A stretch of DNA of 64,000 bases. Origin: Buxus sempervirens (lineage: Eukaryota; Streptophyta; Magnoliopsida; Buxales; Buxaceae). The stretch lies in assembly GCA_947561395.2 (NCBI GenBank), contig OX387192.1:14296221-14360220 (forward strand). Reading direction: 5' to 3'. Shown here piece by piece: positions 1-64,000 of this stretch (positions are counted from its first letter, which is position 1; each line of letters opens with the position of its first letter). A program made the position numbers and the translations under genes. The notes below the pieces were generated by a model. That model was given only the letters and a program-made list of their open reading frames with translations. It was not told the DNA's origin and did no database searches.

Positions 1-960
1 ATAGGGTTCCTGGTTCACCCGGAGACCCAACATGGGACATGGACCACCGGTCAAACTCGGTACATCAGTGGGCCTTCCAACGGGGCCCACCAAGCCCAAT
101 AAACCCTAAAGCATGAAAATAAGCAACTTAAACAATCTAACCAAATCGGGCGGGCCAAACCCAATGCGGCCCACCCGAACCTTGTTTTGTGGGATGATGT
201 TTGAATATTATGGTTTGGCCAAGACCAAGGGCAAGGGCCTATCGGGCCCGCCAAAGCCCACTAATCGACCAAGTGAGGTTTCAAAACCCTAAAACTTCAA
301 AGAGCTGGGTTTTCAAGCCCAAATTTGGACTACGGGCCCCAAGCCCAGTGTCCAACTCACCTTGGAAAAATTAAATAAGATAATCTAAAAATATTTTGGC
401 AACCGCCATGGGGGCCCACCTAGGGGCCCGCAAACCAATGCAGACCCACTTGTTGCATGAAAATCACATAAGTCTCTAACTTGAATAAACTAAGTAAAAT
501 TAATTCATTTCACCCAAGCCCACAGGGCCTCCCAGGTCTAAACAGAGGCCCACCAAGGGTACATGAACTTGACCAAGTCCACCAAGGACACCGTGGGCCT
601 TCCAACGGGGCCCACCCAGTCAGACTCAGATCACCTAAATTAAGCAAGATAAAATCAATTAAAGGGACCCACACCGCTTAGGTGATCCCCCCGGACTTAA
701 CCAAATTGCCTATCGGATTAGGAATCAGGTGAGGAACCAAGATGAGTTGACTTAAACCAGGGAACCCACGGGACCCGTCATCCGATGGGGTGGTCTGGGG
801 TGTCTACGGACTTCCCCAAACCGCAACCGATACCTGTCTCAGAATCTCAAGCCGCAGACCAAAGCCATAATAGACAAGATTAAGCACTCAGGTGTCCGCC
901 TGCACCCCATCAGGCAGTGGCGACTTCGAGTTTTCCCGTGCAGCGTTTCCGACGCGCGCA
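1..960 (+). mobile_element. Family-1 LTR, copy a, 3' part
   Basis: This is the 3' part of a long LTR whose beginning lies left of the window. It shows the family-1 hallmarks: GGGCC/GGCCC-rich sequence with the GTGGGCC...GGCCCAC hairpin motif near 66-90 and 594-616, then the conserved end block with GTGTCTACGGACTTCCCC near 808, CACCCCATCAGGCAG near 904 and GGCGACT near 919, ending at CGCGCGCA (960). No open frame of interest is present. The next LTR (copy b) resumes directly at 961 inside its own body, so I infer that copy a is inserted in copy b. The left target duplication is outside the window. Confidence 0.7.
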
Positions 961-3325
961 GATGTGGCTCTCTCCAGTTTCTTTCTCCCAAGCTCTCTTG
1001 ATCTCTCCCACAAGCTCATCCCACCTCTCCATCTCCCAAAACATACCCAAAGCCTCCCCTCTTCTCATCCTCCTTCACTCTTGCTCAAGGAGGACACTTG
1101 AAGAACTTGGTGGAGCAATAAGGTGAGCTCAAGGTGCTGCCCTACTCTCAAGGAGCCTCAACCACACTCAAGGAGGACTTTGAATCACCAAGCATTCTTA
1201 CCATGTATTGTTTAACATAGTTGAAAATGAAGGAGTTAGGAGCATGTTGAGGTAGTTTGATCTCCCTATGCTTTGTTGTTTCTTTACTTGCTGTTTTCTA
1301 CTTTTTTTTTCCCTCTCTTGCACTTCTTCTCCTCTCCATGAGGATGAAATCCTATGGTAATGGAAAGTGAATATGATAGAAATATGGGAGGAGAGATCGA
1401 CCCATGGCGTACAAAGCACACTTTTCCTCCATTTGTTGTTACTTTCAGATTATTGAGGAGAGCATGTTCTCCCCTTCTTTGTATGTCCGATGTACCCTTA
1501 AATCCCCCCTCTCATCCATTCTTTAAAGGCTTTCCATCTAGTACCATATTTGTTTCCCTTATGTGTATTTGGTGCCATGTAGCATGCTTGCCTAGGGTAG
1601 AGTTTTTTAGGTTTTGAATAACATGCTCCCCCATGCCCCCTTCCATGATCCTCCTTGTAGCTACTATTTTAAGTCACTATGTATGATCCCATCCCCCACT
1701 TGCATGCACAAACACGCCCACTCAATCCACTTTTTAGTATGTTGCAAGTCTTGAGTATGTAGGGATGAGTTGCTGTTTTTTAGCATGTGTTTTAAATTAT
1801 TTTCAACATGTATGCTTGTCTTTGCTTGAATATGGTTTGGTTGTTGAGACTTGGAGGAGGACCTTTCGGGTCCCTCACCTATCTTCTCTCATAAAGAAGG
1901 TGAGTAACCCCCACAAACCAGAAAGAGATATCCATGATCTCTTTATGTCACATGGATTCTCGTCCATGAGTGAAGGAGCAAGGCCCCAAGCCTTGCTCAC
2001 TATTGTTTTGATCCAAAAAGTAACAATGATGGCATGTTCCGGCTCAATGCCCTAATCCCAGACCATTGTGGGCCCACTCAAGGGCCTACATAGTCCCTGA
2101 AATCAGAAAACCCAAGCTCCCAACAAAAATTGCAAAAAAAAACAATTTTTTAAACTTGACCGACAACTCAGGTCGGTCAAGCAGGATTTTTAGTGTATCC
2201 GAAATCATATTTTGGATACACTGATTTTTAGTGTATCTGAAACCATATTTTGGATACATTGATTTTTAAGCGTATCTGAAATATAATTTCGGATACACCC
2301 AGAAAATACAAAAAAATGCATATTTTGTTTTCCTTGATAATTTTTAGCCTTTTTTCAATTAAACCAAACCATCCAATAGGGTTTCGGGTCAAACCGAGAT
2401 CTAGCATGGGTCTTGGATCCAACGAGTCCAGCTCAAGAACCGTGGGCCCTCCAATGGGGCCCACCCAGTCCAACTAGCTCATTTGAATTTAAGAAAGATA
2501 ATTAAACAAGTCAAATGGGCCATACCATTCGAGGCCCACCAAAAGCCCAATTTGAAACATGTTGGCTAGGCTAGATGGTTTGGCCGTGACCATGGGCTTG
2601 GGCCTATTGGGCCCAGCTCCCTTCAAGGGAAGCCCACAAACCAAAGGAGGGGATCCATTAGCCCCAACCTGAATGCCTTGGGCTTTCAAGCCCAAACCTA
2701 GGTAATGGGCCCAAGCCCATGCCTAGCCCAATTTGGTACCATTGAACTAAGATAAATCAAAACACTTGGCAACCACTGTGTGGCCCACCCAATGGGCCCA
2801 CAAAACCATCCGGGCCCACCAAGCATAAATCTTAAACTCTTTGGATCAAACCTTAAATAAAATCAACCAAAACCGAAAGGGGTTATCCAATGTAACCCCA
2901 CACGGAACTTGGGCTTCCACTAAAGCCCAAATTGGTATCCGTGGGCCTTCCAACGGGGCCCACACACCAGACCCAGATCACTCAGGTTAAATAAGATAAA
3001 ATCAAGTAAAAAAGGGACCCATACCACTCAGGTGGTCCCGCCAGATTAACCGAACTGTGCATACTTTGACTTAGGAATCGGGTGAGATAGACCAAATTGA
3101 CTTAAACCAGGAAACCCATGGGACCCGTCATCCGACAGGGCGGACCAAGGTGTCTACGGACTTCCCCGGACCATAACCGAGACCTTACTTAGAATCTCAA
3201 GCCGCAGACCGCCTACTAGACAAAACTAGGCACCCAGGTGACGCCTGCACCCCATCAGGCAATGGCGACTCCAACCTTCCTGAATTACCCTTTAGGAGGC
3301 ACGCCCACCCGTGCGACCATGCGCA
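961..3325 (+). mobile_element. Family-1 LTR, copy b, resumed 3' portion
   Basis: The segment resumes near the expected transcript start of the LTR: a CT-rich leader, then a block at 1100-1240 that is nearly identical to 52530-52690 of copy e. It continues through the palindrome cassette (2155-2297) and the GGGCC-rich zone to the conserved end block (GTGTCTACGGACTTCCCC near 3150, GGCGACTCCAAC near 3265) and terminates at GCGCA (3325). The small open frames here have no recognisable domain and are not shared between copies, so I treat them as chance. The upstream half of this LTR should lie left of the window, beyond copy a. Confidence 0.7.
2155..2297. repeat. Palindrome cassette P2 of LTR copy b
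   Basis: Four short palindromes follow one another. The first has arms TTGACCGAC and GTCGGTCAA around the loop aactcag. The next three have arms of the type GTGTATCCGAA and TTTGGATACAC with small variations. Within the cassette the arms are similar, and they differ from those of the other LTR copies. The cassette lies about 1.0 kb before the LTR end, as in copies c, e, f and g. Confidence 0.85.
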
Positions 3326-3703
3326 TAGGTAGTAAACACGCTCCCTTTTCTATAGCTGCATATGCGTTAAATATATCTTCATACACCTACACCTTCTCAT
3401 TAAAGGTATGCTAGGTCATTTGCTTGCTTGCTAGCCAACCTCATCTCTACACACATTAGCACATACACACTTCACTTTTCATGCACATAACCAGTAAAAA
3501 AAAGCATATGCATTTATCATAGTTTGAGAGCTTGCATACTAGGTTTTGTTGATGGATTCGTGTTTGCCTTGTTGGTTTATTGATATGCGGAGTACGAAGA
3601 ACCAAGACACGGACACTCATGTCCCTGTCACATTATAGGAGCATCACGAGAAACCTAGAGACCTTGATCCCTTTGAAAAATCCAGAAAAACCCATTTTGT
3701 GTG

Positions 3704-3888
3704 CTGATCCGACAACTCAGGTCGGATCAACAAAGTCTTGTTTGTAGCCGACTAGGGAGGTCGGCTACATTGTTTTTTATTTGTAGCCGACATCACAGGT
3801 TGGCCACATGTGCTTCAATGTGTAGCCGACATCACAGGTCAGCTACATGTGCTTCAATGTGTAGCCGACAACTCAAGTCAGCTACATT
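3704..3888. repeat. Palindrome cassette P2 of LTR copy c
   Basis: Five palindromes lie in a row. The first has arms TGATCCGAC and GTCGGATCA around loop aactcag. The following four have arms TGTAGCCGAC and GTCGGCTACA, several with one arm base changed (for example GGTTGGCCACA and GTCAGCTACA). The loop of the first palindrome equals that of copy b although the outer arms differ on both sides. Confidence 0.85.
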
Positions 3889-4223
3889 GCAGAAATTTCA
3901 TTTTCTTGTTTTTCTTGTCTTGTGTAATATTCTTGCTCGCTTAATTAAACCAAATGAACCAGTAGGGTTTCTGGGTCACTCGGAAACCCAAAATGGGACT
4001 TGGACATCCCAGTCCAATTTGGTACACAGTGGGCCTTCCAACGGGGCCCACCAAGCCCGGCATACGTTTTTTTTTTTTTGGAAGGTAAGTCCAAAGTGTA
4101 TTAATAAAGAAAAATAAGTACAATATGGTTCAAAACAGAAACAAGAACCCTATTGACAATAGGGTACATGCACATACTAAACCCCACCCCATCACCACGG
4201 GTGAACAACAAGGATATCCTTTG

Positions 4224-4974
4224 CTAGGGTATGAACTCCCAATTCAAATCCCAATTAGACACTAAATGACGATGGAAAGGAGTGTCTTGAAGCTTCACCC
4301 TCTCTAGGTTGGCTTTATCACGAACGTCCAATGTAATTGCTTCAACCAAGTTTTGCCATGGTAAGTATGAGTTACTAAACACACGACGGTTCCTTTTTTT
4401 TTTTTTTTGGAAAGGTAAGTAAAGTATATTAAAGTAAATAAGATTCAGGTACAATGAGGCAAAAAATGCCAAACAAGAGGAAAGAAAACCACCCTATAAC
4501 ATGGGTGAGTACAAAAAGCTACTCATAAGAGGTTAACATTCAAACCCCAATTTTGACAAATGGTCACATGATGGTTCCTTTCTCTCCAAATGTGATAAAC
4601 TGTGGCTGCTAATGATACCTTGAATATCATTCAAGAGTGTGCACTACCCAACTGCAAGGATGATGCCCATTGAATAGTCTCCTCCCAGTCTCAACGTGTT
4701 CGACTTGCACAATTCAAGGAGAGGATGTGGTACCAAATCTGGGCACTATAGTGACAGTCAAAGAATAGGTGTGAGTGGGACTCAATCGTGAGTCTACACA
4801 ACACACACGCTGCTTGGTCAACAACACCCAGCTTGTGAAGCCGATCCTTGGTGAGTAACCTTCGATTGATAGCCATCCATACCAGAAAAGCATGCTTCGG
4901 TATGTGTTGGGGGAACCAAACCAATCTACACCAGTGGACCTGCACATGCGATGTATCCAGGCTCTTATATGTGC
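4224..4974 (-). pseudogene. LINE ORF2 C-terminus, zf-RVT fragment
   Basis: Translated on the minus strand, it starts inside the zf-RVT region (TYKSLDTSHVQVHWCRLVW), keeps the zinc-binding cluster CVLC...HLFFDC and ends in the usual NWEFIP followed by a stop. The reverse transcriptase and endonuclease are missing because of 5' truncation. The frame is broken by the nested insertion at 4394-4564. It cannot code for an active enzyme. Confidence 0.88.
4394..4564 (-). mobile_element. Very short LINE 3' end nested in LINE-a
   Basis: A T-run (4394-4407) followed by GGAAAGGTAAGTAAAG marks a LINE poly(A) end in minus orientation. Only about 160 bp of element sequence follows, reaching just into the end of an ORF2. 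A 16-bp duplication of the host LINE, CACAYGAYGGTTCCTT, flanks it at 4380-4395 and 4565-4580 with two mismatches. The intact LINE-k shows what the uninterrupted site looked like, which confirms the insertion. Confidence 0.9.
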
Positions 4975-6436
4975 AAATAAGATAAGCCCGACATACGTGC
5001 TTGAACTTAAATAAGAAAATAAGATGATTGAGTGGGCCAGACCATCTGAGGCCCACCAAAGCCCAATTCGGGGTATACGTGCTTAGACTAAGTTGTGGTT
5101 TTGCTGAGACCGCGGGCCAAGGCCTATTGGGCCACCAAGCCCATTAACCAAATCTGAAGCGTCAAAACTAATTCCCTAGGCCAAGGGCCCTGTGCGCACG
5201 TGGGGCGCATGACGTCAGTGCCCGGCTTTCCGTGGGTTTTTAGTTGGTTTTGGGGAGTCGCCACTGTTCATTGTTAAGGGTGTGAATAGTCACCCAATTC
5301 TTGATTTACATTTATATGCATGGTCTACCCAGAGACTTTGGATAAGTGGTTTGATTGTAACCCAGGGAAGTCCGTGGACACCTTGAGTTACCCCACTAGA
5401 TAGTGGGTTCCCATGAGTTGGAATTTAGGCGAGTTGGCTCTATTAGCTTGTATGCGGGTTTCCCAACTCATATGACAGCAAACAGGTGAGGCACATGAAG
5501 TACCAAAATCAGTGGTAAAACCCAAAGTATGTGCGTGTACATGAGAGGACACGAACAAACCCAATCAAGAGGACTTACCATGACTTCCCTGCAAGGTATA
5601 CAAACTGAACTTGGGGTACCTTAGGGGAGTGGGAGCATACTTGAATAGCGGATATTCAAGAGAGAAAATTACATGCTAAAGATGCCAAACAATGGCTACA
5701 TGATAGGGGGAAGAGAGCATGCATGTGGGATCCTTACACATGTACACATATGTTTTATGGGATTTAAAACATGCTGAAATCAAGTTCTAAAACATGCTAA
5801 GACTAGCTATTCTGAAGATAAAAAAAAAACAAGCATGAGAAGGGATAAAGGGGCTTATGAAAAGGGGTACAAAAGATGGTCAAGCAAGGGGGAACATGCT
5901 CCCTCATCGAATAAGACAAAAAAGCATACAAAACAGTAATCTAAAAGACCCAAAAGTGTGTGGAAAACCTCTCATTCTCCTGTGGAGTTACACGTATGCT
6001 CCCTCTTACCTTGGGAGACTTTCACATGATGAAAATGGAAAGAAAAACACATGAAAACTATGTTGAAAACCCGATTTGAACAAAATGGGGACAAGGCTTT
6101 CTAAACATTACAAAATACTCCCATTCTTACATATATGATGTACAAGGTGATAGGAAACATTACCTTGGGGTTTAAAAGCCCTGGAATAGTGTGTGTGACC
6201 TCCCTTGAAGCTAGGACAGCTGCTGGAAGCCCTCCTCCTCAACCTTCCAACAAGTTCACAAGCTCTTTTTTCACTTGTGTTCAAGAGGAAAGGACCAGAA
6301 AGGGTGTTTAAGGAGGTTAAAGGGGCTTTGAAGGCTTGAGGGTGGTAGAGAAAGGTGGTTCGGAGGCTTAGGCAGCAGAGAGGAGGGGAAGGAAGCAGTA
6401 AAAACCAACAAACCCCTGTCTACTATTCGGATTTTC

Positions 6437-6620
6437 TATTTATAGAACACAGAGACAAAACTGCACATGCAGTGCGGTTTGGTCGAAACCGCATAGTATG
6501 TGCGGCTTGGTCTAAACCGCATGGTATGTGCGGTTTGGCCACGTCTTTTTAGCATTAAACAGGGGATAAATTGGCGCAAGCGTAGACTGACGAAAAGTCA
6601 ACCGCACTTACAGTGCGGTT
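6437..6620 (-). promoter_or_regulatory. LTR L1 TATA box and palindrome cassette P1
   Basis: On the minus strand TATAAATA occupies 6437-6444. Immediately upstream (6461-6540) lie three repeats built on AACCGCA and TGCGGTT arms, and a further perfect palindrome with arms AACCGCACT and AGTGCGGTT lies at 6600-6620. The position directly before a TATA box is the same as in copies f, g and h. A promoter role is inferred from this position only. Confidence 0.6.
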
Positions 6621-6842
6621 GCTTTTCGTCCACCGCGCGCTGTGATTGGCTCACGCAAACGGTGGCCGAGAAAATCAACCTCACACTTATGCAGTCGCGA
6701 ACCCCCATTTGCTTAAGTTGGCGGCTGAGTCACCGCAGCCGCCCACTTGAGCGAATCAAATTCCTCCGATTTATATATATATTTTTATTATTTCCCATTT
6801 ATCTTAACTAGTTTAATTAAGACCTTTTAAACTTTGACTGAT

Positions 6843-7972
6843 GCCTACTTACTGAGAGGTAGGAGCATTTGGCAAATAAAGCCTCCTACTTCAGCAACGT
6901 GGGTATGGAACAAGATTCTGAAAAGTCGGGAAAAGCCCATGGATTTCATCAAGCATGAGATTGGGAACGGATTACAGACTAGCCTTTGGTGGGATAACTA
7001 GCACCCCAAAGGAATGCTCTTGAGGATTTATGGTGAGAGAATGAGATATGATGCGGGGCTCCCTCTCAATGCTCCAGTTGCAGCCATCATTCACCAGAAT
7101 TCGTGGCAGCCCCCTATTGCTCAAAGTTATGACCTCCTTGAAGTCTGGGATGACCTCCTCAATCTCCCAAACCCCGACCAGAGCAAAAGTGACAGGGTCA
7201 TTTGGACGCTGACCACTTCAGGTATGTACTCCATCAAGTCTGCTTACAATGCATTGAGACTAACGAACCAAAATGTTCCATGGAGTAACATCGTGTGGTT
7301 TAAGGGCTGCATCCTAAGGCATGCTTTCATCCTTTGGCTATCCATACATCAACGTCTCTTGACTCAAGATAGACTTCTCAGAATGAATGTCATTAGCACA
7401 TCCAAGTGTGTCCTTTGCCAAAAAAGCAATGAAGACTTGAACCACATTTTCTTCCAATGTGAGTATTCTGCAGCCATATGGTCAGATATCATGAAGCGAA
7501 ATTGTGTTTTAGTCAAGCCAAACCAATGGACATTAATCATCGAATGGGCTAGCTCTTATTGGAAAGGGAAAAAGCTCCAACATACAATTGGGAAATCTAC
7601 TTTAGCAGCCATGACTTACCACATCTGGAGAGAAAGAAATGCAAGACTCTTTCAAAACAAAGCCTCACCACCTGATCTACTCTTGAAGGTGATCACCACG
7701 GATATCAAGATGAAGTTTGGTCTATCTACAGAAATCGTGAAGGATAATAGGCTAAATAGAATGTTTTTTTCAAATTGGGAGATTACTCCTACATTTGTGT
7801 AGTAGGCGTGTTGGGTCCATGTACCTCTTGTTTTTAGTTGGGTCTTTGTACCTCTTGTCCCTTGTTGTTTCTTCTAGGCTTCTCATCTCGTAGGGAGCCT
7901 ATGTTTGTTCGGGCTTCATTGTAATTATTATTCTATTATGTATTACTTGGACTCACTTTCCAAAAAAAAAAA
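6843..7972 (+). mobile_element. 5'-truncated LINE (LINE-b) with perfect TSD
   Basis: A plus-strand LINE fragment ends in GGACTCACTTTCC and an A-run (7962-7972). The 14-bp duplication AAACTTTGACTGAT lies at 6829-6842 and 7971-7984 without mismatch. The target reads CTTTT|AAACT, which matches the TTTT/AA preference of L1-type endonucleases. It is inserted in solo LTR L1, about 230 bp from that LTR's start. Confidence 0.93.
6858..7802 (+). pseudogene. LINE ORF2 C-terminal fragment with one stop
   Basis: The frame starts within the region just before the zf-RVT domain (TWVWNKILKSREKPMDFIKHE). It has one in-frame TAG at about 6999 where related copies have the Trp of the YDNWHP motif. It then runs open from 7014 to 7802. 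The zinc cluster CVLCQKSNEDLNHIFFQC is intact and the C-terminal TYHIWRERNARLF block is present. No reverse transcriptase remains. The 262-residue open frame is a fragment of a transposon protein, not a gene. Confidence 0.88.
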
Positions 7973-8877
7973 ACTTTGACTGATTTGCCCCTAGGACTGT
8001 TTTGCTCATATCTTTTCCATCCGGGCTCCGATTCACGCAAACTTAATTGCGTTAGAACTGTGTCGAGATTTTCTACCCATTGGGATAGGGCATAACAATC
8101 AATTTGGGCTCAGGTAAAAAGTCACTTTTTGCTCCCTAGGGTTTGACTTTCCAGCTGGGGCTTTCATTTTAGCATATTTTGGTTTGATCAAAATTTGGGT
8201 GCTTACAGGCCCCAAGCCCAAGGCCTAGCCCACTTTGGCAAGGATTAATCAAGATAACTCAAAATCACTCGACAACCATCGTGAGGCCCACCTAGGGGCC
8301 CACAAACATATCCCATCCACTTTTGCATGGAATTGAACCTAACTCCCAACTTGAACTTTAAAATAAAATCAACTCACTTCACCAAAACCCAAAAGGGCCT
8401 CTTAGGCTTATACTGAGGCCCACCACGGGACATGTGGGCTTAACTTAACTCATCAAGGAATCCGTGGGCCTTCCAATGGGGTCTGCCTAATCAGACTCAA
8501 ACCACTTAACTAAGCAAGATAAAATCAAGTAAAGGGACCCACACCACTTAGGTGGTCCCGTTAGACTTAACCAAACTGTGCATGTTGGAATAGGAATCGA
8601 GTGAGATAGACCAAAATTGACTCAAACCAGGGAAACCCATGGGACCCGTCACCGACGGGGCGGATCGGGGTGTCTACGGACTTCCCCGGACTGTAATTGA
8701 GACCTTGCTTAGAATCTCAAGCCGTAGACCGCCCAATAGAAAAACTTCAGCACCCAAGTGTTTGCCTGCACTCCATCAGGCAGTGGTGACTCCAACCTTC
8801 CTGAATTACCAATTCAGAGGCACGCACCCACATCCATGCGCCTCGCGGTGCGGCGTTTTAGGACGTGCATACACACA

Positions 8878-9192
8878 ATTTATTCTGAATTCTTCTGCTT
8901 GTGTTGTGCGTGTTGGCTTGGTACCTCCTTCATTGGGATTTGTTTTGTTGGTATGTATCCCAGTAGGAGGGGAATCATTTTCAATTGTTTTCAATCTGTT
9001 ATCTGACTTTATGATTTCGAAGCATCATGTACTTTTGATTTGTTAGCATGGGTGTGCGTACTAGGGTGGCACCTTCCTTATTTGATTTGATTTTATTAGC
9101 GTGTATCCCACTAGGAGAGACTAATAGGGCCCTAAGCTAAACTAAGCACCAGTATTATGAGCAGATTAGACCAACTAGAATTACCCAGTGAT
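8878..9192. other. Unassigned DNA between LTR copy c and LINE-c
   Basis: There is no recognisable gene. Two short stretches resemble each other (GTATGTATCCCAGTAGGAG near 8950 and GTGTATCCCACTAGGAGAG near 9100). The last part directly abuts the LINE-c target duplication. Across that LINE it should be contiguous with the gypsy remnant at 14361-14544, so some of it may be Ty3/gypsy internal sequence. Confidence 0.5.
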
Positions 9193-9418
9193 TTGATGGG
9201 TCAACTTCTTTTTCTTTTTTTTTTGGAAGTTAAGTCCAAAGTATATTAATAGAGAAAAATAATTACAATAGGCTCAAACAACACCAAGGATACCCTGTAC
9301 ACACTAAGGTAACCATAGAAACCACCTCTTACCCACGGGATACAACAGGAACCTTATTCTAGGCTAAAAACCCTACCATCTCATAATCATACAATACATT
9401 AAAGAGATACACAAGATG

Positions 9419-12400
9419 CTATAGCCCAGAGAACTGAAACGCTGATGTGAGACCCCAATTTTCAACAACCTTCCTATTGTGGTCAGTATCCTTGACTGTG
9501 AACCTGGAGTTGGACAACCTTGCTTGGACATCAAACCGAATATGATTACTCACCTCTTGGGCTGGCAAGTAACTATTCTTGAAACACCTCCTGTTCCTTT
9601 CCCTCCAAATGTGATATACCGATGCTGCCAATGACAACTTCAAGATGGTATTGATTGGATTTGCTCCAGAACATCTTCTTCCCATCCACTCGATCAACCT
9701 GGTCCATCTTCGATTGGTTCTACGCTTGCAATTTGTTTGAAGCATACTTTTCCAAACCTGCCAACTGTAACTACATATGAAGGAAAGATGGTGAAGAGAT
9801 TCATTAGCACGTCTACACAGCACACACGATAATTGGGAGACCACTCCCCACTTCTGAAGTTTTTCAAGTGTGAGTAGGCCGTTATTGTAACGCCCCGAAC
9901 CCAGGTCAGTGCAAACCGGCACTCAACGCAAACCCGGTTTGCTACTGTAACAACCCAAGTCCGGTTCAACAACCAAACCCGAGGTGTTACCACAAAGTTG
10001 GGGTCAGATACAAACCAAGATTCACAATAATTTTAAAATTTACAATTTAATTACATCAGAGTTATGGTGGCTAGTAAAAACAATTATTTATTCAATAATA
10101 TCAATTCTGTTTACAGTAGAGTTTATCTAATCAACATGTGGCATTAATACTACCCATCAAATTAAAACCCCATCTTCGCGATCTCTCCAAGCAACCTAAA
10201 AAATAGGGGAAAACAGAGTGAGATTTACATCTCAACAAGTAGCAGGTGCATGCAATTTGAAACAGTCCAATGTAAGCAATATTCATGAGGTATTCGATTA
10301 ATCAACGATAAGACGAGGAATCCAAGTTATCCATGGCAATTACAAATAAGGCGAAGAAACATATGATCATGTATAAATACCAGTAACTTGATGTTAACGA
10401 GGTAAAACCGACAAAAGCGATAAAACACGTGCCATTGCAGGACTCACAAAGATGATAAGTATTTGAGATGACACTCGACTAAATGCTGTTTCACCGTGCG
10501 GCTTAGGGGCAGTGCTACTTAATGATACTCAAGCCCCATGCAGCGCAGCTTAGGCAAGAGCCGTAGTCACCGACTTATTGCGCACGAACCCCGCAGAGTT
10601 GGACGTACCACCAGCATGCAGCACCAGAATCAATACATGGAGTGTGGTCGCTTATCCACATGTACAGGGAATCACCAGCGGCTCACCGGGGTGTCTCTCC
10701 AGACATAGGACCTTCCCAGAGCAAACTAACTTGCAATGGAAGCGCGCTCGCACATAGGAGTAAATCAACCCAAACTAAATACCACTTAGCTAACCAGCCA
10801 AAACTATGGATCCATATACAGCTAAGCCCACTGACACAAACCACGATAAAACCACATACGGGAGGACACGCTAATGTAGGAGGCATACACACTTTTGCCC
10901 TTAAAGGATTACACATCTCTACACAGAGGATTACCCATCTCTGCCGTAAAAGTTGGTATCAACTCAACCACAGAAGCCGTATCACCCAACCGTAAAATTA
11001 AAGAGAACAACATCATACCACATACCAATCCATACCCAAGTATTCCATTCCATGTGAAAATCATGATTCAATCATAACAAATCCAATTATAGGCATTTTC
11101 AGAATAACATACGCAATTCTTCCAATTATATTCAAAATAAAACTCAAGTTTCATAAATCTGATAAAGTCTAAGTTTATGCAATTCCAGTAGCCAGTATTC
11201 CTATATAAAGCTCAAAATAAATTAAATCCATTCTTACTTAGAGTTTTCTTTATTAATCCCTTTTATTAGAATCCAATTTCCTACCTTAGCACCTACGCTA
11301 GTTTCTATTTGAATTTTCTGTATTTTATTTTTCCAGCATGTTCTACAGACCTAGAATGAAGTTTAAAAGATGTTTATAAGCTATAAATTTCATTAGTATT
11401 ATTTCTAGCCATATCCATACCCTTTGACTCTTTTATAAACAATCCTTTCATTAGAACCTTCAATTTATTGCTTATTCTTTTCAAATTAATTTTATAATTT
11501 TTATAGCCTAATTAGGTCCTTATAAAGATGCTAACATGCTTAACTAATCAGAAAATTTATTGGATAATTATTCCTATTACAAAATCCCCAAATCTGCAAA
11601 TTCTACTTAGAGCGCCTACCTCTACAGGGCTGGGCGATCCTAGGCACTCGTGCAAAATAAAACAGAATTTTCCAGATTTTTAAGGTTCGGATTTTTAGGC
11701 CTTTGCTATATGTTTTCTTGGTCTAAATTAATCTACAAACCTTCTAAAACATACCTATAGCCTTCTAGAGTAATTTTTATAAATTAAATACCCTCCTATC
11801 TTTATTTACATAATCCAACTAAACTTTCTTCATTAGTTTGATAAATCCACCAAGAATACAAATCATGAAAATATAAGCAACTTGATTCCATGTAAATACA
11901 GTTCCGTCTAATCCATTCTAACCATATAAAACCACAGAAATCAAAATCATGCAGTTCCTCACGTTTTCCAAGGGTTACTACTTGCCTTATACGCTAAATC
12001 CTTCTTCTATTGCACCTTCTAATTCTGGACCAGAATGTTGTTCCCAACCGCACCAAGCTAGACTCTTCCAATTCAAATCTCCACCGTACACAATGTAGTT
12101 CCATCAGTGAAGAACAAAACCTCCAATTTTGAAGGCGATCCACCGTACGGATTTTCCCCAATCGCGTTTTGATGGTGGCTGGCCAGACACCTCCATTAGA
12201 AACCTCCTTCCTTTCTCTCCCTCTTTTCTCTCCATAAGAAACCCCCGAAAATTCTCTCTTGTCTAACCTTAGTCTCCTATTTATACTAGGCTTTAGAAAT
12301 CCTAAACCAACCCTAATTGGCTAATTTAATTTGGGCTAACCCAACCATGGTCTAGTTAATGTCTAATCCTTCTAATTTAATTCCTACTTTTTCTCCACCT

Positions 12401-14343
12401 TCTATTTTCTACTTAAACAATACTAATTAAGTTTCTTATTATCTAAACTCATGAAAATAACCTATTTTCGTGCAAAATATTTAATTAAACATTTCTATAA
12501 CTTAATACCTTATTTTCTCCAAATTAAGAAGTGAAATCTCCTAATTACCCTTTTTCCCACTTTTAGGCTTTTATTAATTTCTTTTAATTTTTAACTTGTC
12601 AAAATAATTTGTTTTCTTCTATTTTCTAATTCTAATTATTATTTGATGATCTATTTACTAATTACCCTTTTCTGAAAATTACCAAAATACCCTTTTTATT
12701 CTTTTAGGCTAATTTCATTAAAATTCTTTCTTTATTTTCAACTTAGAACTTATTTGGATTAATTATCCTCTAAATCTTCACTTTTTATTTTAATTAGGAC
12801 TTAACTCATATTTTATTTTATTTATTATTTATTTATTTATTAGGTGAAAATTCGGGGTTTTACAGTTATTAATCGCCATCCATAAAATCATAGCATGCCG
12901 CGGAATGTTCAATGGAAACCACACTACCTTCTTCCATGGAACCCGGTGAAGTGATGGAAGCATGTAGTTGTAAGTGCTCGCAATGTCAAACAAACCTGAT
13001 TTAGACGCTGTCCATACCACCCTATCCTCCCTTGAGTCATCAGGTTTTTGTAGTAAACATAATTTGCTCCATACCTCCATGAGCTCAATGGTGACAGCTG
13101 GGGGAACCAACCACTCATTATGCTCGATAATACTACTCACCGGGGCTGAAATATGTAGGCCTGAATCATAAACAATTCGATGCCCATACCTTGGGACAAT
13201 TGGACCATCTGGATGCCAATTATCATACCAAAGAGAGGTTTCGACACCATTTTAAACTCTAGCCTTCACAATATCTGCAGCATGGCATCTAGCTTTTAAA
13301 ATCTTCCTCCAGATCCATGTACACCTTGATGGGCATTGTATTGCCCAAAAATTCCAGTCTCTTATGAGGTAGCTTCGAGTCCATTTCACCCAAAGTGATT
13401 GTGACTTGTTGACAATTGCCCATATATACTTTAGAATGGCCGCCTTGTTCCAGATATGCAAACTTTTTACACCAAGCCCACCTTGATCTTTTGGTGCACA
13501 AATAACATTCCAAGCTATAGGACATACCTTTTTTGACGAGTTCTGCCCAGCCCACAAAAAGTGACGACACTCCTTTTGAATCTCATTGGAAACACATTTG
13601 GGAATGACGAATATTGAAAGCCAATATACTGCAATGGAGAATAGAACCGAGTTTATGAGTGTGACCCTTCCCGCATAAGATAGGTAGTTATTCTTCCAAG
13701 ATTGGATTCTCATTTTTATGCGAGACACCAATGGCTCACAGTCCCTTGGGGTTAGCTTAGAAGACAGTAACGGCAGCCCCAAGTACTTAATAGGGAGAGT
13801 TCCAAGCTTCAACCCAAATCTAGCACTTAGAAAATTCTTCATACTATCATCCATACCGGCCAGGAACATGGTAGTTTTATCATTGTTTACTTTGAGACCT
13901 GAAGTGATATGGAGTTTCTGCAATGCTTCCATGCAACATTCAATAGAACCTTCATCACCAGCAGAAAAGATTATCAAATCATCCGCAAAACTTACCAATT
14001 TGATGTTCAACTTGGAGCACTTGGGGAAGAACTTGAAAGCTGGTTTGTTAGTGCTCTCTTGAAGAATAGCATTAAACATTTCCATGATGAGAACAAAAAT
14101 ATATGGGGACATAGGGTCACCTTGTCTCAAGCCCTTAGCACCTTTGAAGAAACCATTCATACCGCCATTAATCATTATCGAGTACGATGTAGTCGAGATG
14201 CATTCTATCACCCACCCAATGAACTTATGCGGAAAACCAAGCACAGAGAGAGTTTTCCTTACACATTTCCACGATACTGAATCATAAGCTTTGCTGATAT
14301 CAACCTTAATAGCACATCTCGGCATGCCTTTGTTCCTTGGAAG
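9419..14343 (-). pseudogene. LINE ORF2: RT core plus zf-RVT, interrupted
   Basis: On the minus strand from 14343, the frame enters the reverse transcriptase at CAIKVDISKAYDSVSWKC. It keeps GLRQGDPMSPY, the catalytic FADDLIIF and the YLGLPLLSSK block, and stays open to 13252. The zf-RVT part continues at 13200-12870 with a frame break, and after the solo LTR it resumes at 9880-9419 with the zinc cluster CVLCRRANESLHHLSFIC. The endonuclease and the first RT motifs are absent because of 5' truncation. It is non-functional because of the insertion and frameshift, although the catalytic RT residues are still present. Confidence 0.88.
9886..12864 (-). mobile_element. Solo family-2 LTR (A), with TSD
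   Basis: The ends read TGTAACGCCCCGA (left) and TCGGGGTTTTACA (right). The flanks carry the perfect 5-bp duplication GTTAT (9881-9885 and 12865-12869) and rejoin as LINE-c. Orientation is minus, because on that strand it begins TGTAAAACCCCGA like the other family-2 LTRs and contains the shared block near 10190-10240 (complement of CTACTTGTTGAGATGTAAATC). A minus-strand TATAAATA lies at 12278-12285. At 2,979 bp with no internal domain it is a solo LTR. The A/T-rich sequence has no credible coding potential; the 117-residue frame at 10642-10995 is unique to this copy and lies in LTR sequence. Confidence 0.9.
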
Positions 14344-14360
14344 TTGATGGGTCAACTTCT

Positions 14361-14544
14361 AAGGAAGTTTGAGGTGATTCATGGAATAGTTTGGCACGTA
14401 AGAACAATTATTGCTATACATCGGAGACCGAGGTAGAGATGAAGAAGAACTATCCAGATTTGGTTACCATATCATGAAGTGGTAACATGTGGGTGGTATC
14501 ATGATGTGAATTTTGAGGACGAAATTCTTTTGTAGGGGGTAGAA
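14361..14544 (+). mobile_element. Ty3/gypsy pol tail and polypurine tract
   Basis: The segment contains the decayed end of a gypsy polyprotein. EMKKNYPDL-like coding near 14435-14460 is followed by TTTTGAGGACGAAATTCTTTTG at about 14510-14531, the characteristic FEDEIL end of plant Ty3/gypsy pol. The purine-rich tract AGGGGGTAGAA then lies directly before the LTR start at 14545. This identifies family 2 as Ty3/gypsy. The rest of the internal domain is missing or split off by LINE-c. Confidence 0.78.
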
Positions 14545-14649
14545 TGTAAGATCCTAGATTTTTAGGAAATTTTAATTAAAAGTGAATATTTTAATTAAGG
14601 GTAAATATAGGGTTAAAGGATGTAATGAGATTAATTAAATCCAATTTTT

Positions 14650-14816
14650 AAAAGACTTAATTGGTTTAGTTTGGTTCAGCTTATTCAATTGATTTAGTTG
14701 GTTTAGGTGTAAATTGAATTTAATTGGGTGAATTGGTTGGTTCAGTTGGGTTCAGTTTATTTAAATCAGTTCAAGCGGTTCAATTTCATTATACAGATAT
14801 ATATATATATATATAT
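14650..14816 (+). promoter_or_regulatory. Putative LTR B promoter region
   Basis: Imperfect tandem GGTTTAGTT and GGTTCAGTT units fill about 140 bp and end in a (TA)n run at 14796-14816 upstream of the purine-rich leader. In other family-2 LTRs a TATAAA-type box occupies the same relative place. The role is inferred from position. Confidence 0.4.
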
Positions 14817-16008
14817 GTTTGATTTGTTTGGATGAACCATTCAGTTCGTCGAGGGTTAGAGAAAAGGGAGCAAACACGTGGAGGAGAAGAGGGAGAATAA
14901 GGGAAGAAGAAGAGAGAGAGCTTTGGGGCGTTGGATTTGCAATCTCCAAGTAAGTAGCACTTTTCCAACCTCTTTTTGTGAAGAAATTGTAGTTTAGAAG
15001 AGAAATATGATTTCGTGGTGACTTTGGGGTTTTGTTGTTTGATTTATGAGAATCGAGTTGTAAATGGTTAGATTATACTTCTTGGGTGTTCTTGATGATG
15101 TTTAAGGTTTCGGTTGAAGTCAGTTCGAATTTTAGAGCTAAATTTCCATATTTGGGTGAATTTGGGCCACTTGAAGAATAACCATAGATTTGCTGTTATT
15201 TGTAGGTTAAATGTTCTAGAATCATGTAAAAAGTATTCCCTCATGTTTATGAAGCTATTCCCAAAGTTTTAGAGTCATTGGATTAAGTTTTGGTAGTGAA
15301 AAGTGAGAGAAAACCCCCAAAAATCGCGACTGTTCATCACCTGTGAAAACCTTGATTTTTGGCTTGGCACCAGAAGTTGCGCTCGAGCGCCCTTTCAAGC
15401 ACCCAGCCAATTTTAACACCAAAAACCGAGCTCCTGAAGTACCACTCAAGCGACCGTTTGAGCACCCAGCCTGCGTTTTCTGAACTCGAGAGCTGAATTT
15501 GGCCGCCTAAAGCAGGCTCGAGAGATCGTTCGAGCGCCCAAGACAGAAAAATCATATTTTTCCAATTTAAGTTGATTTTCACTACAAAATTGTTTTTAAT
15601 CAAATCCAACACATGTACACTTAAGATTTAGGTATTTAGAGAGTGATTGCACAAGAATTATATTAAGATTCAATAAAATGAAGAGTTGGTGCATATTCTT
15701 CTAAAATAGAGTTTTGAGAGACTTTTAGTCCCAAATCCTTATAGAACAAGATTATGTTGATTCCACCACTTGTTACACTTCTCTAAGATCATTCTTAAGG
15801 TGTCTCTGAAGGCCAATTATACTAAAAAGTTCATATTAAATATTTGACTACCTTGTCCTATGATTTAGTACATTTTGAGGTTTAAAGAGGATCTTTTTCA
15901 CTTGTAATGATTCTAAGGAATTCTATATAGGTAACTCGCATCTCAAACTACTTATAAGAGTTTAATTCTTTGAGAACATGTTCCTGGTCAGATTTGAGAA
16001 TTAGAGTT

Positions 16009-16192
16009 GTGACCCATGATAAACACTCCAGCATTCCGAAACCCTGAGTAGGCTGGAATGGAATTTGGTCCGAAGTGACCCATGATAAAAACTTCAGCGT
16101 TCCGAAACCCTGAGTAGGCTGGAACTGGATGACGAACCCCGAGTGGGCCATCATCTCAATATCTGAAACCCTGAGTAGGCCGGATATACACT
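16009..16192. repeat. GAAACCCTGAGTAGGC repeat cluster in LTR B
   Basis: The core GAAACCCTGAGTAGGC appears three times, plus a variant CGAACCCCGAGTGGGC, separated by related spacers (GACCCATGATAAA twice). The same core is found in the solo LTR at 58408-61434. Confidence 0.8.
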
Positions 16193-17940
16193 TGGAGGTA
16201 GTGGAATCAGACTTGGCAGAGGTCCTTAGACTCGATTGTTGCGACCGGAGATCTATTTGAGTTGTTCGGAAAAAGTGGTTTGTAGTAAAGATATTCCTTT
16301 GAATTGTGGCACAAGGCGTTGGTTCGAGTAACTGATGTGCAAGGTTTGTTTACGTTACGGATCCTACTTTGATACTTGAATGGCCTCTTATAGTTGACTG
16401 TTTATTAACATGATTGGATGGGGTTTGAATGTTGTTATTTGTTGTGATTTTGCTGATATCGTGCTTCGGATTACTCTGATTTTATCGGCACTTTATTTAT
16501 GGCTTTAGAATGATTCAAATTTTTACTTACATGAGGATGATTGACTTACTATCATTATTTTGACATAGTTTGACCGTACGGTATTTGAGCATATTATTTA
16601 ATTATTTGAAACTGCATAAATTTTTTTTATCATGCATCGTGCTACTTACTGGGATGTTAGTCTCACGTGTGTTTTGTTTTGTTTTGTTTTCAAATCCTAG
16701 CGAGGACGATACTGTCGGGTAGATGATTAGCTTATGTGAGTTTGGACAATACTGTCGGGTAGATGATTGGCTTATGTGAGTTTAGAGTGGTGATACTATA
16801 TTTTGTATTCAGTTTGGTAATGTAGTTGTCTTTGATTTTAGTAGACTATTGAACATTTCATGTTCTCCTTCACTCTAATATATCGATCTTGGGTAAAAAG
16901 TTAACCCTTTGGAGATGAGTTACGGTTGCACTAGGATCTGGGGCGTTACAATAGCATCTTCTTCCTTAAGTCTTCTTGAGATAAATTTCTCAATATTACA
17001 CCCAAAGGTGCTCCATGTAGGTGCTTCTCCTCCAAGGAGGTTCTTGTAGAAAGATTTGAACACCTTCTTAATTTCTGACCATTCCACAATTTTCCTCCCC
17101 ATGTCATCATATATGCTTAGAATTCTATTGCTGGCTTGTCTACTTAGCATTTATTTGTGGAAAAAGTGAGTGTTGGAGTCTCTCCCTCACGAAGCCATTG
17201 GATACGAGACTTTTGTCTCAACTGTGATTCATAGGCTACGATTTCTGCCGCCAGGCTGTGGGATAGTGTCCTTTCCTTCATTCCCAGTTCCATATTGTTT
17301 GGTTGTGAAGCAACTCATGTTGGCATCTGGATAGAGCCTCCCTATGTTCTTGGACTCTTGCTTCTAGCCCATGAAACTTATTCCTGCTCCATACTTTCAA
17401 CTCTTTTTTGACATTCTTTAGTCTGTGGACCAACCTAAACATTGGAGAGCCTTTGATCTGGATTTTCCACTCATTCTCCACCACTTGTAAATATTCTGCA
17501 TGCTTAGTCCAATAATTGAAAAACTTAAACGGTTTAGGACCAGAATTAAACTCATGCAATATTGTTTCCATAGCTGGAGAGTGATCTGAAATTGTTGGAG
17601 GCAGAAAATCAGCTTTAGACAAGGGGAACTCTTGCAGCCAAGCATGGTTGACCAGCACTCTATCAAATTTGCACATTATATTGTTATTCCCTTGACTCTT
17701 GTTGCTCCGGTATAAGACAACCCCTTGTGCTTGAGTTCCAGCAACATAGTGTCATCAATAAAGCTGTTAAAATCTTTTGTAGAACCTCGGTGAATGCCTC
17801 TATCTCCCACTTTCTCTGATGGTGTCCGAACGCAATTAAAGTCTCCAGCTAAAATCCATGGGCCTACAGGAATGCTTGCTTTGATATCATGCCACAATGT
17901 TCTCCTCTCACTTTGGTCATTTGAGGCATATACAAAGGTT

Positions 17941-20176
17941 TTTTTTTTTTTTTGGAAAGTAAGTAAGTGATTCATTCAATGGAAAAAGTATGTACATAAC
18001 ACGTCAAGGTGACAATAGTCCACCTTGGACAAACGGACGCCTCATGGTCTGAGCCTAAGCATCAATCAATCATGTATCCCCAACCGAGATCCAAGATCCA
18101 TACCACAAACAAAGTACACAAAAAAAACTAAACACGTGCATGATGCAGGGAAGGATGCCACCTTATCTCCCACTTCTCCAAAACTTTCCTTGCCCGGTCG
18201 TACTCAGTAGGTTGGATAGTAAGTGTTGTACCCATATCCTTGATATCGGCCATCACCAAGGAGTAGACTTTTTGTGCTAGCAAGTAGCTTGCTTTAAATA
18301 TTCGTCTATTTCTCTCCTTCCAAATATGGTACACACTTGCTGCAAGTGACACTCTAGCAAGAGTTTTTGCTAGACTTTTTCCTGTAAAGTGATGAGCTGC
18401 CCATTGAATGAGACTCTCCCAAGGCCGGTTCAGTGCCGTGACTTCATTCTTTTGTAGTAGTTGTTTCCATATCTTCCAACTATATGTGCATTCAAAGAAA
18501 AGATGTGGGATGGTCTCCACCTGTAACCTGCAAAGAACACATGTGTTGCTCCTCACAATGCCCCATTCATGAAGCTTGTTTACTGTAGCAAGGCCATTCA
18601 TGATTGCTAGCCAAAGTATGAAAGAATGCCTCGGAATGCAAGGGTTGGACCAAACCAGCTTTGACCATGCAACAACTGGCCTATGAACAAGTAATGCTCT
18701 GTACGTGTCTCCCATTGCAAACTTTCCAGATTTTGAATTACTCCATGTGATGATGTCTTCAAGGCTGCTATTTGGCTTTGGAAGAAGATCAAGCTTGTTC
18801 CATATCTCAATCAAGTCAGCTGACACTGCCACAGGTGGGTCCCAATCTTGTTGGTGAATAATCTCTTCAACCATTGCTGTTCTTGAAAGCCCAGAATCAT
18901 AGATTGCTCTCTGCCCATATTTTTCAATAAGGGGACCATCCACATGCCAATTATCATACCACAATGATGTACTCTTCCCATTGTGAACACTATGCTTTAC
19001 AAACGGGCGTGCGTGAGCACGGTTTCTCAAGATCTTTCTCCATGCCCATGAACATGAAGAAGGGATACTAATCGCCCAGAAGTTATGGCCTTTAAGTAGC
19101 CATTTGTGCACCCATGCAGTCCATAGGCCTTCTTCATGTGCCACTACTCTCCATATGTGCTTGAAGATGGCAGCTTTGTTCCATTCGTACATACTGAAGA
19201 GGTTCAATCCTCCAGCCTCTTTCGGGGCACAAACTGTAGTCCAACTCACAGGGACAATTTTCCTCTTGTGCTTTGACCCTGTCCATAAAAACCATCTACA
19301 AATTTTGTCAATTTCTTTCAATACTCCCTTAGGGAGCATAAAATTAGATATCCAGAAAAGGCATATGGATTGGAGCACCGATTTTACAAGTAAGAGTCTC
19401 CCGGCATATGACAAATTTCTGCATTTCCATGATTGTAGCCTAGCTTGGACTCGGTTAATCAGGGGTTCACAGTCTTTTGCAGCTAGCCTTGTTGACACAA
19501 GTGGAAGCCCCAGGTACCTTACAGGAAGTTCTCCTTCTAGAAGGCCTGACCTTTCTAGCATTGAGTGCTTTGTTTCTTCCTCAACCCCACAAAAGTAGAT
19601 GGAACTCTTTTCTTTGTTGGTTTTCAGCCCTGCCGCCATCTCAAGTTTCCCAAGGCCTTGGAGCATACACTGCACTGACATCATATCCCCATGGCAAAAC
19701 AAGAACAAGTCATCAGCAAAGCATAACATTTTGATATTTTGAGGCTGGCATCTGTGGTGAAACTTGAAGTCAACCTCCGTTACTTCCTTGATCTGCATGT
19801 TGAACATTTCCATGACTAGTACAAACAGATACGGGGAGAGAGGATCACCTTGTCTAATCCCATTAGTTCCTTTAAAGAAACCATTCAAGCCTCCATTAAT
19901 CATTAATGAGAAGGAAGGGGTGGATATGCATTCCATCACCCACTCTATAAACCTTGTGGGGAATCTCATCGCACTTAGGATACTTCTTATACACTTCCAC
20001 TTCACGGAGTCATATGCCTTGCAAAGGTCAATTTTCATGGCACACTTTGCATGTGGGCTTTGTAAGTGGTAATTGTGCATCAACTCATGAGTAAGTAGAA
20101 TATTGTCTGATATACTTCTCCCTGGGATGAAAGCCGACTGGTAATGTCCAACTACTGTTGAGACACATTGCTTTTG
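17941..20176 (-). mobile_element. 5'-truncated LINE (LINE-e), recent
   Basis: The T-run at 17941-17954 with GGAAAGTAAGTAAG is the poly(A) end. A perfect 12-bp duplication TATACAAAGGTT lies at 17929-17940 and 20177-20188. Across it the host endonuclease frame (...CVATFVY|ASNDQSE...) rejoins. Adjacent to the 5' junction, 18 bp of the neighbouring target (ACACATTGCTTTTGTATA) occur twice, at 20163-20180 and 20192-20209. The long open frame and perfect TSD suggest a relatively young insertion. Confidence 0.93.
18128..20170 (-). CDS. LINE ORF2 fragment: reverse transcriptase and zf-RVT, open
   Basis: About 680 codons are open from the 5' truncation to the natural stop. The order is: RT block SAFIPGRSISDNILLTHEL, KIDLCKAYDSVKWKC, GIRQGDPLSPYLF, catalytic FADDLFLF, PVRYLGLPLVSTR, the thumb LSYAGRLLLVKSVL, then the zf-RVT with CVLC...HLFFEC and the VYHIWKERNRRIF block. 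Endonuclease and ORF1 are lost. An initiation codon in frame comes only from the flanking LINE, so this is an uninterrupted remnant rather than an independent gene. All RT catalytic motifs that should be present are intact. Confidence 0.87.
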   Translation of the reverse strand, partial: QCVSTVVGHYQSAFIPGRSISDNILLTHELMHNYHLQSPHAKCAMKIDLCKAYDSVKWKCIRSILSAMRFPTRFIEWVMECISTPSFSLMINGGLNGFFKGTNGIRQGDPLSPYLFVLVMEMFNMQIKEVTEVDFKFHHRCQPQNIKMLCFADDLFLFCHGDMMSVQCMLQGLGKLEMAAGLKTNKEKSSIYFCGVEEETKHSMLERSGLLEGELPVRYLGLPLVSTRLAAKDCEPLINRVQARLQSWKCRNLSYAGRLLLVKSVLQSICLFWISNFMLPKGVLKEIDKICRWFLWTGSKHKRKIVPVSWTTVCAPKEAGGLNLFSMYEWNKAAIFKHIWRVVAHEEGLWTAWVHKWLLKGHNFWAISIPSSCSWAWRKILRNRAHARPFVKHSVHNGKSTSLWYDNWHVDGPLIEKYGQRAIYDSGLSRTAMVEEIIHQQDWDPPVAVSADLIEIWNKLDLLPKPNSSLEDIITWSNSKSGKFAMGDTYRALLVHRPVVAWSKLVWSNPCIPRHSFILWLAIMNGLATVNKLHEWGIVRSNTCVLCRLQVETIPHLFFECTYSWKIWKQLLQKNEVTALNRPWESLIQWAAHHFTGKSLAKTLARVSLAASVYHIWKERNRRIFKASYLLAQKVYSLVMADIKDMGTTLTIQPTEYDRARKVLEKWEIRWHPSLHHARV

Positions 20177-20449
20177 TATACAAAGGTTGCTACACATTGC
20201 TTTTGTATAGAAGTGAGGATTACTTGACATTGGATCATTTGGACTGATGTGAAAGTGGGTACTACTATAAGTTCCAAGGGATCCCAGCAAACCCAAATCC
20301 TGCCTTTAAGAGTGGAGGAATAGTTATTGATCAAATCCCAATGCGGGCAAATGGCCTGGACAATATTATACTTGTTTACTTTCCTTACCTTGGTTTCAAT
20401 AATGCACACAAGATTTAACTTTTTCCTTGCAATTAAGTTCTTGATCTTC

Positions 20450-22360
20450 CCTTGCCAAGGGAGATGGTTGGGAGCACCTTTGATGGCCTCGTATGTCTCT
20501 TTGATGTTGTACAAACCTGAGCTGCTGGGAACCCATGTTATTCTGTTGTTCTTGCTTTGATCGGGCTTTGGTATGCTTTCCAGGTGCTGCCATGCTTCAA
20601 TTAGATCCATTGAGTTAGCTGGAGGGACATCCCATTCGCTGTCAGTGATGATTTCTTGCACTCGTGCATTGCTGCCAAAACCAGAATCATAGATGATCCT
20701 TATCCCAAATTTTTTAACTAAAGGTCCACATGGCAACCAAGGATCAAACCAAAGCGAAGTGGAGGATCCATCTCCTATCTTATGCTACACAAAATTCTGC
20801 ACTTCGTTTCTGGATTTTAGTATTTTCCTCCAAGACCACGAACAATTGGTAGGGAAGCTCAACGCCTAGAGATTTTGCTCTTTAATTAAGTGCCTATGGA
20901 TCCAAGCCACCCATAGAGAGTCTTTGCGCAAGATCAAGTGCCATACCCTCTTCATGACAGCGGCCTTATTCCATGATTCAATGTCTAGGAGACCTAAACC
21001 CCCCTCAGATTTAGAGGTGCAAACGTGCTTCCAATTAATAAGTGTCAATTTGCGACAAGAGTCACCGCCTGCCCATAGGAAAGAGCAACACATCTGGTTG
21101 ATTTTTCTGAGAACCTTCTTCGGCAATAAACTTGAGTAGAAAACAAAACAGCCTTAATGAGTTGAACTCTACCTGCATATGATAGGAGTTTCCCTTTCCA
21201 AGATTGAATTTTCCCTTTGATTCTTATTATCAGGTTCTCACAATCATCATAAGACAATTTTTTTGTTATTAGTGGCAAACCCAAATATCTGACTGGTAGA
21301 CTTCCTTCATTGAAGTTTGTAGCTACTAAGATCATGTCCTTATCAGCATTAGACACCCCACTGAAGAAAACAATGCTCTTTTTTTCATTGCACTCTATGA
21401 ATCTTTTCCAAGGCTTGCAAAAGTATATGGACTGGACTGATTTCAAATCAGCTTTTGAGAAAAGGAAGATGTCATCAGCAAATGACACCATGATAATCTT
21501 AGGATCTGCACATTTCGGGTGGAACTTGAAGTCGATCTCCGCCTCTTTGTTGATGGTATCTAACACCAGCTCCATGACCAATACGGAGAGGTAGGGGATA
21601 AGGGATCCCCTTGTCTAAGCCGTTTGCCCCTTTGAAGAACCCATGAGAAGTTCCATTAAGAATCAAGGAGAAGGAGGTTGTTGATATACATTGAACAACC
21701 CAGATTATGAAGGTAGGAGGGAACCTCATGCACTGTAGTATAATCGGTATGCTGCTCCAACAGACTAAGTTGAAGGCCTTCCAAAGATCAATCTTGAAAG
21801 CACATCGAGGGATCCCTTTGTTGAGGTGGTAGTTGTGTACTAACTCATGGACCAACAAAACATTGCCACTTATGCTACTACCTAGCACAAATGCAGATTG
21901 GTTTAAGCTTACCAGATCTTCCATTAGTCCTCTCATTTGATTTGCTAAGATCTTTGAGATGCACTTGTAAATGGTGCCCACACAAGATATCGGCCTAAAA
22001 TCACCTACTTGGGATGGATTTTTGCATTTTGGAACAAGCACAATGAAGGAATGATTCACTTGTTTTAGTAAGCATCCAGAAGAGAAGAAGCTTGAGATGG
22101 CATCTTCGACCTCACCACCAACAATACACCAGGTAGCTTTGAAGAACCCTGGGGTAAATCCGTCAGGCCCTGGGGCCTTGTTCTCGTTGAGGCCAAACAT
22201 GGTTGCTCTTATTTCATCCCTTTCCACTAGCTTTGCTAGTTCCTCCACCTGAGCGTCAGTCAAATTCTTGGAAATCAGGTTCTGTATAGCTTCCAAGTTC
22301 GAACTACCACTAACTAAAGTGGTACAATTCCCTCCTAACAAGCTTTCGAAATGTTCAGTA
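20450..22360 (-). pseudogene. LINE-f: ORF2 RT to zf-RVT, truncated both ends
   Basis: Minus strand from 22360: the linker EHFESLLGG, then NENKAPGPDGFTPGFFKATW, FRPISCVGTIYKCISKILAN, a degraded SAFVLGSSISGN, CAFKIDLWKAF, the RT core with frameshifts around 21600 and 21400, and FADDIFLF at about 21470. Then come PVRYLGLPLITKK, a frameshift near 21130, WKHVCTSKSEGGLGLLD, and the zf-RVT start as far as PNHLPWQG. There it stops at 20450 and is fused to the endonuclease of LINE-d. No poly(A) end of this copy remains. Older than LINE-e judging from its many breaks. Confidence 0.83.
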
Positions 22361-22580
22361 AAAAGGGTAATAATAAAAAATAAAACTATTAGTAAAGGGA
22401 ATTGGAGAAACTGGCTACTATCCTTCTGCCAAGATCTTTCCATATTCTTCACATGGCCACATCTCCTTCTGCCAAGATCATTCCATTCAAATGGAATTGG
22501 AGAAACTGGCCACTCACAGCTACAACTTCCTTGAAAAACTAAGGGAGGAAAAGGGTAATAATAAAAAAAATAAAACTACT
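22361..22580. repeat. Local imperfect duplication beside LINE-f
   Basis: AAAAGGGTAATAATAAAAAA occurs at 22361-22380 and again at 22549-22568. GGAATTGGAGAAACTGGC occurs at 22399-22416 and 22494-22511, and CCTTCTGCCAAGATC near 22422 and 22465. The two copies of the blocks are interleaved rather than simply tandem. Confidence 0.75.
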
Positions 22581-23764
22581 TTAATAAAGGGACAAAATTT
22601 TATTTTTTACATGCTTTGCAGCAAAGCTCAATCCAACTCAACTATTTTTATTTTTATTTTTTTCTCTTAAAAAATCTAGAGGCCCAATTCATCTTGTTGT
22701 TCTACTGCCAAATCCTATAGTCATTCCTGCAACGATTTTATTGATTATGTTCAATTAAAGATCTTGTTATTCTATTTCCAAATCCCTTTAGTCATTCCTG
22801 GAGTCACCATAATGATTCTATTCAATTAATTAAAAAATTCATTGGATCAAAAAACAAAATAAACTTTTTCATTGAACCACTATAAAACGGTTGGCATTTT
22901 AAAATTCATTGCTTTTGATGATTTCAACTCACTGTAATCATCACAACCACTATAATAACGGATCCAATTCCTTAATCGGGTTAGGGTTAAGATGGGTTTA
23001 GTCCAACCCAATCCTAACCCACTCCTCCTCCCTTTGGTCAACACTCAGTAGCTGAATTCTCTCTCCTCCTTCCACTCTCCTCTCTCCCAAATTATCCCCC
23101 CCCTTTTTTTTCTTTTAACTGATTTCACATGGTATGTGATGAATTTTGATTAGCACAGGACAAAATATTGCCTCTGCTGGTTAAAATTTTAACCCCCAAC
23201 AGAGTCCGATGGATTTCATTTCTAAATCCATCGAAATCACTTGTAGAAATAAAATACCATGGCTAATTCCATTCAAAGGTACAATTGATAATCTCCAAGT
23301 TGGATTACACTTATTTTCATCCCACTAATCAACATGTTCAGCACTAAAACAATGAAGATCACAGGCAAAAAACTAGTGCAGCAGATTTGAAAACCTGATC
23401 CAAGACTATGTAACTAAAACAGATGAGAATAAAATCATATTAGAGCATATGCGTGCTCCAAATTGGAAGCCTATGTGCACAATAGAAGAGAGGAGTAGAA
23501 TGATCCATTCATTGGAGATCACAGCCAGAAAAAGGGTTTGTAGTAGATCTAATTCATATAAGGTAACTTACAAAAAGTTAAAGAATCCCATAAAAAAGGA
23601 CTTAGGAAGTTAGCAACAAATCCAAAGAATATCCCTGAAGATTATGTTCTCGTCAATACATGGTTATTGTATTTGAGACTACTTAATGCATTCAAGGATG
23701 AAACAAGTGTATTTTAATGTGCATGATAAGTGCAAATAATTAACTGGTACTTGCCAAACTGCCA
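22361..23764. other. Possible unique DNA, no gene found
   Basis: No transposon coding sequence, LTR end or gene-like frame is visible. The stretch contains a local duplication (22361-22580), a CT-rich tract near 23050-23110 and A/T-rich sequence. Removing the great nest (23774-46016) makes it contiguous with 46028-46239. This is the only part of the window that might be non-repetitive. Confidence 0.5.
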
Positions 23765-25299
23765 ACTTAAGACTTTTTTTTTTTTGGAAATTAAGTATTG
23801 TATTCCAATAGTAATTGTACAAGTAAGCCTGTCATCCTACAACAATGCACTCCTGACCCCTATTACAAGCATCCTAACTAGTACCCACCATACAACTTGT
23901 TTAACAAAACCTCCAATTGAATCCCCAATTGGAGATCACCTGCCTATGAATGTCGTTGTCTCTTACCACAAACGCATTACCAGATAACAGAAAAAGAATA
24001 TCCTGATAGATAAGTTTGCAAACTTCATCATGAGGAAGAGAAGAGTTCTTGAATACCCTCATATTCCTCTCATTCCATACATGGTAAACAGCCGCTGCAA
24101 TCGACAGTCATCTAACGATGTTTATTGGGCTATTAGAACTCCAAGTCGCTATACCCCTCTGAATTATATCATTCCACGATGAGACCGAATAGCTCAAGCA
24201 ATTTCTTCTCAGAAGATCCCTCCAGATCTGGTTACTATACCCGGATTCAAAGAACAGGTGCTCCACTGATTCATTATTCCTCCGACAAAGAACACACATC
24301 GCCCCTTGGATTATTCCCCATCTTAAAAGTTTATCCTTTGTTAATAATGCCTTCTTGATAGCTATCCACAGAACAAATGCATGCCGAGGTATGTTCTTTG
24401 AGAACCATACCAATTCCTTCCAATTAACTGTTGTGCAAACCATGTCCAGCTCTTCGTAAGTGCTACTGATATCAAATTCACCTGATATAGATAATGTCCA
24501 CACTATTCGACCACTCACACTTGATATTGGCCTTGGTAATTCATCTAATCTTGCCCACACCTCCATAAGGTCTGCTGAAACCGCCACCGAAATGTTCCAA
24601 TCATCAATAATATCTTGCACTGTAGTTGATACCGGAAGGCCAGAATCATAGATCAACCTTGCACCGAATGCTTGAGCTAGCGATCCCAAAGGATGCCAAT
24701 TATCGTACCAGATGGATGTTTCCCTTCCATTGTTGATCTTATGCTTTATAAAGCCTGTGACCACACTTCTAGACTTAAGTATTTTCCTCCACGCCCAGGA
24801 TGAGGAGGAGGGAATTGGCACACTCCAAAAGTTCCTCCCTCTTAGAAGATTGTTGTTAACCCATCGAACCCACAGGTTGTCAACTCTACTTGCCACCAAC
24901 CAAGCTTGTCGCATTATGGCACACTTGTTCCACAAATGAAGGTTCATCACCCCCAATCCACCTTGAGCTATTGGAGCACATATATTTTCCCACTTGAACT
25001 TGCTTACTTTCCTATCTGGACCTGCTCCTAACCATATAAAATGTAAAACCCTGACCCAGATTATATCTTAATTATTAAGCTTAATTATCTAAAGTGGGAT
25101 TATTAGACTAATTAAGTACGTGTGTTATGAAAATGGGCTAAATGTGGATTATACTTGAGGATTTAGGAAAATCAATTGAACTTTATTGAAGTTATTAAGG
25201 TAAGCTTAGTTAATGTTATTTATTAATTTCAACTGGCTAAGATACCCTCCAATTAGTTTTAGTGAATTGGAAATCAAAGTTTGAAAAATTAGAGTTAAG

Positions 25300-25826
25300 T
25301 GTACCTAAAGTATCTCCCAAGAACACCGAAAGAACCACCCAAGTATCCCTAGAGTACACCCAAGTATTATCCAAAGTACCACCCAAGTACACCCATGCAT
25401 TAGCCAAAGTACCCAAGTACTACCTAAAGCATCCCCTTTTATTACCTAAGGTACCCCACTTGAATGCCTAAAGTACCCCTAGTATTACCTAAGGTACCCC
25501 CTTGTATTGCCTAAGGTACCTCACTTGTGTACCTAAGGTACCCCACTGTTTTACCTAAGGTACCCATTTATTCTGCCTAAGGTACCCCCATTGTTTTACC
25601 TAAGATACACCCCCTTATATAAGTAAGGTATCCCCTTCTATAACTAAGGTACCCCCTCTTATATTACTAAAGTATACCCTCCAAGCATACCTAAAGTATG
25701 CCCCTTGAAATAACTAAGGTAAACTCCCTTGAAACACCAAGGTACCCCTCAAATAACACTAAGGTACCCACTACCTAACACTAAGGTACCCCTCCTTATA
25801 ACACTCAGGTACTCCCTTATAACACT
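25300..25826 (+). repeat. CCTAAGGTACCCC degenerate tandem array
   Basis: More than twenty imperfect units with the core CTAAGGTACCCC and a variable spacer (for example ACCTAAGGTACCCCACTTG) follow each other with a period of roughly 20-28 bp. The array lies in the first piece of LTR H, upstream of its TATA box at 39122. Confidence 0.85.
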
Positions 25827-25837
25827 CAGCTCGGTAG

Positions 25838-27158
25838 CAGCAGCCGGGTCAGTACTGCCTGTTAAGCCAATTTTGGCAGGTGCATGTATCCAGAACCAGC
25901 CAGTATCTAATAAATCTGAAAGAAAGAGCTGGTCGGCCTTATTTGGCAACCAAGTAAAAGCTAGGACAAAGTTGCTATTCGTGGAGCCCCAGATAGTCGA
26001 TGGTAAGGTCATCGTCACTCCTCCTCAACAAGTGACTAAAGATCATATTAAACTGTGGGAAGGCAGTCTAGTAGGTCATTTTCTTGATAAGAATTTTCCA
26101 TTTCCGGTTGTAAGAAGCTTGGCCGAGCGGCTTTCGGGTAGAATGGGCTCGGTTCAGGTCTCTGCTATTGAAAAAGGCTTTTTTTGTATTCAGATTTAGT
26201 AGCTCTGAAATGCGAGAGAAGGTGTTGCATGGTGCTCCATGGCACTTTGGGGGAGGCTATTGATATTGTGTGAGTGGGAGCCTAACATGCAATTCGTCAA
26301 AGCACAACTAAGTAATGTTCTAGTTTGGATAAGATTATTGAATATCCCTATGGAGTATTGGTCGCCTGAAGGTATCAATATCATTGCCAGTAGAGTAGGG
26401 AGACCTCTGTTCATGGATCAACATACTGAAAACAAGTCCAGATTGAGCTTTGCGAAGGTTTGTATGGAGATGGACGTAGATAACCAATTTCCGGATAAAG
26501 TTTACATTAATACATCTGGAGATGAAACAAAGGTCGTAGATGATCTGTAGATAGATGTTGAATATACATGGAAGCCGATGAAATGTGCTCACTGTAAGAT
26601 CTTTGGACATTTGGAGAACATGTGTAGAAGACCAAAGACGTCCGTTTGGATCCCATCTCAGCCGGGTAATCATGATCCAGTGCATGCAGGTGAGGAGTGT
26701 CACAATTCGGATAGTCTCAAACCCAAGGAAGGAAATGCAGAAGTTATAGGTGGCAATAGTAGGCAAGTTTGTGAGCAGACCCAGGTGGATCAATGGCGAG
26801 TGGTTAAGGCCAAGGGCAAAGAGGTTCTAGTTGAACCTACCCTTAGCTCATCCCAAAGTAGTGGAGCATTGGTTGAAGTGTGTAGAAGTCCATCACCTAT
26901 TGATGATAGATTATCAAGTAGTCCATGTGCTGAATCAAGAAACTCAGCCGTTCCAAAATCTCCCAACCATGAAGGTATTGTCGTAGAAAAAAGTTTGGAG
27001 AATTGAGGGATGTGAGTGAAGTAATGTCACCTAAGCTTACATCGAAACAAGAGGAAGAAGAAGATTCTAGTTGATGAAGTGGCTATGAAACAAGCAAAAA
27101 ACAAGCAAGGTATTGGCGACCCAGGGGGAGCACAGAGAATGGGTGGGGGTTCATCTTC
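25838..27158 (+). pseudogene. LINE-h ORF1 (nucleic-acid-binding protein), broken
   Basis: The frame carries a DUF4283-like domain (SWSALFGNQVKARTKLLFVE and following), a frameshift near 26195-26240, then LLILCEWEPN and SFAKVCMEMD. A TAG follows at about 26548, and then the CCHC zinc knuckle CAHCKIFGHLENMC near 26586. In plant L1 elements this protein binds element RNA as a chaperone. The acidic/basic tail ends with further breaks near the ORF2 start. At the ORF junction the bases CTTATGATTAA keep the ATGA overlap seen in LINE-j. Confidence 0.85.
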
Positions 27159-28000
27159 TTATGATTAAAATCGGAGCTTGGAACATTAGGGGTCTCAATG
27201 ACCTCGCCAAACAAGGAGAGGTGAAAGCAATGATAGTAAGCCAAAAGCTATGTTGTATTTGTCTAGTTGAGACAAAAGTAAGGTAGGTGAATTCACACTT
27301 GGTGAAGAACTTAGTATGCCCAAACTGGAGCATGATTTCGAACTACAAAGAATCCATTAAAGGGCGTATATGGTTACTGTATGATAACCAAGTTTTGAAA
27401 ATCAATACATTGACTGCCACAGATCAGTTGATTCATTGTTGTGTGGAGTTATTACTTGTACAAAAAAGATGTTTTCTCTCTTGTGTGTACGGTTCTAATG
27501 ACCACAAGGAGAGGAGAGAGTTGTGGCAGCAATTGAGGAAGAATGCAGTGGATTACCCATGGATGGTTATCGGGGATTTTAACTGTGTTCGTGGCCAGGC
27601 AGAGAAATTAGGTGGCAAAAGTATCAAGAGGCAACCAACTGAGGAATTTAACAGATGTATTAACATATGTGCCTTGTCGGATATGAAGTTTAAAGGGTAT
27701 CTTCTTTCCTGGAGCAATAGAAGTTTAGGCACAAGGAAAGTTGCTTGTAAGCTCGATAGAACACTTGTTAACAAGGGATGGCTTATTGAATTCTCATCAT
27801 CTGAGGTGGAGTTTTTAAATGCCGGAATTTCTTATCATAGCCCGATGGTAGTAACAATATTTCCGGAAAAGCAAGGAGGGGCAAGATTGTTTAGATTTTT
27901 CAATCACTGGTCTAACCATGAACAATTCGTTCCATTGGTGGCTGAAGCCTGGAGGTGCCATTTTTATGACCACCCTATGTTCCGAGTGGTGAAAAAGCTC

Positions 28001-29424
28001 CTATGCGGGTAAGCTTACTCTCATTAAAGCTGTCTTGTTCTCTATTAAGGTTCATTGGCTCTCTTCTTTCATCATACCTAAAAGCGTTATTCTAGAATTG
28101 GAAAAGATTTCCAGGAGGTTTCTATGGTCGGGACCTGACCTTAAACGGAAAATGAACCCTATTAGCTGGAAAATCATTTGTGCTCCAAAAAAGGAGGGTG
28201 GCCTTGGGATACTCCACTTAAATACATGGAACAAAGCAGCAATAATGAAGCATATATGGAAAATTCTGGTTGTTGGCAGCTCTCTTTGGGTAAGATGGGT
28301 ACACAGGTATCTTATGAAAGACCGGAATTTCTGGACTATAAATGTGCCTACTAACTCTTCATGGGCATGGAGGAAGATTCTTAAGTTGCAGTATGGAATG
28401 GCTCATCTAATCAAAAGGAAGATCTATAATGGTTTGAACACCTCCTTGTGGTATGATAACTGGCATCCGGAGGGGCCCCATTTCAGTAAGTATGGTAATC
28501 GGTTGATCTATGACTCTGGTCTCACACGACATGCCATGGTTAGCAACATAATCTCTGGTTATACATGGGACCCTCCTGTAGCTGCATCTCCAGATTTAAT
28601 TGAAGTCTGGGGTAGGCTTGATGAGCTGCCGCACCCATCACCTGATCGAGAAGATGTAGTAGTGTGGACTCCTTCAAAATCAGGTACTTTTGACATTTCC
28701 AGTGCATATAAGCATATTGATACGCATAGGAGCCAAGTGGTATGGTATGGACTCATATGGTTCTCCAAACACATCCCTAAGCATGCTTTTATACTATGGC
28801 TGGCTGTGAACCAAAGGTTGCTAACCAAGGATCGGTTGCGTAATAAGGGTATTGTGGACAACCCTTCGTGCGTGTTCTGTAGAGCACATGACGAGTCTCA
28901 CGCACACTTATTCTTTGAGTGTACTTATAGTGCCCATGTGTGGAACCATGTTTTGGAGCATAATGGAGTCGCAAGACTACATCATTCTTGGGTGGATGTT
29001 GTGCAATGGGCTGCATCTTTGAAGCTTCGTAGCCCACATGCCAACCTCAAATTTCAAGCTTTCTTTTGCAGCAAGTGTCTACCACATCTGGAGGGAAAGA
29101 AACAGAAGGGTATTCAGAAATTGTTATATGCCATGGGAAGATTTGGGGTCGCTAATTGCTTTGGATGTTAGAGGGAAAGCTAACTTGAAGCGTGTGGCTC
29201 TACCTGACTCCCCCCTCCACCGCCATCTTGTTCATAGGTGGGATTTAGAGTGGGAACTTGTAAGGTGATGATTGGGTAATCTTGTATTCTCTTGTGTTCT
29301 TGTGTTCTTATCATGTGCCCTGATACATTAAGGAGCACATTGGGTTGTCTTGTTTGAGTTGTCATTGTACATATCTTTATTTTAATATATCACTTTGGAC
29401 TTACCTTCCAAAAAAAAAAAAAAA
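28001..29424 (+). mobile_element. 5'-truncated LINE (LINE-i) inside LINE-h
   Basis: It begins in the RT thumb (CTATGCGGGTAAGCTTACTC) and ends in GGACTTACCTTCC plus a 15-base A-run (29410-29424). The host frame reads FRVVKKL|KTWSRKE across the insertion. The duplicated target is AAAAAGCTC at 27992-28000, with AAAAAACTC at 29418-29426 blending into the tail. It belongs to the same subfamily as LINE-a and LINE-k. Confidence 0.88.
28004..29268 (+). pseudogene. LINE-i ORF2 thumb and zf-RVT fragment
   Basis: The sequence runs from the RT thumb (KAVLFSIKVHWLSSFIIPKS) through SWAWRKILK, LWYDNWHPEGPHF and the zinc cluster CVFCRAHDESHAHLFFEC to the end RHLVHRWDLEWELVR. A frameshift near 29050 splits the last block (FAASVYHIWRERNRRVFR is in the next frame). 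No RT catalytic core is present. Confidence 0.86.
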
Positions 29425-31827
29425 CTCAAGACGTGGAGTAGAAAAGAGAGTTTCGTCAATATCTCAGATAAAGTTGTCCAACTTAGAGCTGAACTAGCAG
29501 ATATCCAAAAGAGCAGTTATATATCACCTCTGGCAGATGATGTGGTAGACAAAGAGAGATCAACCCAAGCTGACTTGATGAAAGCATTAAGGATTGAAGA
29601 ATCACAATTGAGGCAGAAGTCTAGAATTACTTGCCTTAAGGAGGGTGATAAAAACACGTGGTTTTTTCATAATCATGTGATCTCAAGAAGGGCTACGAAC
29701 AGAATTCTCACTATCGCTTAGGATAATGGTGATATCATTTCGGACCCGAGTGGTATAAGTCGAGCATTTGTCGATCATTTCTCGAAATTTCTGGGTAGTG
29801 AGGACCCGGTCGACATGCAGAATTATCCATCATTCCTTAGAAGGTTGTCTGAAGCTCACCAGAGAATTGTTATGGAGGAGGTCTCAGCTGAGGAAATCAA
29901 AGCCATTTTATTCTCTTTAAAGGAGGACAAAGCTCCCGCAACTGATGGATTCACATCTGATTTCTTTAAGAAGGCCTGGTCGGTTGTGGGGCCGAATGTT
30001 ATAGAGGCTATTCTCAGTTTCTTCAAGGACGGCAAACTGCTAAAGCAAGTAAATTCAACATCCATTACCCTTATCCCCAAGTGTCCAAACTCAGCTAAGG
30101 TATCTAGCTATAGACCCATTTCCTGTGTAAATACTATAATACAAGTGTATTTCAAAAATCATTGCCAACAGGTTCAAGAGAATCATTGGTGACATTGTGG
30201 GAGATTACCAAGCCGCATTTGTTCCTGGGAGATCGATTGCTGATAATGTTTTGTTAACTCATGAACTTCTCCACAGCACACATCTGAACAAAAGAAAGCC
30301 TAGGTGTGCTATAAAAGTTGACCTTAGCAAGGCTTACGACTCAGTATCGTGGAGATGTGTTAGGAAAACTCTATCTGTGTTGGGGTTTCCACCGAAGTTC
30401 ATTGGGTGGGTGATGGAATGCATTTTGACCACGACTTACTCGATCATGATTAATGGTGGTATGAATGGCTTCTTCAAGGGAGCTAAGGGATTGAGGTAGG
30501 GTGATCCAATGTCTCCATAAATTTTGTTCTCATCATGGAGATGTTTAATGCTATCCTTCAAGAGAGCACCAGCAAACAAGCATACAAGTTCTTCCCCAAG
30601 TGCTCCAAATTGAACATCAAATTAGTATGTTTTGTGGATGATTTGGTAATGTTTTCTTTTGGAGATGCAGGTTCTATCAAGTTTTGCATGGAAGCATTGC
30701 AGAAACTCCAAACCACTTCAGGTATCAAAGTAAACAAAGACAAAACCACTATGTTCCTGGCTGGTATGGATGAAAGAATGAAGACTAATCTGAGCAACAG
30801 ATTTGGGCTGAAGTTAGGAAGCCTTCCCATCAAGTACTTGGGGCTGCCATTGTTGTCATCGAAACGTACCCCAAAGGACTGTGAGCCACTAGTGTCACGC
30901 ATAAGAATGAGAATTCACTCTTGGAAGAACAATAACCTCTCTTATGCAGGAAGACTTACACTCATAAACTCGGTTTTATTCTCCATAACAGTACATTGGC
31001 AATCAATTTTCATTATTCCCAAATGTGTTTCTGAGGAAATCCAAAAGGATTGTCAGCACTTCCTTTGGGCTGGACAAAATTCTTCAAAAAAGGTATGTCC
31101 CATAGCATGGAAAGTAATATGTGCACCGAAATCTCATGGTGGCCTTGGAGTTAAAAGTTTACATGTATGGAACAAGGCGGCTATTCTTAAGCATGTATGG
31201 TCAATTGTTAACAAGTCACAATCACTTTGGGTGAAATGGACTCGAAGCTACCTCATCAGAGACAGAAATTTTTGGGCGATTCAATGCCCATCAAGGTGTA
31301 CGTGGATATGGAGAAAGATATTAAAAGCCAGATCTCATGCAGCAGATTGACTGAAGGTCAGAGTTTTCAATGGTGTGGACACTTCACTTTGGTATGACAA
31401 TTGGCATCCAGATGGTCCAATTGTCCCAAGGTTTGGGCATCACATTGTCTATGATTCAGGTTTGCATATTTTGGCTTCGGTGAGTAGTATCATTGAACAT
31501 AATGAGTGGTCGGTTCCTCCAGCGGTCACAATCGATCTCATGGAGGTATGGAGCAAACTTTGTTTGTTACCAAAACCAGATGGCTCAAGAGAGGATAGGT
31601 TGATATGGACAACTTCAAAATCTGGTGTGTTCGACATTGCAAGTACCTACAACTACATGCATTTTTTTTTTTTTTGGAAAGGTTAAGGAGGTTCAATTAA
31701 ATAAAAGGAAGAATGTACAAAGCAGATAGTGGGCATACCCACCAAACACAACAAGGAGCAACCACGCTCATACTAGTGTAAACACAATACAAACATATCT
31801 AAGAGAAATGAACACAGACACCCATCC

Positions 31828-34800
31828 TTAGATAAAACTACAATTGAGATCCCATTTCTGCATAACCTGCCTATGATAACTGTTATCACTAAGAACTAAT
31901 GGAGTACCTGCCACTCTGTTGTGAATATCTTGGTATATGAACTTACAAATCTCATCTTTAGGCAAAGCAGAGTTCTTAAAAACCCTTCGGTTTCTCTCAC
32001 ACCATATATGATACATAGCCGCAGCCAAGGACAAACGCCTTAGAAGGTGTAAGGGAGATTTAGAGCACCATGCTCGAGCACCATTCTCAACCATGAGGTC
32101 CCAAGAGGGGAGAGGAGTCGTAGTGCTAAGGCCATTCTTGTACATAAGAGCTCTCCAAATATGTGTACTATAGTCACACTGGAAGAAAAGGTGGTCAATG
32201 GTTTCATTACACTTGCGGCAAAGGACACATACCGCATTATGTATGATACCCCACCTGATGACCCTATCCTTAGTAAGGAGAGCTTTCTTGATTGCAAGCC
32301 ATGTCACGAATGAATGCCTGGGAATGTTGGTTGAGTACCAAACCAATCTCGCCCAAGCAATGGGAGACCGACTAGTCTCCAAGGCTTTGTAGGTGCTGCT
32401 GATGCTGTAGATTCCAGTGTGAGAGGGGGTCCAAGTGATCCTGTCGTCCATATCTAGGTTAGGCCTTGGAAGGTCTGGTAACCTCGCCCACACCTCAATC
32501 AAGTCAAATGAAGTAGCTATAGGACTGTCCCAATCAGCATTGGTTAGAAGCTCATGAGCCAAAGCATCATCAGAAAATCCTGAATCATAAATCAATCTCC
32601 TACCATACCTGGGGACCAAAGGGCCAAGAGGATGCCAATTATCGTACCAGATTGAAGTGTTCCTTCCGTTGTTGATTATATGCTTTGTGAACCTGGAAGC
32701 AATATCCCTTTGCCTAAGCGTTTTCCTCCACACCCAAGAAGCCGTGGAGGGGATTGGAACACTCCAAAAATTCCTTCCTCTAAACAGATTGGTAATAACC
32801 CATGATACCCAAAGATTATCTGCCTTGCTTCCCACAAGCCAAGCTTGTCTTAGGACTGCACACTTGTTCCAAAGATGAAGATTCAAGACACCAAGACCAC
32901 CTTTATCAATAGAAGAGCAGACTTGATCCCACTTAATCTTACATATTTTGGCTTCTTGACTAGCTCCAGCCCATAAGAAATGCCTGCAGATTTTCTCCAT
33001 CTTGTATAATACTTCCTTGGGCAAAATATAGACAGACATCCAGAAAACTGCAAGAGAGAACAAGACTGACTTGACCAGCAAAAGGCGTCCTGCATAGGAT
33101 AAAAACCTTCCTTGCCATGACTGGGTCCTAGCAATAAGCCTTTGAATGAGGGGATCACAATCTCTGGCAGTCAGATGAGTAGATATAAGAGGCAATCCTA
33201 AGTACTTCACAGGAATATGCCCTTCATTGAACCCCAAAACCTGCAGTATTTCACTCTTCACATGCTCAGAGATGCCTGACATGAAAACCGCACTCTTCTC
33301 TTTATTGACAGTCAAGCCAGATAACCTGCCAAAGTGGGTGAGGGCAGAAGAAACACATAAGATAGAGTTAATGTCCCCATGAGCGAAGACAAAAAGGTTA
33401 TCTGCAAAGCACAGTTGCTTGATAGAAGGCTGGGAGCATTTGGGATGAGGCCTGAAATTAACAACTGTCTTGTCCTTCAAAACCTTATCAAATAATTCCA
33501 TAACCAAAACAAACAAGTACGGAGAAATAGGGTCTCCTTGTCTAAGGCCCTTGCCCCCTTTGAAGAAGCCCTCCATACTGCCATTAATCATAATCGAATA
33601 GGACGGAGTAGTAACACATTCCATAACCAAGAGATAAACCGAGGAGGGAATCTAAAGCCTTTCAAAACCTTTTCAACACAACTCCAATCAATGGAATCAA
33701 AAGCTCTTTTGATGTCGATCTTAAGAGCACACCTTGGAGTTCCTTTGTTAAGGTGGTAGTTTCTAAACAGTTCATGTGTTATCAAGATATTATCAACCAT
33801 CCTTCGACCAGGTATGAAAGCTGACTGATGCATGCCTACCAAATGTCCCAATACGGCCTTGAATCTATTGGCTAAGATTTTTTAGATGCATTTATATATG
33901 GTGTTGACACATGAGATGGGACGATAATCAGAGATCATGGAAGGCTTACCTTTTTTTGGAACAAGGCTGATGCTAGAGTGGTTCACCTGCTTGAGTAACT
34001 TCCCAGATGAGAAGAAAGATTTAATGGCCGTCGTGACATCTTTCCCGACTATATCCCAAGCCTTCTTAAAGAAACCCGAGGTAAAGCCATCAGGACCTGG
34101 AGCCTTCTCATCCTTGAGCACAAACATTGTTGACTTAATCTCTTCATCAGTGATATCTGATTGTAACACTTGAATTTGATCAGGGGCCAAGAAGTTGTCA
34201 AACTCAACTTCAAAGGGATCCAGAGACCCATCCCCTCCACCCAACAAATTACAGTAATGGGAGACAATATGCTGCTTTATCTGAACTTGGTCCGAGATTT
34301 CTCTTCCATTGGTGTCATTCAACTTGGTAATGGAATTGTGAGATCTTCTGAACATCATGGAGTTAAAGAAGAATTTAGAGTTTTGATCACCCTCCTTCAT
34401 CCATTGTATTCTAGATTTCTGCTTGTATTGGGCTTCCTCAACTCTTAATAGTTCTGCAAGGTCTCTTCTCAACTTCCCTTCTATGGTAGGCAAGTGGGGG
34501 TCTGCAGGATTAACTTGTAATGCCTTCTGACAATGCTCCAGTTTGCCCCTAACTTCAATGGCTTTGACAGTAGCAAGAGAGAATTCTTTCTTCATGCTCC
34601 ACTCTTTCAAGCGTACTTTGAGGATCTTGAGTTTGGAAGTAAGCTGGAACATGGGCTTGCCTACAATTGAGACCCTCCACACATCAGCAACCAAAGGAAG
34701 AAAGTCTTCACTCGTGGCCCAAAAGTTAAAAAACTTAAATGGTCTATTGAGCTTCAGCACTTCAGGTTCAAGTGTGACCAAAACGGGACTGTGATCAGAG

Positions 34801-35468
34801 ATTCCTGGTGGCAGAAATTCAACCTCAGAATGAGTGAACTGATTAATCCAAGCAATATTAACCAAAACCCGATCCAATTTGCATGAGATACGCCTATGAC
34901 CAGCACTCATATTGCTCCAGGTGTGGGTGAAACCTTTGTAGTTCATTTCAAGCAAATAGCAATCATTTATACACGAATTGAATTCTTGGGAAGCAACTGA
35001 ATTTCATTTCTTACCTCCCACCTTCTCAGAATCCTTCCTAACACAATTAAAATCACCAATTAGAAGCCACGACCTGTCCACATAACAAAGCCTCAAGCTT
35101 CTCCATAGTGCTTTCCTTTCCAATGCATCATTATCCCCGTATAGAAAAGACATGTAAGCTGATTTGCCTGGGACCTGAAACTCAATCCAGTAATGGATTA
35201 TTTGGTGAGATTCATAGACCTTAGAAATAGAGATAATAGTAGGGTCATAACAGACCCAAATGCGTCCCTTCAATGCATGATCATAGTTTGTGATACAACT
35301 CCAGTGAGGGCATATGATATTTTTGACATAGGCAGCATTCACCCTTCTAACTTTCGTCTCCACCAGGCACAACATGTTTAATTTTTGAGAGGTTAAGAGA
35401 TTCTTGACTTCCCGTTGCTTTGAGGGATCATTTAGACCCCTTATATTCCATGTAGCAAACTTGATCAT
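31828..35468 (-). pseudogene. LINE-j ORF2: endonuclease, RT, zf-RVT, damaged
   Basis: ORF2 starts MIKFATWNIRGLND, whose ATG overlaps the ORF1 stop. The endonuclease motifs LVETKV, GDFNCVRKD and SDHSPV are present. A frameshift lies between 35004 and 34955. The RT starts DEKAPGPDGFTSGFF; a TAA replaces a sense codon at about 33882 (YKCI-stop-KILAN). A frameshift near 33625 separates FPPRFISWL from MVMECVTTPSYS. The catalytic motif is FADN in place of FADD, so the second metal-binding Asp is lost. The rest, to the zinc cluster CVLCRKCNETIDHLFFQC and the end QKWDLNCSFI, is open. Four defects make it dead. Confidence 0.9.
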
Positions 35469-37114
35469 AAGGAGAACAAGTGATCATTAGGACCCTCACA
35501 GGTACTACCTGATCCAATGGTGACTGGAACTTTTGCATTCCTAGCTTCCTTCATTGCAATCTCATCCACCAATAGTCTTTTCCTGATTTTCTTATGTTGC
35601 TTCTTTGAAAGAGAAGTAGAGCTTGTGCACATATTCGATTCCTCATTCAGAGCCTCAAATTGATTTGCATTTGTTTCAATGATGGCATGGTTTTCACAAG
35701 CTGTAGACTTCATCATGAGATGAATCCCAGGAGTCGCCCCTTGGCCTTGCTCCATATTGATAAGAGGGCTGCTGTCCTCCACCAGAATTTCCTTGCCTTT
35801 GGACAATTTACTCCACCGTTCAATATGCTCGTCATGTTGAGCTTGTTGCATGGCATCACTAGATTCGGTCAACACCACCATATTATCTGGATTAGGTGGG
35901 GCGAATTCAGGTGCAACAGAGTCAGACCCGACCTCACACTGGGAATGAGTGAAACCAACACGCTCTTGCTTAGTAGTAGCAATCCCTGCCTCATGATCTG
36001 CCCCCACCTCGATACTTCCTTCCGGCAACTCAGAGACATCATGAATAGTAGAAAACACCCTTCCGGTTGGTCTCCACTCTCTAGCCCTCACCCTGGAACA
36101 ACGAGCATCGGCATGACCAAACACATTGCAGACCTTGCACTTAACTGGCTTCCAGCCATACTCAGTGGTGATTACTGATTCGGGTATATTAACATCTTCA
36201 TGCTGGATATATATTTTGTCCGGATAAGTACACTTGGTGTCCACTTCCACACAAACTCGAGCAAAACTCAGTTTGGAACGATTCTCTGTCATCTCATCAA
36301 GGAATAAAGGCTTGCCAATCCCACTAGCCACAATGCTGAGCCCTGTTGGAGTCCAAAGCTGTAATGGCACATTAAAAAATTTAACCCAGATTGGAACTTT
36401 CGTTAGTTGGGACTTCTCAAGCATTAGGTTAGGTTCCCATTCTTTGATGACCAATAATCTGCCTGCCATGTACCAAGGTCCTTGCTTAAGAACCTTGTCT
36501 CTAACCAAGGAGGATGCAAAACGAAGGATATAAAACCCATTCTCGATGCTAATCACTTCAACCTTGCCCCACATCTTAGCAGCAAGGTTTTTGATAATGT
36601 TAAGTGGGAGACTTCTGTCCAAAAAATAACCAACTAGGCAACCTTTCCAAATGTGCACTCCTTGGTTTATCACCTCCTGAGGTGGAGAAACCACAACACG
36701 ACCTTCAATAAACCTTGGTTCAACATAAGAGAGTTTAACTTTATCCGCCAGCTCACTTTGAAATAAGTTAGACCAAGACTTACCAATTCGGGTAGAGCTC
36801 GAATTCTCCACATCGCCACACAAAGAGGCTGAACTAAAACGGGCCTTTGTCGCACTGACTTGATTCAGATGGCCAGAGCCCACCTGGGCAGCTTGAAACC
36901 CGCTGTTGGTCTGGCCAGAATTCGTACAGGCAGCAGGAGGCAGTGGCGGGAAGGATCGGCGATCAGAGATCTCAAGAGAAATAGCTTGCCGATTAATTGT
37001 CTCACTGACAACAGGCAGAACTGGAGAACCAGGCCGTCGGGATGGAGAGAAAGCCACTTCGGCCGGAACAGACACAGCAGAAGAACCCATTGCTAGGATT
37101 TCTAGAGCAATCAT
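35465..37114 (-). CDS. LINE-j ORF1, intact 549-residue RNA-binding protein
   Basis: The open frame has 549 codons. Residues 1-110 are low-complexity, Ser/Pro-rich. About 110-290 is a DUF4283-like domain (GKSWSNLFQ, WYMAGRLLVIKEWEPN, PIWVKFFNVPLQLW, SFARVCVEVD). The CCHC knuckle uses Cys326, Cys329, His334 and Cys339 (CKVCNVFGHADARC). An acidic linker and a basic C-terminal stretch (KKQHKKIRKRLLVDE) follow. Plant L1 ORF1 proteins of this layout bind element RNA. The stop TGA overlaps the ORF2 ATG as ATGA, which suggests termination-reinitiation for ORF2. No frameshift or internal stop is seen, in contrast to ORF2. Confidence 0.9.
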   Translation of the reverse strand: MIALEILAMGSSAVSVPAEVAFSPSRRPGSPVLPVVSETINRQAISLEISDRRSFPPLPPAACTNSGQTNSGFQAAQVGSGHLNQVSATKARFSSASLCGDVENSSSTRIGKSWSNLFQSELADKVKLSYVEPRFIEGRVVVSPPQEVINQGVHIWKGCLVGYFLDRSLPLNIIKNLAAKMWGKVEVISIENGFYILRFASSLVRDKVLKQGPWYMAGRLLVIKEWEPNLMLEKSQLTKVPIWVKFFNVPLQLWTPTGLSIVASGIGKPLFLDEMTENRSKLSFARVCVEVDTKCTYPDKIYIQHEDVNIPESVITTEYGWKPVKCKVCNVFGHADARCSRVRAREWRPTGRVFSTIHDVSELPEGSIEVGADHEAGIATTKQERVGFTHSQCEVGSDSVAPEFAPPNPDNMVVLTESSDAMQQAQHDEHIERWSKLSKGKEILVEDSSPLINMEQGQGATPGIHLMMKSTACENHAIIETNANQFEALNEESNMCTSSTSLSKKQHKKIRKRLLVDEIAMKEARNAKVPVTIGSGSTCEGPNDHLFSL

Positions 37115-38334
37115 CTATACCATCGAATCAGTCCGATGCTGATTCTTCACAAACCAGAAGCCTCGAAACAGAAACCAAAAACCCCACGAACAGAATAATC
37201 ACCACGAACGGATTAAACCACACAGGCACTGCCGATCAGCTCAGTCGATTCAAACAGAATAATAACCACGGACAGATTAATAACCACCCCAGTACTGTCG
37301 ATCCACACAGTCACAAATGACGGCCAGATTAATAACCACGAACAGAATAACCCACCTCAGCACTGGCTACGAGCAGATCTTGAACCCCAAGCCAACGAAG
37401 CTTGAACATGCGTAGCTTGATAACCACAGGAGCACAGACCAGAAATCTTAGAACCAACGGCCAGAACTCACGACTAGATCCCACTTCCAGAACCCACGGC
37501 CAGATCTCTCAACCAGAACCCACGTCCAGAAACCACGGCCAGAACTCACGACCAGATCCCTCGTTCAGAAACCTTAAAACCCACGGCCAAGAAGCATCAA
37601 CTGAGCTTGAAACCACGGACAGAAACCTTCGACCAAGCAAAAACCTTCGACCAGAAGCCTTCGACCATGAGCAGAAACCCACGGACAGAAACCTTAGAGC
37701 ACTGACAGAAAACCACGGCCAGAAACCTTTGAACAGAAACCTCCAGGCGAAGCTGCTCACGAACCACCAGAAACCTCCAGGCGAAGCTGCTTCACGACCC
37801 TCTCACCAGCAACCTGCACTCTAAGAACCCACGGCCAGAACACTCGACCAGATCCCACGTCCAGAACCCACGGCCAGAATAAACGATGCTCACGAACTTG
37901 AACACCCACGAACGGTGCTCACGAACAGAAAACCTTCGAACAGAATCTTTAGCACCCGCGAACGAAGCTTACGAACTTGAACACAAAACCACCACCTGCA
38001 CCCAATGGTTAGGAGTAACCCACGAACAGTGCCTTCACGAATCTTGGTAACCCACGAACAGTGCCTTCACTGATCTTGATAACCCATGAACGAAATCACC
38101 CAGCTAGATCGGACGCTTCACGATAATCAGCTAAACACCACAGCAACCAGGGGACGGAACCATGCATCCGCGAACAGGAGCCCACTACTCCGAACAGAAA
38201 CCAACTACAGCTGAGCAGAAGCCCACGGCCACGAACAGAAACCCACTGCGGCTGAAAACTCACGACCACGAATTGAAAACTCACGACCCCGAACAGAAAC
38301 CCACTGCCACAATGAGCCCTCCACGAACAGAAAC
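37115..38334 (-). repeat. Repetitive 5' UTR of LINE-j
   Basis: The region is built of degenerate short repeats. On the plus strand the recurring blocks are CCACGGCCAGAAC, CACGAACAGAAACC and ACCTTCGACCAGAA in many variants, giving a strongly C/A-biased plus strand. It occupies the whole space between the 5' TSD (38335) and ORF1. Plant LINE 5' UTRs carry the internal promoter, so these repeats may be promoter elements; that is inference from position. Confidence 0.75.
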
Positions 38335-39121
38335 CAACTACATGCTTCCTTCCATTCACCAAGTCCCATGGAAAAATATTGTGTGATTTCCGTTGAACAT
38401 TCCCCGGCATGCTATGATATTATGGTGGCAATTAACAAAGGACTACTCACACTTGAAAAACTTAACAAGTGGGGTGTGATCACTCAAAGAATGTGTGTGC
38501 TGTGCAGATGTGCTAATGAGTCCCTTCATCATCTCTTCTTCACATGTAGCTACAGCTTGCAGATTTGGAAAGGTATACTTCAAAAAAATTGTATGCGGAG
38601 AACTAATCGAAGATGGTCTCATTTGATCAAGTGGATAACAAGGAGATGTGCTGGACCAAATCCGATCAAAACCATCTTGAAATTATCATTGGCAGCATCG
38701 GTTTATCATATTTGGAAAGAAAGGAATACAAGGTGTTTCAAGAACAGCTATTTGCTAGCTCAAGAGGTGAGTAACCACATACGGTTTGATGTCCAATCAA
38801 GGTTATTTAACACCAAACATACAGTAAAAGATACAAACCATAATAGGAAGGTGGTTGAGAACTAGGGTCTTAGAGCCATTTTTGACTTTTTTGGAATGTA
38901 GATATTTGTAAAGTGTTAAAGAAATGATAGTAATCTAAGTTTTGATGTAGGGCTCACATGTTAAGCCCATAGTATAAGAGGCGGTGCTGGTAGTTTTTTG
39001 TGATGATCATTGTACCTTTATTATTCATTAATGGAAACTTTCTTACTTTCCAAAAAAAAAAAGGGTTTAGTGAGAATAAAAGGCTTGTTGAGGGGCAACT
39101 TTGATAAACAAAAGTTGGACA

Positions 39122-39129
39122 TATAAAAG
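39122..39129 (+). promoter_or_regulatory. TATA box of LTR H
   Basis: TATAAAAG is followed by a purine-rich AGAAGAAGGAG leader about 100 bp downstream. The GGTACCCC array lies upstream in the uninterrupted LTR. The layout matches the other family-2 LTRs. Confidence 0.5.
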
Positions 39130-39822
39130 GATGCCCTAACTAAATATCTAGTGTCTTTGAGAATCCTCCTTTCCTTGGCTTGGACGTATAGAGCAAGAGA
39201 AGAACTTGTGAGAGCTTGCTTGAAGGCTTGAAGAAGAAGGAGAAGAAGATGAGAGATTAAAGAGAAGTGAGCTTCTCCATTAATCAAGTAAATAGCAAAC
39301 CCTTCAAACTAAAATGAATTTATTGGATTTTTGTATTTTACTCTCCTAGGGTTTGGTTAAACTGGAAAATCTCTTGCATGTTAGGTTTTGCCTCCAAAAT
39401 TCGTAGGGTTTGGTTTATCTAACTATCTTGTTTAGTTTTCTATTGATTTGTCATGAATTTTCGTATTTCTCTCTCCTAGGGTTTGGATAAACTGGAAAAT
39501 CACTTGCATATGGGGTTTTTGCTTCAAAAATTTGTAGGGCTTGGGTTGTATAACAATGTTGTGTATTTTTCCATTGATTGCCATGGATTTGCAACCTCTA
39601 TTGATTATATTTCTGGTTAGGGTTTGAGTTTGGTATCTTGAATGATGTTTTATATGTTGGATTTATGTTCATGAGGATTTGGGATAGATTCCTGTGTTGG
39701 GAGGTGTTTTCGAGCATGTTGGGATGTTTTATAATCATCTTATTTGGTATTAGAAAGGTTGGATTTGGTTTGTATGGGTTTGTGTTGGAAAATAGCCAAA
39801 AATTTGTAAGAACCCGAGCTGG

Positions 39823-40010
39823 TGATTAATCCTAAGCCAAAGCCCCAGAAAATAACAATTTTTATGGGCGCGCGAACATTGACCTGGGCGCGCGCACATT
39901 GGTCCTATTTTAAGCCTGGGCGCACGCACGTTGGCCTTAATGCCAGAACGTTGGGGCTAATCGCCCCTAGACAATTAATCGAAGGACCAATCGTGGGTCC
40001 TGTTTTAATA
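39823..40010 (+). other. GC-richer segment within LTR H
   Basis: GGGCGCGCGAACATTGACC-like units (39865-39960) repeat three to four times. A similar GCGC-rich segment with GCGCCTACCTCGCGCCA-type blocks occurs in LTR I at 59245-59470 directly before the shared block AAATGTCCTGTGTATTTATT (40103 and 59534). This looks like another rapidly diverging repeat pocket. No gene is evident. Confidence 0.45.
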
Positions 40011-43000
40011 GTTATTCACCCTTTTATTCCCCAACCCTTTCCCCAAACAACTTAAGCCTCCCACACAGCAAGCACCCTTATTATTAAATGAAAGACATTT
40101 AAGTAAATGTCCTGTGTATTTATTGATCAATTTACTTTAAGTCTTTACATGTAAATAAGTTTTTACCCCCCATTTGGAACCAATAAAAATACTCCCAAGG
40201 CGCAATTCCCAACCAATAAAAAATCAACTTTCTAGTTCATGCCTAAATTTCCAGTTTTTTCGATTTCCATCAAAGACCACTTTTGAGTTTGATACCCAAA
40301 TGAGTGATTCAAAAGCCCATAAAATTCTAGAAAAGTTGTTTACCCTCAATTAGACTATAACCAAAAATTGAGCCTAAAACTCCTCGTGGATTTGTCTAGA
40401 AAATTATATACCCAAAAGTCAATGTTTTTAATTAGACTTGGAAGATTTTTGAGGACCGAAACTTTTTGTCACATAATCCATTGATTTTTGGTATGGTGAC
40501 CCTATTGGGGATCCTAGGACTATCCCACCCATCGAATATGTAAATTGTGGAATTTATTGCTATTTTTTTGCTTGATGTGGGCTTGTCAAAGATACGGTTG
40601 AGATCTCTTATGTGGTTGACCGAGCAACACGGCCTGGATTTAGATGTATTTTGTGAACTTGATGGTATGTGTATTTTACTTTAATTTGGATTTGGATGTG
40701 AAGTGATTGAGTAGTCCCACTTGGCAATGACGGTGTAGATCTCACTCGATCGTGGTGGACTGGCAGTGATTGTGTAGATCTCACTTGCCCTTTTGTTGAA
40801 TGCAAGAGAAGGTTTAGATCTCACTTGGTTTGGTTTAAGCACTAGTTTCACTCATTGATTTGATTGGTTTGTTTTGAATTGTGAGTCGTCTAAGTGGACG
40901 TTGATCTTAGTGTGGGTCTATAGTGAGTCTAGTCTGTGTGTTAGTGTTGGCTTGGTTTGTGCATTGAGTACTCTCTCTTGGTTTGCGGAATGAGGCATTG
41001 GTTCTAGTAATCGATGCAAAAGGTTTGTTTTACATTATGAGTTCTACCAAAATATACTTGTAGTAAATGATTGGGTCTATCGGGCTAATTTCATGTGTTA
41101 TACTATTTAGATGCTTTGACTTGAGAGTATAAATTGCATGACCTACTTTTATTCATGATGTTATATGAATTCCCTAAACTGCTTCTATACATGATGTTAT
41201 ATGAATTGCATAAACTGCTTCTGTTTATGCATGTTTGCTACTTACTAGGACTTTAAGTCTTACGCGTTCTGTTTTACCGGATTTGTTTTCAGATCCGCTT
41301 GGTGAGCCACGCACTGGGGCAGATAGTGAGGGTGAGCTTGAGCGCAGGCCTGAGGACTTCTACTATCCATATTAGGGTTCTCTTCATGTTATTGTATTTA
41401 GTTTAGAAACTATATATGGGATGTAATTATTCTTTTGGGATTTGTAGACTTAGAGTTAACTTTAGATTATCATTTTTGTATATGAATGCTCATGTGAGAG
41501 ATAGTAATGGAGAGGTCTAAGTTGCCTTTTTGTACCTATAGATATTATCTTTTGGAGTTATACACAGATGTCCTTTTATTATATGGAAAATCTTAATTCC
41601 ATGCTTCTTTATCTTATGCACTCTAATGATTACATTGTAATTGCTCACGTTAATTGTGTTTATCAGGTTCTTTTGGGTCCATAAGTAGGTCCCGGGTACG
41701 GGTTGGTGCCGTGATAGGGCAGACCCGGATCTGGGGCACTACATGAAATGCCTGCAAATCCTTTCCATCTTATAGATTACCTCCTTAGGCAGTATGTACA
41801 CAAACATCCAATTTACGGTAATGGCAAACAGTACTGTTTTAACCAATATCAATCAACCTGCGTATGATAGAAACCTACCTCTCCAGGAGGCCTTTCGAGC
41901 TATCAACTTCTGCGACAACGGCTCGCACTCATGTGCTGTAAGACGAGACCAAATAAGTGGTAACCCCAAGTATCTAACAAGTACAGAGCCTTCCTTGAAC
42001 CCCAACACCTGGACAATTTCATTCTTGACTTGATCATTGATACCAGCCATGTACACCTCACTCTTATCAATATTAACCATAAGCCCCGGTATCCTTTCAA
42101 ACTACCGCAACACCCCAGATATACACTATACTGACCTTACATCTCCATGCGAAAACACGAGAAAATCATCTATGAAACACATTTGCTTGACCACCAGTTG
42201 TGTGCATTTGGGGTGAAGGCAAAAGTTTTCCGCCATGTAGTCCTTTAAGATTGCGTCAAACACTTCCATTACAAGGACGAACAAATACGGTGATATTGGG
42301 TCGCCTTTGTGCACGCGACGGAATGAACGCCGCACTGCGAGGCACACGGATTCATGCGTGCCTCCGGGAGGGTAAAATGGGAATGTTGGAGTTGCCACAG
42401 CCTGTTGGGGTGTAGGTGGAAACCTGGGTGCCAAAGTTTGTCTATTGGGCTGGTCTGCGGCTTGAGATTCTAGGTAGGGCTCGGTTGCGGTCTGGGGAAG
42501 TCCATAGACAGCCCGGTCCACCCCGTCGGTTGACGGGTCCCATGGTTCTCCTGGTTTTGAGTCAACTCACTGATTTCTCACCCGATTCCTAATCCAGCAT
42601 GCAACTGAGTTAAGTCTGGCGGGACCACCTGAGTGGTGTTGGTCCCTTTAATTGCTTTTATCTTGCTCAATTAAGTGGTCTAAGTCTAATTGGGTGGACC
42701 CCGTTGGAAGGCCCACAAATACCTTGGTGGGCTTGGTTAAGCCCACATGTCCCTTGGTGGGCCTCCATCTAAGCCTGTGAGGCCCTTTGGGCTTTGGTGA
42801 GTTTGATTGATTTTACTTATGGTTCAGTTTGGATGTTTTAAGTGATTTTTCATGCAAAGTGGGTCGGGATTGGTGTGTGGGCCCATTGGGCAGGCCCACA
42901 GTGGTAGCCGAGTGATTTATTTGAATTTATCTTCTTTAGGTTTCCAAAGTGGGCTAGGCCTTGGGCTTGGGGCCCTTTAGTCTAGACTTGGACCGGATGG

Positions 43001-43389
43001 TCCATGATTTAGTGGATCAAGGTGCTGGACCCTACCCAGTTGGGTTGATGGGCTTATTGGGCCCGATAGGCCCGCACCCACAGTCACGGCCAAACCATTC
43101 CTATGCTAAGCCTGCATACTTCATTTTCATTGGGCTTTGATGGGCCTCGTAGGGTTTGGCCCATTTAGTTTATTTTAATTATCTTGTTTTATTTTTAAAA
43201 AGTGATCTTGGGCTAGGTGGGCCCTGTTGGAAGGCCCACAAAGGAATCAAATTGGGCTTAAAAGCCTATGTCCCATTTTGGGTTTCCGGTTGACTCGGAA
43301 ACCCTTTTGGTTAACCCGGTTCGGCTTCAGCAACACAACTAATCAGTAAACATCAAAAATCAAGTTTTTTATTAAATTTTCAAAGTAAC

Positions 43390-43535
43390 CGAAATTTCAT
43401 TTCGGTCAAACCTGGAACACAGTATAACCGAAAATACATTTCGGTTATACTGTGTTTCTAGCTTAACCGAAATTAAATTTCGGTTAAGCCAGAAAAAACA
43501 CATAACCGACTTGAGTTTTCAGTCAACCTGCGGAA
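43390..43535. repeat. Palindrome cassette P2 of LTR g
   Basis: Palindromes with arms AACCGAAAT and ATTTCGGTT follow one another (AACCGAAATTTCATTTCGGT, ATAACCGAAAA...TTTCGGTTAT, TTAACCGAAATT...AATTTCGGTTAA), plus one decayed unit with CCGACTTGAGT. The arms are the same as in cassette P1 of this LTR, 1.3 kb away. Confidence 0.85.
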
Positions 43536-44828
43536 ATTCATTTTATAACTTTTTTAGCAGAAAACCAATCCCTAAGGCTTGTGGACATGTATAAGGCCTA
43601 CGTGGGCCCTCGTGTGGGCCCACAGTGGTTCAAATGCGGCCATTTGGCTCTTCTTTTTAGGGTCTTTCAAAATCAAACACAAAGGGGAATCAAAGGGTTT
43701 ATCCCCCTTTCACACACCGAAGCAAAGATCAAACAGGGATTTGGGTATCCCTTGTTTGGTTTTCTTTATTCTAAAAACACCCATCCTAGCTATAAATGGA
43801 CTAAATCAAACCAAAGTGACCACAATAGGCATGCTTCCAATCAAAGCTAAGGTGAACACGATAATACACGACTAAGAGCAATTAAGAGTTGGAAAACACT
43901 TTTTTTTTCTGCACTCACAACTTAATGAAAACAGCTTTCTAAAACATGTCTTTAGCACATGGAAACACATGCAAGCATATAGGGATATACATGCAAAGGG
44001 GTTCGGCTTCTCATGATCACAAAACAGTGACTAAAAGGTGATTAAAACCTCGATTAGAATACATGGAAACAGTTGCAAAAGGATGCGATTATATAACCCT
44101 AACAAGAGGATATTATGCATTCATGTGATAGCAACTAGGCATGCATCTCATGTATTTTATCATGTCAACATCATCTCACAAAACCTAGCGAAATAACATG
44201 TAAAGGAGGGAAGAGGAAGAGGGCTTACTTAAGGGATACATTAGAAGGCACATACAAGAGGAACATGCCCCTCTTTTTTATGAAAAGGAGACAAGCAAAA
44301 CAGTGGCGGAATGGTGGTTGCATGACCCCTTCAAAACCCACCAAACTACCTTCCATACCCTCTTTTACCAACCAAATACCTTACCTTTCTTGCCATGTAG
44401 GAATAATCACTCTTAAAAGAGCCTAAGAGAGATTATCGGGGATAGAATGCATGCTTAAATCGAGGGAAACAACACATATTCATAGAGAAAGAAATCAATG
44501 TACTTTGATCATGCTCATTTTAAGATATGTTACATAAAAAATGGTGAGGAGGCTTACCTTAAAGTCAAAAACCTCCTAGGATGGTGTTGGAACCCACTTG
44601 AGATACCCACAGCACTTGAGCTCCTTTCCAACTCCAGCAAGTCCTCCAAAGGTCTCCTTCCAAGTGTTAGGAATGAAGAAGAAGGGGGAGGAAGGGGCTT
44701 AGGGTAGTAAGATTAGGATTTTTGGTGTAAAAAGAGGTTGGAGAGGGTAGAGAAGGGAGGTACAAGCAGGGTGGGGTGGGGGAAAATTTCGGCAAGCAGC
44801 AACCTTCAGCCAAATGGCTAGGGTTGCT

Positions 44829-44836
44829 ATTTATAG
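44829..44836 (-). promoter_or_regulatory. TATA box of LTR g
   Basis: TATAAATA on the minus strand lies 14 bp downstream of palindrome cassette P1. Transcription would run toward lower coordinates through R/U5. Confidence 0.55.
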
Positions 44837-44849
44837 ACAAAATTAAAGT

Positions 44850-45029
44850 AACCGAAATTGATTTTCGGTTACACTGCTTTTTAGTATAACGGAAAATCAA
44901 TTTCGGTTATACCAATTTTGTTTGTAACTGAAAATCAATTTCGGTTGCACTGCTCTTTAGTATAACCGAAAATCAATTTCGGTTATACAAAATTTGTTTG
45001 TAACCGAAATTGAATTTCGGTTACTTTTG
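44850..45029. repeat. Palindrome cassette P1 of LTR g
   Basis: Five palindromes sit in tandem with arms TAACCGAAA and TTTCGGTTA (centres near 44862, 44895, 44937, 44970 and 45012), spacing about 33-40 bp. Single arm changes are few (AACGGAAAA, AACTGAAAA). The cassette ends just upstream of the TATA box. Confidence 0.88.
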
Positions 45030-46027
45030 GATATTCACAGATTACCCCCTGAGATATTTATCTGCGTTTCTTGCCACGTGTGCAGTTCCTTCGCCCCGTG
45101 TGCAGTTTCCAGCATTGCTGTCCGGAAACTTCCACTGCTCATATCTTCTTCATCCGGACTCCGATTTGAGCAAAATTAGTTGCGTTAGAACCGTATCGGA
45201 GTCCTATATTCATTTGGGTAGGGTTAAGCACTTGATTCGGGGTTTAGCAGAAAGTCAATTTCTGCTCCCCCTCAAGTTTGACCAGCCTATAAATCCTTCA
45301 TCCAGGCTCCGATTCTAGCAAACTCAGTTGCGTTAGAACCGTGTTGAGATTCTCTATCCACTGAGATAAATCAAGGTGGTCAATTATCACTTGATCAAAA
45401 AGTCAATTTTTGCCCACTTAAGGTTTGAGTTTCCAGCTAGGGTTTGCATTTCCGGCACTTCTGGGTGTGCAAAAATGAGGTGCTTACAGCCTTGTCTTAA
45501 ACCCTTTTGACACTTGAAAACCCTCCATACTACCATTAACCATGACCAAGAAAGCTGTGGTAGTTACACACTCCATTATCCATCTAGTAAAGTTTTATGG
45601 AAACTGAAAGCCTCTCAGCACCTCTTCCAAACATCTCCAATCTATTGAGTCATAGGCCTTTCGTATATCAACCTTAAGAGCACACCTAGGAAGTGGTAAT
45701 TCTTAAACAATTCATGTGTGATGAGTATGTTGTCAACCATCCTTCGTCCAGGTATAAATGCCAACTGGTACTGCCCAACCAAATCACCCACCACCTTTTT
45801 GAGTCAATTAGCTATGATCATCGAGACACACTTGTATATCGTATTAACACATGAAATAGGGTGAAACTCATTGATTCTAGAAGTTTTACCTCCCTTGGGC
45901 ACCAACGTAATTATGGAGTGGTTCACCTATTCAGTAGCTTCCCTGTGGAGAAGAAGCTTCTAATGGCAGCAGGAACTTCCTTTCCTACCACTTCCTTCCC
46001 TACCACACACTTGTGGACTTAAGACTT

Positions 46028-46239
46028 AATCATTGATATTATCCCCATCTTATGCTTTGGAATCCACAATTCTGTGTATTATTTGTTGTTTTTGTATGCA
46101 GATTGAAATGTAACAACCAAATTCAGATCTCCATGGACAGACCATAATAAATAAGTTATGAGATATTATAATTAAGCAATCGCAACTCATCTCTTAGCTT
46201 GTTCACTGGAAGGAAACAATGAGATAGCTGGCAGTGCTT
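46028..46239. other. Possible unique DNA between LINE-g and LINE-k
   Basis: This is the right-hand continuation of 22361-23764. No gene, repeat or LTR end was recognised. The 3' boundary is set by the first LINE-k residues and is uncertain by about 10 bp. Confidence 0.45.
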
Positions 46240-48213
46240 TTTCATCCCACCTACTGTTGTGGCTTGGATCATGGAATGCATTACAACCCCGGCCTTCTCA
46301 ATCATGATCAATGGCAGCCTTTGTGGTTTCTTTAAGGGTGCTGTTGGTCTTCGCCAAGGTGACCCTATGTCACCCTACTTGTTTGTGCTGGTCATGGAGG
46401 TATTCAACATGGTGCTAAAGGAGAATACTAGGCAAGGTTTTACCTACCATCAGAGATGTGAAGCCATTGATCTCAAACTACTGTGCTTTGCTGATGACTT
46501 GTTCATTTTCTCCAAAGCTGACAACTCTTCCATTCTATGTATCATTGCTGCTCTCCAGGAGTTCCAGCATCTAACTAGCTTATGTGTCAACAAAAGCAAG
46601 AGTTCTATGTTTTTAAGTGGGGTGGATCAGGCTAAGAGAGCTGAACTGAGCTTGTTGTCTGGGTTTCCTTTGGGTGAACTGCCGGTTAAGTACCTCGGTA
46701 TTCCGCTTATTACGTCAAAACTCACATGGAGGGACTGCCTACCACTTATTGAACAAGTCAAATCTAGGACTCAAGCTTGGAAAGGAAGGAGCCTTTCGTA
46801 TGCGGGCAGGCTTCTACTCATTAAATCTGTGCTATTTTCCATCAAGGTACACTGGCTAACCACTTTTATTATTCCTAAAGGTGTTCTTACGGAATTGGAA
46901 AGGATCTCAAGGAGGTTCTTATGGTTGGGTCCAGAGCTCAAGAGGAAAATGACACCAATTAGTTGGGACATTGTGTGTAGATCATGTGAGGAAGGGGGGT
47001 TGGGTTTGTTCAGGTTGAGCCTTTGGAACAAAGCTGCAGTTATGAAGCATGTATGGAAAATTTTAAGCTTTAGTGAATCCTTGTGGGTACAATGGGTGCA
47101 TAAGTACCTTGTGAAGGATCGGAACTTCTGGATCATAAATATACTAGCATGTTGTTCTTGGGCATGGCGAAAGATACTTAAGACAAGATCAGACGTGCAC
47201 CAACGTGTGAAGAAGAAGATAATGAATGGTTGCACTACTTCACTATGGTATGACAACTGGCATCCGGATGGTCCATTGTTCATTACCTATGGAGCTCGTT
47301 TGATATATGATTCCGGCCTTCCTTCTAGTGCCAAGGTGAGTGATATCATTTCAGGTAACAATTGGGATCCTCCAGTGGCAGCTTCATTTAACCTTAGAGA
47401 GGTATGGAGCAAACTTCACCAACTTGGTAACCCAAATTCGGACAGTGAGGACGTGATGATATGGACTCCTTCTAAGACAGGTGTGTTTGATATTAGTAGC
47501 ACATATAAGAGTATCGATACATTGCATGTGCAAGTCCATTGGTGTAGATTGGTTTGGTTCCCTCAACACATACCAAAGCATGCTTTCTTGATATGGTTGG
47601 CTATTAATCGAAGGTTACTCACCAAGGACCGGCTTCACAAGTTAGGTGTTGTTGACCAAGCAACATGTGTGCTGTGTAGATTCACGGTCGAGTCTCACTC
47701 ACACCTATTCTTTGATTGTCAGTATAGTGCCCAGATTTGGTCCCACATCCTCTCCTTGAATTGTGTAAGTCGAGTTCGACGGGACTGGGAGGAGACTGTC
47801 CAATGGGCGTCATCATTGCAGTTGGGTAGTGCACACTCTCGAATGATATTCAAGGTATCATTAGCAGCCACAGTTTACCACATTTGGAGAGAAAGGAACC
47901 GTCGTGTATTTAGTAATTCATACTTACCATGGCAGAACCTGGTTCAAGCAATTACATCGGACGTTCGTGATAAAGCCAACCTTGAGAGGGTGAAGCTCCA
48001 AGACACTCCTCTCCATCGTCATTTAGTGTATAATTGGGGTTTGAATTGGGAGTTCATACCCTAGTAAAGGTCACCTTTGCTGTTCTCCCGTGGGTTGGGA
48101 TGGTTTTGTATGTTCTTGTACCCTATCACTAGGGTTCTTATTTCTGTTTTGAACCATATTGTACCTATTTTTCTTTATTATTACACTTTGGACTTACCTT
48201 CCAAAAAAAAAAA
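46240..48213 (+). mobile_element. 5'-truncated LINE (LINE-k), well preserved
   Basis: The element starts in the middle of the RT and ends GGACTTACCTTCC plus A-run (48203-48213). It is closely similar to LINE-a and LINE-i. No TSD could be assigned: the 3' flank is cut after 13 bp by LTR h at 48227. The uninterrupted frame suggests relatively recent insertion or recent activity of the subfamily. Confidence 0.88.
46241..48064 (+). CDS. LINE-k ORF2 fragment, intact RT core to C-terminus
   Basis: About 600 codons are open without interruption: WIMECITTPAFSIMINGS, GLRQGDPMSPYLF, catalytic FADDLFIF, PVKYLGIPLITSK, LSYAGRLLLIKSVLFSIKV, RRFLWLGPELKRKM, SWAWRKILK, LWYDNWHPDGPLF, the zinc cluster CVLCRFTVESHSHLFFDC, VYHIWRERNRRVF and the end NWGLNWEFIP. 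No methionine marks the start; the frame is simply open at the truncation. Without the endonuclease, the N-terminal RT motifs and ORF1 it cannot mobilise itself, but the RT active site and zf-RVT appear undamaged. Confidence 0.87.
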   Translation, partial: FIPPTVVAWIMECITTPAFSIMINGSLCGFFKGAVGLRQGDPMSPYLFVLVMEVFNMVLKENTRQGFTYHQRCEAIDLKLLCFADDLFIFSKADNSSILCIIAALQEFQHLTSLCVNKSKSSMFLSGVDQAKRAELSLLSGFPLGELPVKYLGIPLITSKLTWRDCLPLIEQVKSRTQAWKGRSLSYAGRLLLIKSVLFSIKVHWLTTFIIPKGVLTELERISRRFLWLGPELKRKMTPISWDIVCRSCEEGGLGLFRLSLWNKAAVMKHVWKILSFSESLWVQWVHKYLVKDRNFWIINILACCSWAWRKILKTRSDVHQRVKKKIMNGCTTSLWYDNWHPDGPLFITYGARLIYDSGLPSSAKVSDIISGNNWDPPVAASFNLREVWSKLHQLGNPNSDSEDVMIWTPSKTGVFDISSTYKSIDTLHVQVHWCRLVWFPQHIPKHAFLIWLAINRRLLTKDRLHKLGVVDQATCVLCRFTVESHSHLFFDCQYSAQIWSHILSLNCVSRVRRDWEETVQWASSLQLGSAHSRMIFKVSLAATVYHIWRERNRRVFSNSYLPWQNLVQAITSDVRDKANLERVKLQDTPLHRHLVYNWGLNWEFIP

Positions 48214-49014
48214 TTCTAGTCCACTCTGTGTGCACGTCGGCTGGCGAGGGCACACGCGATGCGAGGGAACGGGGGGATAAGTAGTCGCCACTGCCAAATG
48301 GGGTACAGGCAGACACTTGGATGCCTAAAGGATGTCTATTAGGTGGTCTGCACATTGAGATTCTGGGAAAGGGACTGGTTACAGTTCGGGGAAGTCCGTA
48401 GACACCCCAGTCCGCCCCGTCAAAAGACGGGTCCCACGAGTTATCCTAGTTAGGGAGTCAACTTGATGTAACTCACACTATTCCTAAGCCGAACATGCAT
48501 ATTTATTTCAGGTCTGAGTGGGGTCCACCAAAGGTGTAGGTCCCCTTTCTTTTATTCGATTTTATCTTTTTATCCAAGTGATGTTGGTCTGATATGGGCC
48601 CCATTGGAAGCCCATGGAATGCCAATTAGGGCTTAGGCTAAGCCCAATTCCCATTTGGGGTTACGTTGGATAACCCCATTTATTGGATTGGTTTATTTGG
48701 TTTTGGATTAATTAAACGTGCAAATGATTAGTGGGTTGAGTTTTTTAGGGCCCATTGGACTTGGAGATGGCCCATGGGATTAACCAAGATGCCCTTGGGG
48801 CCCATTATTGAAAATGGGCCCTGGTTTGGGCTGGTCGGGGTGTGGGCCCCGTTGGAAGGCCCAAAATGCCTTATTGGGCCCAAGTCTCACAAAAGAAAGC
48901 TTGGGTTGACCCAGAGGCCCAAAGGGTTTGATTAGACTTATTGGAGATGGGTCAGGTGGGTCGAAGCCCAAAGAAATAGAAATGGGGGGCTTACTGGGCT
49001 CTATCCATAGAACA

Positions 49015-49050
49015 AGTGCGGTCCGAACCGCTTTGTGTATGCGGTTCCGG
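49015..49050. repeat. Palindrome cassette P2 of LTR h
   Basis: AGTGCGGTCCGAACCGC and TGTATGCGGTTCCGG share GCGGT/ACCGC arms. It is a short, partly decayed cassette, but its arms match P1 of the same LTR at 57083-57165. Confidence 0.6.
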
Positions 49051-50069
49051 CCTAGGAAGCCCAAAAGGCGATTCTCATGGGGGGTCTAAGAGTCCCTTCC
49101 CTAGGGACTTTTACGAACTGTTGTGGGTCTCTAAGCAGACCCACAGTGGCTTCTACATGCCCTTTTCGGCCAGAAATGCCATTTTCCAATGGATTCTTAA
49201 AGTGGGAAGAATCCCTACTCTTGGACAGCCATTAGAGCCTTGGAACAGGGACTCTAGAAGTCCCTGTTTGGTGTCATAAATGGTCTCCTCCTTTCCCCTA
49301 TGAGAGAAAGAGAAGGAAGGCTCGGAAGGCCAAGACCAAATCCCATTCGATCAACTCATTCACATATTCATTCAAACCATATAAGCAAGCACAGAAGCAA
49401 ACAACCAGGGTGAACATGCACGAAAACAAACATTTAAGAACCTTACAAAAACAGTATATGAAAGTGGGATATTGAGAGAATCTAATCATGCTTCAAGGAT
49501 ATGGTTTGTATGTGTATAATTGTAAGCACCTCATTTTTTATCAAGTAAAAATCCTGAGGGGCAAAAGTTGACTTTTTGATCAAGTACAAATCCACCATCA
49601 TACTTCTTCCCTATGATTAGGAAATTCTGACACGATCCTAACGCAACCGAGTTTGCTCAGACTGGGGTCCGAATGAAGAAGTTATGAGCCGATCAAACTT
49701 GAGGGGGTAGAAATTGACTTTTTGATAAACCCCAGATTAACTACTTAACCCTGTCCCAGTGGACAGAGGACTCCGATACGGTTCTAACGCAATTGAGCTT
49801 GCTAGAATCGGAGCCTAGATGGAAAAGATATGAACAGTTCAAGTTCTAGGGCAGCATTGCTAAAATTTGCCCACGTGGCAAATAGAGCAAACTGCAGATA
49901 AAAATATCTGGGGGCAAATCCGTAAATAGCAGAAAATTCAAAAATATCTGGGGGCATATTTGAAATTATTTGGTGGAAATCTGTGAATATCAAAAGATCA
50001 TAAAATATCTAAGGGCAAATCTGCAAATAACCAGGGGTAAATCGGCAAATATCAGAAATTTACCTTTTT

Positions 50070-50313
50070 GTATCCGATATAATATGTCGGATATGCATAT
50101 TTCCATTTGTATCCGACATATAATTTTGGATACAAAAGATTTTTTCTGAGAGTCTGTGAGATTCTTCGAAAGACTCTCTGCAAAAAATTAATTTTTAAAA
50201 TGATTATGTTTGTATCTGACATATTATGTCGGATAAAAAGGAACCTTGGTGTATCTGACCATGTACTGTGTACCTGACCTATGTGTTTGGATACAAAAAG
50301 TCATCTATAAAAA
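50070..50313 (+). promoter_or_regulatory. LTR f palindrome cassette P1 and TATA box
   Basis: Palindromes with arms GTATCCGACAT and ATGTCGGATAC (variants GTATCCGATAT, GTATCTGACAT, TTTTGGATAC) occupy 50070-50294. TATAAAAA follows at 50306-50313, 11 bp after the last arm. A small degenerate direct repeat (CTGGGGGCAAATCTG type) precedes the cassette at 49910-50050. Confidence 0.65.
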
Positions 50314-51834
50314 GGGAGCAGCACTCCCTAGCTTTGGTTTGCTGCCATTTTTGTTGATTTCCACTTCTTGTCCCCCACACCCTCTAATCCGAAACCCCCT
50401 CTTTCAAGCCCTCTTCGCTTCCTAAGTCCCCCAAGCACCATCTAAAGCCCATCTTGCCCTTTTTAAGCCCTTCTTCCTCCTCCTAGAAAAAGAACGAGAA
50501 ACTTGCTATTGGTGGTGAAAGAAGGAGCTCCAGTCACCTCCCTTACTTCAAGGAGGCTCAACACCTCATTCCAGGGTTTGTAAACCCCAAGGTGAGCCTT
50601 GTCATGAGGTTTTATTTCACGTACATGAATATGAGTATGCTTTAACCATGTTTGGGTGTCTCCCATCCTTGGCATGCACTTGTTTTCTCTTTTCTAGCAT
50701 GCTAACAACTCTTTCCTTTACTTGTGTTCTTTACTTTGGAATAAGAAAACTCCCAGGGTAGGGGGAGTGTTCGCATGCCTTCAAGGGAGGGAGTGTTCCC
50801 ATCTATGTATGGTTTAAGGGCCTTTTAGCATGTTGTTTGGTCATTGATTGTTTTCATTCGGATAGGGGGAGGGTGTTCCCCCTTTGTGTGCCCATCTCTT
50901 GTATCCCGTCTTAATCTCCCCCTCTCTCCCTTCTTTAAACAGATTTGTTTAGATGCTTCTGTGTTTGTTTGAGCATGGAGTTTATAATAGAATTAGTTGG
51001 TTCATTTAGGTTAGAATGCATACATATTTTTTGGAGTGTTTGATTCCCCCATGCCCCCACTCTAATGCCTTCTAGTTGCTGCCATGTGTAATAAGCATGC
51101 TCCTTCTTTTTACATGTATAGTTACACATGTCCCAAATATGTCCTCATGCAGGCATATCATCACTAGAATCATGCTAAGCTATTCCTTTGTTCATTTGTC
51201 ACTTGATCTCCATACACATGAGCACACACGTGCACTCCACTTTTCATACACATAATATGTAGAAATGCATGTGTAAGCACCTATTTTTGCGCCCCCAGAA
51301 GTGCCGGAAATACAAACCCTAGACAGAAAGTCAAACCCTAAGGGGTGAAAAGTTGACTTTTTGATCAAGTGATAATTGACTACCTTGCTATATCTCGATG
51401 GATAGAGAATCTCGACACGGTTCCAACGCAACTGAGTTTACTGGAATCGGGGTCCGGATGAAGGATCTATCAGCTGGTCAAACTTGAGGGGGAGCCGAAA
51501 TTTGACTTTCTGCTAAACCCCAATTCAACTGCTTAACCTTATCTCAATGGATAGAGAATCTTGACATGGTTCCAACGCAACTGAGTTTGCTGGAATCGAG
51601 GTCCGGACGAAGGATTTATCAGCCAATCAAACTTGAGGGAGAGCCGAAAGTTGACTTTATGCTAAACCCTGAATCAACTATTTTGCTTTATTCCATTGAA
51701 TAGAGGGCTCCGACACAGTTTTAACGCAACTGAGTTTGCCTGAATCGGAGTCCGGATGAGGAAGATATGAGCAGTTGAAGTTCTAGGGCAAAAATGCTGA
51801 AAACTGCACACGTGGCAAGCAGCAAGGCAAAAGT

Positions 51835-52040
51835 GTCTCAGGGATTAAATCTGCAATTATCCAAGTCAATGTAAATATCTCAAGGACTGAATCTGTAGAT
51901 ATCCAGGAGTATCAAGGACTAGATCCATAAATATCCAAAGTTGAGAAAATATCGCAGGGACCAAATCTGTAAATATCCAAAAGTATCAGGGACCAAATCT
52001 GTAAATATCCCAAGTATCAGGGACCAATCCACAAATATCA
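51835..52040 (+). repeat. GGGACCAAATCTGTAAATATCC degenerate array
   Basis: Six or so units of about 32 bp with core GGGACCAAATCTGTAAATAT and decayed variants are visible. It occupies the position where copies f and g have their first palindrome units. Confidence 0.75.
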
Positions 52041-52054
52041 AGATTTGCTCATGA

Positions 52055-52290
52055 TTGATGTCTCCTATGGGCATGCATGGGCATCATCCATGCATGCAAC
52101 ACCTCATACATCTCTCTCTCTCTCTCTCTCTCTCTCCCCCCATGATCATCCATGCATGCATCTTTCTCTCTCTCTCATAATTGATGTTTCCCATGTGCAT
52201 GCATGTGCATCATCAATGCATACACCATGCAAACATCTCATCTCTCTCTCTCTCTCTCCCCCACCCATGCATGCATGCATATCACATGCA
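52055..52290 (+). repeat. CATGCATG palindromes and (CT)n microsatellites
   Basis: GGGCATGCATGGGCATCATC-type blocks occur three to four times, alternating with (CT)n runs at about 52110-52136, 52163-52178 and 52240-52258. CATGCATG is a perfect palindrome. This zone directly precedes the TATA box of LTR e and so takes the place of P1, with unrelated arm sequence. Confidence 0.8.
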
Positions 52291-52299
52291 TTACCCCAT

Positions 52300-52306
52300 T
52301 ATAAAG
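52300..52306 (+). promoter_or_regulatory. TATA box of LTR e
   Basis: TATAAAG is followed by a CT-rich leader. The aligned leader is where LTR copy b resumes at 961. Confidence 0.5.
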
Positions 52307-53671
52307 CCCCCATCCCACCCCATACGTATGGGAGAACTCTCATTTGTTGCTCATCTCTCCCACAACTCCCATTCTTCTCCCATTCTCTCCAACCTCTCTC
52401 CCCCATCTCTCTCATCTCCTAAGCTAATCCCACCTCTCCAACACTCTCAAACCATTCCCAAACACACCAAAAAATCCCTCTCTCAAGTCCCTTCTTTTCC
52501 CTTCCTCTCTACTTGGAGACCAAGGAATATACTTGAAGAGCTTGGTGGAGCAATAAGGTGAGCTCAAGGTGCTGCCCTACTCTCAAGGAGCTTCAACCAC
52601 ACTCAAGGAGGACTTTCAATCACTAAGGTAAGCATTCTTACCATGTATTGTTTAACATAGTTGGAGATGAAGGGGTTATGAGCATGTTGAGGTAGTTGCT
52701 TTTCCGTATGCCTTGTTGTTTCTTTACTTGCTGTTCTCTATTTTTTTTTCCTCTCTTCCACTTCTTCTCCACTCCATGAGGACGAAATCCGATGGTAAGG
52801 GGAGATGACTACGATAGAAAGGTGGGAGGAGAGCCCGACCCGCGGCGTATAAAGAGTCTTTTAATCACATTTTTCCTCCATTTTTGTTACTTTCAGATTA
52901 TTGAGGAGAGTATGTTCTCCCCTTTTCGCATGTCCGATGTACCCTTAAATCCCCCCTCTCATCCTTTCTTTAAAGGTTTTCCATCTAGTGCCATATTTTC
53001 TTCTCTTATGTATATTTGGTGCCATGAAGCATGCTTGCCTAGGGTAGAGTCTTTTTTATGCTTTGGATAATATGCTCCCCATATCCCCTTCCATGATCCC
53101 CCTCATAGCTACCGTTTTAAGTCACTTTGCATGCATCCTATCCCTCTTTACATACACCAATGCACACACATGAGTATGGCACCAATAAAAGGCATGATAG
53201 TTCCCCTTTGTTTTATCCTACTCGCACGCATGAGAACCCACACACACTCATCCTTTTTGTCTGCTGTTCTAGCATGTTTGCTACCTCATTTGGCATGTCC
53301 TTACATGTTGGTTTAGTTGCTTGATTAATGCATGTACGAATGGTTTGGTCATAGACTGGTACATGTGCCATTCGGGCCCTTCCCCTTGCTATCCTTAGGG
53401 AGAGGAGGAGGTGTACATGGCACAAGAACAGGGATACCCTAGGCCCCTGTTCCAGGGCTTGATTTCCAACTCAAGAAGAAGGAGGGAGGCCCCCAAGTCT
53501 CAACCTCCTTCTCTTTCGGTTCAAAAATCACCAAGGGTGGCCAAACAAGGCCATTCCCTTAATTTTGTACCACTGTGGGCCCACAAAGGGGCCCACACAG
53601 GCCTTATCAAGCCCTAGAAGCCCACAGGAGCCACCCCCATTGCAAAATCCCCGAAAAGTGCCATTCAAGAG

Positions 53672-53777
53672 TGATCCGACAACTCAGGCCGAATCACCTT
53701 GAATGTGTGTGTAGCCGACCTTCATGGTCGGCTACATTAAAGCTTGTGTGTAGCTGACCATGATGGCCGGCTACATG
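53672..53777. repeat. Palindrome cassette P2 of LTR e
   Basis: There are three units: TGATCCGAC/GGCCGAATCA around aactca, then GTGTAGCCGACC/GGTCGGCTACAT and TGTAGCTGACC/GGCCGGCTACAT. The arms resemble copies c and f. Confidence 0.85.
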
Positions 53778-55071
53778 GCAAAAATGCCAGTTTTGGTATT
53801 TTCTTGATTGTTGTTGCATTTCCATGATGTTTTCCATCAAACTTGATGAACCAATAGGGTTTTTGGATCACCCGGAAACCCAACATGGGACTTGGACCAC
53901 TGGTTCAACCGGATGCATAGTGGGCCTTCCAACGGGGCCCACCAAGCCCAATAAACCTTTGTGCATGTAATTAAGCAACTTAAGCAATCAATTGAATCCG
54001 GCGGGCCAAACCCGATGCGGCCCACCCGGGAATTTGTTTTGTAACATGATGAATTAACTTAGCATGGTTTGGCTGAGACCAAGGGCTAGGGCCTACCGGG
54101 CCCGCCAAGCCCACTAACTGAACCAAGTAAGGGTTTAAACCCTAACTTCAAGGAACTTGGGCTTTCAAGCCCAAATTTGAACTATGAGCCCCAAATTTGG
54201 GCTTTATCTTTGATATAATGTTCCAGCCCACTTTGGAACATTATATCAAAGATAAAGTAATAATACTTTGCAACACTTGTGTGGCCCACCCTGGGGTTGG
54301 CAAACCAATGCAAGCCCACCTTTTGCATGGAACTCACTTAATCTTCAAATCTGAACCTTAAAGTAAAATCAATACACTTAACCAAAGCCCAAAGGGCCTC
54401 CCAGGCCTAGACAAAGGCCCACCAGGGGATATGTGGGCTTAACTAAGCCCACCAAGGAGACCATGGGCCTTCCAACGGGGCCCACCCAATCAGACTCAGA
54501 CCACTTAAATAAACAAGATAAAATCAAATTAAGGGGACCCACACCACTCAGGTTGTCCCACCAGACTTAACCAAGTTGCATGTTGGATTAGGAATCGGGT
54601 GAGAACCAAAAGCGAGCTGACTAAAACCTAGGAGAACTCTATGGGACCCGTCAACCGACGAGGTGGACCGAGGTGTCTACGGACTTCCCCGGACTGCAAC
54701 TGAGGCCCAACTTAGAATCTCAAGCCGCAGACCAGCCTTATTAGACAAACTTAGGCACCTAGGCGTTCGCCTGCACCCCATCAGGCGGTGGAGACTCCAA
54801 AATTTACCCTTTTACCCATCTCGGAGGCACTCATGAAAGTTCGTGCGCCCCGTCGTGCGATTTCACCGCGCACAGCCTGCATGTGCATCATGGTTCAAAA
54901 GCATGTATGTTAGGCTTGGTTTATTGCTTTTCCTTGTCTTGTTTGTTTGCTATTATGTGGAAGATGAAGAACCGAGACAAGGGCACTTAGGTCCTTGTTC
55001 CACTGCTGAAACACCCCTAGGAGCCCAGTAGCCCAAGCCCATTGTAGAAACCCGAAAAACCCTCCTTTTGA

Positions 55072-55217
55072 GCTGATCCGACAACTCAGGTCGGATCAGC
55101 AGAAGTTTGCTTGTAGCCAACCAAGGTAGTCGGCTACACTTGTTTCTATGTGTAGCCGACATCTTAGGTCAGCTACATATGATTTTGTGTGTAGCCGACA
55201 ACTTAAATCGGCTACAC
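55072..55217. repeat. Palindrome cassette P2 of LTR f
   Basis: The first unit has arms GCTGATCCGAC and GTCGGATCAGC around aactcag. Three further units have TGTAGCCGAC and GTCGGCTACA arms with single changes (GTAGCCAAC, GTCAGCTAC, AATCGGCTAC). Confidence 0.87.
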
Positions 55218-57062
55218 TGTAGAAATTTCAATTTCTGGATTTTTCATGCTTTGTGTCATTTTTTTGCTCTCTTGATCAAACCAAATGAACCAATAGGGTT
55301 TCTGAGTTACCCAGAAACCCAAAGTGGGACTCAGACTTCCCAGTCTAATTTGATTCACTCGTGTGCCTTCCAACGGGGCCCGCCAAGCCCAAACAAACCA
55401 CTTGGAGGTAAATAAGATAATTAAGTCAATTGAGTAGGCCACACCGTTTGAGGCCCACCCAAAGCCCAATTTTGAAGCATGCCGCCTTAGACTAGGTATG
55501 GTTTTGCCGAGACCGCGGGGCAGGGCCTATCAGACCCACTAAGCCCATTGAACCAAGCAAGGGTAGGGGTCCAACACCCTAACCCAAGAAGCCTTGGGCT
55601 TTCAAGCCCAAGCCTAGGTAATGGGCCCCAAGCTTGTGCCTAGCCCATTTTGGCACAGATTAATTAAGATAATTCGAAAACACTTGGCCACTATTGTAAA
55701 GCCCACCTAAGGGGCCCACAAACCTTTCAGGCTCACTTCTGCATAAAGTTTAACTTAATTTCCAAACTGGAACCCTAAATAAAAGAAGTTAACTTTGCCA
55801 AAACCCAAAGGGCCTCTCAGGTTTAGACTGAGGCCCACCAAGGGACATGTGGGCTAGGTTAGTCCACATAGGAATCCGTGGGCCTTCCAACGAGGCCCAC
55901 CCAATCAGACTTAGGTCACTTCAATAAATCTAAGATAAAATCAAAATAAAGGGGACCCACACCATTCAGATGGTCCTAACCAGACCCAATGAAATGTGCA
56001 TGCTAGTTTAGGAATCGGGTGAGTTTAGATTGAATTGACTCATAACCAGGAAGACCAATGGGACCCATCAACCGACGAGGCTGATCGGGGTGTCTACGGA
56101 CTTCCCTGGACCATAACCGAGACCTTAACCAAAATCTCAAGCCGCAGGCCAACCTACTAGACAAACTTAGGCACCGAGGTGTCTGCCTGCACCCCATCAA
56201 GCAGTGGCGACTCCAACAAGTGAGTGAAATATGCCATAAGTGGGACTGTCTACTGGTAATCATGGTGGCAAAAATGATGAAATGGGTTCATGTACACCTC
56301 CTAACATATTATTCATGCCTACATGAAGGGATTTTCCCTTTGCCCATGAGGTGAACCAAAATAGTAGACAAGGAGGTGAGTGTCCACGCCTGTGGTATTT
56401 TTTCTCATACTTCAAGGTCACCCAAGGAGACCAAATTATCACATGAGCATGCATGCACGTAGCGAAGCAAAATAAAAACATTCAGTGAGAAGGGAATGGG
56501 GGGAAATTTAAGGGGTACAACGGAGATGAGAAGGAGGATAGACCCTCCTCGTAAATGTAACAACAAAATAAAGTAAAAAAAAAAAATTTTGCTTGGGGAA
56601 CATCCTTCACCCTTATGGACAAAGCTCTCCTCCCATCCTTCGAATGGGATCCTCCCCTTACCATGGAGGATCCTATGGCACGAAAGTGAAGAAAACAAAG
56701 AGGGAAACATAATGGAAGGAAGGCTTGAAGTTGCCTAGGACATGGACATGATCATAATACTCTCATTCTTATATATGTGAAACAAAAGTTAATGAAAAAC
56801 TCACCTAGGTGTAGGGAGACATCCCTGACACTGTGTGCTAGCTCCTTGAGGTTAGAACAATAGTTGAAGCAACACCTTTCAACCAGCAAGCTCCTTTGCA
56901 CTTGGGTTGAAGAGGAAAGGGTGGGGAAGGTGTTTGAGAGGATTGAAGTAGGTGTGAGGGCTTGGGAAGGGGAGAAGGGAGTAGTTTTGAGGTTCAGGAG
57001 GTTGAGGAGAGTAAGGAAGAACAGTTAAAACTGACCAGCCCTTGTCCCACGTTCGAATTTGC

Positions 57063-57165
57063 CTTTTATAGAACACAGAGACCAAACCGCACTTACTATG
57101 CGGTTTGGTCAAAACCGCACATATTGTGTGGTTTTGCCATGCCCGCACATACTATGCGGTTGAGT
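57063..57165 (-). promoter_or_regulatory. LTR h TATA box and palindrome cassette P1
   Basis: TATAAAAG on the minus strand (57063-57070) is followed upstream by three palindromes with arms AACCGCAC and GCGGTTTG (57083-57165). A further CACTTACAGTGCGG unit lies near 57231. The arms equal those of LTR L1 and of P2 in the left piece of LTR h. Confidence 0.62.
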
Positions 57166-57427
57166 TGAGTCTTTTCAACATTAAATAGGGGACAAACTCG
57201 CACAGGCACAGTCTGACGAAAAAGTATCCACACTTACAGTGCGGGCACTTTTCGTCCACCGCTTCCTGTGATTAGCTCGCGCAAACGGCGATTGAAAAAT
57301 TCGAACGCACTATATATGTGGTCATAACTTTTCTCTCCCCTTTTTGCTTGAGTTGACGGCTGAGGTGACTAAGTTGTCCACTCGGACGAATCAAACTTCT
57401 CCAATTTACAATGAAGTGCCTAACAGG

Positions 57428-58096
57428 TTTTTGAAACCAACAAACGCCTTATATGCAAGGCTTACAAAAGAACCCAAAACGTGTGGATAGAGAACAAGTA
57501 AAAATGGGTTTGGCAATGACAAACATTAGTGAAACAGCTCCCAGACTAGCCTCCAATTGCTCACAAGCTGCCTATGGAGGGGCGTGTCTGGCAGGCGTAC
57601 CTGTTCCATATTAGCTTTTGTATGGATGTCAGAAATGATAATAGCCTCAAGAACTTGCCTTGGGAGATAGGAATTTTGGAAGATCTGCCTATTCCTTTCT
57701 CTCCATATATGGTACACCGTGGCTGCCAATGATAAATGAAGAAGTGATCGTGTCTTGGCATTTCTCACCCGAAGTGTTGCTATCCATTGCACAAGGTCCC
57801 TCCAAGGCCGGTTTGCACTGTGAACACAGTTAAGCAACATGATACGATTCCAGATTTCTCTAGAGTAGTCACAGTCAAAAAATAAATGGTCATGGGATTC
57901 ATCTCTTTGTCTACAGAAGACACACTTGGGCTGCTGCACTAACCCCATTCTATGTAGCCGGTCACATGTGAGGAGTCTTTGGTTAATGGCCAGCCACAAA
58001 ATAAATGCATGCTTTGGGATGTGGTTGTGGAACCATACCAAGTCATGCCACACTACCGAAGCCCTTGGATCATGCAAGTTGTGGAACCATACCAAG
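57428..58096 (-). mobile_element. 5'-truncated LINE (LINE-l)
   Basis: This is a minus-strand LINE with only a five-base T-run at its poly(A) end (57428-57432). The flanks show an imperfect match (AAGTGCCTAA and ACTTGCCTAG), a possible decayed target duplication. The 5' junction repeats 18 bp of element sequence (TTGTGGAACCATACCAAG at 58025-58042 and 58079-58096). It sits in LTR h, about 225 bp from that LTR's start, nearly the same place as LINE-b in LTR L1. Confidence 0.82.
57526..58090 (-). pseudogene. LINE-l ORF2 zf-RVT fragment, open
   Basis: The frame is uninterrupted from the truncation to the stop: a duplicated LVWFHN block, IPKHAFILWLAINQRLL, the zinc cluster CVFCRQRDESHDHLFFDC, VYHIWRERNRQIF and the end NWRLVWELFH. 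The reverse transcriptase is missing. It has no start of its own. Confidence 0.87.
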
Positions 58097-58322
58097 AACT
58101 TGCCTAGGGACTGTTTTGCTCATATCTTTTCCATCCGGACTCCAATTCACACAAACTTAATTGCGTTGGAACCACGTCTGGATCCTATACCCATTGGGAT
58201 AGGGCATAGCAATCAATTTGAGCTTAGGCAGAAAGTCACTTTTTGCTCCTTAGGGTTTTGATTAGTTTTTTAGTGTTTTGCTTTCTGGCTTTTAAGAGGG
58301 GTGCAAAAATGAGGTGCTTATA

Positions 58323-58407
58323 GCTGCTCATCTTTGTCGGAGTCACCTGGCTGATGAATGGCAAAGATTGAAAGAACCTCGTTTTTGCATTTTGCATTTT
58401 TGTCAAC
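58323..58407. other. Short flank between LTR h and LTR I
   Basis: These are 85 bp with no recognisable element end. Removing LTR I makes it contiguous with 61440 onward. Confidence 0.4.
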
Positions 58408-58695
58408 TGTAAAATCTCGATTTTTAATAACATAAAAATATTTTAGATTTTGTTGTTAATTAGTTTAATTAATGAAAAATTTTAATAATTGAGAAAAGGA
58501 AATTAATTTGAGCTAAATTTAAAATCTAAATAGGATGAATTATTTAAAATGGGAAAAATTTATTTATTTGGGGAAGATGCTGGTGTAGGTTATCGGAGGA
58601 GTGGCAAGTACCTGATCGCACACTTAAATGAGTTGAATAAGTAGGAATCCTTGCGTGGGTGAGCATGCAGCGAACCATGAGTTGGGTAGGGTGAC

Positions 58696-58703
58696 TATAA
58701 ATA
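58696..58703 (+). promoter_or_regulatory. TATA box of LTR I
   Basis: TATAAATA lies 288 bp into the LTR, a plausible U3 distance. Confidence 0.5.
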
Positions 58704-60389
58704 CTTAAGGTATTTCGGTCGTAGGTTTTTCTTTTCACATACTTTGAGTTCGAAGAAAACTGCGGCTGGAGTTCTAGGGTTTTCGATCAAATCAGTTGGA
58801 GGAGGTTGTTGCTGCCGAAGTTCAACCAGATCGGAGGAGTTGGAAATCAGAAGAGCGGACGTGGTTCCTATCGTTCAGCGATTGTTCAGAAAACCAGTTT
58901 GATCAGAGGAGAATCTGGGCGGAAGAGCGATTTCGGTTTTCAGAGTTGTAGTTGCAGGGTTTTAAGCGTTCAACAAGTGAATAGCATTGTTTTAGTCCGG
59001 TGGTTTTGGTTGTGATTTCCCAGTTTAGTCGTGATGCATAACTTCTAGAAAATACAGTTTTCGAACGTGGATTTTTGGAAGGATTTTAGAGACAAATTTT
59101 GATGTGTTTAGATTAAATTCAAAACTTGTTTAAACATCTTTTGGGGATAGTAGAAACCTAGGAAAGTTGTCACAAAGGCTTAGAACAAGGCCAGTCGTAG
59201 AGATTTCACGATAACAAAGAGTTGCGAATCGTAGGGTGTATCCGCTGGTTTGGCGCCTACCTAGTGCCAAGAGGATTAGTTAGCGCGAGATATATTTGTT
59301 GTTCTCACCAAGTTCACGCTCAGTTCACGCCAATGGCGCGAGAAGCATTTTCTTGTATCGCCGAGGTCGCGCCTACCTCGCGCCAAGTAATTGTAGTTAG
59401 CACGAGACGTTGTTTTAGGATACGCCTACCTGGTGCCTACCTCGCGCAAACCGTCCCCAGGTCAGCACACCTACCCAATTTGTGAATTTGTTGAAAACAG
59501 CCCCCTTAATTACATGAAAAACATTTAAGTAAATGTCCTGTGTATTTATTGCTCCATTTACTTAAGTCTTTACATGTAAACAAGGTTTTACCCTCCATTT
59601 GGAACCAATAAAAATACTTCCAAGGTCAAATTCCCAGCCAATAAAAAGTTAACTTTCCAGTTCATGCCTAAATTTCCAGTTTTCTCGGTTTTTAGCAAAA
59701 AGCCCGGTTTGGGTTTGATACCCAGGTGAGTGATTCCGAAGCCCATAAAATTCTAGGAGATGTGTTTACCCTTCAATAGACTACAACCAAAATTTGAGCC
59801 GAAAACTCCTTGTAGATTTGTCTAGAAAAATTATATACCACAAGTCAACATTTTTAACCAGACTTAGAATATTTTGAGGTTCAAAACTTTTTGTCTCGGA
59901 ATTGATTGCTTTTTGGTATGGTGACCTTATAGGGGATCCTAAGACTTTTCCACTCATCCAAAATGTGTTTTGAGGATTTATGACATTCATTTTGATTGAT
60001 TTGGTTTATGAAAGCGAAATTGAGAATCTAGGAGCTGTTTGCTGATTTACGTTTAATCGAAGTTTGGATGCTATAATTTTTTCTGTATAATGTGTTTACT
60101 TCTGAAAAGTTAGTTTTGAAACCATATTTATTTTTCTGAAATGCATCTACACTATTATGCTAGTTCATTTTCGAATGCACGGTACACTTCAGGAATGATT
60201 CACTTGAACATGTTGATCTATATGTCAGTTTTACATGATGGAAAACACATTGGGTTGATTTGCTAGTTTTATATTTACTGCTGGTTTAGCTTGTTCTGAA
60301 TCCAGAGTCTAAACTTAGTAATGTGATGTTATTGCTTCGTTGGTGTAATTGCATGGTCTTGAGTGTTGCCACTGCCGGTGTAGAGCAGC

Positions 60390-60862
60390 CAGAAACCTTG
60401 AGTAGGCCTGGTTGTCAATGCAGAAACCGGGGGAGTAGGCCTGCATTGGATGACGAAACCCTGAGTAGGCCGTCATTTCAGAGTGTCTGAAACCCTGAGT
60501 AGGCCAGAACTGTGTACATGGAGGGGTGGATGTCGCCTTGGCATGTCAATTAACCAATGTAAACAACTACATGACATTGACCAATGTTGGTATTTGATTT
60601 TGTTTGACGTGATATGTTTTATTCGTTGGTTTGTTGGTATTTATGGTTCATGGAATATTGTTTACCGGTTATTGGGTATTTGTATCTCCCGCCGATGTAG
60701 AGCAACATCGTGACCCTGAGTGGTTCGGTGTTGTCAATGCCGAAACCCTGAGTAGGCCGGCATTGGATGATGCAGTCATTTCAATATCCGAAACCCTGAG
60801 TAGGCCGGCATTGGATGATGCAGTCGTTTCAATATCCGAAACCCTGAGTAGGCCGGATATAC
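60390..60862 (+). repeat. GAAACCCTGAGTAGGCC tandem array in LTR I
   Basis: The core GAAACCCTGAGTAGGCC occurs at least six times with variants. The last part is a clean tandem of a 51-bp unit (GAAACCCTGAGTAGGCCGGC plus ATTGGATGATGCAGTC and a TTTCAATATCC linker) at about 60741-60850. Confidence 0.88.
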
Positions 60863-61439
60863 ATTTGGAGGCGTGGGCATGGTTATGAGAAGACTTTGTG
60901 TTATATGACATTGGTATATCTGGAATTATATCTTGAGATACGAAATTTTGGTTATTCGCTATGTTGTTATCAATTAATCATTATTTTATTGATATCTTCG
61001 GGATTGGAAACAGATTGTTATTGCTTGATTTACCTAATGGTTTTCCGCACTGATATGAATTGGATTATTGAAGTTTAGTCGGATTATTCGGAATATGCGT
61101 GTTATCATCATTGTATATGGTTTATAACCGTGGCATGTTTTAGAACTCAACTAAATGTATTTGTGCATGCATGTACTGCTCACTGGGATATTCGTATCTC
61201 ATTCCGTATTGTTTTGTTTTGTTTTCAGCTGCATCTAGAGAGGATGATACTTACGGGTAGTTACTTGGTCATGTGAGTTTATTTTCGTTTGGGATTATTT
61301 TAGCGCACTCTGTTATATAGTTATTGTCGTATTCATGTTTTTCCTTTACTTTGATATTGCGATCCCGCGTTACATATTAACCTCCGGAGATGAGTTATGG
61401 TTTTTTCTACGTAACTCGGATCCGGGGCGTTACATCAAC

Positions 61440-63420
61440 ATTATCAACGAGCTAAGCCCTTTGGATGTTTTCAAAGAAGGGGAAGTGCCGTTGTAAGCTC
61501 TTCGTTGCTTTGGCCTCACTTCCAAATTTTGGGGAGTTTGGAAAGATTACCTGTCCTTCAGTTTAAGTTAAAAAGATGGGGTCAAACTTAAACTCGCCGA
61601 TGTGTTTCGGCGTTGATGCAAATGTGCTCAACAGTGTTCTTTTCCTCTTGCTTGTTCCATTAAAGCTTTTTAAGTGTTTTTTTTTTTTTTACCTTTGATT
61701 TCTTTTACCCTTTCAGACTTATTCTCTTTGGATTTTTGGGAGGCTTTTGGATCTTGGGAGGAAGGAAGGAGGCGCTCTTGCTGCTGTTCGGCACATCCAA
61801 GGAGCTTGCACACCTAACCTATTCTATTTACAAAAGTGGGAAATCAAAAATTACAAAAGGGCCAATTCGCCCAGAAATTCTTCATTTTGCCTTGTTCTTC
61901 ATGTCTTGATTCTCTATCATTTCAGGAATGGAAACATTTTGTTCCATTTTGTGGAGGCACTTTGCTTCAGGGACGCCTTACCCTTTCAGTCTTCAATTTT
62001 AGGGAGACACCTTGCTCTTTAGGGGCACGTTTCCGTGCCACTCAGATGTGGGAGACACCTTGCTCCTTAGGGGTACATTTACTTGTCCATTCAGTTGTGG
62101 GAGACGCCTTGCTCCTTAGGGACGCCTTCCTCCTTAGGGGACACATTTTCGTGTCCATTCAGATGTGGAAGACACCTTGCTCCTTAGGGGACACATTTCC
62201 GTGTCGTTCAGTTATGGGAGACGCCTTGCTCCTTAGTTCTTCAATTTTGGGGAGACACCTTGCTCTTTGTGATTTTGGAGTCGCTTTGCTCCAGAGACAC
62301 CTTTCCCTTTTAGTTTCGAGAGACGCCTTGCTCTCTTTTGGAGTCGCCTTGCTCCAGGGATGCCTTGCCCTTTTAGTTTCGAAAGACGCCTTGCTCTCTT
62401 TGGTAGGGAGATGCCTTGTTCCAGGGACGCCTTGCCCTTTCAGTCTTGAGAGACGCCTTGCTCTCTTTGGTTGCGAGACACCTTGCTCCATTAGTTTCTT
62501 CAATTTTGGGAGACACCTTGCTCCATAAGGTTCTTTAATTTTGGGAGACACTTTGCTCCTTAGGGTTGAGAAACACCTTGCTCCTTCTTTCTTGGGAGAT
62601 GCCTTGCTCCTTAATTCTTCAATTTTTGGAGACACCTTGCTCCTTAGGGTTGGGAGACGCCTTGCTCCTTAATTCTTCAATTTGGGAGACACCTCGCTCC
62701 TTAAGGTTCTTCAATTCTGGGAGACACCTTGCACCTTAGTGTTGGGAGACGCCTTGCTCCTTTTGTCTTGTCCATTTCTTTCTCTGTCTTGGTTGTACTT
62801 GAGGTTGCCTCTACCAATTTCTGACTCATCCATCAGTGGCTTTGGCATCACACTTTGGCTAGTAGTACCTGGTCATTCCTCGGTCAATCTCTGACTCATC
62901 CGCCGGCGGCTTTGGTGTCACACTTTGGGGTAGGCTTTGCCAGGACATACTTCTATGTCCTTTATCTGATGGTTCTCTTTCGCGTCCAATGTGTGAATAC
63001 ATTGTGACGGTTCTTTCTTTCATCTAACGTGTGAATACGCTGTGATGGCTTTCTTTGCCTATTTTAGGCTTTGGTTGGTACCTGCAAAAGTTTATATAGA
63101 ATTCAGTTAATTGGAGTTCATCAGTTTGTTATCAGAATTAAGTGCAAGTTCAAACAATTTCTCTTTGATTAAAATCTCTTGAGAATTCCTCAAGTGTTTG
63201 GAGTTTTCTCCCTCAAGTGGGTCCATGACAAGACTAGTAATCTCTGGGTCAGTCACCTGAAAATCTTATTTAGACCTATGGAATGGTGCCTCCTGGCATT
63301 CCCCATGAGTGTCTCAACCTTTATGCCTTCAACAGCATGTCCCAAGTTGGAATGAGGGGGATTGTTTTGGTTTAGGGGGTTTCTTTGGCACTACTCCACC
63401 CTAGTTCTTTTGACTTTCTC
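61440..63420. other. Unassigned DNA with a minisatellite
   Basis: No LINE, LTR end or recognisable gene was found outside the minisatellite at 61960-62770. The block CTCTGACTCATCCGCCGGCG near 62890 resembles CTGACTCATCCATCAGTGGC near 62822, each followed by TTTGG and CACACTTTGG, a further local duplication. The 230-codon frame at 61836-62528 consists mostly of minisatellite units and is not a credible gene. Confidence 0.5.
61960..62770. repeat. GAGACGCCTTGCTCC minisatellite
   Basis: About 25 imperfect units contain GGGAGACRCCTTGCTCCTTA or close variants. Spacers change (CTTCAATTTTGG, GGGGACACATTTCCGTGTC, CTTTTAGTTTCGA), so the period varies between about 20 and 60 bp. Confidence 0.87.
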
Positions 63421-63422
63421 TC

Positions 63423-63590
63423 TTTTTTTTGGAGAGTAAGGTAGTATTATATTATATAAAGTGAGAAATGTACAAAGTTTACATTGATAAACAAAAAAAC
63501 CAAAAGGCACGAACACCTCATGTCAAAGCTACATTGCCCATGAGGCCATGCGAACAATCATTTCATATGGTAAAGTTTGCATGTAGTGAC
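63423..63590 (-). mobile_element. Short LINE 3' end (LINE-m)
   Basis: A T-run at 63423-63430 is followed by GGAGAGTAAGGTAG and A-rich 3' UTR-like sequence resembling other LINE tails here. Little or no coding sequence remains. The right limit is set by the start of the next LTR and is not supported by a TSD. Confidence 0.55.
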
Positions 63591-64000
63591 TGTGCACAGG
63601 GGGGAATCGTACAACGGGGCGCACGAGTTTGTGTGTGCCTCCGGATGGGTAAAATGGGAAGTTTTGAGTCGCCACTGCCTGATGGGGTGCAAGCAGACAC
63701 CTGGGTGCCTATGTTTTTCTATTAGGCGATCTGAGGCTTGAGATTCTAAGCAAGGTCTTGATTGCGGTCTGGGGAAGTCCGTAGACACCCCAGTCTACCC
63801 CGTCGGATGATGGGTCCCATAGGTTTTTCCTGGTTTGAGTCTCTTTTACTTGATTTTATCTTTTTAGCTTAAGGTGATGTGAGCCTGATTGGGCGGGCCT
63901 CATTGGAAGGCCCGCGGATTCCTTGGTGGGCTGAGTCCAACCCATGTGCCCCTTGGTGGGCCTCTGTCTAAGCCTGAGAGGCCATTTGGGCCTTGGTTCA
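63591..64000 (-). mobile_element. Family-1 LTR (i), 3' end, runs off the window
   Basis: The left end TGTGCACAGG is followed by the family-1 end block on the minus strand: GGCGACTC near 63668, the complement of GTGTCTACGGACTTCCCC near 63770-63790, and the GGGCC-rich module (GGAAGGCCCGC near 63905). The remainder lies right of the window. Confidence 0.8.

Follow-up and report, generated by a model that had tools for sequence, protein, structure and literature searches.

What keeps short tandem palindromes intact inside the long terminal repeats (LTRs) of a plant retrotransposon, while their letters turn over between copies, is the question raised by the 64,000-nt stretch of Buxus sempervirens DNA analysed here (the window). 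With a palindrome scan at a local score of at least 9, we identified 42 palindromes in the 64-kb window, against 1, 2 and 4 in three local dinucleotide shuffles: the palindromes proposed in an earlier note are thus real and far above chance, and the arm pairs quoted there are present in the sequence. At least one scanned palindrome lies inside nine of the ten cassettes of that note, and Tandem Repeats Finder arrays, either of period 38–39 (2185–2298, 3782–3887, 44848–45024 and 55128–55218) or of period 28 (6472–6538 and 57084–57161), coincide with six of the ten. The cassettes were described as clusters of three to five palindromes, but 49015–49050 has one clear dyad.

The cassettes occupy two places, P1 and P2, and most of their units contain a CCG and a CGG triplet separated by 11 bases (CCG-N11-CGG). 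Four P2 arrays are on the plus strand: 2155–2297 (locus L001), with a TTGACCGAC-type lead unit, TATCCGAAA-type followers, a period of 38–39 and the spaced triplets at 2160; and three arrays with a GATCCGAC lead and TAGCCGAC units, at 3704–3888 (period 39; triplets at 3709 and 3748), 53672–53777 (at 53715) and 55072–55217 (period 39; at 55078 and 55195). On the minus strand are the P2 array of TAACCGAAA type at 43390–43535 (39-bp steps; triplets at 43389, 43428 and 43467) and the weak array of AACCGC type at 49015–49050, its clear dyad at 49028. Each P1 array adjoins a TATA box recognised in the sequence: 6461–6620 (minus strand, AACCGCA type, period 28; triplets at 6489, 6517 and 6602) adjoins TATAAATA at 6437–6444; 44850–45029 (minus, TAACCGAAA type, period 38 (76); at 44852, 44966 and 45004) adjoins the same box at 44828–44835; 50070–50294 (plus, TATCCGAC type; at 50074) adjoins TATAAAAA at 50306–50313; and 57083–57165 (minus, AACCGCA type, period 28; at 57087 and 57143) adjoins TATAAAAG at 57063–57070.

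The cassettes had been assigned to one LTR family, but by eye the LTRs do not look like a single family: there are long LTRs of ~3.1–3.7 kb with both P1 and P2, and a shorter kind (6461 and 57083), in which only P1 was seen. Self-comparison and sequence delimit one long LTR with matched P1 and P2 arrays at 42331–45488 (minus strand); its 5′ end is TGTAAGCACCTC at 45488, and its 3′ limit, 42331, is approximate. Some long LTRs carry at the P1 place a CATGCATG array that lacks CCG, as found by the palindrome scan at 52071–52097 (plus strand), in a long LTR with TATAAAGC at 52300–52307. The idea that 49015–49050 and 57083–57165 belong to one interrupted LTR was tried and not proven.

The family is abundant (about 10,000 first-look candidates), and we found 680 junctions between an LTR and the primer site TGGCGACTCCACTNGGGA, with none in the control. 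For 12 of 22 junctions, the reverse transcriptase motif DDFPLPHID lies downstream on the same strand, at a distance of 9.0–14.5 kb, compared with 1 on the opposite strand, 2 upstream and a random mean of 0.7. In one copy (L018), the frame bearing this motif matches RVT_1 and RT_RNaseH_2, which we take to be the gypsy-type arrangement; motif and domains do not fit a carrier of the SIRE lineage of Ty1/copia. A gypsy-type reverse transcriptase, long LTRs and large noncoding regions, all found here, characterise the Tat (Ogre-like) elements of Ty3/gypsy, and, judged on sequence, the family looks like Ty3/gypsy of the Tat/Ogre type. A gag-like frame ~7.5 kb inside the L012 element has no Pfam match. 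Tat elements are described as having a second, archaeal-type RNase H domain (extracts of PMC6317226); an RVT_3 domain does occur in L016, in sequence apparently invaded by the LTR and perhaps part of another element. By eye, many fetched copies resemble solo or broken LTRs.

The most constant property of the cassettes is their geometry. CCG-N11-CGG occurs 23 times in the window, 19 of them within the listed cassettes, while all other spacings from 0 to 40 give between 0 and 8 occurrences each; in 62 fetched loci it occurs 244 times, the runner-up spacing 65 times. Among 203 palindromic units across 88 cassette stretches, both triplets are intact in 144, and the gap is 11 bases in 140 of these (P2, 88/88; P1, 52/56). 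Genome-wide patterns agree: with a spacing of 5–13 permitted (23,910 sites; reversed control, 3), the gap is 11 in all 68 sites listed, and with free spacing it is 11 in 46 of 50 sites listed (3,258 sites; control, 693), 47 of 50 (15,068; control, 3,829) and 47 of 50 (1,714; control, 308). The constant core is not CCGA...TCGG, as had been suggested, but CCG-N11-CGG; CCGA is missing from the AACCGCAC and GCCCGTA types. Units succeed each other every 38–39 bp, or every 28 bp in two types: 72 of 75 P2 intervals lie within one base of 39, 78 or 117 (the remainder being 30, 35 and 59), while at P1 half of the intervals (23/46) are 38–39 and the other 23 are scattered from 26 to 182. Two points count against a dyad reading: some symmetry also exists at sites of these loci with gaps of 7 and 8 bases, and the constant spacing could in part reflect shared descent free of insertions and deletions.

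Around this core the arms covary. In 247 distinct CCG-N11-CGG sites, the base preceding CCG is the complement of its counterpart in the other arm in 73% of cases and the base following it in 81%; with partners shuffled, the values are 29% and 39%. With core and loop held fixed, four matched outer-arm classes are found in the 100 sites listed of 1,035; none joins arms of two unlike classes, apart from one possible hybrid, and 20 depart from their class in one arm only, the possible hybrid among them. The two-sided change noticed earlier at the lead P2 unit is therefore real and seen genome-wide, and the covariation and the matched classes support the claim of a palindrome kept through turnover of its letters. 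Arms within a cassette are near-uniform only in part, as P2 leads with TTGACC or GATCC stand beside TATCC or TAGCC followers; of the two patterns that the earlier note had set against its own reading, independent variation of the arms was not found, and a mixture of arm types within cassettes was found to that extent. Several arm types share the loop AACTCA. Conservation within one subfamily is 0.86 for arms, 0.44 for loops and 0.70 for spacers; set against constraint on the dyad, the CCG/CGG columns are less conserved than the other arm columns (0.81 vs. 0.88), and the arms barely exceed the downstream flank (0.86 vs. 0.81).

The TATA box lies 12–17 bases from the end of P1 in all four P1 cassettes of the earlier note, and P2 follows 1–1.7 kb downstream of P1, where it is expected to fall in the transcribed leader, given the TATA box and the order of the LTR. 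P1 was detected in 28 of 59 stretches (one, L020, looks spurious) by requiring a unit at most 45 bases from a TATA box, so that the P1–TATA distances in this set are selected. Clear CCG palindromes are present at the P1 or P2 place in 12 of 16 junction-based stretches picked regardless of palindromes; three others have no array (L058, L061 and L064) and one has two weak units (L050), albeit P1 or P2 may fall outside the fetched part. In 26 LTRs with both arrays readable (words assigned partly by eye; ambiguous loci L036, L037, L046 and L060 and those interrupted at P1, L013 and L021, omitted with every locus where either array is unreadable), P1 and P2 words are identical in 14, have CCGAC in common with differing preceding letters in 4, and are unlike in 8, five of which have CATGCATG replacing the CCG dyads. 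The idea that P1 and P2 always share one word is rejected on this count. Loci with the TATCCGAAA P2 word are spread over three backgrounds in a tree of 52 downstream blocks, which means that cassettes and blocks may recombine, or that a nested LTR follows.

We propose, at a probability of about 0.6, that the cassettes are arrays of dyad sites for a putative DNA-binding protein that regulates the promoter of this Tat/Ogre-like LTR. The protein would be sequence-specific and probably dimeric, each site consisting of a half-site xxCCGyy and its reverse complement with exactly 11 bases between them, repeated every 38–39 bp (28 bp in two types). By position, P1 would act immediately upstream of the TATA box and P2 would provide further sites of a like kind 1–1.7 kb on; the arrays may serve as enhancers or anti-silencing sites. 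Tandem duplication, to judge from the period and the similarity of units, would spread units within an array. The geometry would be constrained while the half-site flanks diversify among subfamilies, either because every active lineage follows a binding protein of its own as that protein shifts, or because flank variants tune affinity. Arms of up to 18–21 bp in several units exceed what a protein dyad needs and count against this proposal, as do the strong predicted folding, the eight LTRs with unlike P1 and P2 words, the scattered half of the P1 intervals and the junction-based stretches in which no array or only two weak units were seen. A search with Zn_clus for a Gal4-type protein gave no match, but neither did its control, which makes the empty result uninformative; no plant binder appears among the matches listed for the spaced-triplet and LOB-domain-site literature.

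Such long arms suit a different role, in which the arrays are kept for folding of the transcript (dimerisation, packaging or strand transfer) or as templates for hairpin small RNAs. The earlier note had called for RNA folding, and the predicted potential is strong for both P1 and P2, in stretches that had been chosen for their palindromes. Within the genomic RNA, the leader would contain P2 and the 3′ end P1, so that shared words could pair, and the palindromes of maize Sireviruses are reported to attract small RNAs (extracts of PMC10760457). An RNA hairpin would nevertheless be expected to leave loop length free, yet the gap is nearly invariant around hypervariable loops; nor is there a wobble bias, G-U and A-C mismatches numbering 27 and 23 at P2 and 10 and 17 at P1 (other mismatches, 43 and 25). 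The cassettes thus have neither the G-U tolerance nor the free loop length of an RNA structural element, and the window has no Rfam match at gathering scores. We consider this role unlikely.

Arm identity could also be kept without selection, by template switching, palindromic repair or conversion between arms, as units are alike within an array at tandem periods of 28, 38 and 39 bp and the P2 word is associated with the downstream LTR block in a mosaic manner (L002). Under copying, neither a constant CCG triplet nor a constant gap across all arm types would be expected, and the one-arm-only changes give no sign that an arm is repaired from its partner after insertion; we rate copying as less probable still than RNA folding. 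Where the earlier note left selection and copying side by side, the 11-base spacing favours selection on a protein-bound DNA dyad. Least probable, and by our estimate very improbable, is passive descent, whereby point mutations made the copies of one ancestral palindromic tandem repeat diverge, with no function at present: solo- or broken-LTR-like copies and the common AACTCA loop agree with it, but arm classes differ two-sidedly at the same positions and arms are more alike than loops or spacers, which requires constraint in the active lineages.

A narrower form of the dyad-site proposal, which we regard as tentative and rather doubtful, is that one retrotransposon family has split into subfamilies with half-site alphabets of their own (TAACCGAA, TAGCCGAC, TATCCGGC, TGCCCGTA, AAACCGCA and others), used in both promoter and leader and built on an unchanging CCG-N11-CGG frame, the specificity of a putative dimeric regulator, encoded by the element or the host, shifting in step. 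If true, an LTR retrotransposon would possess a recognition code comparable to that of VANC, and a single genome would offer natural variants of the site by the tens of thousands.

Among known systems, Gal4-type zinc-cluster sites likewise have CGG and CCG triplets 11 bases apart, albeit as CGG-N11-CCG, so spelled in fungal papers, whereas the order here is CCG-N11-CGG; proteins of this type are not known from plants. VANDAL transposons carry arrays of VANC-binding motifs (PMC5735166, in part): these too are noncoding tandem arrays of short words, gained and changed jointly between subgroups, and are read by a sequence-specific protein, where the binder here is putative. VANDALs are DNA transposons, and the word stem "palindrom" is absent from PMC5735166. 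The closest counterpart contradicts the suggestion that no named element feature matches: in Sirevirus (Ty1/copia) LTRs, palindromic repeated motifs that bear a CGG-CCG signature precede the TATA box (Bousios et al. 2010, PMC2829016, extracts; also for what follows). In the four P1 cassettes of the earlier note, clustered palindromes likewise precede the TATA box, with the signature in the order CCG...CGG. As in Sireviruses, each element has one word and words differ between elements, there is a second palindrome cluster (before env in a Sirevirus), and a cis-regulatory role has been proposed. Unlike them, our arrays appear to belong to a Tat-like Ty3/gypsy family, keep a half-site gap of 11 for all words seen where Sirevirus gaps vary by element, advance in 28/38/39-bp steps, have their second cluster beyond the TATA box and still within the LTR, and show several words in one genome and one broad family. 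The literature matches listed include no report of palindromic arrays in gypsy/Tat LTRs, and the 2010 survey called such arrays Sirevirus-specific. On our best reading, those described here are a variant of the Sirevirus-like palindromic repeats in another, apparently unrelated superfamily: their presence there, with a rigid geometry, would then point to a recurrent design, the CCG-N11-CGG dyad with its 38–39-bp step offers a testable specification for finding the binding protein, and the several words per genome allow a test of whether the promoters of retrotransposons coevolve with the proteins that regulate them or with silencing by the host.

We combined a palindrome scan of the window with a study of LTR anatomy, of related LTR stretches and a spaced-pattern search of the 676.5 Mb genome. 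The palindromes are real: with the local score cut-off set at 9, the scan found 42 in the window, as against 1, 2 and 4 in three shuffles preserving local dinucleotide content, and at least one lies in nine of the ten clusters (cassettes) claimed in the earlier note. The cassettes belong to P1, an array near the TATA box of the LTR (6461–6620, 44850–45029, 50070–50294 and 57083–57165), or to P2, a second array 1–1.7 kb downstream (starting at 2155, 3704, 43390, 49015, 53672 and 55072). Tandem Repeats Finder reports arrays of period 38–39 or 28 on six of the ten. The cassette proposed at 49015–49050 does carry a dyad, but just one CCG-N11-CGG.

The spacing of the two half-sites is nearly invariant. 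A count of CCG-Nx-CGG in the window, with x from 0 to 40, gave 23 dyads at x = 11 and 0–8 at each other x; 19 of the 23 begin within the cassettes (together 1,410 of 64,000 bases) or at most 5 bases ahead of them. In 62 loci fetched from the genome, 244 dyads have x = 11, and the second-commonest spacing occurs 65 times. Both triplets are intact in 144 of 203 palindromic units taken from 88 cassette stretches (59 P2, 29 P1), and x is 11 in all 88 intact P2 units and in 52 of 56 intact P1 units (exceptions: three with 10, one with 17). Genome patterns for four arm types, named by their half-site letters, left the spacing free; among the sites listed, N = 11 was found in 68/68 for TGTATCCG (23,910 sites genome-wide; reversed-pattern control, 3), 46/50 for TAACCG (3,258; 693), 47/50 for GCCCGT (15,068; 3,829) and 47/50 for TAGCCG (1,714; 308), the last three controls not being negligible.

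The arms are symmetrical beyond the triplets. In 247 distinct 37-base sites, with partner shuffling as the control, the base preceding CCG is complementary to its partner in 73% (29% shuffled), and the first and second bases past CCG in 81% and 73% (39% shuffled at each). This symmetry fades outwards (43% versus 34% at the sixth base) and inwards (48% versus 35% at the third, none at the fourth, 41% versus 30% at the fifth). It is mostly missing at control spacings, but N = 7 shows it on the outer side (62% of 27 sites) and N = 8 on the inner side (78% of 36 sites). Among 45 distinct TGTATCCG-type sites, inner pairs 1 and 2 covary (36 and 31; shuffled, 28.0 and 18.7), and pairs 3–5 showed no covariation. 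When core and loop are fixed as CCGACAACTCAGGTCGG (1,035 sites in the genome, control 0), the outer arms of the 100 sites listed are TTGTAT/ATACAA in 71, ACTGAT/ATCAGT in three, AGTGAT/ATCACT in three and CATTAA with TTAAAT or TTAAAG in three (four to five of six bases paired); 20 deviate from a class in one arm. No site among these 100 combines arms of two unlike classes, though a single site, AGTGAT/ATCAGT, may have arisen as a hybrid of two similar classes.

Such arrays could be kept as RNA hairpins, and P1 and P2 both fold strongly as RNA (median z of predicted folding −8.5 in 29 P1 and −8.2 in 59 P2, versus −2.3 in 102 control windows), as expected of any stretch chosen for palindromes. 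The counts of G-U and A-C mismatches (27:23 in P2, 10:17 in P1), however, show no preference for G-U, and the spacing is fixed where a hairpin loop could vary in length; we therefore favour putative protein-bound DNA dyads over hairpins. In P2 of the TAACCGAA subfamily (18 rows, L033 dropped), the arms are the most conserved part (mean pairwise identity 0.86; downstream flank 0.81, spacer 0.70, loop 0.44). Counting against the dyad reading, the CCG/CGG columns reach 0.81 versus 0.88 for the remaining arm columns, which would follow from CpG decay after insertion.

In all four P1 cassettes named in the earlier note, TATAAA(A/T) lies 12–17 bases from the cassette end (at 6444, 44835, 50306 and 57070). 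P1, sought as a unit at most 45 bases from a TATA box, was found in 28 of 59 fetched stretches, L020 among them being probably spurious; in the 25 that have an exact dyad, the last one ends 15–18 bases before the TATA box in 12 and 15–54 in 20, distances shaped by that requirement. P2 lies downstream of the TATA box, and is therefore expected within the predicted transcribed leader, about 80 bases ahead of a hairpin, GGGTTTCC...GGAAACCC, that many copies share (1,081–1,794 bases from TATA box to hairpin in ten LTRs). Many long LTR copies have it as GGGTTTCC-GGGTCAnC-GGAAACCC, as at 43280–43304 and 55296–55320. Long LTRs have a conserved block on their 3′ side (1–925, 2376–3270, 42384–43312, 53854–54796, 55288–56218) with many GGGCCCACC-like words, which are similar to TCP/site II promoter words; GGNCCCAC has a raw count of 34 in the whole window, both strands. 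A TGGCGACTCC string about 65 bases inside the LTR end (56205–56214; near copy, 918–927) resembles the start of the primer site adjoining that end.

The unit-to-unit step in P2 is 38–40 bp in 55 of 75 intervals and 77–79 or 117 in 17 more (the others being 30, 35 and 59); in P1 it is 38–39 in 23 of 46, and the remaining values spread between 26 and 182. In arrays of type GCCCGTA or AACCGCA a 28-bp step occurs.

P1 and P2 words, read partly by eye in 26 LTR copies, are the same in 14 (ten TAACCGAA, four TATCCGG), partly shared in four (CCGAC in common, the letters before it unlike) and unlike in eight (P1 word: five CATGCATG, two AACCGCA, one GCCCGTA). These copies represent few independent lineages, being mostly picked by similarity to the window LTRs, and one pair (50070 with 55072) assumes another LTR nested between. 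Word sharing is real in two subfamilies and no general rule. A P2 word with a TTGACC first unit and TATCCGAAA followers precedes three downstream-block lineages (L002 compared with L003, L004, L006, L008 and window 2155–3275), which points to mosaicism or nesting of LTRs.

Sixteen stretches upstream of primer-site junctions were chosen regardless of palindromes, each covering part of an LTR (L055 displaced by 700 bases). Clear CCG palindromes occupy the P1 or P2 place in 12; L050 has two weak units, and the partial-LTR stretches L058, L061 and L064 have none there.

The LTR starts with TGTAAGCACCTC and ends in ...GCGCACA; this end, three bases and TGGCGACTCCACTNGGGA follow one another in 680 places (control 0). 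DDFPLPHID occurs 9.0–14.5 kb downstream on the same strand at 12 of 22 listed junctions (C1 below 21.5 Mb), compared with 1 on the opposite strand, 2 on the upstream side and a mean of 0.7 at random. Frames nearby match RVT_1, RT_RNaseH_2, RVT_3, G-patch and Retrotrans_gag, several of which seem part of other elements that an inserted LTR interrupts. Judged by RT motif and domain matches, the element is consistent with the description of the Tat clade in the part of PMC6317226 consulted. Three 1-kb LTR queries gave 10,869, 9,833 and 9,866 first-look candidates (best 40 of about 10,000 scored per query), so the LTR family is large. The window also holds long LINE-type reverse transcriptase frames (RVT_1 and zf-RVT) at 46223–48064 (+) and 31828–33651 (−), with similar-looking frames elsewhere; a solo-LTR-like insertion (51272 to about 54887) that appears nested in a same-kind LTR starting at 49521, with probable like self-nesting near 1–3340; and tandem arrays of a 22-bp CCTAAGGTACCCC-like repeat (25303–25826) and a complex GGAGACACCTTGCTCC-like repeat (62002–62770).

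Among the papers listed by searches of the open literature, many subscription papers being outside its scope, none described arrays of this kind in the LTRs of Ty3/gypsy elements. The repeated motifs of Sireviruses, in the part of PMC2829016 consulted, are alike in palindromy, CGG-CCG signature, place before the TATA box and presence of a second cluster, but differ in superfamily, in their variable gap and in the site of the second cluster; the palindromic motif is there termed Sirevirus-specific. For a possible mode of action, VANC target arrays, as presented in the consulted part of PMC5735166, are the best parallel.
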